Positions 1 to 64,000 of a stretch of 64,000 bases of DNA are shown here, piece after piece. The DNA comes from Boothiomyces macroporosus. Lineage: Eukaryota; Chytridiomycota; Chytridiomycetes; Rhizophydiales; Terramycetaceae. The notes beneath the pieces are model-generated. The model was not told the DNA's origin, did not search any database, and saw only the letters and a list, made by a program, of their open reading frames with translations. Position numbers and translations under genes: made by a program. The DNA lies in assembly GCA_027604185.1 (NCBI GenBank), contig JADGKB010000022.1:1-64000 (forward strand). The letters run 5' to 3'. Position 1 is the first letter of the stretch. Each line of letters starts with the position of its first letter.

Positions 1-759
1 AGCATGAACACACAAATCATCTCCGCACTGCTCACTACGCTTGGCTTCACACTAAGGAAACCTTCGGTTAATAAAGAGGTTGTCATATCTCTGACTTGTG
101 TAGGTTTTCGTGGGTAAGTGTGATAAAAGCTCGCGTAGATACCACCACTTTTCATTACATCATGGTAATATCTGAATTTTTCTCAATATCCCATTGATAT
201 TATTGATAGATAAGATTTCGGATTGTCGATATATTTTTTACCAGGCTCAATTGAAGAGTGGTTATTGGATATCCCATTTCTAAATTATCGCGGAAAATAT
301 CTCGGAATAATTCAAAACCTCCATTTTCGCTTATTAAAATTATTTAGCAAGCTCGTATCTAAAATAAACAAAATAGAATAAAAGATTGATTTTCCAAGCT
401 TGAAGTGATACCATCATTATTGAGGCTATTCGTCAATGAAGTTTTGACAAGCTGATGAGTCTCATGAGATGAATAACAATATTAGGCATGGACATTCTTT
501 CCTAGAGTGGTTTCATAAATTGGTGTGTACAGAAGCCTCAATATCAAAATCATTAACAAACTGGAATCTAAATGATGAACGCTTTGAGTGCTAGAATGTT
601 GTAGATGAAGATACCATCACCTGCTTCCATCTCATCGCGGGGAAACTAATTACCCGCATTAATCTATGATTCACCATACGAGCACCAACCAATCAAAAGG
701 CAAGAAAATGTCACAGGAACCCTTAGTAAGATGTGACTTGTAAAAATTTTTCCAACTGA
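1..759. other. Upstream stretch without a recognisable gene
   Basis: No long open frame, tRNA-like fold or conserved motif was found on either strand. The window may start between genes or in the end of a gene whose short-intron structure I could not resolve. Confidence 0.4.
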
Positions 760-1521
760 ATGAAGGAGATAGAACAGCAGCATCGCTTCGAATTCCCTTG
801 GAAAGTTCTCACATTCGCAAACTGGAACAAGTACCCGAATGAACATGCTTCTCATGTTGCATCTGTGGATATTCTTTCCAGGAATATTTCCCCTGACGGA
901 AAGCTGATTACTCATAGATTATTACAACTTAAACAGCCAATACCATCTATATTCAAGAAACTAGGAATCCCATACCCAGAGTCAGCTTACTTTTTGGAAA
1001 TGTCAGTATTGGACCCTCAGACACAGCACTACGAGGCTACGTCTGTCAGTTTATCTATGCGCAATTTCGTCAGGGCCAAGGAAACATGTTGTTTTAGCCC
1101 AGACCCAGAATCTGGAGGAACTCTATTTCTTCAAAAGGCTTCGTTCACTGCTTTTTCATTCTTTGCTAAAATCATCGAAGAAGTGGCAGTAAACAGATTT
1201 GAAGCCAACGCCGCTAAAGGGAGACATGGGTTAGAGTCGGTCATTGAAAAAATATCGACTGAAATCGAAAAATTTGCATTGGGAGCAAAGGATTTTGAAT
1301 CACAGGTTTCAAACAGAGTCAAAGAGATTGAAACCAGGGTCGCTAGTAAAGTTAAAGAAGGAATTGTTGGTCTGGAAAAGGAATATAGTACGACGATTAA
1401 TGAAGTGGAGCATCAATTCAAGAATACTCTTACTGCGGTAGAAAAGAAGATTGACGTTACGCTGAACGCCGTAGAACAATCCTTCTTTCCTGAACTTGAA
1501 AGTGCGAATCCATTTTGCTGA
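760..1521 (+). CDS. PRELI/MSF1-domain lipid transfer protein (Ups/SLMO-like)
   Basis: Single-exon gene of 253 aa. Residues about 9-165 match the PRELI/MSF1 domain: an FEFPW start, a NKYPN segment, SVDILSRNISPDGKLITHRL, and NAAKGRHGLESVI near the domain end. Known members (Ups1/Ups2, PRELID, SLMO) shuttle phosphatidic acid or phosphatidylserine across the mitochondrial intermembrane space as partners of Mdm35/TRIAP1. The C-terminal ~90 residues form a charged, probably helical or coiled-coil extension, longer than the ~170-190 aa typical of the family. The start was chosen because the domain begins within ten residues of this ATG. AATAAA overlaps the stop codon. Which lipid it carries cannot be read from the sequence. 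Confidence 0.85.
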   Translation: MKEIEQQHRFEFPWKVLTFANWNKYPNEHASHVASVDILSRNISPDGKLITHRLLQLKQPIPSIFKKLGIPYPESAYFLEMSVLDPQTQHYEATSVSLSMRNFVRAKETCCFSPDPESGGTLFLQKASFTAFSFFAKIIEEVAVNRFEANAAKGRHGLESVIEKISTEIEKFALGAKDFESQVSNRVKEIETRVASKVKEGIVGLEKEYSTTINEVEHQFKNTLTAVEKKIDVTLNAVEQSFFPELESANPFC

Positions 1522-1674
1522 ATAAATTAATAATATTGTCTCATTACAATTGAAATGATTCCGCGCTAGTGATGAATGATGTCATTAGCTACATGGCAAA
1601 AATATTTACACTGTCAGGGTTAGGGCTATCCAAAGTTATACCTAAAGATTGCCAATTGTTCTTTCGGACAATTT

Positions 1675-3800
1675 ATGGACAAATTTGTAATCCGAACAAA
1701 AAAACAATTAGGTGAGGACCAACTAACCAGATATCAATGAAGCACTGAAAAAGTTTCAAATACAGTCATTTAGAAACAACCAAAAGGAAATTATCGAATC
1801 GATACTACAAGGAAATGATACACTGGTCTTAATGCAAACGGGAGGAGGAAAGAGTTTAACCTACCAATTGCCAGCAATCATTTCCAATGGTGTAACCTTA
1901 GTAGTATCTCCACTACTAGCCTTGATTCAGAACCAAGTGGATGGATTGCTGAAGCTGAAAATTAATGCTGCGACTTTAAATTCAAGTATTACTCAAAAGC
2001 AAAAGAACCTGGTACTATCCGTTTGATTTAGATTGTCAATGATCTACAGTCCAAGACCCCAGAGATCAAGTTGCTGTATGTTACCCCTGAATTATTGGCA
2101 ACAGATAATTTCCGACAGATTGTAGACAAGATGCACAAGAACAACGTATATTCCAGATTAGTGGTAGATGAAGCTCATTGTATCTCGGAATGGGGTCATG
2201 ATTTTAGGGATGACTATCGTAAACTAAGCTACTGGAAAAGAACCTATCCAAATATACCTGTAGTCGCTCTAACAGCAACGGCGACTGTTACGTAATTCTA
2301 TTTTAATGCAGTGTTCAAAAAGATATCGTGAAACAGCTTGGATTGACAAACTACAAGATTTTTGTTTCTTCTTTCAATAGACCAAACCTTCACTATGAAG
2401 TTAGGTTTAAACCTCTAGATACAAATGACCCTACTGAAGATGTATTAAAGTTCTTGGGCAATATTTACGCAAAAAGGAAAAGTAGAATTGCGACCCAAGC
2501 TACTAATGAAAGAGCAGAGGGTGTTTGTGGGATCATGTAACTCTAATTAACAATAGTTATTGTGCAACCAGAGCACAGTGTGAAGAAGTCGCGCAAACGC
2601 TTAGAAATAACCAAGTCAGAGCTAGATGCTACCACTCTGGATTATCTCATAAAGACAGGAAAGCTATCTTGGAAGCATGGACAGGAACAGATGGAACGTC
2701 GGTAGCCAATGAAAACAACACTGGAAAACCTCAAAAAACTGATATAATAGACATTGTGGTTGCTACAATCTCGTTCGGAATGGGTATTGACAAGAAATCA
2801 GTTAGATTCATTATTCATTGGGATGTACCGAAATCGTTTGAAGGATATTACCAGGAATCTGGAAGAGCAGGAAGAGATGGATTATTATCGAGATGCATTC
2901 TGTACTACTCTGTGCAGGACAGAGATAGAGCTTTGTTTTTGATTGCACAAAATCAGGAAAATCCAAACAATTCTCAATCTTTGGAAAGCTTCAAACAAGT
3001 AATCCTGTCGTAATCTAGTTGATCAAATATTGTGAAAACTATAAAAAATGCCGCCACTTATTTATAGTCGATTATTTTACAAAACAAAAGAATGAAATGA
3101 CTGATGAAATGTGTCCAAAAAAGAACTGCGATATTTGCAAGAATCCAGACAAGGTCAAGAACGCTGCCTCGGAATATTTGTTGAAATCTAGCAATTACAA
3201 AAGCTGTAGTGAGAGCACAGAAGCGATCTCCTTACTTGGAGGGAATTATACGGCGAGCGATGGTCCAAAGAGAATGATAGACGGTAGTTTGGCTAGTTTT
3301 ACTCCATTCAAGCGTACATATGATGAGTATTCGTCCGTTTCAGAGTATCCAGGATTCCAACGAGCAAAAGATTTATATCGAAGCTCCTCTGACTTTGGAG
3401 GTTTTAAAACAGCAAAAGAAATTCATCAAGATTCTAATCCGCTATTTGGTAAAAGGTCGAAAGAAAGCAGTGAGGATGAATCCGTCTCAAAATACCCCCT
3501 CCTGCACTATGACAGACACATTAAAGGTAGTACCCGTGAAAAAAGAGATAAATCAATTTTCAAATTGATTAAAGTATTGACTGAAAAGTATGAATCACTA
3601 GATCTTGAGTATCTACTTTTTAACATAGATCTATTCAGCAATTGGCAATCCAGCTCGAAGGAAAGGTGTTTATTGCTAGTAAACTGTTTGTAATTTACCA
3701 AAACAGTCTCGTAGCGGTTTTGAAGGAACTGAAGGGTTTGAAACCACCATCTACCGAGCTGAATACTGCAATTGAACAATTTCTATCAAATAAAATGTGA
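1675..3800 (+). CDS. RecQ family DNA helicase, RecQ5-like
   Basis: Seven exons give 669 aa after removing introns of 19, 20, 20, 20, 20 and 17 nt (the last at 3690-3706). The ATP-dependent 3'-5' helicase core is complete: Walker [13 protein letters not shown], the DEAH box in [16 protein letters not shown], motif III ALTATAT, and motif [14 protein letters not shown]. The order [28 protein letters not shown] and a following C..CRH...YF...C..CDIC zinc-binding segment resembles RecQ5-type proteins more than BLM/Sgs1. No HRDC domain is visible. The zinc segment is followed by a Ser-rich, poorly conserved tail. RecQ helicases unwind recombination and replication intermediates in the nucleus. The RecQ5 assignment is by motif memory; membership in RecQ is certain. 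Confidence 0.9.
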
Positions 3801-4222
3801 TATATCCCAATGCTGCATTGTTCATTGGAATTATTGTGTACACAAGGATGGGGTAGAGCCCCAATAATATCTGGCTCTTAACTCTGCGCGCCACCAATAT
3901 TCAAAAGCACTTGGGAAATAGAATACCAACGTATCAGAACGATTCCACACTACTTGCTTTCCTGTATGCAATATTACGCAAAATACTTAAATAGAACTTG
4001 CTAAAGGTTGCAGATTAGTTGAATTGCAAATCTCATTGAGTGAGCCCAATGACAACACTTTGACAAATGCAACAAAAAACACAAAGAAACGTTCTATACG
4101 CCAGAGAAGAACCACTTGCTCACCAAAACAATTCAGAAGCCACTGATGAGAAGTATTCGTGATATTTCATTTAGTTTTTATTTTTTCTTGAACCTAAACA
4201 TTTCAATTTGAAACGTTGGCAA
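3801..4222. other. Intergenic region
   Basis: No coding or RNA feature recognised. It lies between the RecQ stop and the next gene on the same strand, so it must hold the RecQ 3' end and the promoter of the seven-helix gene that follows. Confidence 0.4.
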
Positions 4223-5407
4223 ATGCCTGAGCCTGCCCCTCTGGGTATATTAGAAACAAGCGAGTTTTTCATCCAAAACATGGAATTTTCACTGCTACAA
4301 ATATTCGTAATAACGATAAGCTTATTAGGATTCTATGGCGGAATATATATCCTCTTCTTCTGCAACATGCCCAACAATCAATTCACATATTTGATTAAAG
4401 TTATTGCTGTGTCGGATGTGCTTTCAGCATTTGCAGCACTGGTTGATGTGCTGTTCCACTTGTGCGATATGGATAACAAATATGTATACGGAGTTACTAG
4501 AGCAGTTTACACACTTAGTACAAACATGTTTCTAGTGCTAGCCAGCGCATTGGCTATTACAGCATTGTATATAGTTCGTTATGGCGGGTCTATCCATAAC
4601 GTTCCTTGGATCTTGTTCTCGTTGCTGTCGATATCTCTCTCCCTACCGCAAATGCTATTTGCATATTTCAAGAATGGCAAAGGCACAAAGGTGATCAATA
4701 TCATGGACCTTACTTTGGATATTGTTCTATTTCTAGTGACAATGTTTTGTTATCTAGCCACATATCACCAACTTAGAATGTCAAAAGAGGCTAGAAGACT
4801 GCGTTTATCCAAGAATACATTTTACAAACAAGAAACTACGCTACATGCTGGTAGTAACGCTATGATGAAATTCAGCATCACGTTTACTATGGTTAATCTA
4901 TTTATTTTCATCCCTACAATAGTCTTGAATATGCTGCTGGTCCTGCATCAAACCAAAGTACTGAAAGGGAAATATGGCTACTTTAACTTTTTCGGTCCTG
5001 TCGGAGTGTATCAAACATTCTTTTCTATAAAGGGTGTATTGCATGCCATTGGTATTTACTATGGGTTCAACAACAAAAAGATTTTGAAATCCCCAGAAAA
5101 GAAAATCGCTAAAGAGAAACCACTACCAAAGAAAGATGATCTTTATATCTCCATGCCAATACCCCTCAAGACTAAAGAGGTTGATGCTCCAAAGATTGAA
5201 GCTCTGCCAGGTAGTTTCACTGGAGCACTCTCTCCTATTTGGGATACGTCAAAGGCTTCTGGAAAGCTAGACAAAGACCTTCAACTGTCCAAGAAATTCC
5301 TTTCAATGACAACTTCAGCTAGCACTATTCGTGTTGAAGAAAAGTCAAAACCACTCATGTTAGATTCCCCAACTGTATCAAAGTTTCCAGACTTTAGTAA
5401 TATGTAA
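4223..5407 (+). CDS. Seven-transmembrane receptor-like protein
   Basis: Intronless, 394 aa from the first ATG. About seven hydrophobic segments occupy residues ~15-295, with a short first loop containing NMPNNQF. A ~100-residue cytoplasmic-type tail rich in Lys, Ser and Pro follows. The layout and the loop motif recall G-protein-coupled receptors of the cAMP/Git3-like kind seen in fungi and amoebae, but I cannot place it in a family. The gene at 9070-10024 has the same arrangement (LPNNPF in the equivalent loop) and is probably a distant paralog. AATAAA overlaps the stop codon. Confidence 0.7.
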   Translation: MPEPAPLGILETSEFFIQNMEFSLLQIFVITISLLGFYGGIYILFFCNMPNNQFTYLIKVIAVSDVLSAFAALVDVLFHLCDMDNKYVYGVTRAVYTLSTNMFLVLASALAITALYIVRYGGSIHNVPWILFSLLSISLSLPQMLFAYFKNGKGTKVINIMDLTLDIVLFLVTMFCYLATYHQLRMSKEARRLRLSKNTFYKQETTLHAGSNAMMKFSITFTMVNLFIFIPTIVLNMLLVLHQTKVLKGKYGYFNFFGPVGVYQTFFSIKGVLHAIGIYYGFNNKKILKSPEKKIAKEKPLPKKDDLYISMPIPLKTKEVDAPKIEALPGSFTGALSPIWDTSKASGKLDKDLQLSKKFLSMTTSASTIRVEEKSKPLMLDSPTVSKFPDFSNM

Positions 5408-5429
5408 ATAAAGAATTTATTCTATCTAT

Positions 5430-6346
5430 CTATTCCTTTAGTATAACCAACTGTGGTTTCTTTGGAGCGTTGAATGAGCCAAAATCTGAAGGAGAACTGA
5501 CCGACACTACTTTGCTGCTGCTTATCCCAGAGCTTACCTTTACGCCATTAAAAGAGTTAAAATCGCTAGGGGAGCCAACAGACATGAATTTTGAATTTGC
5601 AGAGCTTCCAGTTTTCAGCTTTGCCCCATAAACGATACTAAGGAAGATCAATGGCGGGAGAATAATCATTTCGATAGGAATCAAGACGCCTGTCCAGACT
5701 GGCCCAAATGTATTGAGAGTGTATGGGATATACGTAGCTGTTCTAACTACACAAAGCAGTACTCCAAACATGGACGAAGTTAGTTTCAGCGATTCCAGTT
5801 TTTGGGTAGTTTCGCTGAAATGTGATTGCCTAATCGAAATAACCATCAAATAAACAAAGTAGATACCCACTATCCCAACGAAAAGGGTATTCATTGCTGA
5901 TTTTACGATTCTTGCTGTGCTTGGGAGAGACAGCAAACATATCCCTGCATCACTGTACTTTGTAGAATAGAGAATGATGCTGACAACCCTAGGAATTATA
6001 TCCAGGCCCCAGTAAAGGAACTGCCAGACAGCTTTCTTCCATACTTTCTGCTCCAATTTGTAAACTCTAATAAGAAATATCCAGTCTACCAATGCTTCAG
6101 CAATGTTGAACGAAATGCCCTACAATCAAAAACAGTTACTTGAGAGTACCACAGGGCACATTCAGTAACAGGCGCCATGTTGATTGCTAGTGTAATTGTA
6201 GTGTTAATTATCAGCAGTATTCCAAATACGCATTGAAAAATTGCTATTTCAGAGCGCTTGCTGAATCCATAGTATATCAACAGCACCAGTCCGTTTATTA
6301 TCGCTACAGCGAATTCTGCTATGACAGCGATATACGTTGGTGTCAT
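5430..6346 (-). CDS. Seven-transmembrane protein, tandem paralog A
   Basis: Two exons, 298 aa, split by a 20-nt intron at 6120-6139 (GTAACT...TTGTAG on the coding strand) after the WYSQ residues. Seven hydrophobic helices are visible. Shared family motifs are DWIFLIRVYKLEQ, GLD..PR.VSI, TATYIPY.LNT and VYGAKLK. The tail is Ser-rich with two SPSDF repeats. The next two genes, B and D, are close paralogs in the same orientation. A receptor role is plausible from topology, but no ligand or known family is recognised. Confidence 0.75.
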
Positions 6347-6578
6347 TTTGGAAAAAATTATTTGCGGTGTAACTTCAAGTCCACAACACCAAAAAATGTT
6401 TGGTTAAAAACCGTTGGCGGAAACTAAGTTGAGCTCATATTCAGTAATCTGGAATTCTCTTCTTCTCATTAATCCCAGGTTTATGGAAATGCTCATTTTT
6501 CTCCTTGTTGTCTGTCCAAAAACGGAAAGAGCCGCAAAAGCGGTTCAAAATTACAAAAATGGAAAGTTTCATTTAAGT

Positions 6579-7396
6579 CTATATTATTGAGAGGCCATGC
6601 TTCTTGTAACCAGTGGAACTGGTTGTGAACGAATTGATATTTGAAATTAATCCGCTACCCGTTTTAATTTTCGCACCGAAAACGATACTCAAAAATAAAA
6701 TCGGGGGCAACAAAGTCATTTCAATTGGAATTAGCACACCAGTCCATACTGGTCCAAAAGTGTTGAGAATATATGGGATATAAGTTGCCGTTCGGATAAT
6801 GCAGAGTAAGATACCAAACATGGCTGAAGTTAGCGTAAGTGATTCTAGCTTTTGTCTAGTGTCATTCGAAGCAGAAAATCTGATACTGCTTATCATGATC
6901 CAGACAAAGTAAAACCCAACAATCGCAACAAATGTCGTATTCATGACAGACTTTGCAATTCTAGCTGTACTTGGGAGCGATAACAGACACAATCCCAAAC
7001 GGGAGATGGCCGTATTGTACATAACTATAGACACTGCTCGAGGCACAACATCTAGACCCCAGAACAGCACTTGCCAAATAATCTTTTTCCACAGCTTTTG
7101 TTCCAGCTTGTACACTCTAATCAAAAATATCCAGTCGATAATCGCTTCCGCCGCATTGAAGCTAATTCCCTAGTGTCAAGATAAATTACTTGTAAATACC
7201 ACAAGTAGCACTGGGTAACAGGTTGAAGGTTGATTACCAATGTAACGCAAGTGTTAATTATCAAAAATATCCCAAAAATGCATTGAAAAGTAGCAATTTC
7301 TGAACGAGGATTGAATCTGTAATAAAGCAACAATGCCAAGCCGTTCAACATTGCCATTGCAAATTCAGCTACCACAGCAACAAAGGTAGGAGTCAT
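6579..7396 (-). CDS. Seven-transmembrane protein, tandem paralog B
   Basis: Two exons, 265 aa. It closely resembles paralog A in all seven helices and carries a 20-nt intron at the same protein position (7170-7189), with different intron sequence. The tail after GAKIKTG is short and ends KKHGLSII, like the end of paralog D. It presumably arose by local duplication with A and D. Function is unknown. Confidence 0.75.
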
Positions 7397-7422
7397 TGTC
7401 TGCGCTTGAATATCTTGGAAAT

Positions 7423-7500
7423 TTATAACCAGTGGTCATGCTTGATATCAGAGGCCCCAATTGGCCGTTTATGGACCTTCATTTGTGCGCCATAAACAAC
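7423..7500 (-). pseudogene. Possible 3' remnant of another seven-helix paralog
   Basis: Read on the minus strand, this stretch encodes VVYGAQMKVHKRP and ends near KHDHWL before a stop. It resembles the SIVYGAKLKT segment and KKHGLSII ends of the neighbouring paralogs. It is preceded by a splice-acceptor-like pyrimidine-rich TAG but no in-frame upstream helices follow the family pattern. It may be a decayed fourth copy or an unused terminal exon. The match is short. Confidence 0.35.
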
Positions 7501-7717
7501 CTACAGTGCCAGAAACTGAAATGATAAAAAAGAAGCAACTACTAATAAAAATGTGAAAAGTACAAATCCAAGTGTAGTTTTCAAAAACATCAAACTTAAA
7601 GTCGCAGTCTTGTCGACGTGATTTATACGGCCTATATTGGGAAAAATGTTTTGAACACAAATTCTTGGTCTCAACCACAGTTCAATTTGGGAAAAAGAAA
7701 TATATTTCTGAGAGCGT

Positions 7718-8524
7718 TTAGATGATGGATAATGATTTTTGCTGTCCGATCGAGGAGGCAGTTTTTTCCTTTGAGATTTTTGAGGAGACAAAGTTGGTCA
7801 ACGTGTGCTTCTTTGTTTTCAGCTTTGCTCCATAAACAATTGAGCAAAACAGGAGCGGTGGAAGGATTGTCATTTCCAACGGAATCAAAATACCAGTGAT
7901 GGTTGGCCAAGTATTGAGAATGTAGGGAATGTAAGTAACAGTGCGCACAATGCAAAGGGCTACTCCAAACATGGTTGACGTCAAAGTAAGCGATTCTAAT
8001 TTTTCACTTGTATCTTGGAAATTCGACTGTCGGATGCTTTCAATCATCATGAAGATAAAGTATATTCCCACTATTCCAACAAAAGCAGTGTTCATTGCTG
8101 ATTTAATAATTCTGGCGTTTTGAGGCAGATACAATGCGCATAAATCATTAACAGTTGAAGTGCTGTACATTAAAATGGAAACTATTCTAGGGATAACGTC
8201 CAAGCCCCAATAAAGTGCCATCCACGAGTATTTCTTCCATGAGGTTTGCTCTAGCTTGTATACTCTAATCAAAAATATCCAGTCAATCACTGCTTCAGCC
8301 AAATTAAATGAAATTCCTTGAAGGTACCATTCCCCACACCAAGTGACTGGATTAGTATTAATATATAGCGTAATTGAAGTATTAACCAAAAGCAGTACAC
8401 CAAATAATATTTGATATTTTTGTATTTCGTTGGTTGATTTTAGCCCATAGTGGTACAAGAGGACCAAACCATTCAAGATGGAAACTGCAAATTCCGTGCA
8501 CACAGCAACGAATGTCAAAGTCAT
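7718..8524 (-). CDS. Seven-transmembrane protein, intronless tandem paralog D
   Basis: Single exon of 268 aa. It has the same seven-helix architecture and motifs as paralogs A and B (DWIFLIRVYKLEQ, GLDVIPRIVSI, TVTYIPYILNT, VYGAKLKT). At the point where A and B are interrupted by a 20-nt intron (WYLQ followed by GISFN) this copy reads straight through. The ATG was chosen because MTLTFVAV aligns with the MTPTF/YVAV starts of A and B. Role unknown; a receptor-like function is inferred from topology only. Confidence 0.75.
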   Translation of the reverse strand: MTLTFVAVCTEFAVSILNGLVLLYHYGLKSTNEIQKYQILFGVLLLVNTSITLYINTNPVTWCGEWYLQGISFNLAEAVIDWIFLIRVYKLEQTSWKKYSWMALYWGLDVIPRIVSILMYSTSTVNDLCALYLPQNARIIKSAMNTAFVGIVGIYFIFMMIESIRQSNFQDTSEKLESLTLTSTMFGVALCIVRTVTYIPYILNTWPTITGILIPLEMTILPPLLFCSIVYGAKLKTKKHTLTNFVSSKISKEKTASSIGQQKSLSII

Positions 8525-9069
8525 TAGCAAGCGGAAATTTTTTGGGGTTTTAAGTTGAAGGAGGCTTCTTGGTTCCGGATTGGGTTGCTCAACTGGGCTG
8601 TTTTATTTTAGGAGCGCCTCAAACAACGTTGTAGCTGGACAAAAGCGAACGGTAATTTGAATACAATGTCATTATTACCAAACAATGTGATTCTAAACCG
8701 TTTTTGAAAATCTCCAAAGGCAGTTTTACACTCGACAGCTGCACGCTTGACAGTTCCACATAGGTGGCGGATCCTCCAACTGATGAAAGTCCATGCGCTA
8801 TTCGAATAATGATTAAAGGATTAGTGATGCAAAGAGAATGAAAAAGCAACAATGAGCCAGCACAGAGTAATCTACCGAATGTCTTCTGCGATATCCACCA
8901 ACTCCCCCAATTTCCAAAATCCGGAATGTTATCACACTACCCATAGAACAGTGGATCCAAGCACTCTCATATTCAAATACAAACCATTAGTGTTGGTTGT
9001 TGTAATCTTTTTTTATTCTTGAGACCTGAAACTAAGAGCCCATCAACCGCACAGATTTCTTTCACCAAA
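8525..9069. other. Intergenic region between divergent membrane-protein genes
   Basis: No supported gene. A 77-codon open frame on the minus strand lacks conserved features. The stretch should contain two divergent promoters. Confidence 0.4.
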
Positions 9070-10024
9070 ATGACCACAAGCACAGGATACCTTATATTCA
9101 ACGGATTTGTTATATTTGGAGGAATCATAGGGACTTTGGGAGCTATTTCACTATTGAATTTCAAATTACCCAACAATCCTTTTAGTTCTTTGATCTGGTT
9201 TCTCGGAATTACGGATTTACTATGTTCAGTTCCATCGATAATGCTCTCAATTACCTTTCTCATCAACAATTCAGTGGGAACGATGCTGTGGATAAAGTTT
9301 TACAAGGTGTTTGCAATCTTTCACTTGAATTTGTTTGCGTATTTGGGAGTCAGTATTGCATTTTATACCTATTACATTGTCAGACTAGGCGGCAGCTTCA
9401 AGTCTATCAAATGGAAAACTGTCAGTTTCTTGTGCGTCTGTCCTGGTAAGTAATGGAAATCTGCGTATTGAATTGCAATACAATTTATATTTCAGATTAA
9501 CATTAGGCATCCTTATTATAACCGGTGGTGCTATTCAGACCCAAAAATATGGTGAAGACTATGCCAGACAGACGCTAATGCCGGTCGTTTATTCTGAACT
9601 GATGTTTGTCTTTTTACTGACATTGACATTTTGCTATTTAACCCTTGCCCAACTCTCACACCTGCCCAAAAAGAAATCCCAGGCAGAGCACCTGATGTTT
9701 AAATTCATTACGTTCTTTATGGTTGTACATGTGATTCTATGGGTGCCAGTATTCGTGTTTTTATTATTATTTATGATGCAGGCCGTCCATGGCAAGACTC
9801 TAATATTTGACCAACTGCCGCACAATGTTCAAGTGAGCCAGGTGCTGTTCCAAGTAGTCATGATTACCAAGGGGTTCTTTCATGCTCTGGTAGTGCGCTA
9901 TGGTCTGTCGTTCAAAGAAGAGAAAAAAGTTGTCTTGAAAGTCCGCAGAAAGTTGAGCGCAGTCTCGCTACCCGAAATGGCGCTTGTTGTAGATAAACCC
10001 AAGCGCCTATCAAATATATTCTAA
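9070..10024 (+). CDS. Seven-transmembrane receptor-like protein
   Basis: Two exons, 302 aa. Seven hydrophobic helices are visible, with LPNNPF in the first loop and YYIVRLGGS after helix 3, matching YIVRYGGS in the gene at 4223-5407, so the two are probably paralogs. The intron at 9450-9495 is 46 nt, more than twice the usual size in this window. The frame is kept with a donor at GTAATG (reading ...CPGK then LTLGILIITGG). The tail is short and Lys-rich. A GPCR-like role is likely, but family and ligand are unknown. Confidence 0.7.
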
Positions 10025-10068
10025 TTTAGTCTTTAAAATATTTTCCTCTTTTAATCTCGGACAGCAAA

Positions 10069-12256
10069 ATGAACACATTCAAAATTCTCATATCGACAGA
10101 CAATCACATTGGTTACATGGAGCAAGACCCAATTCGATGTAACGATTCATTCCAGACATTCGAAGAGATTTTGAAATTAGCAGTAGCTCATAAAGTAGAT
10201 TTTATCCTGCTGGGAGGAGACTTGTTTCATGAAAACAAACCCTCCCGCAAATCACTGTTCAATTGCATGACTCTAATCAGGCAGTACTGTTTCGGCGATG
10301 GTGAGTGCCATGTTGAATTCCTGTCTGATCAATCAGTTAACTTCTCCAATCGGTAGTCTAATTCTCAACTAGATTTGGAACTGTAAATTACCAAGACCCT
10401 AATTACAATGTAAAAATACCCATATTTTCAATACATGGAAATCATGATGATCCTTCTGGCGATGGAAATTTATGTGCACTGGATTTGCTATCTGTTTCTG
10501 GATTAATCAATTATTTTGGAAAACAAACTCAAGTTGATGATATTGAAATTAATCCTTTGCTCATGAGAAAAGGCGATAGCAGGTTAGCGATATATGGATT
10601 AGGAAATATTAGAGACGAACGATTGCATCGTACTTTTGAAAAACAAAAAGTGAAAATGCTGCGACCTGTTGAAGATACTGATGACTGGTTTAATTTATTT
10701 GTAATCCACCAAAATAGGTTTGTTTTTTGTAATTCAGAATCGCCCACTCACAGAAAAACTATATTCCTGATAGATTCTTGGATTCCTTCTTGAACCTATG
10801 TCTCTGGGGACACGAGGTACTTTAAAATTAAGTGCAGCATGAATGCCTGATAGAACCGCAAGAATCAGTAAACAATTTCTTTATTACACAACCAGGTAAC
10901 AGCATTCTTATGCAAGGTTCTTCAATAGCGACATCTTTATCTGAAGGTGAATCTGCTCAAAAGCATATTGGAATATTGAAAATCACTGGGCAGGAATTCC
11001 AACTTGAAAAAATCAAACTTAAAACTGTCAGACCATTTGTGATGGACAATGTCGAGTTATCAAAAGTCGATGGATTGGACCCTGGAGATAAAGACAGTGT
11101 TGCATTGTTTCTTCGCAGAAAAGTAAGCAAGATGATTATAAAAGCAAAACAGCAATGGCTCGAATTAAACTCTGACAAACAAGAGTCAGATTTCCCAAAG
11201 CCCTTAATTAGATTAAGGGTGGAGTATAGCGAAGGGTTCACAACTTTCAATCCTCAGAGGTTTGGTCAAAATTTTGTGGAAACTGTTGCAAACCCAAAAG
11301 ACATTTTGCAATTTTATCGTAAAAAGGCTCCAAGAGGTAAAATGGGTTTGATGTCTAGCTAAAAAAGTTGCTGCCAACCCTCAGGATATACTGGATATTG
11401 AATCGTTCTTGCCTGAAAATATTGAAGAAACTGTTGTAGAGGACTTTATTGCGGATTACTTGAATGCACATAAGCTGGAAATAATACCTGAAAATGAATT
11501 TACAGATGTAATCGAAGATTTTATCCAAAAACAAGATAAAGAAGTAATCTCAACCTTTATTGATGATACAATTGCGAAAACTAGGGAAATGATCGAGTTG
11601 AATGGAGAACTTGAAATACCAAGACTGAAAAGAATAATCCATAATATTAAAGAGCAGCGCAAAGAAGAATATTCCAAGCAAGTAGGGAAAAAGAATCGCA
11701 CAGTCTCCATCAAAACCCCATTAACCATGAACCTGCCACAAAATAAATGGAAGACGGCGAAAAATGTAATGCCAGTCTAATTCAGGAACAAGACGATTTT
11801 GAAGATGAAGAATATGTGTATGTTAATGAAGATGAGAAAAAGAAACAAGTTAAAAAAGCAGCACCTGTGAAAGCAAGACCAAAGAGTACCAGAGGAAAGA
11901 AGACGCGCGATTCAGACGAAGACGTCGATATGTCTGAAGAAAATGAAGAGGTTGCACCTAAAAAAAGAAAAACCATGGAAGTGAATAGCCAAACTAGAAA
12001 GAGGGCTCGAAAGGCTCCAGTAGAAGAAATCGAACCTGCTGTGCCAGAGAAACCTATCCAGCGTTCAAAATCAAAAAGATTGATTGTTGAAGAAGACGAA
12101 GAGATGAAACCTATTCTCGAACCTAAAGTTGAACCTGAAGTTGAGCCGCCTAAAAGAAAAGGTAGATTGCTACCTACTAGCTTTTCTGCATCTGGCACAA
12201 AGAAAAAGAAGGCTGTTAGACAATCTACTTTAAATTTTACTCCATCGCAGAGGTAA
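10069..12256 (+). CDS. MRE11: Double-strand-break repair nuclease MRE11
   Basis: Seven exons, 687 aa, with introns of 20, 20, 21, 21, 22 and 20 nt. The N-terminal phosphoesterase motifs are all present: [42 protein letters not shown], and WGHEHECLIEP. The Mre11 DNA-binding/capping domain follows, then an acidic-basic tail with [21 protein letters not shown] low-complexity sequence typical of eukaryotic Mre11. As the Mn-dependent nuclease of the MRN/MRX complex it processes DNA ends in the nucleus. Splicing across 10353-10372 and the intron inside the IHQNR region restores family motifs. AATAAA overlaps the stop. Size is normal for the family. Confidence 0.95.
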
Positions 12257-12386
12257 ATAAAGATCTTGCATTGTGTTTGTTATCCTATTAAAAGATTTTA
12301 CTGCTACAGTCCTGGTTATTCAACAACCTAGGAAAAAGGCAGTCTAAAGAAAAGTATAAAGACTGTAATCAATAAGGATATTTAAT

Positions 12387-15300
12387 TTATTGACCGCTGC
12401 GAGAAACGATCCCTTGAACATTCTTCCAAATTTCCAACTTTTTGAATGGATTTGGCTCAAGTTCGGGCAAGAATCCGACATGGCAAAGATAGCCAAAGTA
12501 TAATGGCATTAGATCATGCATTTTTGGATTCTTTACCAGGGAACCAGCTATGACTTCTCTTGCAAATGAATCATCTAACGTTGGACTTTTGGTTGATGTT
12601 GGCAAGTCATCAAGCACAAAGTGCAATAACGGGAATAGCGCGTGGTCAGATGTAGATAGTGTGAGCTCCAACAGAGACGTACGCCAATGAATATACTCGG
12701 TTGGAGTTACTTTATAATGACTGATCAAGCTAGCAAATAAATCATCGAATTTGAAACTAGAATAAGATAAAAACTACCTATGAGAATTCCAAGTGTGGAA
12801 AACACCTAAATCTAATGCTTTTGCACTACCCGCAACTTCTAAAACAACGTCTGCAACATAGTCAACTGAGCACATATTTACAACATTGGACATTCTTGGA
12901 GCTTGACCCAATTGAATACACCCCTTGATCAATCTCCAAATAAAATCATCTGTGTTTGTAACTCCAGTTACAGAATCTCCCACAATGTATCCAGGCCTGA
13001 CAATCGTAGCTGGAACTCCTCTTTGACGAGATCGGAGAATTAGCTGTTCAGCAACCCATTTGGTTTGCCCATATCCACTTCTCAAACCATGTTTGCTACC
13101 CTGCATATCATCGTTTTCAAATACTGGAGTACCAGTGACCAGTTTGTTTACATAATGCTCAGTATCAAGTACAGATGTAGAAGATACAAAATGAACAGGC
13201 TTGAGGTGGTGAGTAGTTGCGGCTTTGAGGGCAGTAAGTGTACCAGTTACATTTGGTCCTTTTAATTTATGATACGGATACACCCAGTGAACCTAGAATT
13301 AAATATTTAATACCAATGCACCATTGTGTATAATTATATCCACACTTTCACAAACTTGATTCCACCGTTCTTGTGGCAGTCCAAACTTTTCTGCAGCTAA
13401 ATCTCCACAGACACCAACAATCTTTTCGTTCAGTGAGTCATTCCAAACCAAATGTCTTTTGCAATTGTCCTTGATTCTATTGAAAGCTTCACTCTCTGAC
13501 TTTGCTCGCACTAGACAAATCATTTTACACTGCGGGAAGCGTTTCAAAGCACTTGCGATAATAAATGCACCCAAGAAACCTGTAACACCAGTAATAAATA
13601 ACGTAGGATTAGATGTTGATAGTTTGGAGATATCAAAGTCAGGTAAATTGCCCTTGCAAATAGATGGATCATCTACCTCTTCTAAATCTGCAGCATAATC
13701 GAAAACAACTTCAGCGTTTTGAGCATCGTGACCCTCTCGTTTGATTTTTTCCAAGGAATCATCACTATTTGGTGCTGCAGCAGACTGCGTCATGTTCAAA
13801 TCCCCACCTCTCAAGTAGTCAACATCAGCAACCATATCTGAAAGTACTGGAGATCTATATACCATACCCAATGGGGCTTCTACTGCCAAAGATTTTCTGA
13901 CTTCGAAAACTAATTGAGTAGCCAATATAGAGTGTCCTCCAAGATCGAAAAAGTTGTCTTGAAGAGATATCTTGGAGCTTTCAATATTGAGTAACTTTGA
14001 CCAAATATCACGAAGCGAGTTTTGCAGTGGGGTCAGATTATCTTCAGCCGCTTTGGAAGTAGCAGCTGCTAGCGCAGTATCTGGGAATGGTAATGCGTTC
14101 TTGTCAATTTTGCCATTTGGCGTTAATGGCATTCTTGTCAATGGTACAAATACAGAAGGAATGGCGTAACTAGGAAGCTTTTGCTTTAAGTAATCTCGAA
14201 CATCTTTGATAAATAATCCAACGTCCTCCCCAATCCTTTCCAAAGGAACAAAGTAACATACAAGCGTCTTTTCTTCGTACTTGTCTCTTCTGACCAAGGT
14301 AACGTTTTCACGAATTTTAGGGTGCTGGGATAAATGAGTGTCGATTTCCTTTAGTTCAATTCTAAATCCTCTGATTTTGACCTGATCATCTGTTCTGCCT
14401 GTACATTCAACGCAGCCATCAGGCAAGTATCTTCCAAGATCACCTGTACGGTATAATCTATCCCTTGCTCCGAAATAATATGGAATGGCTTTGTCTGTCT
14501 TTGGGCTTGAATTAGCAAATGGATTGATAATAAACTTTTCATTGGTAACTTCAGGAAGACCTAAATAGCCTTCAGCTAAACCACCACTTCTGACATACAA
14601 CTCTCCAACTTCTCCAACCCCGGCCAATAAACCATGATCATTTATAACCAGTAGCTGAACATTCTTCATACCAACTCCTGCTGGCATAATATCTTTTTGT
14701 TCCGTAAGGTAACCTGGATTTACTGACATTGGAGGGATTTTCAAGAACGAGACCGCACGCTGAGTTTCGGTGGTGCCATACATGTTAATAACATGGGTGT
14801 TTGCAGCTAAATGTTGTAATCGAAGAACATCTCTTTTTGTCAAGACATCACCAACAAAGAATGCATGTCTAAGAGAAGGAATTGGATGAGTGGCATTTGC
14901 AGAAAGCAACTGCCCCATAGCTGGAGTCAAGTGCGTGATGGTAATCTGTTGTTCCGCCATCCACTCTGCTAATTTTCCAGGTGTACCAATATTTTCTGCT
15001 GTTGGAATACAAATTTTAGCGCCCAAGAATAGAGGAGTAAAAATGTCTCTTTGAATCGGATCGTGGGCAATCCCAGAAAGCATAGTAAAGTTTTCATTTT
15101 CAGTCATATTGAACTCCTCCTTCATCCAAGGATAGAAATGCGTTAAAGAAAAGTGTCTGCCTCTAACACCCTTTGGAATACCAGTTGAGCCGGATGTGAA
15201 ACTAAGTGTCCCCACACTATCAGGTCCAATAACGACACCCGGGTGTTGAGAAGCTTTTGCATAAGAATCTGCCAATACATCAGTAGTGCCACCTGGTAAT

Positions 15301-16575
15301 TTACCACCCTTTAATCCATCAGCTGCAATTTCAAGTGCAGGAACTTCACATACAATTTCCAGGTTTTCTTTGATATATGAGCGAACTTCATCTCCCAATA
15401 CACCAGCCTTTTTCAAAATCACCAACCCTTTTGGTTTAGCAACTGATAGGTATACATTCTGTCTAGGATATGGATAAGCAGGATCTACATTAGTCTATTT
15501 GTACCAATCACACTAAATGTTGCTCCAGCCTTTAGCACACCCATGACTGCAATTACCAAATCCACACCTCTGTATGAATACAATACAATAACATCTTCTC
15601 GCTGAATGCCATTAGCCAAGAAATGGTGTGCTAGAATGTTTGAGGCTTCGTTCAATTTCCTGTAAGAATAGGTCTTTGGCACACCACCATCAACAGATTC
15701 GACGACACAAACACGATCAGGATGAGCTTCAGCGTTCTTTGAAAATATGTCAGTAATAGCTCCAGCATAATTATCCCAATTCATATCAGCGAGAGGATTA
15801 GGAATTAAAGGAGCATTAGAATCAGTTACAAGAGATATTTTCCCAATTGGTAAATCCACATTATTTGCTGCCGAGTTTAATACTTGTTGAAGTTGATCAA
15901 TCATGATTTTGATTCTTGCTTCAGAAAAGAGAACGGAATTGTAAACTACTCTGATTTGGATGGGCAACAATCTTCTTAGAGTTGGAGCTTGAGATATAAA
16001 TACAGTCATATCGCAAGACGAAGAGGTTTGAGTAGAAAGTAGAGTATCGGGGGTGGTGTCAGTAACATTGAAGAACCGCACCTTGAATAATGACTGTCTC
16101 AACGAGGGATCTTCGTCTGTTTCCACATTAAATGCTTTCAATAATTCACCAAATGGAATTTCATCTTCTATTGCTTCCTTTTCAGTCTATCATTAAATAT
16201 AATTACCTTGACCACATTTTGAATAAGCTCTTTAATAGAGTTCTTGCTGGATACATTTAATCGCAGAACAGCTGGATTGGTTGACTGTGAGCTAGATCCA
16301 ACAGTAATGTCCTCTTCCCCAGTATACCTATGGAGAATCGCGGTAAATGCAGATAAGAGTATACTAAACGGAGTAACACTTCCATTATCTAATGATTGAA
16401 CAGCCAGAGATAGCTTCAATATTGAGAGTGATGATTGCTCTGAAATATCCAAGATAATTTCAGATTCGACAATGCGCGCTGGTATTGGACGAGGATAATC
16501 AGTAGGCAATACTAATTCTGTCAAGGAAGATAGTCTCGATTTCCATCTATTCGTTTTTTCAGTTACAGCTGGCAT
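12387..16575 (-). CDS. LYS2: L-2-aminoadipate reductase (Lys2)
   Basis: Five exons, 1368 aa (yeast Lys2 has about 1390), with introns of 20, 20, 21 and 21 nt. Order: a condensation-like N-terminal region beginning RWKSRLSSLTELVLPTDYPR; an adenylation domain with SFTSGSTGIPKGVRGRH and YRTGDLGRYLPDG; a carrier domain with the phosphopantetheine Ser in DLGGHS near residue 865; and a thioester reductase with TGVTGFLGA and an YGQTKWVAEQ catalytic Tyr/Lys. It activates and reduces alpha-aminoadipate to the semialdehyde in the fungal lysine pathway and needs a PPTase (Lys5). The ATG chosen starts MPAVTEKTNRW, because an upstream open frame shows no family similarity. AATAAA overlaps the stop codon. 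Confidence 0.95.
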
Positions 16576-16850
16576 TTGACTTTTTGTGGGGTAAGCTTTT
16601 TTTTCTTTATATTTTCGGTGATGTGGTGATTTTGGAGATTGATCAGCCAAGTGATCAATGATGAATGGGTCAACTGAACAAAATTATCCATACGAAATTG
16701 TATAGATTTTTGCCAACAACTTGGATGTGCTACTAATGATGGTGCTGATGAGTATAGTACTGGGTAATCGATTTCAACCGATTCCATGATCTCATTTGGT
16801 AGCCCTTGGGTTAAATAGCTGTAATATATTTATTTCAAATCCTGTTTGAA

Positions 16851-17306
16851 ATGTTTTCTCAAAAAAGCTTTTCAACAATGGAAGGGAACTTGATCTTGCC
16901 AGTTGAAATCTGGGATAGAATCTGGCTACTATGTGATGAAAATACCTTGATAAATACAAGAGAATTGCAGAGTAGACACGTAAAGAAACGGACAGAGTAT
17001 TTCAGTTATCGCCAGGCAGCATCAAGCGGGAATTTAGAGAATATGAGATGGCTAAGGAAGAATAGGTATCGAATCGACTCGGATACGTTCTGTAAAGCTG
17101 TAGAACATGGAAACTTGGAAAATATGAGGTGTTTAAAGGAGATTGGATGTCCATTTAGAGTTCATTTATTCAGTACAGCTGCAAGACAAGGAAATTTGGA
17201 GAATATGAAATGGCTTAGAGAGAACAATTGCAAGATGCAGGAGGGATTTGGAAATTTGCACATGGGTGGAACTGACTTTGGTTTGAATAGTATAGTACAT
17301 GGATAA
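16851..17306 (+). CDS. Short ankyrin-type repeat protein
   Basis: 151 aa, no intron. The start LPVEIWDRIW looks like the first helix of an F-box, then about three 26-residue repeats of the form A..GNLENMRWLR.N. Such short repeats occur in proteins built from an F-box-like head and ankyrin-like stack. The last repeat fades after WLRENNCK. In another frame just downstream the DNA reads WKFAHGWN, which resembles a repeat start, so the gene may be frame-shifted or truncated. Function unknown. Confidence 0.6.
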   Translation: MFSQKSFSTMEGNLILPVEIWDRIWLLCDENTLINTRELQSRHVKKRTEYFSYRQAASSGNLENMRWLRKNRYRIDSDTFCKAVEHGNLENMRCLKEIGCPFRVHLFSTAARQGNLENMKWLRENNCKMQEGFGNLHMGGTDFGLNSIVHG

Positions 17307-18355
17307 AAGAGATAATCGTTTGGTAGCACTTTTAAATTTAATTTTCAAAGCATTTTTGTTCAAAGAAATCCTTTTAATGGCCAAGTCTTCAAAGAAATTC
17401 ACTCTAATAGACACCTAGATCAACTCCTTGAGCATTACATGCGAATATCAAACTAATTTGTTCAGATTTTAATCTAGCCTAAATACTTGCACGACTTTCT
17501 CACTTGACAGCTTGTTCAACCACCTGATTCAAAGACCAAATTTAGAGAGGCTTAGTATTCGGCGGCCACAAGAAATATCAGGATTTCACATGATGAGGAG
17601 AAATAGTATACTTTTATGCGCACAGACTTGTATTTGGGATTGAATTGTTGTATTTGCACTGCTGGTAGACTTAACAATACATTGGGTCTTTCTAGTATTA
17701 TGATTTGGTATTCTGTAGGTGTGTTGAACAGGAATAAATTAAATAGTGCACTAAATATAAAATAATGCGGTTTAAAGCAGAACTAGAAAATGAATCCTAG
17801 CCATAACCATATATTTAAGGGCCACTATTTTCAATTCAGAGCTCTCAAGTAATACAGCTGAATTTAATTTAACCTCTTTTTAGAATCTCAAAAGCCCTTC
17901 TATGAATGGTTGGTGCGTCATTCAGCCTGAAAATGAGATCACGCGGTCTCAAGCTGAAAACCCCCATGTTTCGAATGGCTGCCGACAGGGAAAACTCTAA
18001 TATCAGCTAAAGTCAAGAGAAAACTACTCTGAAACTGCCCGCTATCATCACGATTTAATGTTATTAATCAATCTCTCGTTTATTTACGTTTACTTGCTAC
18101 CTTATATCCATAGGTTCTGGCGATAAGATAAAAAAAGAAAAATAACGCAAGGGACCTATTGATATGAAAAGAAAAAAAAACATTTTCGAAATGAAAGCAG
18201 CAGTCAATTTCTTTCTTTTTGCATGTAATAGAGTATTCGAATATAAACGGTGGCCTGGCATTTACTCTGTTCCAAAAGCTCATTTTCATTATTTTTTTGT
18301 CTGTCGTGGCCATGTGAATTCTTGTGTCACATCTCGAGTGGGCCATTGGAAAAGG
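17307..18355. other. Intergenic region of about 1 kb
   Basis: No supported gene or RNA. Overlapping short open frames on both strands show no conserved features. Its downstream end serves as promoter for the bHLH gene. Confidence 0.4.
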
Positions 18356-18363
18356 TATAAAAA
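18356..18363 (+). promoter_or_regulatory. TATA box of the bHLH gene
   Basis: TATAAAAA lies 35 nt before the ATG at 18391, leaving room for only a very short 5' leader. Confidence 0.55.
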
Positions 18364-18390
18364 TCAAGCGATTACTGCCAGAGACACAAG

Positions 18391-18825
18391 ATGCCAAAAG
18401 TCGGAAGAAGCGTTTCGCCAGATTATATCTCCAAAGAGGAATGGGAAAGAAAAGAAGCAGAGCGTAAACAGAACCACTCTGCTATAGAACGAAAGAGGAG
18501 ACAGAAAATCCAAGAGCAGCTTAAAGTCCTGAAGAGACTTGTTCCGTCTTGCACTGCAAGAGATGATACCGAAAAGCTCTCCATTCTCCAAGGAACCGCT
18601 GATTATATCAAGCAATTACAAGATTTGTTGATCCAATACCAAGAAAAAGATCCATCGATCGTGCCTACTGCTGCTAAATTCTTGCCAATTAAACAGACGA
18701 GCACTCACTCTGTGTTGACCACACTTTTGCCAAACTACAAACCACCAACTGCATTTACTAAAGTGGAAAAAGCCCCAGTGAAAGAGCGTCCAGTTCATAT
18801 GAGGCTCGAAACTTTATTGTGTTAA
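18391..18825 (+). CDS. Basic helix-loop-helix transcription factor
   Basis: Single exon, 144 aa. Residues ~26-80 form a bHLH domain. The basic region NHSAIERKRRQK has the His, Glu and Arg positions that in known bHLH proteins contact CACGTG E-boxes. Helix 1 is IQEQLKVLKRLVPSC and helix 2 is KLSILQGTADYIKQLQDLL. No leucine zipper or PAS domain follows; the tail is short and Pro/Lys-rich. The small size recalls Ino4/Cbf1-like regulators, but target genes cannot be inferred. Confidence 0.85.
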   Translation: MPKVGRSVSPDYISKEEWERKEAERKQNHSAIERKRRQKIQEQLKVLKRLVPSCTARDDTEKLSILQGTADYIKQLQDLLIQYQEKDPSIVPTAAKFLPIKQTSTHSVLTTLLPNYKPPTAFTKVEKAPVKERPVHMRLETLLC

Positions 18826-19580
18826 TATTTATAATAAATACTTGTAATTCTCCAAACTATTTTTAACCCCTGATCTAGCGTCTTGTTTATTTGCAGAGTA
18901 TGTTGCACAGTGTCAATATTCTTTTGAATAGACACAATAGACCACATGACCTCATGATGGTCGCCGACAGAATTGAGAGCCTAATTCATCAGCGGCGGCC
19001 ACCGAAAGACCCAAAGTCGATTTGAAAATGAGCCACCAGCGGAACACCATATTACCCCATTCTATCTCCCTTCCAAATAGAACAACCCTGTTCATAGCAG
19101 ACAATATTTATTTTAATTCTTTTTCGTTGAACTTTTTATGGTATAAGTAATGATATCCCGTGATGGCATATGCTGACCAAAAATAGAAATTCAAAAGGGA
19201 ATGACTGAGTGATCATGGGAGTCTATTCTCGTTGAACAATGAATGGTCAAATGCAGTAATATTGTATCTAGTGCAAATAAATAATGGTAGATCCCGCTTA
19301 TTTGGAAAAGACAGCTCCATTACCCGCTCACGAATGATAGTTTTAATATAATCTCGCTTTGTATGATCGTAACAGTGGGTTTCGAATATGAATCAGATTC
19401 AAGATGTACTATTGTCGTCTGGTCAGCACTGTATCCAAAGTATGGCAAGAACAGTTACAAAATGAATTTCAGTCAAATTTGAATCTACAGAGATACCCTT
19501 ATTTCAACACTCAGGATAATTAATGTGACTAGGAGCTACTCTATTGGAATGTTTTTCCCATCATTTTTTTCTCTGCAATC
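18826..19580. other. Intergenic region
   Basis: Nothing recognisable on either strand apart from the 3' end of the bHLH gene (ATAATAAATA shortly after its stop). Confidence 0.4.
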
Positions 19581-20531
19581 ATGTCTCGGGCACAAGAGTA
19601 TGAAAACAAGGCAAGAGAATTACTCAAAGACACATCTTCATTCTTTGGATTATTCGGGTCGCCTCCAAATCATATGCAAGCTGTTGAAGAGTAAGACAAA
19701 CTAACTCCAGTTTCCAAACTGCCGCTAATTTATACAGGAACCAGAAACAATACAATGAAGCAGTAAATTGCTTACTTGCAGCCGCTGAATGTCACATAGC
19801 ACTTAGTTCGTAATATCGAGCTAATCCAGGCCTTACTTGGCTGCTCAAGCTACTTTAACAGCTGCTTCGTTGTTGGAAAAGACTAACCCCGAGAGATCAG
19901 CAAGCATTTACAAACAAGCTTCCGATTTGTTTTATCAAAGCAACTCCAGCGATAGAGCTGCCGAAGTTTTGGAAAAAGGGGCAAGGTAATCCAACTTGAC
20001 TCTAGAGTTTTAGAATCAACAAACAAGAAAGGAGCGTTTGATTTATACATGGAATCAATCAACATGAATGAGCAAGAAGATAGGATTCAAATCGGAATCA
20101 ATACTTATTCTGCCTGTTTGGCATTCACGTTAAGAAGCGGAATGAGAGACGAAGCACTGCAAGTTTCACTAAAGATGCAGGATGCATTCTTTAAAATCAA
20201 AAGACAAACCTCTTGCTTTAGACAAGTACTAGCAACAATACTTATTCTACTATCGGATAAAAAATACGTGGATGCGTTCAATGCCTATACGGATGCGAGC
20301 AAGTATGGATTGGATCAAACAGAGGAAAGCGCAGTTATTTTATCTATTTTTAACGCAGTTGAGACAGCGGACCAGGAATTGATGGATCTTACATTAAAGC
20401 AAAACAGATATCTGCTTGAGAATGAGGTGCTTAAACTGAATATTTCTGTTCCCTCCCAACCAGTACAATTGTTCAAGAGCAGTAATTTACAAGCGCTTCA
20501 AGATGAAATCGAAGACGAAGGAATTTTGTAA
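19581..20531 (+). CDS. NAPG: Gamma-SNAP vesicle fusion adaptor
   Basis: Four exons, 296 aa, with three introns of exactly 20 nt. Assembled, the protein starts MSRAQEYENKARELLK and continues as tetratricopeptide-like helical hairpins (FQTAANLYRNQKQYNEAVNC, ASIYKQASDLFYQ), ending in an acidic DEIEDEGIL tail. SNAPs link NSF to SNARE complexes so that they can be disassembled after membrane fusion. The gamma type is favoured over alpha by the overall pattern (KGAFDLYMESINMNEQEDR region and short acidic end), from memory rather than alignment. AATAAA overlaps the stop. Confidence 0.8.
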
Positions 20532-20652
20532 TAAATGTAATCAATTCCATTATAGATAAATTGATTTCAAATTCTTTTGAATCACCATCCAAAATGTCAC
20601 GTGATACTATTTAAAAATTATTCAGAAGCGGATTTTCTGTTCTAATAAAGAA

Positions 20653-21113
20653 ATGAGCAAAGTTTTCACTGCAGCACAAGTAGAAGAACATTCCGACAGA
20701 ACCGATCTCTGGATGACCATCCACGGAAAAGTATACGACGTCACAAAGTTCTTGGATGATCACCCAGGTACCTCTTACTTGAAATAGGTGGTGAAGAAGT
20801 ACTAACTGAATTGGCTGGTCGTGACGCTACCGATGCCTTTGAAGAAATTGGTAAGTGATATTAATCATAGGGTAATGATTGATTAATGAGACATTCTGAT
20901 GATGCAAGAGACTTGTTGAAACAGTTCCTTGTTGGTGAATTGGACAAGAAGGATTTCACTACCAAGCCAAAGACTAGTGTGCCAAAGAGTGCTGCTGCTT
21001 CTGAAACTTCCACTGGGCCGTAATTGGTTTTTAAGCGTAGGTCTGTGGTTTTGTTTGCTTTGCCGGTTATTTTTGCAGCTGCATTTGCTTATTATAAATT
21101 CTATTCTGCATAA
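20653..21113 (+). CDS. CYB5: Tail-anchored cytochrome b5
   Basis: 126 aa assembled from six exons. The heme-binding core contains the two axial His residues in DDHPGGEEVL and GHSDDAR, preceded by WMTIHGKVYDVTKFL. A C-terminal hydrophobic anchor (VVLFALPVIFAAAFAYY) would hold it in the ER or outer mitochondrial membrane, where it donates electrons to desaturases and P450s. Introns lie at 20768-20787 (20 nt), 20851-20870 (20 nt), 20872-20890 (19 nt) and one of 21 nt before the anchor. The middle pair is separated by a single exonic base, required to code the Gly of GHSDD. The total coding length is a multiple of three only with this model. Confidence 0.9.
20851..20890 (+). other. Back-to-back introns flanking a one-nucleotide exon
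   Basis: 20851-20870 reads gtaagtgatattaatcatag, base 20871 is g, and 20872-20890 reads gtaatgattgattaatgag. Each part is a complete GT..AG unit with an ATTAAT element near its end. Treating all 40 nt as one intron shifts the frame and meets a TGA soon afterwards. Removing both units restores ATT GGA CAT (Ile-Gly-His) of cytochrome b5. Confidence 0.7.
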
Positions 21114-21558
21114 AGTAGTCTGTGATATTCTAGTTTTGACTTTTTAAGTTGGTATTGATATCTTACTGTTGATTCCTAAGCAGATGTTGAGGTTCAACTT
21201 GCTTCCAAACCCCGTATTGCTATGCCAGTAATTAGTCTGCTTGCTTGTGAAATCAGAGACGTTGCTCTGTATAGCTATCTAGGGCTTTTCTGTCCTGCCG
21301 ATATTACAGCTTGAAAATTATTGCGGCAGTGAGAGCCATTTCACTCCAAGATTTAAATCCCTTCGTTCCATTAACAGCTATGCTAAAGCGTAGAGCAAAT
21401 CATGGCGAAAATTATAGGCTACTTTTTAGTAACGCTTTCCAACTGCGATCACTAGCATTTCTGCATAAAATTCCCAGTTGGTTCCCGTGTGACCTGCTCT
21501 AAGCCAAAACCTCTTGTGACATACGGAAGACCGTTGAAATAATTTTGCAAATTAAAAA
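21114..21558. other. Intergenic region
   Basis: No conserved coding sequence seen. A 63-codon open frame at 21311-21502 has no recognisable motif. Confidence 0.4.
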
Positions 21559-24289
21559 ATGCTTCGATTGAGGAAATACACCACAAAAGCCCTGACAATC
21601 GGTATCAGAAAAGAAGGAAAGAACAGATGGGAACGTCGTGTTCCGCTAGTCCCCGACCAAGTTGAACGGCTGGTAAAAGAGCTTGGATCAAAAGTCATTA
21701 TCCAACCATCCACTAAGCGTGTGATTCCTGATGAAAAGTATATCGCAGTAATCCAAGTAGTTTATTCTAGGCTGGCGCAGAAGTTCAGGAAGATTTGTCT
21801 CAAGCAGATGTTATCCTAGGGGTAAAGGAAGTGCCTATTAAAGAGTTGATCCCACATAAAACCTACATGTACTTTTCGCATACACACAAAGGCCAGCATT
21901 ATAATATGCCAATGTTGAAAGCAGTAATGGACAAGAAGATTCGCTTGTTGGATTACGAGCTGTTGACTGACGAGCATGGAAAAAGATTGGTACAGTTCAG
22001 TAAATTTGCTGGTTATGCAGGTATTTATCTATTAAAAAGGCATGATTGATGGACTACACTCTCTTGGATTAAGATTGCTAGCTCTTGGGCATGGAAATCC
22101 ATTCTTGGCTATCGGAATGTCATACATGTATCGCGCCGTCGCTGATGCTCGTTTGGACGTTACCAGAACCGGTCAAGTAATTATGGATGATGGATTACCT
22201 AAACAGCTAGGACCAATGATCTTTGTAATTACTGGTGATGGAAACGTTTCCAGAGGTGCCCTTCATGTATTCAAATGCCTTCCTCACGAGTGGGTAAAAG
22301 CAGAAGATTTGGAAGCTTTATCGAAAAAGACAGATTTTGATAATCGCAAAGTATACATTTGTCAAGTACGTCCACAAGATTATATCATTGACAAGGACGG
22401 CAAGTTCAATCACGATGATTACATTGCAAATCCAGAAAAGTACAAGTCGGTATTCCATGAAAAGGTTGCACCATATGCAAGAGTTATCTTGAACGGAATC
22501 TTCTGGACAGACAAGTACCCTAGATTGATGACCATTGAGCAAACCAAGCAACTTGCCAAGAAGGATAACTTGAAGCTACTAACCCTTGCCGATGTATCTT
22601 GCGATATCAACGGGTCATTTGAATTCATGGGTGAATCTTCCACTATTGACTCTCCGTACTTTATGTACGATCCAATCACTAATCAAACTCACGATGACAT
22701 TGAAGGAAGAGGAATACAAATCATGTCAATTGACAACCTGCCAACTGAAATGCCTCTTGAAGCTAGTGAATTCTTTAGTGAAGCATTATTCCCTGTTGTT
22801 GCCCAAATGGCTAAAAACAACTTTTCTAACCCAGTATTGTCGAGGGCTGCAATTACTGATACTCATGGAAAATTGGTCGGAAAGCATGAAAAGTTGGCAA
22901 AGTTCATTGAAAAGCATGCTCACGCGACTGTTGTTGATCCAAAAAAGATTTTGTTGCTTGGATCTGGGTTCGTGGCCAAACCATTGGTAGACTATTTGCT
23001 CAGAAACAAAGGCTATACCGTCACAATTGGTAATTTGAACTAACACTAGCCAGCAACATGAAGCAAGAGGCTCTTAGATTATCCAACAACCGACCAAATG
23101 TACCAGTAGTTCCTTTGGATGTCTCCAACAAACAGCAGCTTGGCGAATTAGTCAAATCTCATGATATCGTTGTAAGCTTTGTGCCTGCAACATTACACCC
23201 AGTTGTTGCCGAAGAGTGTTTGAAATTTAAAAAGAATTTGGTTACTGCCAGTTATATTTCGCCAGCTATGCAGGCATTGAATGACCGTGCCAAGCATGCG
23301 GGATTGACATTCATGAACGAAGTTGGTCTTGATCCTGGTATTGATCATTTGACTGCATGCCAAATGTTTGATCATGTTAAACACCAAGGAGGAAAGATTA
23401 CCTCCTTTGTAAGTTGGTGTGGCGGCTTGCCTGCACCTGAAGTGTCTAATAATCCTCTTGGATACAAGTTTAGCTGGAGTCCTAAAGGTGTGCTATTGGC
23501 GGGGCTCAACACTGCGAAATTCAAACGCGATGGAAAGGTGTTTGTTTATTAACATAGCTTGTGGAAATTCCAGGATCTGAATTGCTTGCAAACGCAATCG
23601 ATGTTCCTATTTTCAAGGGATACGCATTTGAAGGTTTGGCAAACAGAGACTCTTTGCACTATATTGATACTTACAAACTAGATCCTGAACATTTGCAGAC
23701 CATGTTCAGAGGAACTCTTAGATATAAGGGATACTCTGAACTTATGCACATGTTTTCAAAGATTGGGTTGCTTGATACCACCCCACGCAACGATGTGTCA
23801 GGAAGCTGGGGTGATCTATTAGAACGTTTGGTTCACAACAAGCCCGGATATGGACTAAATGTATCTCATGAATCTCTGAAAAGACTTGAATCTGCAATTC
23901 AATGGCTCTCACTAAACTCTAAACAATCAGAAGTAAAACCATCTCCAACTGTTCTAGATGCATTCTGTGACTTGCTTCAAAACAAGTTGGTTTATTCTGA
24001 AGGTGAAAGAGATATGGTTGCAATGCATCACGAATTTGGTATTAAATGGTCAAACGGTTCAGCCGAAAAACGCATGTCTACAATGATTGCGTATGGTGAT
24101 CCAGCAGGATACTCTGCTATGGCCAAGACAGTTGGTTTCCCAGCTGCAATCGCTACTGATATGATTCTCAAGAGTGAAATCAAACAAAGCGGTGTGATCG
24201 CCCCAATGTCTAGCGAGGTTTACGAACCAATGATTGTAAAGTTGGAAAAGGAAGGAATCAAATTTGTAGAGAGTGTGGAACTGCAATAA
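21559..24289 (+). CDS. AASS: Bifunctional lysine-ketoglutarate reductase / saccharopine dehydrogenase
   Basis: Five exons, 882 aa (human AASS ~926), with introns of 23, 19, 20 and 20 nt. The first ~12 residues are Arg/Lys/Thr-rich without acids (MLRLRKYTTKA), consistent with a mitochondrial presequence. The LKR half follows (IGIRKEGKNRWERRVPL, YFSHTHKGQ, ITGDGNVSRGA). The SDH half begins at KILLLGSGFVAKPLVDYL, a nucleotide-binding loop, and includes NEVGLDPGIDHLTA and SWCGGLPAPE. In animals and plants this fusion degrades lysine; most fungi carry separate LYS1 and LYS9 working in synthesis. With LYS2 nearby, the enzyme may run in the biosynthetic direction (inference). Confidence 0.95.
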
Positions 24290-24302
24290 ATTCTTTAATA
24301 TT

Positions 24303-25116
24303 CTAAACGATCCAGAGTTTATTCTCTGATAAATATTTTTCAGCTTCCAAGTAGGTTGCTAGCCCGCCAATATCCAATCTGCCAGTGATAGGAAGGGCAT
24401 AGACTGGAGTCTTGTGGATTAGCCATTCAATCCATCTTCCAGAAGCATCAATTTCATTCAGGGGAGCATCCTTCTTTTCATCTAGAAATACCTTCAAGAA
24501 TGGGATTGAAGATGGATGAACAAAATAATAGCATGGGCAGCCCTTTCTTGATGTGGTGAGTTCTGGGCCAGGTTTCTCCAAAAATCCAACCACTCGCTCC
24601 TTTCCGCCTTCAACCATGGTTTCCAAGACACCGCTCTTGAAGCACTCCGTGTCTGTGATTGTACTGTATACTACCACTGAATGGTTGATGATTGAACAAT
24701 CCATAACGAATTTGCCAAAATCAAACTTTTTAAGTAGGGTATCTCCAGCAATAACAATGAGATTATCATTTTGCAGTTGAAAATATTCAATGGCAAGAAA
24801 CAAGTCTTTAACTGAGCCCGATCGAGTCTCATTCGTCAATACACCATTGCTATAGATATTTTTCTTGTTGAATGCAACTGAATCCGCCCATTTATCAAAT
24901 TGCGCCTTGTGGGACTGGTTGCAAATGATATATGGGACGAGATCGCCAATTACTTGCAGCCAGTGCTCTATTAATGGCTTGTGATTCAGAGGAAGGAGCG
25001 CTTTGGGAACGCCAACGAGGTGGGACAATTCCGATTCACAAAGATCTTTCTCAAGTCTAGTTCCAAACCCTTTTTAAAGATTAAATACCAGCACAGAGGA
25101 ATAATACGTTGGTCAT
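24303..25116 (-). CDS. Sugar-phosphate nucleotidyltransferase family protein
   Basis: Two exons, 264 aa, with a 19-nt intron at 25070-25088. Splicing creates the nucleotide-binding loop LCAGFGTRLEKD, followed by VGVPKALLPL, the pattern of NTP_transferase enzymes that make NDP-sugars from sugar-1-phosphates. A central VIAGDTL carries the Asp expected to bind metal, and FLEKP is also typical. It lacks the C-terminal left-handed beta-helix of GDP-mannose or UDP-GlcNAc pyrophosphorylases, so it is a single-domain form. Substrate is unknown. Its stop lies 13 bp from the convergent LKR/SDH stop, and its ATG is 44 bp from the divergent ABC transporter ATG. Confidence 0.8.
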
Positions 25117-25160
25117 GCTGCTGAAACAAATAGCGGGCGAGAAAAAATTTGTTCTGTTAG

Positions 25161-28100
25161 ATGGAGGTCGAAGGCGAGCAAGAAATCGAACCAGATGACA
25201 TCAAAATGCAGCAACTGGAAGGTTCACAGGAAATGTTGGACACCGGGTCACAATCTAGTAGCGTTGGTAGCTTGGACTCGAATGAAGAGCGTCCAATCGA
25301 GGAGGAACCACCCCAACGACCAAAAACTAAAAGAAAGAGAAAGAAAACTAAATTTACACTTAAACCAAGAAATATCTGCTCTCAATTTACCTTTAGTTGG
25401 ATCATTGCGCTGGTGTATAAATGTACAAAGACGAACGACGTGCGGAATTTGTTGTTGATGCTCGACAAGTCTGAAACAGCTGAAATAGTTGGAAACAAGC
25501 TGGAAAAGAACTGGAATGAAAAGTATTTCTTTTTAACGTAGAAAACCGTCCTTATTTTGGGCATTGTTTTCCTCTTTTGGGTGCGCTTACCTCCCATTAG
25601 GAATATGGAAAATCCTTTGGGTTGCGTTTATTTGGTTTGGGAATTTCTATTGCTTTTGGAATCTCATCAAGTTGAAAGAGGATAACGGAGCTACAAATGA
25701 AGCGCATATATACGCAGGCGGTATATTTTTGTGTTCGTTGCTTGGAACTTTGTGTTTTCATCAGCTTACTGTGCAATGCACTAGAATTGGTATTCAGGTA
25801 GGCGTTGTTAATCCAAGTGTCGTGCAGCGTTGATGGTACTGATCTATAGAAAATCTCTGAAACTTAGTTATGTGAAAGGTGGAGTTGGAGATATTGTGAA
25901 CTTGATTTCAATTGAATGTAATAGGATTGCAGAAGCATGCGTTTATTTGCATTATCTGTGGTCTGCCGCCTTTGAATGTATTGTTCTACTATTACTCGCG
26001 TATTACAACATTGGAGTCGCCGCCTTTGCCCCATTGGCATTGGTCATATTCATACTATTTCCTGCTGAATTCTATTTAGCAGTAAAGTCATCATCATCAG
26101 CATGCAAATTAACTGCACTTATTACAAAGCGTGTTTATTTAATGTCGGAAATATTGACAGCAATTAAATTAATCAAATTTTATACATGGGAAAAGTATTA
26201 CAGAGAAAAAGTTACTGCAATGAGGCAGCAAGAAATCGATGAAATGAGAACCGAGCTGCGGCTGAAAATATCAAGCTTCACGATTGTTTTCACTGCACCG
26301 GCTGTTGCAATTTGTGTTGCAATGTCTGTTTATCATGCTCTAGGTAACGGATTAACACCTCATGTTGTGTTCACTTTGCTGTTTCTTTTAAATACACTGC
26401 GATATCCGCTGCTGTTTCTTCCAAATGCAGAAAGAAGCATTAATGGTGAGTATTATTAACCCTAGGTGCCCAAAATTCTTTGAAAAAGTTGGAGCAGTAT
26501 TTCCTTCTGCCTGAAATTGACCAGCCTCCCGTTGATGCTTCTGAACTTGACGAAAATGTTTGTATGAAGATTGAAAATGGGAATTTCATTTGGGATGGAG
26601 ACTTGGATCACCCACATATAGTGGATTTGGACTTAACATTAAATAGAGGAGAAGTGGTTGCAATTGTTGGTGATATCGGATCAGGTAAATCGTTGCTTGC
26701 AGCAATTATGGGACAATTAAAGAAAACCTCAGGAACTGTAACTGTTAATCAGTATAGTTTTGAATTGATTTTAGTGCTATTTGTGGATTTGTTCCTCAAG
26801 AGCCGTGGTTTATTAATGCTACGTTAAGAGACAATATTATGTTTGGACTTGAACTAGATGAGAAAAAGTACATTGAATCTATTAGAATTGCAGGTCTGAC
26901 TAGGGACTTTATGCTACTATCTAACGGTGACGAGACTTTTATTAATGATTTGAATCTGTCCGCCAGTCAAAAGCAGAGATTATCCTTGGCAAGGTGTGTT
27001 TACCACGATCCTGATATCATTCTAATGGAAGACTGCTTGGGGTATTTTTCGTTTAACCAAGTGATTTTGATGCAACACAGGCCAAAACGTTATTCAAGGA
27101 GTCAATCAAAAATCAATTGGCCAAATCAAAATGTGTGGTGATGCTTACCCAGCAGAAGCAGTTTCTTCCTGATTTCGACAGGATAATTGTAATGAAGGCA
27201 GGGAAAGTTGTAGATGAGGGCACTTATAAGGATTTGAAAGCAAAGAATGTAAACTTTTCAGCGTGGGTGACTGATGTAGTTCAGTTGGATGATGATCCTG
27301 GAGGTTTGCTAGAAAACAGTATTTTAGACGTAATTTAGTGAATGAATTGAAATTGGATCCTCAGACCTCAATGACAAAGCCCCAACTGTTGAGTCCGTTA
27401 CGCTCTAATGGTAAACCTCCGCACTTGCAGATTAGAAAAAAGACTATGCCTCGAAGCTCTCCGTTAGCAAATTCCGTAATGAATGCAGATACAAACACTT
27501 CAATTAAGCAGATTATGGAGCTCAATTCCAACTCTGTGCAAATTTCCCAATTGAACGAACAAACCATTTCGAAAATGATTGAAAGGTCCCAAAATTCTAT
27601 TTTAACTGGGAACGCAATGCGACCACCAACCAATTTTGCAAATCAAGACTTGGTGTCCAGAACAATTGAAGCAAATCACTTGACTGTTCATTCTTTGCAT
27701 GATTTTGATGTTGGAACATTGGAACCTGGTGAATTCAACGAAGACGAATCTGCCTACATGCAATTTTTAAAATCGAAGCCTGGAATCTATTTAGGCATCT
27801 TTTTCTTGTCGATTTTCTTGATTGCCCATGGCTTTAGATTCTTTAGTGGTTACTAGTTTTTGATTTAGATATTTGGCTGATTACTTTGACTGAACATCCA
27901 GACAATTTCAATCATAACATGGCTGTTCAGTGGGGACTGGCTGGAATAATTGCGTTCACTATCCTTATCAGAGGTACAGGTTTCAACTATATGATTCTAA
28001 GTAAAGCAACCTTATGGCACAGTAAAATCCTGGAGGTAATAATCCCTCACTCTAGTCTGTTTTAAGAGCACCAATGTCATTCTATGACGTGACTCCGTTA

Positions 28101-29823
28101 GGGCATATATTATCATTCTTTGCCAAACACCTGTTCTCTGTTGATGAAGTTTTACCTGACAGCTCGTTGCAAGTATTGAGTTTCTTGCCAATTGTGTTGG
28201 GTACGATTATAGTGGCGTGCTGCTATGTTCCATGGCTTTGGGCTACCCTACCATTGTACTTTGCTGCTTGGTCTGCCATTGTGTTTTTCTGTATGGCCAT
28301 TCAATATCTCTTCCAAGATTTGGAAAGTAAAAGCTTGTTAATTTAGCGTCCAACAAATCACCAATGTTTGCCCATTTGTCAACAACATTAGAAGGACTGT
28401 TTTTGATCCGATTATACCATGCACAGGAAAAGTTTGATCATTTTAATTGCAACTTGATCGATTCTGACCATAAAGCCTTGTATTCTTTACTTTTAGGTAA
28501 AATGACGCTAACAATAGTTAAAACACTAATGGCCGTCTCCCTAGACGCAGTATCTACACTATTTATTTATTTTTGCTCTCTCTTCTCGATTCTATTCAAT
28601 GTAGGACCATCCGAAACTGGTTTGGCGATTTCAAACGCCCTTCAACTGCTGCTATTTGTTCCACTGCTCGTGAAGATGTTTTTCGATTTCCACGAATCAA
28701 TGAGTAGTGTGTCATCCCTGATTTACTTTGGGGATAAGGTTCCAAGAGAAGTATCTATTGACTAAAAATAGACAAAATCAAAGCATTCAAAGATCCCTGA
28801 AGATTGGCCAAAAGAAGGTGAAATTCAGTTCAAAAATGTCTCTTCTAAATATCAAAGATATGGCGTATCAGTTCTGAAAAGCGTCTCTTTCCATATTCTT
28901 CCCAAAGAAAAGATTGCCATCTTGGGAAGATCTGGTTCTGGAAAATCCACTATTTTAAGTACGATTTACTAACATAAGTGAACTTGCTTCGTATACTTGA
29001 ACCTTCTGAAGGACAGATTTTGATTGATGGAATCGATACTGGAAAAATTTCCTTGAACCAATTGCGATCAAGGATAGCAGTTATTCCACAAGAGCCTGTT
29101 ATGCTTTCAGGAACAATCAGAACAAACCTGGATCCTTTTGGTGCATGTAAAGATGATGAAATCTGGAATGCGTTGAAAATGGTACATTTGGGTGAAAAGA
29201 TCATGGAAATGCCAGATAAATTGGAAACTGTTATAACTGAAAATGGAAGAATGTTTAATATTTCAGAACGACAGCTTTTCTGTATCGCCAGAGCAATATT
29301 GATCAGAACGACTATAGTAGTTTATGATGAGCCATCTGTAACAGTAGATAGAGATACCGAACACTTGATCCAGCAGGTAATGACTGAAAACTTTTCAGAT
29401 TGTACATTAATAGTACTGGCAACAAGATTTAGAGTAATCGTTCAAATGGATCGGGTTATGGTGATGAAGCATGGGGAAATTGTAGAGTTTGACACTCCAA
29501 TAGCTCTCTTGGACAATCCAAAGTCAAAGTTTTCATTAATGTTGTCCCAGACAGGTAATCTACAACTAAATATAGGTGATATTGATCCTGCTCACTTGAG
29601 GAAATTAGCAATGAAAAAGTTGGAAAGAACTGGAAGCCAGCCATCTATTTTATCTTCAAGAGCAAGTAGCAAAGGCTCAATGGTTCCTAGACACCTGGGT
29701 GAACTATTTCTTGCACCTCCAATTTCACCACCTTCGTCAACTCGATCACTCCCAATTGAAGACGAAGTGACCAGCTCAACGATTGTGTTACTTCCTAACC
29801 ATGCTACTCAGGCAGATGAATAA
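25161..29823 (+). CDS. ABCC-type ABC transporter with degenerate ATPase motifs
   Basis: Twelve exons, 1479 aa, with 11 introns of 19-23 nt. Layout: acidic/basic N-terminus, TMD1 (from KKPSLFWALFSSFG, with RAALMVLIYRKSLKLS), NBD1, a long linker, TMD2 (APMSFYDVTPLGHIL), NBD2. Walker A loops are intact (GDIGSGKS, GRSGSGKST), as are both Q-loops (VPQEPW, IPQEP). Other parts deviate. The NBD1 signature is LSASQ, its Walker B Asp is Glu (IILMED) and its H-loop His is Gln (LTQQKQF). The NBD2 signature is NISERQ and its H-loop His is Thr (LATRF). ATP may bind but hydrolysis could be weak, so a regulator or slow exporter is possible. AATAAA overlaps the stop. Confidence 0.9.
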
Positions 29824-29853
29824 ATTGCAATAAACTACATAACAATTATTACT

Positions 29854-30393
29854 TTATTCTAATCCGGCGCTTTCAGGATGATATTTCAACACTGACTTTC
29901 TAAATTCAACAGGATCATTCCACATTTGAGCAGCTTCAGTATTTAAAGGCGACTCGTTGTTTGGTTCTCCTAATAAAGACTGAACTGATAGTAAAATGGT
30001 CTGAACATTGTAAATCGCAGACCATTTGTCTTTTAAAATATCCAAACAGATCGCTCCATTAATATCTACATTAGGATGGAAACATGTGGTTTCAAATCTA
30101 ACTGCTGGTGGTAAATATGGATAATTCTGTTTTAGTTAAAATTACTAGAGGAAAATCAAACGCCAATTTATACGTTAATCCTTGATAAACTGTCCCAGCC
30201 GGTCCGTGGATAGTTGCGATCCAGTGTAGCAGATTATCTTTCTGTGGAAAAGCTGAAATCCCTTCTGTACGAGACATCTACGGTTAGAGACAGTAACCAT
30301 CAAAGTCATCAATTCCGATTGCAGTCTAAGTTAGCGATAGATTAACCTCTTTGATACTGCTGTGATATCGCCTGCTGGAGCTGCTGTGTTCAT
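29854..30393 (-). CDS. UBE2C: Ubiquitin-conjugating enzyme E2 C
   Basis: Four exons, 159 aa, with introns of 21, 20 and 19 nt. After splicing the protein reads SVSK-like [50 protein letters not shown] with the active-site Cys in ICLDI, and [18 protein letters not shown]. This is the pattern of UBE2C/UbcH10 (yeast Ubc11), the E2 that works with the anaphase-promoting complex to ubiquitinate mitotic cyclins and securin. Two of the exons are too short to appear as open frames. AATAAA overlaps the stop, and the convergent ABC gene ends 30 bp away. Confidence 0.92.
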
Positions 30394-30477
30394 CTTTGGT
30401 GAAAATTTTTTAGATTCAAATCCAATGTTCGGACAACGGAAATTAAACATGATTGGTTGATTAACATAAGTTTATTT

Positions 30478-31317
30478 TTAAAGTTCAATTTTGCCTGGCG
30501 TCCATGGAACCAGCATGCTGGTTGATTTCTGGTATTCCGCATACCGTGGGTACTTTTTCGCAGTGATCGATTCGGTAAACTGAGTTGATCCCAAGAACAA
30601 GAGAGTCAAAAGGACAGGGCCAGTAAAGTTTGCTACCCACCAGCTCCAATCTCCGTTCACAACGCAGGATTTAATTCCAAAGAACGAAATAGTCCACCAC
30701 ATGCTGAATTCACAGAAAAAGTTTGGATGCCTGCTATATCTGAACAGCCCAGTAGTGCAGAAGCCAAGTCTGTACGGCATTTCAATTTCCTCAATTGGTT
30801 TGTCTTTGAGCAACTCGTATTTCTTTGTTTGAAATGCCAATTGCTGGTTGTCTGCTGTTGCCTCTCCAACCAATAGAAGCAAAAACAAGACTACAAAGAT
30901 CACATCCCTGTAGTTAAAATCTGATGGATCCGCAGAAGCGACGTATACCGGAAGTGTAATCAAGAATAATAGGAAAAGTTGGTAGCTTGAAATGAAAAAG
31001 AAATTGAACAGGTGCCATTGAATAGGATTAGTGATAATCGTTTGAAGCACCGGCCATCTATAGTCCTGTTCTCCTGGTTTATAACCTCCTCTTCTCCAAA
31101 AGTTGAAGGTCAGCCTGCACCCCCATACGGTTATAAGACAGCACATTACGTAGCCTCTAATTGAAGATGCTAAAATCCATCCGTAAGCAATTGGGATGAT
31201 TGACCAAATGCGATCAACGAAAGAGTAGTTGTTTGTGATTGTAGTGCGTACGAAACTGGTTAATGCAGCTGCAGCAAATAGAATTAATCCTGCATAAAAT
31301 CTAGTTTCTTGGAACAT
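30478..31317 (-). CDS. DUF1295 polytopic membrane protein (steroid-reductase-like)
   Basis: Single exon, 279 aa from the ATG at 31317. Six or more hydrophobic segments. DUF1295 landmarks are NYSFVDRIWSIIP near the start, a central DNQQ motif, and GLFRYSRHPNFFCEFSMWW near the end, which in the related steroid 5-alpha reductase and ICMT families contributes to cofactor binding. Members are predicted NADPH-dependent reductases in the ER; substrate is unknown. The open frame extends upstream of this ATG without another start, so a short upstream exon is conceivable. Confidence 0.85.
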   Translation of the reverse strand: MFQETRFYAGLILFAAAALTSFVRTTITNNYSFVDRIWSIIPIAYGWILASSIRGYVMCCLITVWGCRLTFNFWRRGGYKPGEQDYRWPVLQTIITNPIQWHLFNFFFISSYQLFLLFLITLPVYVASADPSDFNYRDVIFVVLFLLLLVGEATADNQQLAFQTKKYELLKDKPIEEIEMPYRLGFCTTGLFRYSRHPNFFCEFSMWWTISFFGIKSCVVNGDWSWWVANFTGPVLLTLLFLGSTQFTESITAKKYPRYAEYQKSTSMLVPWTPGKIEL

Positions 31318-31456
31318 GAAAAGCTCTAAAAATAAGAAAAGTGGTATGGCGGATGAGATTTTCCGCAATGGTCATTTAACGAGGTAGTCTGCGCACTGGA
31401 ACAATACTGGTTGAAACTCTCAAGTGAATATCGCTTTATTTTAGACAGGAAATAAA

Positions 31457-33581
31457 TTACTTTGAAGTGAATTTCAAATAAAAGTTGACTACAACTGCAA
31501 AGAACAAACTTACAACCAAAATAGTAGGCCCAACTCTATCATCGTATGGTCCGGCATCTACATGTTAATTGCCATTTACCTCTATTTCTAATCTTGTCTG
31601 CTCTCCATTGGTAAAGGAATAATGCGTAAATCATAAACATCATTGCAACTAGAGTGAAAATCAATCCAGAGATTTGACCAACGGCATCACCAAAGTTTAA
31701 TAATCCTAGGGCTAAACCACCAAGAACAATGCAAAAGTGCAGCCATGACAAGAATGTACGTTCGTTGGCAAAGAACACTTTTGGCTCAACTCTTACTGGC
31801 AAGACAATCTTTTTGTTGTGCATCTTGACTGGGATTCCTGCATTTCCGCCATAGTTTCTTTCTTCCTTCTTTTTCAAAATGGACCAGAATGATGATTTGC
31901 CTTTATCCTTGGAGTCTTTTGTCGTTGTTTTTGATGAGCCAATTAGTGGGGTGTTTTCGTTATCATCGTCTTCATGATGGTCGTCCACAACAACTTCAAT
32001 TTCCTCCTTTGACTTTTTCTTTACAGGTCTGGTTTCAAGGAAAGATGTGTTGCTGGCAGCACCTACCAAAGAACCAGTCACTGGCGCTGGCTTGCGAATA
32101 TCTTTATCCATTTGTGGCAGCCAGAAAGGTAATAGTCCAACTCTAGATTCCAACAAAGTTGCACAGCCATGAATAAACTTGGAGAACTTTGGAACTTCTT
32201 CAACAAGGTGGGATTCAACTAAATCTTGCACCCATTGAGGAGGAGTAGAGCCGTGCTCAGTTTGGAGCTTCACTTCCAGTACTGCATATGGGAATGCTGT
32301 ATAATCCTCTTCAGGCAAGTGTGTGAATGGTGCAATTGTTCCGGCATCCATACGTCTCCAGTTATCTCCAGAACGTGCTTTTCCGTAGTTATCTTCACGG
32401 ATCATAGTCAGTTCAGTGTCTAGAGAGATTCTTACTCTAGCATCGCCAGGAAGTTGGAATGCAGTTCTATTGTAGAATGTTCTAACCATTGGTTTCAATC
32501 CCTTTTCTAAAATGGTTTGTTGAATTTCCTTTGACAGTGCCAATGCGTCATCCAATTCTTTGTCAGACTTCAAACCCTTTGCACGCATCTTTTCAATAGT
32601 TCTATCCATGGTGTAACGGCCAGCCAAAAAGTCGTTGACATACTTTTCCTTGATTGAAAATCTTTCCTTGACACTTTTTTCACCAGTCCAGTCTTCTTGG
32701 TGTCTTTTGCGTTCTACAAAGATTTCAGTTTGATCCATATTTCCGTACCAACGCAAGCGGTGAGCTTCGGCTCCTTGACTCTTTTCCAAGCGACCAACAT
32801 ATAGTTCAAAAGCGTCATTATCCAAATAGACAGAGGTAATGGCCGGGTCTGGATCTTTGGCACCTTTGTTGGCAAAAATTAACACTGGAAGATGCTTCAA
32901 AATGTGGATTTTAACCTCAGTCACGTTATCAGGATGTACCCAATATTTAGTAGTTTTACGAACAAACGCCTGTGAAGAACTAGAAGGAGGTTTGGCGGCT
33001 TCTCTTACACCGCCGGTTCTTACAGTGTCGTACAACTTTGATAGCCTGATGATGAGGGAGTCAAAGCTGATTTTATAGAATGGCTTGGATTGCAATCGAA
33101 TCATGAACATATTTTTGAGCATAAATGAAGTATGCTTGTCATGCTTTTTGAGAATCTATGTAAATTGGAAATTACTTTCATGAATGCGGAATAGTTCAAT
33201 CTGATAAACTTGGACAATTCAGAAACTTCTACGGTGATATGTCCAATTTCTTCCGAGACTCTAGAAAAAGTATTTTCATCAATATCATCTGGATTGGCAA
33301 GAATTGCTTCAACTGAAGATTCACAATGTTGAACGCGGCGAATCAATTCATCAGATTTGATATTACAGAATGAAGAAACCTACATTAACACCATCTACCT
33401 TTTCCAGTTCAGATTCGAGCATTTGCACGAATGAAGTTTCATTCTGTTCAGTGAATTTCTCACCCTTTGCCTTCAGCTGGCGTTTGAGCTCATCGTAGTC
33501 CCTTTCGTTAACACCGCCTTACACATAGTAGAATTTCCATTCTGGATGGAGTGCGTTTGATAATTGAGTTCCAAACTTCAT
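31457..33581 (-). CDS. VTC4: SPX-domain polyphosphate polymerase (VTC4-like)
   Basis: Five exons, 680 aa (yeast Vtc4 721), with introns of 21, 19, 20 and 22 nt. The SPX domain starts [15 protein letters not shown] and ends with the inositol-pyrophosphate-sensing Lys cluster KILKKHDKH. The VTC catalytic tunnel domain has [30 protein letters not shown] and AVLEVKLQ. An acidic linker leads to three C-terminal helices (DUF202) with [15 protein letters not shown]. The enzyme makes polyphosphate from ATP at the vacuole or acidocalcisome membrane and moves it inside. Retention of the catalytic Arg/Lys/Glu residues argues for VTC4 rather than an accessory subunit. Confidence 0.92.
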
Positions 33582-33955
33582 TTTCACGAAATATTTTTTG
33601 GTGAGTTTTTAAGAGACTTTTTTCAGTAAGCCTGCCCATAAAAGAACTGTGGCTGACCAAAAATATACCACACAAATACACACCAAACTCTCTAATATAT
33701 CCAAGACAAAAACTGGTAATGAACATATTGCAAGTTGCTGGCAATGCCCAAGCAATTTTGCAGAACTAAGGTCCAGAGTCTATTTTTTGACTTGAAAACG
33801 TTTTCAAATGATTGGCCGTTGTTCAATTCATTCTAAAACAGTAAAAACGTTTTTCTATCAGTTTGACGGCTAGTTTCACCGATTTCCATTGCCGGACTAC
33901 CCATTCGCAACCGATTGTTGGGCCGCTTGATTAAAAGTTTTTAATATTGAAAAAA
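33582..33955. other. Intergenic region between divergent genes
   Basis: No coding or RNA feature supported. It separates the VTC4-like start from the small GSKIP-like gene. Confidence 0.4.
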
Positions 33956-34251
33956 ATGGATATCGAGTTGGCAGGCGCAATGGAAAGTATCAAGTTTGGA
34001 ATCAAGAGCGACACTGTCCGTATAACCAATAACAGCGCGCGGTTTAAAACCCTTGAGGATCTGGAATGTGCAATAGTTCTCGATCATGCCTTCAAAGTTG
34101 CTCAAGTTTAACCTAGATTGTTGAGTATACTGACGGACAGTATGTTGGAAAGAGTTTTGAAACGATAGAAGCACTGATATCAGCAATCAGCCCAAGATAT
34201 AGAGATGCCCTAATGCAAAACATCGCGCTGGCATTTGAAACTGGGAAATAA
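33956..34251 (+). CDS. GSKIP-domain small protein
   Basis: Two exons separated by a 20-nt intron (34106-34125) give 91 aa. Neither exon stands out as an open frame on its own. The second half, with KSFETIEALISAISPRYRDAL, fits the GSKIP (DUF727) consensus in which GQ.YET..SLL..LSP.YR is conserved, and the first half supplies the preceding beta-strand region. Human GSKIP anchors PKA to GSK3-beta; the domain also occurs in CLU/TIF31-type proteins. Function here is inferred from that match only. Confidence 0.6.
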
Positions 34252-34288
34252 TCAATATATTAAATTAGTAGCTTCTATCGATCTTTGA

Positions 34289-37200
34289 TCACTTGCCTTC
34301 ATTGACAATTGATAATCCTGGTATAAAGTATTTTCGTCCAGGTTGGAACCTAATTTCCTGTGGAGTTTTCAATATCGATTTTCCTGTGGGGGTTGACTGT
34401 GGTCTATGATTATCTATCGTTCCTCTGATATAGTCTAGTTCGTAGGAAGAATCTTGGGCACTGGTACTTGTATGAATGTTTCGTTGTTTTCTTTTATAGT
34501 TTTTTTGCTGTTTGATTACAACCATAGAACGAGGCTCTTCAAAAGGCTCCAACCTCACTTGCTCTAAAGGCATTGACTTGTTGATAGTCTTCAAATGAAT
34601 CGATAAGCTGCTGTTGATAAATCCAACATATTTTGGCTGCCCTGTATACTCTGGAAGATGGCCTATTGTAAACAAGCTATTACGTAAAGTTACATCCAAA
34701 ACTTCCCGAGAATGGTGACAGCAACTCTGGTGTGTTTTTCCAATCCCTCTCGTACTCATTTCCGAGAATTTGAGTCTCCTGGCGGGTATCTGGCTTTTTG
34801 CCAGAGCTGCCTCCTTTGCTTCTTTTAGTAAACGCAGTCGTTCTTTACGCTCATCTTCAAGAGCTTGCCTTTCAGCTGCTAGTCTGGCCCTTTTTTCAAT
34901 TTCTTCGGCCCTTTCCCGCGCTGCTTTGGCATCTGCCTCTTCTCTTACTTTTCTGGCAGCTTCCTTCTCTTCGCGTAGTCTCTTTTCTTCTTTTATGCGC
35001 AACTCTTCCTCGTAAAGGATATAGTTAATGCCATTGACGTAATCTACAATTGTTGGATTCTTGAGAATGGTAATTGGGTCTCCGTTTGAATGCAAACCGA
35101 TTAGTGGCAAGTTTAGCTGGTTAAATATTATGCTACCTGTGGATAGTGTTTTAAATCCAGCTGCGTCCCATAGTCTTTGGTTCTCATTTCAAAGACAGCG
35201 CTCTGTACTTGCATTGCTTTGATTTGAAAATTGGAGGCATCTTCCTTTAAATAATTTCTTTCTGGAAGTGTATAAGGTATGCTAGGATCATATTCTATGG
35301 TCAAAGTAGCAAGTTCTATTGTTACTATAATGCACCTTGCTTTTTCTTTTTCTTTCTTTTCTTTTCATCTCCTAATGTTTTTGGCTCCCCACCAAAAATT
35401 GACAGCTTTTGAATCTGAGTAGCAATCTGCGGGTCGCTTACACTGTTCATCAAGTACCGCTTAAGGTTGTCCTGCAAAAACTCCAAAATAAGAGTTCGAA
35501 GCGGATTTTCTCCACTTTCTGTTCCAAATACCTGATTATTCATTTCAACTTGTTTTGATTCTTCGTAGATAGCCTCCAGTTTCTGCTGGATGAATGGCAA
35601 TTCAATGCAAGTTATTCCCACAGATCTGCAATATTGCAAACTTTTATATCTATTTGTGAATAAACAGGTACTTCAAACTGTCATACAAGGATAAAACATG
35701 TGGTAATAATGCAATAAAAAAGTTTACATCTTCGCAATTCAACTGCACAAGCAATTCAATAATTTGAACTCTACATCTCATATCCTCTGAATCACTGACT
35801 TTTGGCACAGCTAATATACTACAAAAGAATTCAAAGATGCCACCAGTGTTTTGATATCCGTATTCCGACGCCATCCACTTTATAAATTGCATATACTCTG
35901 ATCGTTTTGAAGTAGGAATTTTGTTGAATATACTAGCCAAAATTGGGAACAGCTCGTCTGGACTACCAGAATTTTTCTAATGTTATTGAAAATTACCGGG
36001 TACTTCATAATCTTTCCTTTTCTGTTTTTATAGATAGTTTCTACATACAGGTTATTATCTTGGTAGCCCTGAGGATGAAATAGCTGTGTAAATTAAAAAC
36101 TACCAAATCTTCTGGATACCATTCATAATTCATCAGTCTTTCGATAGTTTCTGGAATAAATACCTCTTTAATCTCCTTTTCTATAGGTGCCAGTTCAACA
36201 TGCTTGAGCTGATTTGGAGTACCCAGTCGCAATTTGGTAATTTCCACTTCTTCTTTTACTACCTCTTCCTCTACTTCCTCCTTTTTCGCTTCTTCTTCAA
36301 TCTCCTCTTCCTCTACCATTTTCTGCATCAGTTCCTTTAGTCTGTTTTTGTACTCGTTGCTCTTGTTTGTTTTATCTTCAACTTTCTTTTTCTTTTCTTT
36401 AGGCTTCTTTTTTCTGAAGGCATGAATAGCAAATTGAGATTGGTCCAACTTTCCGTGGTCTTTGAGCCATTTATGAACCTCTTTCCCGACTTTGGAGTTT
36501 GGGACTATCCCGTCTGGTGCAATGTTCAGTTTCATGTTTGGTTTAATATCTTTAAATTCATCTATGTAAGATTTTCAATACCATCAGAATCTTCCTCATC
36601 CTCAGGCTCCTTTACCACTTTTTTTATCAAAAGCATCTCTTGGAGCTCTTGCAGTGGTAGAACCGCTTCCTTTTCAGAAGACTGTACCAATTTTGCATTT
36701 AATTCGTTCTGGATTTTCATTTGTCGCTCCATCTCCTCCGTGTGTCTTTTATGTAATTTCTCTCTAACAGTACTCTCAATGTTTAGTAGAAACACTTCAA
36801 GCTCATCCTCTGCAGGTTCGGCCGATATATTTAGGGTTTGGGTGCTTTGAAACACGCCTTTCCTCCTGGTATTTGACACCTTTTCAAACCATTTTAGATT
36901 TATCTCGATGAATACTTCCAATGGATTCGTTTTGTCAAATGTTGTCTTTTCTCTTTCATTTGCTGATTTTTTATGGCCCCTTGTAAATGGTATCAGGCTA
37001 TCATCAAATGCCAAAGTTGCTTCCCCTTTATCTTTCGATAATTCGGGTCTCGAATTCAAGTAGGCAGGTGGCAAGTCTATATTAAATTATAGTACAAGCG
37101 GAGCTCTTTACCACATCTATTCGATTTTCCATTCCAATTAGCAAGTCCGCCCTTTCATTTGCTAAACATAATCCGTTTATAGGTTCTTGAAAATGAATTT

Positions 37201-39844
37201 CTCGGAGCATCTTATTTTGATGATTCCAAATGCGTAAGGAATTATCATTGCTAATCGACATAAATACTCCCAATGCATGGCTGCAGCATATGGATGTGAC
37301 TATTTGTGTGTGATCATAGCTCTTTGCGTGTCCGGTAAGAATTCTCCATTCTTGCCGTTTCAAATTGTATTCAAACATGTGAATTGTAGCGTCGTCTGAT
37401 GTAGTGCATATAATATTTCCCATATTACACAAGATTCGAGGAATGAAATTAATCTGTATATCGATTCTAATTTGGATCAAGTTAGGATCTAAAGGTTTAA
37501 TCGTTGATATTCGTATATGCTCATCTAGATGAAAGCTGGATTACCAAGTCCTCCTGTAATTAACGAATGGTTGATTGGATCATACTCCATTTGGGTAAAT
37601 CCACCAAAATGTAACTAGGTGAGGCAAACATTACTTGATATCTATCAATGATTTTACCACCATGGCCAAACACCAAAACGTGTCCATTTTTTGTCCCTCC
37701 GAGTAGAATTCCAAAATCCTTGAGGGAGTTTGGACAAATGGCTTGATCTGCTGTGCTGAATGTCCCATAACAAACAATTAAGAATAAGCAATTTTCGATT
37801 CCTAATTTCAGCTCCAGAATACTGGTTTCAGAAGAGTCCCACACATCAACAATTGTGCAAGGGTTTTGATCAGTCCGGAACACCCAAATTTCGCCGCCTT
37901 CCAACAAGACAAAAAGACGGTCTCTATTAATCCAAACATACCAACGAGAGAATAGTAAGCGACATCACGAACTGTGTCCGTCTCTAAAAGGGGTAAATTT
38001 GCAGTAATAGTTCTGCCATTCACAGGTGAAAGAATTCTATTTACACCATCAGCAGTCCTTGCAATAATTCTCGAGAACTTATTGTCCATTTGCGGTACAT
38101 AAATTAATCGACTAATGTTGGAGCTACGTTACAAAAAAGGTACCTCATGGACGTAAAGTTCACATTGAACTGGTTAGTTACCCAAATCTCAATTGTAGTC
38201 CGGGTCCTAATGTACAACGTTACATCATCTATTCGCTGCATGTCAATTGGCAAGTCTTTCAGATGTAAACTGGGTTAGATTGCTGTACCTGTTGATCTCT
38301 TTAAAGTATTTCAGGTTGTACAGCCTTATTGTATGATCCAGACCGCAAGAAGCAACTAATGGCGAGTTGGGAAACACTGTTATCGCTACCACCTGCTTTG
38401 CGTGGGCAACAAATGTATGAACAGCAGCTTTTACTATATTCACCACTTTTACTATGTTAGCGAGATATACTTGTTCCATCGACACTTCCTACAAGAAGAT
38501 ACTGATACTCTTCATGATAGCTTATTGAGGTAATTTTTCTGGAGTGTACGTTTTTCAAATGATGAAGAAGCTCACCTGTATGCAAGCTATAAATCTACGT
38601 TAAGGGTTACTTACATATATATCAGTCTTAATTACAACATATAGTTGCCCCTGTTTACCCTCAAAATGAATCATGTCTATCCATTTCGATGGGTTCTCTG
38701 GTATCGGGACAAACGAATACCTTAAAGTTGGCTGTATGCAAAGTGCACCTCTGGTAACTGTAGCTTCCAAATCCCACACTGTAACGATATCTGTCCCAAC
38801 AGCAATGAGCAAATTTGAAACTGGGTCATAATGTATTGATATAATTAAATGACTGGTTCGAAGCAGACTGGTAATCTCTAATTTGGAGGTGAAAAACTTT
38901 ACGGTCTTTTGATTTGATAATCCTGCATACAAGAAATACCTCGACAAGAAGGTTATGTTTGAAAAATTATCGTGCATCTTGATTGACAATTTTGGCTCTG
39001 GATTATTGATATCCCAAATAGTCATATACCTATTGGTATCCAAGGTTGCAATGCTGTAGGACTTGTTCCTGGACGGGGCTGCCTTGTCAGCAAATAAATC
39101 CTCTTCTTCATCGTCAAGTAGTTCCTTAAAGTCTCTTCTTTCGTATTCTACTTCATTTTCGTGGCCAAAAGAACCATCCTGAAAGTGGGTAGGGATTTTT
39201 AAATGATGGCATAGAGTAGTTATTTGTTGCGGCCGCCTCAAAATCTGTTGACACTTCAAACCTTGCATTAGGCATTGTTGGTAGGGCACCGCTCCATCTT
39301 CCTCGTCATCTTGTTCTCCACTAAATTCATGTATTTCATGGGCGGCAGCAGATACCACTGTTGCCCTCAACTTTTGCCAATTAAGTTTGGCCCTTTGGCT
39401 TTTCCACTTGTGGTGAATAGCCAACCGGGTAACATACTTTCCAACCGACACCCTATTCAAATTGAATCTAGTTGGTGCAATCCCAGCATGAATTAGTCCC
39501 TTTAATTTCTTTTGCTGGGCTTGATGACGAACTCTCAGACTATTTGACAGGTAGAGGGACTCCTTTGCTGTTAATTCAATTGTAGCGCCTTCAGAATCGG
39601 TGATCGTATAATGCATCTCCTTATCAGAAGTATCCGTAAACAGTGATGAATAACTGGTGTTTGTTCGAGTCAAATCTTTCTCTACTTGCAGCTCCATTCC
39701 GGTATCGAGCTGGAAATCGACTTTAAATCGTCCTTTTGCAGTGTGCGGCCTTGAGCCTATTGTAGAATTTGAATTCTTGCTACAGCGGGAGGCTCCACTC
39801 TTTGGTCGTTCTGTAGAGTTTGGTCTCGAATTTCTACTAATCAT
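34289..39844 (-). CDS. Long WD40 / coiled-coil protein, probably cilium-associated
   Basis: Fifteen exons, 1758 aa, with 14 introns of 19-22 nt. A disordered Ser/Arg start is followed by many WD40-like units (MTIWDINNPEPKL, SCGLDHTIRLYNL, SNDNSLRIWN). Next comes a Lys/Glu-rich region, a helical (armadillo-like?) segment around MASEYGYQNTGGIFEFFCSI, and a final coiled coil with EEKRLREEKEAARKVREEAD. This order resembles vertebrate WDR87/WDR97-type proteins, which are testis or cilium linked; that comparison is from memory and tentative. Neighbouring CIMIP2-like and POC1 genes fit a ciliary setting. Every intron here restores the frame and the coding length is divisible by three. Confidence 0.75.
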
Positions 39845-40085
39845 GTCAAAAGAACAAATTGCGTCACTTGAATAAAATGTTAGCCTGACACTTGACAGGT
39901 ACTAGCGATTATCTTCACGACCCTTTCTAAACCAATTGCTGTAACATCTACTCTTATATTAACTGGAGAAGCAGCATACCGCGACCAAGGAGCTGGAACT
40001 CTTACCCAGAGTCCCAACTTGCAAATTCAATCAACTTCTCTCTTGGATATCCTCCTACAACTTCCCAATTTGAAATTTCAAAAAA
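39845..40085. other. Divergent promoter region (241 bp)
   Basis: It separates the ATG of the long WD40 gene (minus) from that of GatB (plus). No other feature is seen. Confidence 0.4.
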
Positions 40086-41691
40086 ATGCGAATTTGGAAA
40101 TCGAGAATTCACTCTCAAATTGAAGCAATAATAGGGTTAGAAGTTCACCTGCGGTTAAAAGGTGCAAAGAAATTATTTTCAAATGCGGAAGCATATTCAT
40201 TTTCTCCAAACTCTCCACAGGCGATTGCTCCATTTGACTGCGCGGTCCCTGGGAGTCTACCAGTACACTACAATAATACTAGGTAATCAATCCAGAGTGC
40301 ATTGAATTGGCTACAAAGGCTGCATTGGCACTGCAGTGTAAAATCGCTTCAAAATTGACCTTTGATCGAAAACATTATTTTTACCCTGATTTACCAAATG
40401 GATACCAAATTACACAATATTTCAACCCATTTGCTGTTGGAGGAAAGCTAGACCTAGTGGAGCACGATGGTCTGAATAAGCCGCTGTCAGTTCCAATAGA
40501 ACAGATCCAAATTGAACAGGTAGCAATTGATTCATGGCTAGGATTCCGCCAAATCGATTAAAACGGATGATGATACACTGTTGGATATGAATAGAGCTGG
40601 GATGGGAATAATAGAAATTGTTACAAAGCCGGAATTGCGCTCCTCAGAACACACTGTCATATTTCTCAAGAAATTACACCAGCTAATGTGGTACCATGGA
40701 GTGACTGATGCTAATATGGATGATGTATTTGTTTGATAATATAGGGCTCCTTCAGATGTGATGTAAATATATCTGTAAGAAATGTGGGTAACCCGCTTGG
40801 GAATCGAATTGAATTAAAGCACTTGCACAAGTTTTCTGCAATCGCTTCAGCGATTGGTTTCTATTACTAATACTAGATTTTGAAATTGAAAGACAGTCTG
40901 CACTATTGAAGGAGGGTAAACCTATTAATCAAGAAACGAGAGGGTTCGATTTGCTGACTGGCGAATCATTTATTCTAAGAGAAAAGGAGGGAACTGATGA
41001 ATACTATTTTATTCAGGATGCAGATATACCAGACGTCAATCTACCTTTGGAGTATATTAGCCGCATTGAAAAGTTGCTTCCAGAGAATTTGGATGAAAGG
41101 CGAAGAAGGCTTCATCAAGAACTTGGCTTATCGCTGGAGCATGTCGACAACTTGATGTCAGAACCTGGAGCAGTTGAATATTTTGAGCAGTTTTTGATTC
41201 TCTTGCAGTCTCCAAACTATGAAGCCAAATCTCTAGTGAATTGGGTTACTGGCGAGCTGATGGGGATGCTTCATAAGGAAAAATTAAAAATTTCAGAGTC
41301 ACCAGTGGGGGCAGAGAAATTGGCAGCATTGGTGGATTTGGTGCTGGAACAGAAAGTTTCGGGTATTCTAGTATTCTAATTCTAGCTTTGAATGCAAAGA
41401 AAACCTTGCAGCTAATCATAAATGGAAGTGATTCGTCACCGGAAGAGATTATCAATGCGAATGGTTGGATCCAAGATAATTCAATCAAACTGGACGAAAT
41501 TTGCTGTAAAGTGATTAGCAGTAACCCAGATATTGTAGTTATTCCTAATTTAGATTGATAAAATCAAGAAAGGCAAATCGAGATTATTATCACATTTAAT
41601 TGGTCTAGTAATGAAAGAAACCAAAGGGAAAGCGAACCCGCAACAGGTGGCAAAAGTCTTGAACATCTTGATAGAAAATTCAAAAGAATAA
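40086..41691 (+). CDS. GATB: Glutamyl-tRNA(Gln) amidotransferase subunit B
   Basis: Seven exons, 493 aa, with introns of 20, 22, 20, 20, 23 and 19 nt. Motifs: IIGLEVHLRL, FDCAVPGSLPVINPE, YFYPDLPNGYQITQY, EQDSAKSI (the family's E.D.GKS), MNRAGMGIIEIVT, SFRCDVNISVRN, and a C-terminal VMKETKGKANPQQV tail domain. GatB with GatA and GatC/F converts Glu-tRNA(Gln) to Gln-tRNA(Gln); in fungi it acts in mitochondria (yeast Pet112). The N-terminus RIWKSRIHS is basic, consistent with import. Confidence 0.95.
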
Positions 41692-41725
41692 TGTAGGCAC
41701 TTTATTTTCAATAAAACAATTCAGC

Positions 41726-42748
41726 TCATTCGCGCTTGGTTGGTTTATGTCCACGATAACCAGGAATGGGACGTATCTTTGTCAAGTCTTTAGGAGGCAT
41801 TGTAGGCAGCACAACTGGCATACGGCTAAATTAATGATCGCTTACCCTTTCGGATCTCTGTTATTAAACTGATCATATGCATGCTCAGCAGTCTTTCCAA
41901 AGCTCATGGAATATGAAGTTTTTGCTCCAGGAATAAACCCAGTGAATCCTGGAATTGGATCTGTCGTGAGTCTTTTAGGTTCACGGTGCTGGAATCGTTT
42001 TGGGTTTTCATATGGATTTACAGGTGGTGGTGTTTGTCCAAAGTCTTCTATTGCTTCTCTAACAATGCAAGAGTATGGCTATATTAAATTGATGTACCTC
42101 TCCAAAGTGGTGCTGTAATCTAGGTACAAATCCAGTATAGCCGCTGATAAATGTCTTTTGCGGGTGGCCAGCTGGTAACCTGTATGGAGACAATTCATCA
42201 ATGACAGATTGCGCGTATGGATCGAAACACGTTATATGCGATGGTTTCGTTTCTGCAGGTGCAGCTTGTTCACTTTCCTTTTTATTTCTTCTCTGTGATT
42301 GAATTGCCAATACTTTTGGAGGGAGGGTATTTTTGGACCTCAACATTCTCTGAAAATCTTTCAAGGAAGCATTGGTAGCTTCTACAAACGGTCTTCCAAA
42401 ATGGTCTTGCGATCTAGGAATGTAACCTGGGGTTATATCCAGCTTACCTGTGTATCCAGGAACAGGAGGGAAGGAGAATCTGTCATCACCAGTTGCATAA
42501 GTAGTTTTCCTATCCCACACGTACTTTTGCTCTTTATATGGAATCTTGGAATCCGTGTTCTCAGCGTCTGCCTTGCAAGTCTTTTTTGCTAGCTCCGTTT
42601 GAATAGCCCCCTTCTTTAATGACGGATCGGTTTTTAGGATTTCTCTTGATGCATTGCCAAATGTCATTCCAAATTTGCTGGACATGGAAGGGACAAACCC
42701 TGCAAATCCAGGAGTAGCTATACATGTAGGTTCGTCTTGTATTCCCAT
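41726..42748 (-). CDS. CIMIP2/FAM166-like ciliary microtubule inner protein
   Basis: Three exons, 327 aa, with introns of 19 and 20 nt. It contains repeated short motifs of the type PGY/F.GFVP: TPGFAGFVPSMSSKFGMTFG, PGYTGKLDITPGYIPRS, SGYTGFVPRLQHHFGE, PGFTGFIPGAKTSYSMSFG, and a final PGYRGHKP. These spaced motifs define the FAM166/CIMIP2 family, whose members lie in the lumen of axonemal doublet microtubules. It strongly suggests that the organism builds a motile cilium. The start is the first ATG in frame before the first motif; an upstream exon is possible. Confidence 0.8.
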
Positions 42749-43296
42749 CACTGTCAATGTATTTGTCAAAGAACTGCCAAGAACAATGCTTGAGGTTGAT
42801 TGACATCATCATCAAAGGACGATAGAGATAGCAATTGCAATCAACGGAAGTTGATATTTAAATAGTTATCAAGCTACAAGATGCATACATGCGGCCTGGA
42901 ACTCACTAGCAACCTGGTAAATATAGAAACTTGGAGAAAGAAGAAGCTGCCAAGCTTTGTGGAATCAATTAGGCGATATTAATTGTTATATCAAAGGGGT
43001 CTTTGTTGGAAGCCTCACAGCATGAAAGTCAAAGCCCACCCAGGTGACTGATTTCTGGACGCATAAAAAGGAGAGCAAAAGTCTATCTGAACCACAAAAA
43101 TGCAAAACTCTCTCATTTCTTTCGAAAGCTTCCCAAACAGAGGACAGGTTTCTCGAGTGCTTTTAAAGACACGGAATGTCAGCCAAGCGAAATCGCCAAA
43201 GCTTGGAAGAAACTTTAAGAGTAGCCCAATACCAAACGTCCATCAACCAAGAAGGATGAATAACTAATAAATGCTGTATAAATACCATTTTTATAA
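42749..43296. other. Intergenic region
   Basis: Nothing recognisable on either strand. Confidence 0.4.
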
Positions 43297-43953
43297 TTAG
43301 TATGTGTATTTTATTACATAATAGTTGCTGGTAATGTAAAAGGAAATGATAGTGGACATCAACAGCCTTTCGTTTAATCCGTAGAGTGACGGAAAGCAAT
43401 ACTGCACAAAATACAAACTCAGATTTGCGAGTAGAAGCAACCACCGAAATAGATCAAACACGTTGTATTCGCTCTTTAGAGCTGTTGACAGAATGACTTG
43501 CCTCAGACAGAAAACACTAATAGTCATACTTGCATAACCAAGTTTAGATAGAATCATATTGATTTTCCTATTCTGTAATTTCGGGTTTTTTATAGTAACT
43601 TTCTCTGCACAGTCTGGAGTAGTTACAAAAGTTGTTGGGGTTACTATAAGAAATATCTGCATGATGGCGTGAATGAAGAGTAAAATATAGAACGCAATTG
43701 AATACCCATCGGAAATATTCAAGCTTTGCAAGTACACTATCCAAGTTGTGGCAGTCGATATCGCTGTTAGAGCATCAAAGACGTACATGGTTATTGATCC
43801 GATTCTTGTGCGTCTTTCTATCGCGTATTCCGCAAGAGTATGAATGACTGGATGCAGTGGCGAGTCTCTAATGTGGACAGAGAAGAAAATAATGATCCAA
43901 CATCCAGCCAGTATAATTGATATCGATGCAAACGTGTCGAATATCTGTGCCAT
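43297..43953 (-). CDS. Polytopic membrane protein of unknown family
   Basis: Single open frame of 218 aa with about six hydrophobic segments, beginning MAQIFDTFASISIILAG. Topology is comparable to the seven-helix proteins at 4-10 kb but I see no shared motif. The C-terminal few residues after YITSNYY may be affected by an unrecognised intron. No function can be assigned. Confidence 0.6.
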   Translation of the reverse strand: MAQIFDTFASISIILAGCWIIIFFSVHIRDSPLHPVIHTLAEYAIERRTRIGSITMYVFDALTAISTATTWIVYLQSLNISDGYSIAFYILLFIHAIMQIFLIVTPTTFVTTPDCAEKVTIKNPKLQNRKINMILSKLGYASMTISVFCLRQVILSTALKSEYNVFDLFRWLLLLANLSLYFVQYCFPSLYGLNERLLMSTIISFYITSNYYVIKYTY

Positions 43954-44009
43954 ATCAAACGCGACAAAGATTTGACTATTTTCTGCTTGGCTAAAAAGAA
44001 TGAAATTGG

Positions 44010-44117
44010 TTATTCTAGCAATTTTGCGCCCAACTCTTTTGAAATTTCACCACAATAAGTTAATGGAGTAGTTTGGAGAGCTTTGAGTTGTTCAACACTA
44101 AGGTTGAGATCAACCAT
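44010..44117 (-). CDS. Possible micro-ORF of 35 codons
   Basis: Starts ATGGTTGATCTC and encodes MVDLNLSVEQLKALQTTP and a further 17 residues with coding-like codon choice and amphipathic helical character. It could be a first exon or a small independent gene; no donor site with a convincing continuation was found. Confidence 0.3.
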   Translation of the reverse strand: MVDLNLSVEQLKALQTTPLTYCGEISKELGAKLLE

Positions 44118-44303
44118 GGTTCAAGTTTTCAAGAGAAGAGCTCATTGTTAATGATAGCTTGCATAATAGTTCAAAAGTTTATCCGCCAAAAGAATTGTGA
44201 TCCCTGAAATTTGGCTCAAACGTGTTTTTGATAATGGTCAACGATATTCCATTCATAAATAAAAATGATTGCTGCAAACTATTACTTACATTTATTAATA
44301 TAA

Positions 44304-45221
44304 CTAGTAAATGGGATAATAACCATGTGTCTTGCTGCGGATGCGAACACGCTTATCATTCAGTAATCGCACAATAATATCAAAGTTTCCAATCTTCAAA
44401 GCTTCCATTACTACATGGTAGTTGTCAACGGTGGGATCTACTCGATCGTCCGATAGCAGTATATACACTAGTTGCGGATCGTTTAGTTTGATCGCAAGTT
44501 CGATTGCTTCATTGTTGTTGTCAGACGGATCCACTCTTGAGTCCGATAGAAGCAACTGGACTAGGGGGATGTTTGCGGAATATACGGCTTCCATGAATAT
44601 GTGATTGTTGTCAAACGTAACATCCACCCTTTTGTCCGAAAGAAGTATTTTTGCAATCTCCAAGTGGCCATGTTGAGCAGCCAAGTTAATCAGACAGGGG
44701 TTGATGTCATACTGCTGGATAGAGGTCAAGCATAAAGAAGCCAGCCGTTTAAATCCTTGTATGCAGGCCATTTCAAGCAGAATTTCATAGTCTTCATCAG
44801 TCGGTCGAGTTTGCTCTAATACACACAGTATAAACTCTTCCGATAGATTTATCAAAAGTTTTTTTGTAATTTCAGTCAGAGCTTGTCTCCAACTACGCTT
44901 TCCGATAATTCCGCTGTTCGAAGCAAACGTTTTAAGCTGGTGATTCTGCCCAGTTTCTATGAGGAAAAAGAAGCTAGATGCCGTAAGATATCTGCTTTCC
45001 AACTTCATTATTACAGATATATCCATGTAATAATCAATATAATCTGCATGAATAGCGGAATATACGTATCGTTTCTTGAAATCCACCGATTCTTTGAATG
45101 CTGAAAGTGTAACTGTCTGATTGACCGGCAAGCTCGAGATCATCGCATATCGAAGATTTTGATAGTCTTTGACGTTTAAATGTCGGGAGATGTACAGCAA
45201 TTCACCTCTAATTTGGTCCAT
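44304..45221 (-). CDS. Ankyrin-repeat protein
   Basis: Single exon, 305 aa. The C-terminal half has about five ankyrin repeats with a recurring LLSD.RVDPS....N.AI pattern (KILLSDKRVDVT, QLLLSDSRVDPSDNNNEAI, YILLSDDRVDPTVDN). The N-terminal ~140 residues are unrecognised. The same repeat style occurs in the gene at 55315-56040, so both belong to one expanded family. Probably a protein-interaction adaptor; partner unknown. Confidence 0.8.
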   Translation of the reverse strand: MDQIRGELLYISRHLNVKDYQNLRYAMISSLPVNQTVTLSAFKESVDFKKRYVYSAIHADYIDYYMDISVIMKLESRYLTASSFFFLIETGQNHQLKTFASNSGIIGKRSWRQALTEITKKLLINLSEEFILCVLEQTRPTDEDYEILLEMACIQGFKRLASLCLTSIQQYDINPCLINLAAQHGHLEIAKILLSDKRVDVTFDNNHIFMEAVYSANIPLVQLLLSDSRVDPSDNNNEAIELAIKLNDPQLVYILLSDDRVDPTVDNYHVVMEALKIGNFDIIVRLLNDKRVRIRSKTHGYYPIY

Positions 45222-45833
45222 TTCGCTAAACTTTTAGTGGGTAATTTGCAAACACGTACCGTTGTCATGTGACCAATCCTCTTGATAAAGCTAGAAATTA
45301 CTAGAGGGAAAAAATTAACATTTGGCCGCTTATCCGCTATAGAGCATTTATAAAGTAACAGTTTTATTACCAAGTCCGTACTAATTGGAATCTTTGATCA
45401 AACAGTATCCATATAAAACCACATTGAGTAAAGAAAACTCGATTCAAAATGAATCATCGCTGGAATGTGGAAACTCTGTTTCAAATAGTATGATTCAAGT
45501 TCCGGCCAGTTAATTTAGTTCTGGTTATGAAAGCGGAGATCGCAGAAAACGTCTGCTATTCAAATCAAAAATGGTAATCCTCACCCAATTGATTGCCGGG
45601 GGGATCGTGCAAATTAAATCGTGCATGACCGGGTATGGCGGCCTCCTACCATATGAAAAAACATTCGATATCCATAAAAGGTTATTAATATAAGCTTGAT
45701 TCACATATTTGTTTTCGGATTGTTTCACCTCTTTATTTACTTTTGTTGATAGCCAATAAGATTCCGCAAAAAAGCCTCACCTCAAGCCACAGCCATTTAA
45801 AAAGCGCTGTTTTTGCGGACAGGTATCCTCAAT
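45222..45833. other. Intergenic region between divergent genes
   Basis: No gene supported. An AT-rich TTTAAAAAG at about 45796 lies some 37 nt before the next ATG and could act as a weak TATA element. Confidence 0.4.
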
Positions 45834-46468
45834 ATGAAATACGCTCTACTAGTTGCATCTGCTTTTGCTCACATTCACTTGATGAATCTCGCTGCTCGAG
45901 GGCTAAACAAAACCACAATTGTAAGTAATTGAAAAAAGATTTGCTATGGTGACAGAACTAACGCTAGGGCAATGAAGACGAAGAAGGCGAGTCGACTGGG
46001 CCATGTGGTGCCAACAATGGCGTTCCATTGACTGTACCTACAGTCAGAACTAGTGAGCCACTCAAATTCACCGCAGTATTGCAGCAAGCAGACGACGCTG
46101 CTCAGGTGTGGGTGTATGGTGCTGTTGGTGATAACCCAAAGCTAGGCACTACTGCTGCAAACTTTACTACATTGTTGTACTCTTACAACTCTACCAAGGG
46201 TGAAAACTTGAATATTTCTCTAGATTTCACCCAATTAAGTGGGGTAAGTGCTGCCGGAACTACTCCAGTAACACTACAATTCGTGCAATTATCAAATGAA
46301 AAACCGCCAGCTACTAGGTTCATTTGTGCTGATCTAACAGTGGGTGGAAATGGGCCTTTCGATGTAGTTACAGACTTGACCAATGCTACTCCAAAACCAA
46401 CAGTTTCAAACTCTGCTAAATCAATTGAAAAATGGTTATTTACCGCCATTCTTGGATTCATTATCTAA
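45834..46468 (+). CDS. X325/Bim1-like secreted copper protein, probably GPI-anchored
   Basis: Two exons, 195 aa, with an unusually long 47-nt intron at 45921-45967. A signal peptide (MKYALLVASAFA) ends just before a histidine, giving a mature start HIHLMNLAARG and then GPCGANNGVPL. This matches the X325/Bim1 family, where the N-terminal His coordinates copper in an LPMO-like fold but without known polysaccharide cleavage; Cryptococcus Bim1 helps acquire copper. A hydrophobic C-terminus after a Thr/Ser/Pro-rich stretch looks like a GPI-anchor signal. The family is essentially fungal. Its stop is 8 bp from the convergent AAR2 stop. Confidence 0.75.
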
Positions 46469-46476
46469 ACAGTCTT

Positions 46477-47409
46477 TTATTCCACAACTAGAGGTTGTTC
46501 AGTTTCATTTAATAAATCCCATCCAAATTTCTTGTTCAAATACAATACAAAATCAGTTTCAACTCCACACTCTAAACAGTTTTCTACCAAATTTATGCAA
46601 CTCCAGTGTATGAATTCCAAATCAAAATCAGGAGGGAATTCTTTAATCTGTTTAATGAATAGCTTGATTAGTTTTTTAAATGTATCATTTTCGGATTCAA
46701 TGAAATCTATTGAGCTTGTAATTACTTTTACAAGTGTTTTCCAGTGCTCAAAAGCGTCGTAAAACTGACCTAGATGGAATAGAATAAATGTAATTGAGAA
46801 TTCTGCAAGGATATCTAGTACTAGTGACAGTAAATATGACTTGTCTACACTGTATTTTGTTATTTCCGACGGCGTTGCGTTTGGTGGATACGAATACTTT
46901 AGATTCAAACTCGTGAAATTAACCCAGTCTGTTTTTTCTTTTGTAGGAACAGTTATTGGCTCACTGTTTGTAGCCAGTGCGAGTTTGTCCAGATCCCGTT
47001 GCAATTCCTTTTCCAAGACAACAGAGTAAAGCGATGAAGATCCATTATTCACATGATTGCTAATCATCCTATTAACAGTCTTCATATTGATATATTCAAA
47101 ATGCTCTTTCCACAGAGTCATTTCTTTGGGATACAAGCCCAAGTACTCGTCATAATTCGGAATAATATCCAGCTGAAAAGGTTCAAATTGTTCGTTTTCC
47201 GATGACCATTTATAAACCATAGTTTCATTGGTGCAATTAATAAAGAACCCGGTTTTAAATTCGTTGAGTGAGTAATGCACAAAGTGTATACCTGGTGGGA
47301 TTAGTCTCATTCCTCTGAACTTGGGACCAACCTTCCAAGAGTTGAAATCTATTCCGAATTCTAAATTATTAGGTGCATCCAGCAGGAGTAGTGTTGACCC
47401 TATTGACAT
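46477..47409 (-). CDS. AAR2: AAR2 splicing factor homolog
   Basis: Single exon, 310 aa. Characteristic AAR2 segments near the start are LLLLDAPNNLEFGIDFNSW and VGPKFRGMRLIPPGIHFVHY, then a central linker and a helical C-terminal domain. AAR2 binds Prp8 in the cytoplasm and holds immature U5 snRNP until Brr2 replaces it. It is itself intronless, unlike many neighbours. AATAAA overlaps the stop codon, and the gene ends 8 bp from the X325-like gene so their 3' ends must overlap. Confidence 0.92.
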   Translation of the reverse strand: MSIGSTLLLLDAPNNLEFGIDFNSWKVGPKFRGMRLIPPGIHFVHYSLNEFKTGFFINCTNETMVYKWSSENEQFEPFQLDIIPNYDEYLGLYPKEMTLWKEHFEYINMKTVNRMISNHVNNGSSSLYSVVLEKELQRDLDKLALATNSEPITVPTKEKTDWVNFTSLNLKYSYPPNATPSEITKYSVDKSYLLSLVLDILAEFSITFILFHLGQFYDAFEHWKTLVKVITSSIDFIESENDTFKKLIKLFIKQIKEFPPDFDLEFIHWSCINLVENCLECGVETDFVLYLNKKFGWDLLNETEQPLVVE

Positions 47410-47885
47410 TAAAGATTCGGAAAAAATTTGAGTTGGAAAACATTTATGATTGGTTTAAAGAAAACTTTATCTGAATGTAAATAGTATACTAATTGGTGTA
47501 GAGGTAATCCTTCATGAGCAGTGACAATTGTATTTATTGACTTTGGGTTTCTCTGAAATCGATAACAGGGCAACAATAATCAACAGTAGCCGTATCTAGT
47601 TGCCATTTCCTCTATGCTTTGAGTTCCCTATCAATCTCCACTCGACATCATGTGTGGTCTTTTGAATTGCAACCGAAATCGGTAATTGACTCGTATTGAA
47701 TAAATTCAAAGGTAGAAATCAAATTTACCATTCCAATAGTAACGAATATCCTACTAATTAATATCCTGATGGTTATTGATCAATAAGAATTAAAATTAGC
47801 GTATAGTAAGTTATTCGGTGGTGCTTTGATTGCTTGTAATCTCTGGCCTCGATCTTTATTAATTAATAGATAGGGATCCAAGTAC
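47410..47885. other. Intergenic region between divergent genes
   Basis: No gene or RNA recognised. Confidence 0.4.
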
Positions 47886-47891
47886 TATAAA
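47886..47891 (+). promoter_or_regulatory. TATA box of small secreted protein gene
   Basis: TATAAA begins 31 nt before the ATG at 47917. Confidence 0.5.
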
Positions 47892-47916
47892 TTGCAGTGT
47901 AAAATGGGATCATTAA

Positions 47917-48285
47917 ATGTTTGCTTTCGCTCTATTAGCTTCTGTCTTTGCTGCTCAACAATGCCAATCTGAAGGCCCAGTAAAAGTGTGTATCGATGAT
48001 GCAGTCAATGGCCCAGGTCTCTTTATCTCTTACGACCAAAACACTGGGTACTTGCAAGAAGGTGTCAACTTTTGGATTAACGTCGATGGAAACACTTTTA
48101 CTGCTCCATTGAACTGCGATTATGGAAGAAAGCGCGATATTGGTTTCTGTACTGGTACTTTCTTTGCTGGCTTTGCAGGCACTCAAAGCCATAACATGCA
48201 CAACATCCAACTTGCTTTCTTTGATGATGCTACTCCTGTTCACTGGGATTCAAAGTATGGTGCAAACTATGTCTTTAAATTCTAA
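47917..48285 (+). CDS. Small secreted protein of unknown family
   Basis: Single exon, 122 aa. A clear signal peptide (MFAFALLASVFA) is followed by a compact beta-rich domain with four cysteines in the mature part (QQCQSEG, VCIDDA, LNCDYG, FCTGT). No transmembrane helix or anchor signal. I do not recognise the family; secretion is well supported, function is not. TATAAA lies 31 nt upstream and AATAAA follows the stop within a few bases. Confidence 0.65.
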   Translation: MFAFALLASVFAAQQCQSEGPVKVCIDDAVNGPGLFISYDQNTGYLQEGVNFWINVDGNTFTAPLNCDYGRKRDIGFCTGTFFAGFAGTQSHNMHNIQLAFFDDATPVHWDSKYGANYVFKF

Positions 48286-48547
48286 AGAAATAAACACTAG
48301 AATTAAATGGAATTCTATATTTTGTTCAGACTGTCAGTACAATTCACGTGATATAACACTATTCTATTCTAATCTCTGTGATCTAGTTGAACCTAGTCAA
48401 TTTAGATTTCATTGTAAAATAATTCCAAATACTCTTTGATATTTGTTGATTCGCCTTGTTTAAAATATCAGCTTTAATATCTAATATTTACTCTAATATC
48501 TATTCAAAAGTCTATTTGAGTTGTGTTGCACTGAGAATGCTTTTTCA

Positions 48548-49398
48548 ATGGCAAAATTCAATCTTGCAAATGCAAGACAAGTGCTTGCTCACTACAGAGA
48601 TGAGACCCTTCCGGAATTCCCTGAAAAGCTTACGCAAACATACGACCCAGTCCTAGTCAAAGAGTTGGGAACGACAATCATCAATCAATATCAAGGCTCA
48701 ATCTCCAAACTGGAATATTTCGCAATATACGAACAGACTTTAATCTCTCATATAGACACAGGTAATTGAAACTAAAAAAGGCGATAACGAAAAAGCGCAA
48801 GAATTATTAGATTTCCTAATTTCCAAATTCCCACCTGAATACTCTAGAGTGAAAAAGTTGCGAGGGCATTTATACGAAGCGCAAGGTTCTTGTAATTAAC
48901 CTAGGTAGATTCCAGGAAGCTATAAGGCTTTACGATGAATGTCTAGAACAAAACCAAACGAATATGCCAATCCACAAGAGGAAAATAATGGCTTATGTTT
49001 CAATGGGAGATACTCAGAAAGCAATCGAGTTGCTAGTGTCTTATCTGGATACATTTATGCAGGATACTGAAGCGTGGGTGACACTTGGAAATTTATATCT
49101 GCAAACAAACGCATTTCAACAAGCACTGTTTTGCTACGAAGAATTGGTGCTTTTAAGACCAGCTGCTCATCTGTACCTCTTGAAGGTAGCTGATTTGTAC
49201 TGTGCAGTTGGTAAACATGAAATTGGTAAAAAATATTATTTGGGTGTTGTTCAATCATTGGCAGACTGTTTGCACGGATGGTATGGGGTATATTATTGCT
49301 GCAAGAATTTGAAACAAGACGGAGATTTGTTTGATTTGGCGAAATCCAGGATTTTGGAATTGGCTAAAGGGCCAACAATTCAAAAAGTATACAAATAA
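48548..49398 (+). CDS. EMC2: ER membrane protein complex subunit 2
   Basis: Three exons, 270 aa, with two 19-nt introns. TPR helices read GRFQEAIRLYDECLEQN, HKRKIMAYVSMGDTQKAIE, DTEAWVTLGNLYLQ and ALFCYEELVLLRPAAHLYL, the diagnostic EMC2 order. EMC2 is the soluble cytosolic scaffold of the EMC insertase, which places tail-anchored and multipass proteins into the ER membrane. Size agrees with family members (~290). Confidence 0.9.
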
Positions 49399-49533
49399 AA
49401 CACGGTTATTTGGATTTTTTTTGTTATTGGGAATCATTTTAGTAATCTCTAGCACTTTAATTGACCTAAACTTGATATTATTGAACCAGCAATACTGTAG
49501 ATTGCAAACGAAAATAATTCAAAAATGATATGT

Positions 49534-50844
49534 TTATAACTTTGATTTGGTAAAAGTCTCCAGTTTCTGAACCCAATAGTCCAACTGTTTCTTGTACAAG
49601 TAAGGCATTTTTGGAACAGGTTCAATTGGAGCACCTTTATCTGACCCACTTGGTTTTAATAGTACTACGTTGACAGTCAGATCATCTCTATATCTTCTAC
49701 TTTGTGGGGCAGGGATACTGAGGATATGACGAACAGATTCTCTTTCCTGACCAAGCGCTTTTATCATCAAATCAGTGGCAAAATTTCCTTTATAGTCTTT
49801 TTGAATTAATTCACCAATATGGTTGACTGCATCTGATGATGAAATATCGTCCCATAATCCATCACATGCAATGATCATGAAATGATCATTTCCATCAAAG
49901 ATATAATGGTTTACATCAGGTTTGGCAGTTACGTATGGTGGTGAATGATAGTTTGGTGGAATTATCGTTCTGCCTTTGCGAGAAATAAACGGTGAAACTA
50001 CTCGCATTATATCGATTGGCCATTTGTACCTTGCATCACCAATAGCTCTAGTCGGCATTAGACCACCAAGCACTCTTCCACGAACAACAACTGTATCATC
50101 TTCTCCTGGATGCTCTTTTAGCATTCTAGCATATTCTCTAGTGTTTGAAAATGTATGATCTTCTGAAAGTTCGATAGTTTGGTATCCTGCTGGTTCACCA
50201 TTTCGTTGATATGCTCTTTTGCGACCTAATACAGCCCTGCAATCACCGCTATTTGCAACATACACATCGGATTTGTTGATTAATGCAACTACTGCGCAAC
50301 ATCCGGATCTGACCGCTTGGAGGTTCTTGATTATAGATTTGTGATCATTGGAAGTCAAATAAGGCAAGGATCCGTTGATTATATCACTATCTATTGCCAC
50401 AAAAGCATCTTCAAGTGCCTTGATTGTGTGTTCTTTTTCTGGAAGAGTTCTAGGTTTCGACAAATGATGGGCGATATATGAAGCCAAGTGTTTCATTACC
50501 AATTCACCACACTCTCTTCCACCGTGTCCATCATACACTCCAACCAAATATGAATCTCCCAATTGATGCTGTGAGGATTGATCTTCCGAAGGGTTATTGC
50601 TCGCAATGGTATTGAAATCAATCCGGTAAACGTGCTTATTCACAAATATTGATTTTTCATTCTGGTGCAAGATTTTATCTAGTTCTGTATCAGCAAGCAT
50701 TTCTTTGACTTCAGGTAAAATCCGAGTTGGTACCAGTGCTGCGGGTTTATTCAATGCGTATAATGACAATCCTACTCCTGTGATTCCTGTTCCTATGAGC
50801 AATTTGTAGTTCCTACCAAGTGCTCCAAAAAAAGATTTCCTCAT
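49534..50844 (-). CDS. PP2C phosphatase, pyruvate-dehydrogenase-phosphatase type
   Basis: Single exon, 436 aa. A positively charged N-terminus with one hydrophobic helix (LLIGTGITGVGLSLYAL) suggests mitochondrial targeting and membrane insertion. PP2C metal-binding motifs are present: LVGVYDGHGGRECGE, NSGDCRAVLG, and IACDGLWDD. GGLMPTRAIGDARYKWP is the form seen in PDP/Ptc5 enzymes rather than general PP2Cs, pointing to dephosphorylation of pyruvate dehydrogenase E1-alpha. Its ATG is only 17 bp from the stop of the DOMON-b561 gene behind it. Confidence 0.88.
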   Translation of the reverse strand: MRKSFFGALGRNYKLLIGTGITGVGLSLYALNKPAALVPTRILPEVKEMLADTELDKILHQNEKSIFVNKHVYRIDFNTIASNNPSEDQSSQHQLGDSYLVGVYDGHGGRECGELVMKHLASYIAHHLSKPRTLPEKEHTIKALEDAFVAIDSDIINGSLPYLTSNDHKSIIKNLQAVRSGCCAVVALINKSDVYVANSGDCRAVLGRKRAYQRNGEPAGYQTIELSEDHTFSNTREYARMLKEHPGEDDTVVVRGRVLGGLMPTRAIGDARYKWPIDIMRVVSPFISRKGRTIIPPNYHSPPYVTAKPDVNHYIFDGNDHFMIIACDGLWDDISSSDAVNHIGELIQKDYKGNFATDLMIKALGQERESVRHILSIPAPQSRRYRDDLTVNVVLLKPSGSDKGAPIEPVPKMPYLYKKQLDYWVQKLETFTKSKL

Positions 50845-50861
50845 GAATTGAAAAACCTGAA

Positions 50862-51875
50862 CTAGAAAAAATCATTGTTATTAGGTCTGTTTGTTACAAA
50901 GTCAAAGACGACAAGGGACAGCATCAAAGCCACGAGAAACCAGAATGCGGGAAGAATCCAGTTTGGTAATGGGAATATATCCGAGTACGTGTGTAATCCC
51001 AGATACACGGAAATAAACCCTAATGGCCCAAGACAATTTCCAATCCATTTATGTGCAATCTCCCATATACTGGTTTGGAAACGGTAATGGTTCAAATTAG
51101 TGTGAACCACATTTCCCAACACTATTTCCACAATCATTCCAAACACCACCACCAACCCTAATTTGCCATGCGTGCTTCCAATTGAATCTTGATTCCAGTC
51201 TTGAGAATATAGAATCATTAAAACGAATGCTGCAATGGTTCCAACCCCAGTAAGTATTGCCATACAAAAAAGATGGATAATATACCATGTGTGTCCCAGG
51301 ATAGATCGTACTTTTTTGGTTATGAATATACCAACGAATGGGGATATAATCCAAGCTATAAACATCAAAACGCCATGCGCACCAACAATCTTTTGGTACG
51401 CTGTTGGTGTAGTTTTAATAATGGGATTATCACTGCCAACATCAAATTTGAATGAGCCGCTTGCATCATGAACTGGCAGAATTGCTGATTTTGGATCATC
51501 AATGTTTCCAGAGGGCGGAGTATTTGAAGCTGCATAAATGAATGGGCTGTTTGGTAGAACATCACTTTGGGTGCAGAATGAAAAGGACTGCTCGACCCAA
51601 TTGGGTGTAGAGCACATCAAGTCTACACTGTATTGATCTTGGAAGGCTTGTAATTTTGGTGTTGTATGATTTGCTCCCAAGTACCGGTTAATACTGAAAT
51701 CACCAGTAGAATTCAACCACCCAATATACATATTTGAATCCGCCATTTGAGATCCAATACCAATCGCGTTCCAGCCAGTGAAGCTGCTCTGGATTGTGAA
51801 GCAGTTGGAGTTCACATTATTAAAGAAAATACAGAAACTGTTTGTAATCACACACATTCTCGCATTCGCAACCAT
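50862..51875 (-). CDS. DOMON-cytochrome b561 protein, without clear signal peptide
   Basis: Single exon, 337 aa. The DOMON domain (CFTIQSSFTGWNAIGIGS) has candidate heme ligands Met in GSQMADSNMYIGW and His in LPVHDASGSF. The b561 domain has five or six helices with HGVLMFIAW, GHTWYIIHLF, STHGKLGL and AHKWIGN providing four His for two hemes. Such proteins move electrons across the membrane to extracellular ferric or copper acceptors. Its paralogs at 61-64 kb start with an obvious signal peptide; this one starts MVANARMCVITNS, so it has lost the signal or an upstream exon was missed. Confidence 0.85.
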   Translation of the reverse strand: MVANARMCVITNSFCIFFNNVNSNCFTIQSSFTGWNAIGIGSQMADSNMYIGWLNSTGDFSINRYLGANHTTPKLQAFQDQYSVDLMCSTPNWVEQSFSFCTQSDVLPNSPFIYAASNTPPSGNIDDPKSAILPVHDASGSFKFDVGSDNPIIKTTPTAYQKIVGAHGVLMFIAWIISPFVGIFITKKVRSILGHTWYIIHLFCMAILTGVGTIAAFVLMILYSQDWNQDSIGSTHGKLGLVVVFGMIVEIVLGNVVHTNLNHYRFQTSIWEIAHKWIGNCLGPLGFISVYLGLHTYSDIFPLPNWILPAFWFLVALMLSLVVFDFVTNRPNNNDFF

Positions 51876-52270
51876 TAGTTTATCGTTTCAAATCAGCGTT
51901 GAAATTTAAACCACGGAAATCGGGTGAAACGGCCTTGTATGTGATTAAGATGAAATAACCATCTTTGCCTCTACAAGGAGGCTAATTCGTAATCATAATT
52001 CAAAAGAGTAAATTCTAGTACTATTTTACAGACGCTATCTAATTGATTACAGTTATTGGTATCATATACTAGACTAATATGTGAGTTTGATGAAACAATA
52101 TAGGCCCCATTTAGGCATATGGAAATTAGCCTTAAAGTCGAATTGCTCGTCTATCACTCATTTCAGTTGCAGCAAACTGATTTGGCGGATATCCTGCAAG
52201 ACTTTTCAAATGAATGAGCAAAATTTCCAATTTGATGTAAATTAAACCAACGTATTTTATCAAAATAGGA
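51876..52270. other. Intergenic region
   Basis: Nothing recognised beyond possible upstream exon sequence for the DOMON-b561 gene, which I could not identify. Confidence 0.4.
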
Positions 52271-53409
52271 TTATTCAACACCGTTCTTCTCTGGCGCAGG
52301 CTCTGGCACTGGTGCCTTATCTCCAATATTAACCTTCTTCATTCCGGAAGAAAGAGCAGCAACATGCCTAATTGCATTAACAAACTTGATGGCATCCATA
52401 CCAACCTACTATTATCTACAGTTACCTTGAGCTTCTGTCGGGCATTAAAGTGCTTCACAAGGTTATCACCAACCTTTGATATCAAATTCTTCTTTTCAGC
52501 GGATTCAGTCTTTAACCATTGATGTTCTTGGGCTTGTGCGCAGGTCATACGCTTGGCAGAATCTACTTGAATAAGCTGGCAAATGAAATCCTTGCCAATA
52601 TCCGAAACTTCATCCCAGTCTGGTGAGAAAACTAGTTTAAACGAGAATTACAGGCAAATTTACCGCGAAGGGTCAGTTCCATCATCACTGCTTCATCTTT
52701 ATCCCAGAATGGAGGATAGCCGCTCAAGAGAATGTATGTAATTACCCCAATACTCCACAGATCAACTGGCTTTCCATAAGACTCACCACGCAGAATTTCT
52801 GGTGCGCAGTATGTCAGTGTGCCACAACTAGTTTTAAGCATACTGTCATTAGTAACAATTGTAGATAAACCAAAATCTGCTAATTTGACTTCGGCATCAT
52901 CTGCTTTTGACGCCATCAATAGATTTTCTGGTTTCAAATCCTAATTTAAAAATAATTACTCTATGAACAATCCCGGCATTGTGAAGATACTGAACAGCGT
53001 CTATGATCCCTTTTACGATTTTCTTTGCATCGTCTTCTCCATAGTAACCCAAATTCACGATACGATCAAACAATTCTCCGCCATCAACACTGCTATAAAC
53101 AATAAATTACTATTCCATCTGCATGTAGATCTTGTCTCTAGTTTCAAAGCATTCATATAAGCGAATAATATTGTGATGCTTTATCCGCTTCAAAATGGTA
53201 ATCTCTTTGATGATTTGTTCTTCCATCCCTTTTGACTTTGATTTCTCAATGACTTTCATTGCGTATTTCTTTCCAGTCGCATTTTCGGTTACCAATGTGA
53301 CAGTAGCAAAAGTCCCACTTGATTAGTGTTCGGTACCTTCCTAATTTCTCTCCAAACGTGAAAACTAGGTTAATTATCAATTACAATCATGCAAATTTGG
53401 TTTTCCCAT
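52271..53409 (-). CDS. Ca2+/calmodulin-dependent protein kinase, CaMK1-like
   Basis: Seven exons, 340 aa, with introns of 20, 19, 18, 19, 20 and 20 nt. The kinase core is complete after splicing: the GSGTFATV loop, [36 protein letters not shown] (with a Thr suited to activation by an upstream kinase) and [20 protein letters not shown]. The C-terminal [19 protein letters not shown] region has the basic-hydrophobic pattern of a CaM-binding/autoinhibitory segment. Short, single-domain CaMKs of this size occur throughout fungi. One intron is only 18 nt. Confidence 0.9.
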
Positions 53410-53631
53410 TTAGATGTCAAGATTATCAGGCTCGTGGATGGCAGATAATGATGGCATTGTTCTCTAATTTTGACCATGACGCTGCATTTTAATAAAATAT
53501 CTTTTGAGTAACTGACAGCATGTCTATTAGCCATTCAAAACTAATAGCCTTCATGTCTGCGATAAACAAATCTTACTCTTTAAAATTAAATATTTATTAA
53601 AAAAGCTGCGATATTCGTTAGTCGCTGTCCG

Positions 53632-55290
53632 TTAGCTAGCATATATCTCTTCAACATTTTGCTCATATACTTTGGTTGCTGGTGAGACTTCTTGGACACT
53701 AGCTGGTCTACTAGTTTCGCGTATATTTTCAACTACGCTACGTGGTTCGATTTTACTAACTTTGGGCTGCACACTATAGGTTTCTTTCTTTTCGGATTTA
53801 AAAGCCTGGTCAAACTTTTGATTCAATTCATTCAATCGATCTTCATTTAATGTCAAACGATTCTATTTCAGAAATATTTACCTCCAAGATACTCATTGTT
53901 TGAGTCAAAATGTCCATTTGTCTGCTTATATGCGACAATGCAGAAGCAACTTGATCTGGAATGGTTTGCACTTGCAGAGGAGACTTTGCATAAAGTTTTG
54001 GTTCAAGCGCTGTTCTGGTCTCTTTTGGATCTTCTTTTACAGTGTCTGGTGTTGGAGCTGCATCCATGTAACCCTGATTTAATTTATATTTACCACATCG
54101 GAAATAATTGGAGCTCCTAACTGGATTGGTTCTTGATCAACAAACACCCGCTGTGGAGATACTGGGGATTTTGTACGAACAGTTTCGTGCGTTGGGCTGC
54201 TATTCTTGACGGGCTTGAATACTTCTTGATCAGAAACATGGATTCGATCAATTTGATCGAAATTACTCTTCCAGACCATAACCTGAGAGTCACTTCCACC
54301 AGTAGCAAAGAAATCACTTTGGGGTGAAAACACTGCAGCTGTAGTAGGACCATTTTTATGCCCATGAAGTGTATAGAATAAATGCCCTTCTTTTACATCC
54401 CAGACCTTGACAACTCCATCCATACCAGTACTAATTAGCCATTCACCATTGTCACCGCCAAAGCAAACACTATTAACCCCGCCAACATTAATTGAATTAT
54501 CCAACGAAGCAGCATTACTACCGTGAGCATCTCCATAGTGCTGAATAAGCTTGTGAGTCCTAGTATCGAATAATTTAATAGATCTATCCATTGATCCTGT
54601 AGCCACTATCGTACCAGAAGGATGGAAGGCAACACTAGTCACAACACTATATTAACGCAACATTACCCAGTATGGTCCCAATAAGTTTTGATACAGCTCT
54701 TTGAATTCAAATCCCACAGTTTGATGGTTTTATCATCGGATCCAGACAGCACGATTCGATTATCTGGAGAAAACTTTGCGCTTCTAACCCAGTTCAAGTG
54801 TCCAGTCAGAGAATATTGGAATTTCGTTCTGTGGGTTGACCATAGCTTTAGTGTCTTGTCATCCGAACAAGTCAAAAGCTGTTCCGAATCGCTCGAAAAT
54901 TGAACATTTCTGACTGTAGATGTATGCGCCTTAAATACGACAACGTCTCCTTTTCTACCATCAATAAAACTTACACGTTTGGCGTCCAAAGGCGAACTGT
55001 GCAATCCCTGGATGACGAAGCAAGAACTTTTCCCGTATTTGCAAAGTCTAAGCCTGTTACAGGCCCCTAATTTAAAGCAAATTACTTTGTGTCCTACAAA
55101 GCGGAAGGCACGCAGTTGCGGTTTAAAATTCCAAATCATTACTGAATTATCTAGCGACGAGGAAGCGAGCTGAGACATGGAAGGCTTGAAACATAGTCCT
55201 GTGATGACATCCTTATGCCCGCGAAACGAGCGCTCCAGTGTTGGATCTTGAGAGCGCAGATAAGCCTGTTGTTTAAACACTTTTTACCAT
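53632..55290 (-). CDS. POC1: Centriolar WD40 protein POC1
   Basis: Seven exons, 512 aa, with introns of 22, 19, 20, 20, 20 and 19 nt. Seven WD repeats begin QDPTLERSFRGHKDVIT and include VFKAHTSTVRNVQF, LTGHLNWVRSAKFSPD and YTLHGHKNGP, ending GGSDSQVMVWKSNFD. A C-terminal coiled coil LSHISRQMDILTQTMSILE continues as NRLTLNEDRLNEL, the conserved POC1 tail. POC1 stabilises centriole/basal-body triplets. The coding frame requires an intron (55266-55287) straight after the ATG, so the first coding exon is just the start codon. The divergent F-box/ankyrin gene starts 24 bp away. Confidence 0.92.
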
Positions 55291-55314
55291 CTCGAAAAAA
55301 ATAGAAAATCTCGA

Positions 55315-56040
55315 ATGGTGGAATTGTTTCAGTTACCGTTGGATATATTCTATAGAGTAGAAAAATACTTGACTTTGGTGGAGTTTCTGAATTTGGAATG
55401 TTCGACAACGGAAATCCCAGTGCATAAACAAACTGTTTATTTCAACTACTATTCGGAAAGGGCATTACTGGATGTGGAAACGGCAACCTTGGATATCTTA
55501 TATTGCTTAATTGGATCGGATTTGATGAATTTCAAAAGATTGGTTTCTGCGCTCTCAATCGATATAGTTAATTTGGAAGAATTGTTGGAATACAGTCTTG
55601 TATCCACAGAACAATACCATCGTGAGTTTGCAAAGTATTTAATTTGCGAATGTGCGGTAGATCCCTCTGTTGGAGAGGATTTGGCAATCAGAGTAGCAGC
55701 GGAACATGGAGATGATGAAATGGTAGAGTTGTTACTGCAGGATAATAGAGTTCAGCCAAATAGCAACGATGATTATGCGATATACTATGCTGCGGCAAAT
55801 GGTCACTACAAGGTAGTTGATTTACTACTGAGGGACAAAAGAGTTGATCCTCAAGCTAGTTTTGTTGCCGCTTGTGCAAATGGCCATACCAATATTGTGG
55901 AAAGACTTTTAGATGATGAAAGATTGAACGAAAGGTCAGCAAGAGGGTTGCAGATGGCTCACAAGAATGGCCATTTCGATATTGTAGATTTATTAGTAAA
56001 AGACGGAAAGAGTGTTGACTTTGGGTTCCAAGCAATGTAA
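55315..56040 (+). CDS. F-box-like / ankyrin-repeat protein
   Basis: Single exon, 241 aa. The N-terminal LPLDIFYRVEKYLTLVEFLN resembles an F-box helix set. Ankyrin repeats follow from about residue 110, of the same LL.D.RV.P....AI type as in the gene at 44304-45221 (VELLLQDNRVQPNSNDDYAI, DLLLRDKRVDPQ). Such proteins can serve as substrate receptors of SCF ubiquitin ligases, but the F-box call is weak. It shares a 24-bp inter-ATG region with POC1. Confidence 0.75.
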   Translation: MVELFQLPLDIFYRVEKYLTLVEFLNLECSTTEIPVHKQTVYFNYYSERALLDVETATLDILYCLIGSDLMNFKRLVSALSIDIVNLEELLEYSLVSTEQYHREFAKYLICECAVDPSVGEDLAIRVAAEHGDDEMVELLLQDNRVQPNSNDDYAIYYAAANGHYKVVDLLLRDKRVDPQASFVAACANGHTNIVERLLDDERLNERSARGLQMAHKNGHFDIVDLLVKDGKSVDFGFQAM

Positions 56041-56348
56041 TATATTATAGATATAGCAAGTTTGAATTCGTTTAAATTTTTTCATATTCTACTATAGGGA
56101 CTGGGTCGATCAGGTGTTTATTCGCTGACAATGATCTGATATTTATCTGGGCGCTCAGTTTCGCATTTTGGCTTGGGGTCTGATAGTGGCATAAATTGAC
56201 CTCTACACAAAAAGCAAGTTGAAAATGATCTATAAGGTGGTAAGTGGGATAAAAACAAAAACCACAAATGCAATTTCCGCAAGCCCGTCAGAAAAAACGA
56301 TTTACTAACCACGTTTTCCCGATATATTACATTTAACTAGATTCGTTC
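56041..56348. other. Stretch without a resolved gene
   Basis: On the minus strand this may contain downstream exons of the signal-peptide-like ORF that starts at 56447. Two alternative open frames, one Cys-rich, cannot be separated by eye. Confidence 0.3.
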
Positions 56349-56447
56349 ACCAGTTTTCGCATTTGTAAGGGGCTTTCCAGGGTTCTGAACAGAGATAGAA
56401 AGCAAGGAAAATGAGAGAATTAAAAGAAATTTGGATAAAAGGTTCAT
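56349..56447 (-). CDS. Possible first exon of a small secreted protein
   Basis: Encodes MNLLSKFLLILSFSLLSISV, a textbook signal peptide, then QNPGKPLTNAKTGERI before a stop or donor site. A plausible donor at the GGTGAAC near the end would join Cys-containing sequence further down the minus strand, but the model is incomplete. Confidence 0.3.
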
Positions 56448-56790
56448 CTGGTGCTGCGAAAAACAATTTTAATGTGAATTCCCGATCGGGGTTTACAATA
56501 AGAAAGCTACGCAAGTCCATGTTGCACAACATCTTTTTCCATTCACACCATGCATTTTCCTTTTAAAGAAGAAACGGCTCCCGATAAAAAATTGTGGCCA
56601 GCTTATATTTGAACAATACTGGTTTACATAAAGATTCTACCACAAAGAAGCTGATATATAATCAGTTTCCTTTTCGATTCCACCCAGAGGTAGTCGTAGA
56701 ATCATGAACAATGACCTGCAGTAGCACGGTCAACGCCAGTGCCCAGGCTTCGTAGGGACTACATGTGGAAAAAGCACACGTTCATAGTAC
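56448..56790. other. Intergenic region
   Basis: Nothing recognised. Confidence 0.35.
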
Positions 56791-56798
56791 TATAAATA
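56791..56798 (+). promoter_or_regulatory. TATA box of the lone b561 gene
   Basis: TATAAATA begins 38 nt before the ATG at 56829. Confidence 0.5.
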
Positions 56799-56828
56799 AG
56801 TAAAGCTTTTTCATATTTTGTAACTCAA

Positions 56829-57447
56829 ATGTCTAATACTTCCATCATTAACTCGACTGATGACCAATACGAAGCTGTTGTTACTACACACGGTTTGTTG
56901 ATGTACATTGCGTGGTAAGAATCAAACTGATTATAGGTGTGTATCTCCATTCATTGGGATCTACTCTGCAAGATACTTGAAAGATAAATGGGGCCACAAC
57001 TGGTATAGAGCACACGCAGCTGTTATGGGTGTACTGACTGGTGTATTAACTCTTGCTGGGTTTATATTGATTGTGCTATATTTCCCTCCCCCTCATTTCC
57101 CTGATGACACTCTCCTGCACTCTGCACACACTAGAATCGGTCTTTCCCTTGTAATCTTGATGGTTTTACAAATCATCTTGGGCTTCTTTAGCAATTTCAA
57201 GTTTGACACAGATCGTACTTCAGTACCGTTGTGGGATAAATTGCACTGGTGGCTAGGAAGAGGAGTGTTTCTTTTAGGTGTTGTTAATGTATATCTCGGA
57301 ATTGAATTCTACGAAGAAGATTATGATTCTATACCTTTAATGTGGTTTATGTACTGGTCTGCGCTCGTTATCGGTGTTGGTGCTCTCATCTATGGGGAAG
57401 CTACCAACGGAAAAGTCACGCACGGCAAGGTTGATCCTGCCAAGTAA
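56829..57447 (+). CDS. Cytochrome b561 domain protein lacking DOMON
   Basis: Two exons, 198 aa, with a 22-nt intron at 56915-56936. The protein is the b561 half alone: TTHGLLMYIAW, GHNWYRAHAAVMG, HSAHTRIGLSL and LHWWLGRGVFLLG carry the heme histidines, ending in a short Lys/Gly tail. It is closest in motif to the DOMON-b561 paralogs at 61-64 kb (SPFIGIYSARYLKD), so it probably derives from one by loss of the DOMON part. The short N-terminus has no signal peptide. Expected role: transmembrane electron carrier. Confidence 0.85.
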
Positions 57448-57610
57448 GATAGAATAAAGAATCGAAAGAATTTTCTTATGCTAGAAATCATGAAGTAGTC
57501 CACTTCAATCAGCTCCGTGCTTTGGCATAGAGAATGTTCTCGTGTCCTTGTAAATATTACTTTTTTCATTGTCAGAAAAAAGTCAGTTTTGTGACTCTCC
57601 TAATCTTGCA

Positions 57611-60600
57611 ATGCTGAAAGAATTATTTTTGACGCTTCTGATAGTTCCGCTGACCTTGGTATTGACCTATATATACTTGCGGAAGCGAAATTTGGGAGAA
57701 TTAAACGAAATCACTACAGCATCAGTTGCATACGATCACGAAGCGTTTGGCCACATTCTTAATTGGGACCAGCATTGCTTTTACCTACGTGGGAAACCGC
57801 TCTGGGTCATATCAGGAGAATTTCATTATTGGAGATTGCCAGACAAAAATCGATGGAGAACCATTTTATTGCAGTACAAAACAGCAGGATTGAATTGTAT
57901 TCGAGTTTATTTCCATTGGGGATTCCATTCTCCAGGTAATCGCAACCTTACTGTTAGCTGAAGGGGTTTATATTTTCGAAGATGATCGCGATGTAGAGTA
58001 TCTTTTTCAACTGTGTGAAGAGTTGGAATTGTTTGTGCTCTGTGCACCTGGCCCTTACATTTGTGCAGAAACTCAAGGAGGAGGTATTTCATGTGTAATC
58101 CCAGGTCATCCTTCATGGCTAATTGCGAAAAGACACATCAGAATTCGGCACTCGTTGATTTCGTTTTTCAGATTGTTTGACCAAGAGTACTCTAATTATT
58201 GCCAAGAATGGTTCCGCAATATCTTGCCAATCATCCAAAGACATCAAGTCACTACCAAGCCAAGAGGGTGTGTTCTGGCTGTGCAAATTGAAAATGAGAC
58301 CTTTGAGCTGATTTTCGGGTTGATTCCATTGGGATTATCGGACGATATGCGAGTACTGGCAAAGTGCGCTAGGGATTTAGGTATCACTGTGCCTTTGTTC
58401 ACAAATGATGCGTGGGAAGCCGGGTCGTTTATAGCATATCCTGAAGGGAAAAAGATATTTGGAAAGGATCATTTTGGTATTGATCTCGTAACAAGTTGCT
58501 AACGCTAGTACGGATTTGACAAGTACAGTATTTTCGCACCAGTTTCATCTCCTAAAGCAGCTCTGTTGGGAATCCCACCAGAAAAATCAATCTGGGAAGA
58601 ATGGGATATAAAAGAATTCAAGGCATCTTTGGATACCATTGAACAAACAGTTCGCGGATATGGCGGCGGTGCTGCACAATCACCTTTGCTTATTCCAGAA
58701 TTGCAGGGAGGGTGGTTTAATCACCATACAGTGAAAAGCGGCTATGATACTACTTACAACTACTATGGTAAAAAATACACCAGATTGATTCTTGACACTG
58801 TTCTTTCCCAAGGTGTTACCGCATTTAATCTTTACATGTTTTACGGAGGAACCAATTGGGGAACCGTAGGTGATCCTGATGTTTATACGTCATATGACTA
58901 CTCTGCATGTATACGTGAATACGGCTTGTACTGTTCCAAAGGTTATCATTCTTGACTGTAGGTCGACATGTCAGACTTGTAATTTCGTTTGTGCGTTCGT
59001 TCGCGGCCGAATTCTCACGAACCGAATGCCAAGACATTACCATCCGGGCTCCATTCACAATTACTTCTTCAGTTGATGACTATATTGCCAAACAGAGAAG
59101 AACAATTGGACTGCTCAAGATTTACTTTATATTCTTTAGGAATCTAAATCTCAAAAAGCCAACTGCATCTACCATTACTGTACATAGAAACAATCGTGAG
59201 CCACTGCAACTCAAATCGAAATTACCTTTCAAACAGTCATTCATTGGTATTGCTGATTATAAAACCAAGAGTGGCTTGCATCTGATCTTGGCTACCATTC
59301 CAATATACACTCGTATTTTCACCAAAACTGACCAGGAAATCTGGATTGTGCAATGCGATGATGAAATCAATGGCCAACTGGCCTTCTACGGTAAAGTGGA
59401 ATGCACTGGAAATATTGAACCTATAACTTTAGTAGAAGGTGACGCTACCATTATATCATTGAAAAAGTCCAGCGGAAGCTGTAAAGTTACAGATGGCAAA
59501 GGAGGATCTTTAGTTATTGTTGCTCTTACTGGATACAATCTTGAAACACTTTATCCAGTATTCACTGAGCCTTATTGGGGAACATTTGACACTACTGTTG
59601 CCGCTGTATTCTGGGGCTGCCATCAGTTTGAATTCATTATAAAAGACAGAATTTTGGAGGTGGATGCGTTTGAAAATGACAAGTCTGTATACGGGATTTC
59701 TGGAATTGATGAATTCAAAAACTTTTCTCCGACTGACAAATTTGGAACAGAATATGTCGTAGAGCATAAATTGAATGAAATCAAAGCGGAGGATATTGAA
59801 CTTGCACACCATTTACCAGTACTGGAATTCACCAGAAGTCGCACACTGGATTTCAACAAAGTTCCTTGGCAAAAATTAGAATTGGCAAAAGGGAAAACTT
59901 ATCCGGTGAAGAATGCTATCGATTTCTGCTTCACTAGTGGTCATGTTCTTTACAAACTAGAGTTCAATTTGACTTCAGTTCCTGCAGCACCGTTAACTTT
60001 TGATATCAATATGCGCCATCAATGCGCATTGTATATCAACAATAAATCATTTGGTGGACATCTGACATACTCTCTCAGTTTATTCCGACCAGGTGGAAAA
60101 AGTGGTCCAGATTTTGGAAGATTGTATGGGTGGGAATCCTATGACTTGCATCCTGCAGATTTAGTACGAGGCAAAAATGAAATTATCTGTATTGTTGAGT
60201 CTTTGGGGATGGGAAGGCAACCTGGCCCTTCCAACGACATTAGAACTCCAAGAGGAATTATCGATGCCAAAATCAAAGGTATAAAGGACATAAAATGGTA
60301 TATTTCTGGCGTTGATGTAAGAAAAACAAAGAATCCATTCAATATGTCTGGCATTCCGCTCGACAATCAACCTGATTGGGTTGATCTAGAAAAACCTTTG
60401 AAAAATATCTTGCCAAGTAATATTCTTGTTCCTACTTGGTTCGATGGGAAATTCACGGTTTCCACAAAGAAGGATCTCATTGCGCCGTTGCGTTTAATAG
60501 TTCGGGGTACCAATATGGCATATATTTTTATCAATGGAATCTTCATTGCCAGATATTATGGATCCATTGGACCACAGAATAGCTTCTATATCCCATGTGA

Positions 60601-60790
60601 CATGTACAACGAAACAAATATCATTAGAGTCATGACATATTCTACAGAGCATCAGCATCAGAGTGGAAACTTGGAGCTGTCCTTTAATCTTTGGAAAATT
60701 GAAGATCAAGACAATGCAGTAACTAGTGGAAATCTAAACGAAACTGGAAGGACTTTTATTTTGTATTCCCAAACTCTAAAAGTTCAATAA
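57611..60790 (+). CDS. Glycoside hydrolase family 35 beta-galactosidase, membrane-anchored
   Basis: Five exons, 1031 aa, with introns of 22, 21, 21 and 20 nt. A short cytoplasmic start and one helix (LFLTLLIVPLTLVLTYIYL) suggest a type II membrane anchor. The TIM-barrel has ISGEFHYWRLP, GLNCIRVYFHWGFHSP, CAPGPYICAETQGGG, the acid/base Glu in VQIENET and the nucleophile Glu in IPELQGGW, then YMFYGGTNWG and TSYDYSA. C-terminal beta-sandwich domains follow. It would release terminal beta-galactose from polysaccharides or glycans at the cell surface. AATAAA overlaps the stop codon. Confidence 0.92.
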
Positions 60791-61062
60791 AGATGTTTTG
60801 TTGCAATGTGTTGGTGCCTCCGCCACCAATTTTAACCGGAAAAATACGCGGAAAAACAATGCATTAAGTTTAAGCATAGAAAGATGAATATTTCAAGCAA
60901 TACTGAGTGTATTACGATGTAAAATGACTGTGATTGAAAAGTAGAAATGAAGAATTTGATCCGCACTCTTTCAAACGTGGCAAACGTATATCAGGAATCG
61001 TGAATGAGCGATAAAAAATTGTTTTTCCGCTCCTTCAAGTTGTAGGCTGGGTATAATTGGTC
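60791..61062. other. Intergenic region
   Basis: Nothing recognised until the TATA element of the next gene. Confidence 0.4.
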
Positions 61063-61069
61063 TATAAAG
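61063..61069 (+). promoter_or_regulatory. TATA box of DOMON-b561 gene
   Basis: TATAAAG begins 33 nt before the ATG at 61096. Confidence 0.55.
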
Positions 61070-61095
61070 CTAAACAATATCGATAGAGCAATATC

Positions 61096-62250
61096 ATGAA
61101 TTTAATCCTCGCAATACTTTCTTCAGTGGTCATTGCAGGCCAAGTGTGCCCACAGCAAAACTCTTTTTGTGTAGTTGCTCAAACCCAAGGCTCAGATACT
61201 TGCTTCACCATCCACAGTTCATTTAATGGATGGAATGGAATTGGAATTGGAAGTACCAGAATGAAAGGGGCGGATATGTATATCGGCTGGACCAATTCTA
61301 CAGGGGGAGTTACAGTGGGTAACTTTCTCGGTGGTGGCCATTCACAACCACCAGTGAACACTGTACAAAACCATCGCGTCGTATCTTTGATGGATCCGAA
61401 ACCATCTTGGTCCCAGCTGTCCTTTTCATTTTGCCGACCAACAGTGCTTTCTTCTAATGGACAATCTGTTACTCCTACTGCTGGGTTTATTTATGGAGCC
61501 TCTGGCAATATCCCTACTGGGAACTTGGATGATATAAACAAAATCAACTTGCTACAACACGACGCCAATGATGCGTTTCAACCTGATTTTTCAGCATCAA
61601 ACGTCCCAGTAGTGTCGAATAATGGCGGATCGAACACAGTAAAACCAATTCTCACACCGTCATCTAATTTTTCATTGCAGAGTGTCATCATTACTCATGG
61701 TGTGTTGATGTTTATCGCTTGGGCTGTTTCTCCATTCATTGGAATTTACATTGCCAGATATCTGAAATCTGCACTAGGACACACTTGGTACATCTTGCAT
61801 GTCTTTTTCATGGCTGTTTTAACTGGTGTAGCTACTTTGGTTTCGTTCATTCTCATTTTTTTGTATTCAGCTGATAGATTTTCCAACATTGATGCGATTG
61901 GTAATGCACATGAAAAGATTGGTTTGGTGGTCGTGGTTGCTGTAGTCATACAGATTATTTTGGGATACATCAGCAATGCCAAATTTGACCCTGATCGTCC
62001 AGCAATTCCTTGGTGGGACCAGGCTCATTGGTGGTTGGGGAGATCCTTGTTTCTGCTTGGATTGGTGAATGTATACTTGGGTATTGCCTATTACAGTCGC
62101 AACTATGATTTAGCGGGATGGGTATTGCCAGTCTTTTGGATAGTCATTGCTGTAGGAATTGCGGGAATGATTTATGGCCAAGCAACAAAGGGACAAGACA
62201 ACCACGTGAAATCCACAGAAGATTCCCGTAAAATTATGGTATCAGAATAA
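61096..62250 (+). CDS. DOMON-cytochrome b561 protein 1
   Basis: Single exon, 384 aa. Signal peptide MNLILAILSSVVIAG, then the DOMON domain CFTIHSSFNGWNGIGIGS with candidate heme ligands Met in RMKGADMYIGW and His in LLQHDANDAF. Five to six helices of b561 follow with THGVLMFIAWAVSPF, GHTWYILHVFF, NAHEKIGL and AHWWLGRS histidines. The heme-bearing external domain coupled to a transmembrane b561 is the layout of cellobiose-dehydrogenase-cytochrome-like and ferric-reductase-like proteins. The downstream paralog begins within ~100 bp. AATAAA overlaps the stop. Confidence 0.9.
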   Translation: MNLILAILSSVVIAGQVCPQQNSFCVVAQTQGSDTCFTIHSSFNGWNGIGIGSTRMKGADMYIGWTNSTGGVTVGNFLGGGHSQPPVNTVQNHRVVSLMDPKPSWSQLSFSFCRPTVLSSNGQSVTPTAGFIYGASGNIPTGNLDDINKINLLQHDANDAFQPDFSASNVPVVSNNGGSNTVKPILTPSSNFSLQSVIITHGVLMFIAWAVSPFIGIYIARYLKSALGHTWYILHVFFMAVLTGVATLVSFILIFLYSADRFSNIDAIGNAHEKIGLVVVVAVVIQIILGYISNAKFDPDRPAIPWWDQAHWWLGRSLFLLGLVNVYLGIAYYSRNYDLAGWVLPVFWIVIAVGIAGMIYGQATKGQDNHVKSTEDSRKIMVSE

Positions 62251-62347
62251 ATCATTTTCAAGTAATGCAATGACATTCATCACAATTTGTGTTACACACG
62301 CCGCAAGTGGGAAGGCAGATGTTGCTCCGCCCCAAGAAAAGTTTTCC

Positions 62348-63469
62348 ATGATTCCTCTTATCATCTTTCGTTTGGTTTCTGCAGTGACTTATACTCCGGT
62401 AAGCAACGGATTTAGTATTACCGCATCTCCATCTACAGGCGGACAAACCTGTTTTACAGTTCATAGTGCCGAAAGTGGTTGGGCAGCAATCGGAGTTGGA
62501 AGTGGTTCAATGTCAGGAGCAGATATCTATTTAGGTTGGAAGAGCTCGCAAGGTGCAATATCTGTTGGAAATTTCGAAGGTTCCGGGCATGTTCAACCTT
62601 CCGCCAATTCGGTTCAAAATGCCCAACAAGTCACTTTATTGGAGACTTCACCAAGCTGGGCCAAACTTTCCTTTTCATTCTGCCGGCCTACAGCAATTTC
62701 ATCAAATGGCAAATCAATCACTCCGGACCAGAGCTACATTTATGCATCTTGCCCGGATCAGCCATCTGGAAGCTCTCCTAGCAATTTGAGATTCAGCCAA
62801 CATGCAGGAACGTATGGTAGTTTTGCCATTGACTTTACGAGCACTGCTAACACTACTGTAGTCGGCAGCACCAACAACCCATTCCTCTTTCCAAGCGGTT
62901 CATTCAGTTATCAGCAAATTGTTGCACTTCATGGAATTTTGATGTTTATTGCTTGGTCAGTATCACCGTTTATTGGAATATTTATTGCGAGGTACACCAA
63001 GGACCTTTTGGGACACAACTGGTACAGATTGCATGTATTTTTCATGGGAGTTGGTTGTGGTTTGGTGACTGTAGTATCTTTCTTTTTGATAGTTCTCTAC
63101 ATTCATCCTCCCCACTTCAGCAAGCTCCATCATGTTTTTGGCGTAATCGTTTTCATTGGTGTTATTCTGCAGGTAATCCTAGGATATATTAGCAACGCTA
63201 GATGGTCTCCAGAAAGGACTTTTATCCCGTGGTGGGATACCTTGCATTGGTGGTTTGGAAGAAGTCTCTTTCTGCTCGGTCTTGTGAATGTGTATCTTGG
63301 ATTATCTCTGTATGATGATAACTATGTATTGGCCACTTGGGTTACGCCGGTATATTGGGTTGTTGTAGTTCTTGGGATTGGCTTGCTTGTCTTTGGTCAG
63401 GTTACAATCGGTCAAGTACATCACCTAAAGAAACAGCAAGAAGAGCAAAAAAATCTTATTGCACTTTAA
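62348..63469 (+). CDS. DOMON-cytochrome b561 protein 2
   Basis: Single exon, 373 aa from the ATG that begins a signal-like MIPLIIFRLVSA. An in-frame ATG at 62270 would add 26 residues in front and bury the signal. The DOMON domain (CFTVHSAESGWAAIGVGS) keeps Met in SMSGADIYLGW and His in FSQHAGTYGSF. The b561 part has LHGILMFIAWSVSPF, GHNWYRLHVFF, HHVFGVI and LHWWFGRS. Closely related to the copies on either side and presumably from tandem duplication. Confidence 0.88.
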   Translation: MIPLIIFRLVSAVTYTPVSNGFSITASPSTGGQTCFTVHSAESGWAAIGVGSGSMSGADIYLGWKSSQGAISVGNFEGSGHVQPSANSVQNAQQVTLLETSPSWAKLSFSFCRPTAISSNGKSITPDQSYIYASCPDQPSGSSPSNLRFSQHAGTYGSFAIDFTSTANTTVVGSTNNPFLFPSGSFSYQQIVALHGILMFIAWSVSPFIGIFIARYTKDLLGHNWYRLHVFFMGVGCGLVTVVSFFLIVLYIHPPHFSKLHHVFGVIVFIGVILQVILGYISNARWSPERTFIPWWDTLHWWFGRSLFLLGLVNVYLGLSLYDDNYVLATWVTPVYWVVVVLGIGLLVFGQVTIGQVHHLKKQQEEQKNLIAL

Positions 63470-63776
63470 AATGGAATAAACTCTTTATGCATGTAATCTG
63501 CTTACAAATATATTGACTCTTTGTGTTATTGTCTGGCTTGGCTTGCGGTAAGCCGTCAACCAAAAGAGTAAAGAAAAAGCAAACCGCATCTTCAATACTA
63601 GTACTAAATTCGACAGCGCAATATTTCAAAGGCAATAATAATTTTTAGCATTTACCTCTGATCCCGCTCCAACTATCTACGATCTTTTCTTGCAAAATAC
63701 ACTCTTACAGATATTTTGCAGAAATCTGCTCCATCTCCGAAATATTTCCGCAGTTCAGCCTAGATTGATAACCAAA
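63470..63776. other. Intergenic region
   Basis: Nothing recognised besides AATAAA just after the upstream stop. Confidence 0.4.
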
Positions 63777-63785
63777 TATATAAAG
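63777..63785 (+). promoter_or_regulatory. TATA box of DOMON protein gene 3
   Basis: TATATAAAG; its TATAAAG core starts 30 nt before the ATG at 63809. Confidence 0.55.
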
Positions 63786-63808
63786 TGCATCTAGATTCAA
63801 CAGAAATA

Positions 63809-64000
63809 ATGAATTTAATACTGCTACTCTCTTTTGTCAATGCTGGACAGGTCTGCCCAATTTCAAATGGTTTCTGTATTGTTGCAGAAAGCATAGGTTC
63901 AAGTACTTGCTTTACTATACATAGTAAGTACAGCGGCTGGAATGGTATTGGAGTTGGCGAGACTGTGATGAAAGGCTCTGAAATTTACATTGGATGGGAA
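63809..64000 (+). CDS. DOMON-cytochrome b561 protein 3, cut by window end
   Basis: The first 64 codons are present. Signal peptide MNLILLLSFVNAG, then VCPISNGFCIVAES, CFTIHSKYSGWNGIGVG and VMKGSEIYIGW, matching the start of the gene at 61096 nearly residue for residue. The b561 part must lie beyond the window. Third member of the local tandem group. Confidence 0.8.
   Translation, partial: MNLILLLSFVNAGQVCPISNGFCIVAESIGSSTCFTIHSKYSGWNGIGVGETVMKGSEIYIGWE

Follow-up and report, generated by a model that had tools for sequence, protein, structure and literature searches.

A 64-kb stretch of the Boothiomyces macroporosus genome (the window) contains protein-coding genes interrupted by segments of about 20 nt, raising the question of whether these segments are spliceosomal introns and, if so, how introns of this size could be removed. 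The preliminary description of the window took the genome to be fungal, and protein identity places it among the chytrids (Chytridiomycota, Rhizophydiales). We analysed the window together with 20 further stretches of 10 kb each from this genome, in total 264 kb of 15.2 Mb, on contigs C1, C2, C10, C22, C58, C100, C150 and C200.

Intron sizes in the window and in the sampled genome

When run with a flat prior on intron lengths from 10-200 nt, a gene finder placed 260 introns in the 264 kb, of which 202 are 19-23 nt long and none is 18 nt long. With a learned length prior, which favours 19-23 nt by construction, 277 of 288 introns fall in this range. With either prior, the bulk of the introns thus lies within a few nucleotides of length below 30 nt, the hallmark of ultra-short-intron genomes. 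In the window alone, the flat prior yields 46 of 70 introns at 19-23 nt, and the result does not change when the splice-site matrix is trained solely on sequence from beyond the window. The learned prior, again favouring such lengths by construction, yields 76 of 78, including 44 introns of 20 nt and 15 of 19 nt. The other 20 stretches give 156 of 190 (flat prior) and 201 of 210 (learned prior), the weakest of them (L019) having two of its four flat-prior introns in the range. Furthermore, the string GTA..TAAY..AG, counted on both strands of the window against an order-3 Markov model, is most strongly over-represented at 20 nt (41 occurrences, 10.8 expected), with 17 occurrences and 8.7 expected at 19 nt. 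Nearly all placeable protein-coding introns of B. macroporosus are accordingly predicted to be about 20 nt long.

These figures fit the earlier count of 90 introns of 17-23 nt among 92 (about 50 of 20 nt and about 18 of 19 nt), the finder missing some, and the claim that such introns occur genome-wide is supported by the 264 kb sampled. The introns it had singled out in RecQ (three), MRE11 (the first), SNAP (three) and the WD40-repeat gene (14) are all present as it described, and its 11 introns in the ABC transporter become 12 in our gene model (Table 1).

Table 1. Intron-containing genes and individual introns in the window (lengths in nt in brackets)
Feature	Position	Strand	Introns and remarks
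RecQ helicase gene	1675-3800	+	2012-2031, 2292-2311, 2537-2556, 2999-3018, 3609-3628 (20 each)
Further RecQ intron, 19 nt	1712-1730	+	GTGAGGACCAACTAACCAG; missed by gene finder, whose model starts at 1832
Type-example intron (RecQ)	2537-2556	+	GTAACTCTAATTAACAATAG; homology optimum unique, on GT..AG borders
Candidate intron, 17 nt	5397-5413	+	GTAATATGTAAATAAAG; at gene end; probably model error
Candidate intron, 61 nt	9446-9506	+	GTAAGT donor; one of two window outliers; real longer intron or model error
MRE11 gene model	10069-12256	+	10353-10372 (20), 10718-10737 (20), 10817-10837 (21), 11346-11367 (22), 11766-11785 (20)
Lys2 (alpha-aminoadipate reductase)	12387-16575	-	16187-16206 (20), 15485-15504 (20), 13293-13313 (21), 12757-12777 (21)
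SNAP gene	19581-20531	+	19691-19710, 19810-19829, 19986-20005 (20 each)
Short gene model, low score	20653-20858	+	20768-20787 (20)
Bifunctional lysine-ketoglutarate reductase/saccharopine dehydrogenase-like gene (Pfam)	21559-24289	+	21748-21770 (23), 22021-22039 (19), 23030-23049 (20), 23538-23557 (20)
ABC transporter	25161-29823	+	12 introns (19-23): 25523-25541, 25798-25817, 26446-26465, 26752-26774, 27042-27061, 27319-27338, 27849-27868, 28036-28055, 28327-28346, 28751-28771, 28959-28978, 29555-29575
Ubiquitin-conjugating-enzyme-like gene (named by eye)	29854-30277	-	30127-30145 (19)
SPX/VTC4-like gene (named by eye)	31457-33581	-	33502-33522 (21), 33380-33398 (19), 33156-33175 (20), 31558-31579 (22)
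WD40-repeat gene	34289-39844	-	14 introns (19-22): 38595-38614, 38452-38470, 38270-38288, 38124-38143, 37922-37941, 37615-37634, 37525-37544, 37077-37095, 36562-36581, 36084-36103, 35977-35996, 35650-35671, 35316-35335, 35117-35136
GatB-type gene	40086-41691	+	40263-40282 (20), 40520-40541 (22), 40725-40744 (20), 40857-40876 (20), 41363-41385 (23), 41535-41553 (19)
Ciliary microtubule inner protein 2-like gene (Pfam, queried with earlier model 41726-42748)	41842-42748	-	42079-42097 (19)
Gene model	45946-46468	+	45949-45967 (19)
TPR/EMC2-like gene (named by eye)	48548-49398	+	48762-48780 (19), 48886-48904 (19)
Protein kinase (named by eye)	52271-53259	-	53090-53110 (21), 52941-52959 (19), 52632-52651 (20), 52406-52425 (20)
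POC1-like WD40 gene (named by eye)	53632-55178	-	55067-55085 (19), 54955-54974 (20), 54647-54666 (20), 54074-54093 (20), 53863-53881 (19)
Gene model	56829-57447	+	56915-56936 (22)
Beta-galactosidase-like gene (named by eye)	57611-60790	+	57936-57957 (22), 58488-58508 (21), 58942-58961 (20)

Excision guided by homology only, with no splice rule, agrees with the prediction on length for 14 of 15 introns, among them ones of 19, 22 and 23 nt. Specifically, the RecQ introns starting at 2012, 2292, 2537 and 2999 come out at exactly 20 nt, those of Lys2 at 20, 20, 21 and 21 nt, and all six of GatB at exactly the predicted lengths; the RecQ intron at 3609, in a poorly conserved stretch, was not confirmed. 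Homology fixes the length better than the borders: at six of the 14 confirmed sites the predicted GT..AG borders tie for the best placement, and at the remaining eight they are 1-4 nt off the homology optimum. A start at 1675 with the 19-nt intron at 1712 restores the RecQ N-terminus; three homologs support the right frame class of this intron, not its exact length, leaving it unconfirmed by homology. The spliced MRE11 protein (first 512 residues) matches Pfam Metallophos (1-191/191) and Mre11_DNA_bind (1-178/178), the ABC transporter (first 683 residues) matches ABC_membrane and ABC_tran, and the WD40-repeat protein (first 878 residues) matches WD40. The spliced SNAP protein matches Pfam SNAP with 86 bits (2-257/282); the name gamma-SNAP for this gene comes from the preliminary description.

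Deposited protein models bear traces of the same segments. The Boothiomyces GatB model HK103_003095, identical (100%) over 81% of our GatB model, joins exactly across the first four introns and reads into the fifth, indicating that the annotators' software has already met tiny introns. GatB is the one protein that links the genome to a deposited record, as no Boothiomyces protein is named among the top 120 matches listed in two other searches. The Lys2 of Terramyces JEL0728 has a 7-residue insert at one intron site, the size expected from retention of a 21-nt intron. At intron sites, each of these two models and the Lys2 of Globomyces JEL0801 either reads through, carries an insert or lacks a block, so chytrid gene sets of this kind may need re-annotation; not every deposited model is broken, and the Globomyces pollinis-pini GatB (487 residues) looks complete.

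The most serious alternative, which we consider unlikely, is that the tiny introns are real but form only one class, the gene finder hiding many ordinary introns of 40-200 nt in coding sequence or UTRs. The survey covered introns of up to 200 nt in coding parts, and the finder is blind to those whose length is divisible by three and which contain no stops. Moreover, 58 of the 260 flat-prior introns lie outside 19-23 nt, and the 61-nt candidate at 9446 has a strong donor. However, the length-aware model, which favours 19-23 nt by construction, leaves 11 of 288 outside this range, some of these 11 appear by eye to start or end in a tiny intron, and homology in three conserved genes requires no longer intron at the tested sites.

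Intron anatomy and splicing machinery

The introns share one build: GTA(A), a T-rich interior, a YTAAY branch site, 3-4 nt and AG. The branch A lies 13-14 nt after G1 in 233 of 277 introns, and the last G follows it by 5-6 nt in 242, matching the earlier remark that splicing here works almost without spacer. The two spacings occur together in 220 of 277 and are statistically independent (p = 0.32), and the lengths of 19, 20 and 21 nt follow from their sum, (13 or 14) + (5 or 6) + 1. T[AG]A[CT] whose A lies at offset 13-15, with 5-6 nt left to the intron end, is found in 198 of 277 introns, compared with a mean of 15.3 and a maximum of 24 in 200 shuffles of the interiors. Exon ends are AG-like (A at -2 in 58%, G at -1 in 53%), and the 5' splice site has A at +3 in 89% and G at +5 in only 14%.

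Introns of 19-21 nt with GT-AG borders, as in U2-type introns, number 53, versus 0-5 with each of nine decoy border pairs. A reversed-sequence control gave none of four introns in the range but carries little weight, since it yielded no more than 14 genes. Coding sequence contains 12 chance look-alikes of 19-22 nt where 17.3 are expected, and 140 of 25-69 nt where 171 are expected, figures that do not establish that look-alikes of the right size are avoided.

The genome encodes U1, U2 (two copies) and U6 snRNAs with canonical pairing elements. In particular, the U1 5' end (AUACUUACCUG) is canonical, and the YTAAY branch site is complementary to the GUAGUA element of U2, which contains GUGUAGUAUC. 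The U1 Rfam score of 68.8 is just under the cut-off of 69.5, and U5 RNA was not detected in the Rfam search, which was run without a positive control. The preliminary description had proposed a survey for lost splicing genes; in the part of it carried out here, all seven protein factors searched (Prp8, SF1, U2AF65, U2AF35, Slu7, Prp18 and Cwc25) are present, the exon-wise U2AF65 match of 230.7 lying below the curated cut-off of 310.3. There is thus no loss among the proteins and the U1, U2 and U6 RNAs surveyed, and the factor loss that marks a reduced spliceosome is not seen for any of the seven proteins. All the splicing-protein genes modelled except Prp18 themselves contain tiny introns, and in the case of Slu7, splicing merges two partial matches (154.6 and 94.7 bits) into a single full-length match (1-253/253, 294 bits). 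Cwc25 encodes the conserved MGGGDLN, its start codon having been chosen by conservation.

As judged from these sequence features, the introns appear to be of the U2 (major) spliceosomal type. A size far below that of the fungal introns named in a survey, in the part available to us, where a mean of 63 nt in Cryptococcus is called relatively short (PMC8476143), could suggest removal by another route: DNA elimination as for ciliate IESs, endonuclease cutting as for HAC1/XBP1 introns, or ribosome bypass. We regard this as highly improbable, since the GT..AG borders, the U2-complementary YTAAY at fixed spacing and the AG-like exon ends are spliceosomal marks, and snRNAs and splicing proteins are retained. 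An artefact, in which the gene finder, which does put introns at frame breaks, patches frames broken by assembly errors or pseudogenes with GT-AG gaps, deserves almost no credence, as decoy borders give no peak, homology alone reproduces in conserved genes the predicted lengths of 19, 20, 21, 22 and 23 nt, and the Terramyces Lys2 carries its 7-residue insert at an intron site.

A putative near-minimal intron module

Very probably, these are genuine U2-type introns that have shrunk to an almost minimal module of 19-23 nt, which a major spliceosome of otherwise ordinary kind removes from pre-mRNA. We infer splicing itself, the order of events and the role of U2AF from the anatomy, the homology-supported lengths and the machinery parts named above. 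Each intron would be a rigid cassette with its length set by two nearly fixed spacings. The contact of U1/U6 at the 5' end and that of U2/SF1 at the branch site would jointly cover most of the intron, and the first AG past the branch point, 5-6 nt on, would serve as the 3' splice site because of its proximity, with U2AF35 reading it. A 3' pyrimidine tract does not fit in, so U2AF65 would have to rely on protein contacts or act on the T-rich stretch that precedes the branch point. The resulting lariat rings would measure 14-15 nt.

A wider reading, to which we give about even chances, is that in this fungus without marks of a reduced parasite the whole protein-coding intron population consists of the 13/14 + 5/6 nt cassette, each intron being read as one unit by a full spliceosome whose U2AF acts without a 3' pyrimidine tract. 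This state would be older than the genus and shared at least with Terramyces, perhaps also with Globomyces.

Comparison with other short introns and significance

Microsporidia, which are Fungi or their relatives, have few introns per genome, from about 23 nt, with the branch point near the 3' site. The short introns and the short distance from branch to 3' site are alike, whereas few introns and a reduced spliceosome contrast with the abundant introns of Boothiomyces. In the part of PMC10245619 available to us, microsporidian introns are described as few and relatively short.

The closer parallels lie outside Fungi, and the comparison with Stentor and the nucleomorph drawn earlier proves apt (PMC9505925, PMC10245619, each as available in part). 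Stentor coeruleus, with introns of 15-16 nt, shares with Boothiomyces uniform ultra-short GT-AG introns that start with GUA and are about 76% A+T, a branch A at a fixed position followed by a 5-nt tail, and conserved U1, U2 and U6 pairing elements (PMC9505925). In contrast, its branch A is nucleotide 10-11 in a weak motif, whereas that of Boothiomyces is mostly nucleotide 14-15 in a clear YTAAY; its Cwc25 lacks the glycine plug, whereas Boothiomyces Cwc25 encodes MGGGDLN; and 18% of its genes have introns (PMC9505925), compared with 59 of 87 complete Boothiomyces gene models (score >= 30). Chlorarachniophyte nucleomorph introns (18-21 nt, cited in PMC10245619) have nearly the same size range, in the extremely reduced genome of a relic endosymbiont nucleus rather than a 15.2-Mb fungal genome. 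The introns of the mikrocytid Mikrocytos mackini (16-17 nt) are similar in their very narrow size range and conserved sequence, but belong to a parasite that has 224 introns and whose spliceosome is reduced (17-19 proteins; U2, U4 and U6 found) (PMC10245619), whereas in Boothiomyces 264 kb contain 288 introns and all seven protein factors searched are present. Paramecium introns (about 25 nt) are likewise genome-wide, short and of one size, and differ in supergroup and size (PMC5014332). SPF45-dependent short human introns also have a pyrimidine tract too short for U2AF, and the model intron, at 56 nt, is longer than those of Boothiomyces (PMC8363638, in the part available). Common descent with Stentor, the nucleomorph or mikrocytids is not indicated, Boothiomyces being a chytrid by protein identity; it and the ultra-short-intron genomes share the same way of working in a separate lineage.

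Ultra-short introns have been described in ciliates, in a nucleomorph and in mikrocytid parasites (PMC9505925, PMC10245619, in the parts available), and now appear in a fungus; our search of the open-access literature returned no report of such introns in a fungus and no remark on those of Boothiomyces. The best-studied models of splicing, in yeast, belong to this kingdom, and Boothiomyces combines tiny introns with a clear branch point and with U1, U2 and U6 elements of canonical form, making the lower intron size limit directly testable. In particular, 19-nt introns (13 + 5 + 1) are abundant and none of 18 nt was seen in the 264 kb. The finding also bears on the need of U2AF for a pyrimidine tract, on the need for Slu7 and Prp18 at a spacing of 5-6 nt, and on the proposal, in the available part of the Stentor account, that the altered tip of Stentor Cwc25 provides the space for a small loop. 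Boothiomyces thus offers a test case for the minimum intron size, with ordinary-looking splicing parts among those examined.

Size spectrum of the introns

The preliminary description held that nearly all introns of the window are about 20 nt long, and the same peak emerged when the introns were rebuilt independently of its list. On both strands of the window, strings of the form GTA..TAAY..AG show their strongest excess at 20 nt (41 versus 10.8 expected). To survey the genome more broadly, we applied a gene finder that used only codon statistics and GT..AG, with all intron lengths of 10–200 nt equally likely, to the window and 20 stretches of 10 kb, together 264 kb of the 15.2-Mb genome; UTR introns, introns longer than 200 nt and frame-neutral introns fall outside this survey. 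With such flat lengths and a splice-site matrix learned from the data, 260 introns are placed, of which 48, 91, 45, 13 and 5 are 19, 20, 21, 22 and 23 nt long, respectively, none is 18 nt long, and 58 lie beyond 19–23 nt at scattered lengths. When the lengths are learned as well, 277 of 288 introns fall at 19–23 nt under a prior that favours those lengths by construction (69, 129, 54, 21 and 4, respectively, with the remaining 11 at other lengths). Beyond the window, 19–23-nt introns make up 156 of 190 in the 20 stretches under flat lengths (two of four in the weakest stretch) and 201 of 210 under learned lengths. By extrapolation from 288 introns in 264 kb, the whole genome would carry about 16,600 such introns. 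The gene finder overlooks some introns, including a 19-nt one in RecQ.

The peak is specific to GT–AG borders. Without the matrix, GT–AG yields 53 introns of 19–21 nt among 129, and nine other border pairs yield 0–5 among 94–112. Furthermore, a matrix trained only outside the window, again with flat lengths, places 46 of 70 window introns at 19–23 nt. The reversed sequence gives four introns, none at 19–23 nt, and is a weak control because only 14 genes were called. If retained, 275 of the 277 introns would shift the reading frame or introduce a stop, which is no independent evidence, because the gene finder favours such cases. Depletion of chance 19–22-nt look-alikes in coding sequence was examined and is not clear, and we draw no support from it.

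Two further stretches, on different contigs, share 3,111 identical bp, indicating duplicate or haplotype copies in this part of the assembly.

Features of the window and of other stretches of the same genome
Feature	Location	Strand	Remarks
RecQ	window 1675-3800	+	test gene
RecQ intron overlooked by gene finder	window 1712-1730	+	19 nt
Last RecQ intron	window 3609-3628	+
Several adjoining genes	window 4223-9990	both	seven-pass membrane protein look by eye; no Pfam match for the two tested
Lys2	window 12387-16575	-	test gene
Lys2 intron before 11-residue block	window 13293-13313	-
Lys2 intron at Terramyces insert	window 15485-15504	-	20 nt
Fusion gene	window 21559-24289	+	Pfam AlaDh_PNT_N, Sacchrp_dh_NADP, Sacchrp_dh_C; ~5 kb from Lys2
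GatB	window 40086-41691	+	test gene
Fifth GatB intron	window 41363-41385	+	23 nt
DOMON/cytochrome b561 gene	window 50862-51875	-	Pfam
DOMON/cytochrome b561 gene, probable	window 56829-57447	+	probably a fourth member, named by eye
DOMON/cytochrome b561 gene	window 61096-62250	+	Pfam
DOMON/cytochrome b561 gene	window 62270-63469	+	Pfam
Candidate double intron	L019 (G000:C100:10001-20000), 1637-1676 (reverse-complement coordinates)	-	40 nt
Identical segments	L043 (G000:C49) and L044 (G000:C100)		3,111 bp

Homologous proteins and deposited models

For a test free of splice rules, segments of 0–60 nt with any borders were excised near each model intron of Lys2 (four), RecQ (five) and GatB (six), with shifts within 12 nt and flanking frames taken from our own models, and the cut best matching homologs was sought. 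The homologs comprised 37 of 120 matches listed for Lys2, 15 of 120 for RecQ and 23 of 120 for GatB, with up to two more lost per junction where anchors failed to align. The Lys2 set was drawn from rows P0005–P0045; P0031, P0039, P0040 and P0041 were omitted as incomplete or lacking a name, P0001 and P0003 on account of models broken at the sites under test, and P0002 and P0004 without particular reason. The homology optimum equals the predicted length, whether 19, 20, 21, 22 or 23 nt, in 14 of the 15 introns; the exception is the last RecQ intron, in a poorly conserved region, for which the predicted length was not recovered. The borders are less sharp than the length: in six of the 14 recovered introns the predicted GT..AG borders tie for the best placement, and in eight they lie 1–4 nt off the optimum. 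At the RecQ intron overlooked by the gene finder, where three of ten homologs were usable, the best length is 13 nt and 19 nt ranks third, all in one frame class; the homologs thus support the frame class, not the exact 19-nt length.

Boothiomyces macroporosus is placed in Terramycetaceae, Rhizophydiales, Chytridiomycota, and a ciliary inner-microtubule protein fits a zoosporic fungus. GatB alone supports the assignment to species, whereas the family is supported by both GatB and Lys2. Spliced Lys2 shares 91% identity with the protein of Terramyces sp. JEL0728, the first of the named matches listed, followed by Globomyces sp. JEL0801 (67%) and Gorgonomyces (64%). Boothiomyces is absent by name from the 120 Lys2 and 120 RecQ matches listed; the search takes only proteins of similar length, and our guess is that fragmentary deposited models would therefore be missed.

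The deposited Boothiomyces macroporosus GatB protein, HK103_003095, is 100% identical over 81% of our model and matches residue by residue over introns 1–4 (20, 22, 20 and 20 nt), indicating that the annotators' software already removed such introns. These junctions may be taken as an independent sign of true introns. HK103_003095 then runs into the fifth intron and terminates inside it, which is a concrete public annotation error. The deposited Terramyces Lys2 carries seven extra residues exactly where a 20-nt intron sits here, an insert compatible in sequence with a retained 21-nt intron with a GTAAY start, an ATAG end and the usual branch spacing. Furthermore, Lys2 of Terramyces and Globomyces JEL0801 lacks a conserved 11-residue block directly after another intron, a block present in Gorgonomyces and Batrachochytrium. 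The gap resembles the result of a wrongly placed splice site at a shared intron, a hint that tiny introns may extend to Globomyces. The GatB model of Globomyces pollinis-pini looks complete, which counts against a blanket claim of broken models.

Other genes of the window include a cluster of DOMON/cytochrome b561 genes and, close to Lys2, a single gene that fuses lysine-ketoglutarate reductase-type and saccharopine dehydrogenase domains; in most fungi these are two separate enzymes.

Intron anatomy and the splicing machinery

In the 277 introns of 19–23 nt, the donor has A at +3 (89%), A at +4 (58%) and T at +5 (46%), with G at +5 in only 14%; the exon ends with A at −2 (58%) and G at −1 (53%), and position −3 of the intron is T in 71%. 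The branch motif is YTAAY. Its adenosine lies 13–14 nt after the first intron base in 233 of 277 introns and 5–6 nt ahead of the last G in 242, and the spacing pairs (13,5), (13,6), (14,5) and (14,6) account for 62, 49, 69 and 40 introns, respectively (220 of 277), with no sign of dependence between the two spacings (p = 0.32). Intron length is thus the sum of two spacings, each of which takes nearly always one of two values. In 198 of 277 introns there is a T[AG]A[CT] whose A stands at offset 13–15 and 5–6 nt from the end, versus a mean of 15 and a maximum of 24 in 200 interior shuffles; the analysis of spacings, shuffles and coding look-alikes omitted models below score 30 and kept 102. Together, the donor and the final ten bases carry about 13.3 bits, to which the narrow length range contributes a few further bits (a spread of 1.84 bits versus 7.58 for flat 10–200). 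Intron interiors are 76% A+T and T-rich (43–52%) at +5 to +9. The 40-nt candidate intron in the stretch L019 reads as adjoining tiny introns of 19 and 21 nt, GTACTGTTTACTAATATAG then GTAGCATTAATCTAATTGTAG, with no exon between; its removal could take two steps or a single one.

In an Rfam search of the genome, two copies of U2 (142 and 135 bits) and U6 (62 bits) exceed the cut-off and U1 falls just under it (68.8 versus 69.5); U5 gave no match in a search where no positive control gave a signal. The pairing elements keep their canonical form: AUACUUACCUG at the U1 5′ end, GUGUAGUAUC as the U2 branch element and ACAGAGA in U6. Intronic GTAAT might conceivably pair with AUUAC upstream of ACAGAGA in this U6. 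Both U2 genes and the U1 gene (stretches L022, L023 and L042) are preceded by TATAAATA, a candidate TATA element, and followed by ATTAAAATGAAA, a candidate snRNA 3′-end box.

Loss of splicing factors, raised in the preliminary description, found no support: none is lost among the spliceosome proteins searched for. Prp8 is present, and eight of the splicing loci, some overlapping, were modelled. U2AF65 has an exon-wise match of 230.7 bits (curated cut-off 310.3) and a gene model with three RRM-type stretches, the SF1 model contains a helix-hairpin, a KH domain and two zinc knuckles, U2AF35 was found as four neighbouring pieces, and models were also built for full-length Slu7, Prp18 and Cwc25. 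The modelled splicing genes, Prp18 excepted, themselves contain tiny introns of 19–24 nt. Cwc25 encodes MGGGDLNLKKSW; its start was set at the M of MGGG, 43 residues downstream of the one chosen by the gene finder.

In yeast, a short distance between branch point and AG makes Slu7 and Prp18 dispensable; both are kept here despite the short spacing. Splicing through U2AF in humans is described as requiring eight or more pyrimidines, with SPF45 as a possible substitute on short introns whose tract is truncated (PMC8363638). Here only 3–4 nt separate the branch adenosine from the AG, so U2AF65 would be unable to occupy its usual place. In the simplest reading, SF1 on the branch site would neighbour U2AF35 on the AG, and U2AF65 may be held through protein contacts or on the T-rich part upstream of the branch site.

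Place among known systems

Microsporidia have few introns, with sizes starting at about 23 nt. Boothiomyces is a free-living saprotroph. In the open-access literature, subscription and genome-deposit papers aside, we found no report of ~20-nt introns in a fungus. Intron passages in a few chytrid papers give no intron lengths save a mapping limit, and the intron passages of a survey of 644 fungal genomes, in which the Cryptococcus mean of 63 nt counts as relatively short, make no mention of 20-nt introns (PMC8476143). Elsewhere, published accounts give introns of 15–16 nt in Stentor (PMC9505925), 18–21 nt in a nucleomorph and 16–17 nt in mikrocytids (PMC10245619), and about 25 nt in Paramecium (PMC5014332). 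Stentor Cwc25 is described as being without the glycine plug, whose absence was proposed to help a 10-nt loop fit without a clash (PMC9505925); in contrast, the predicted 14–15-nt loop of Boothiomyces would coexist with a Cwc25 glycine plug. With its tiny introns, Boothiomyces works like Stentor, the nucleomorph, mikrocytids, Paramecium and microsporidia, in a separate lineage.
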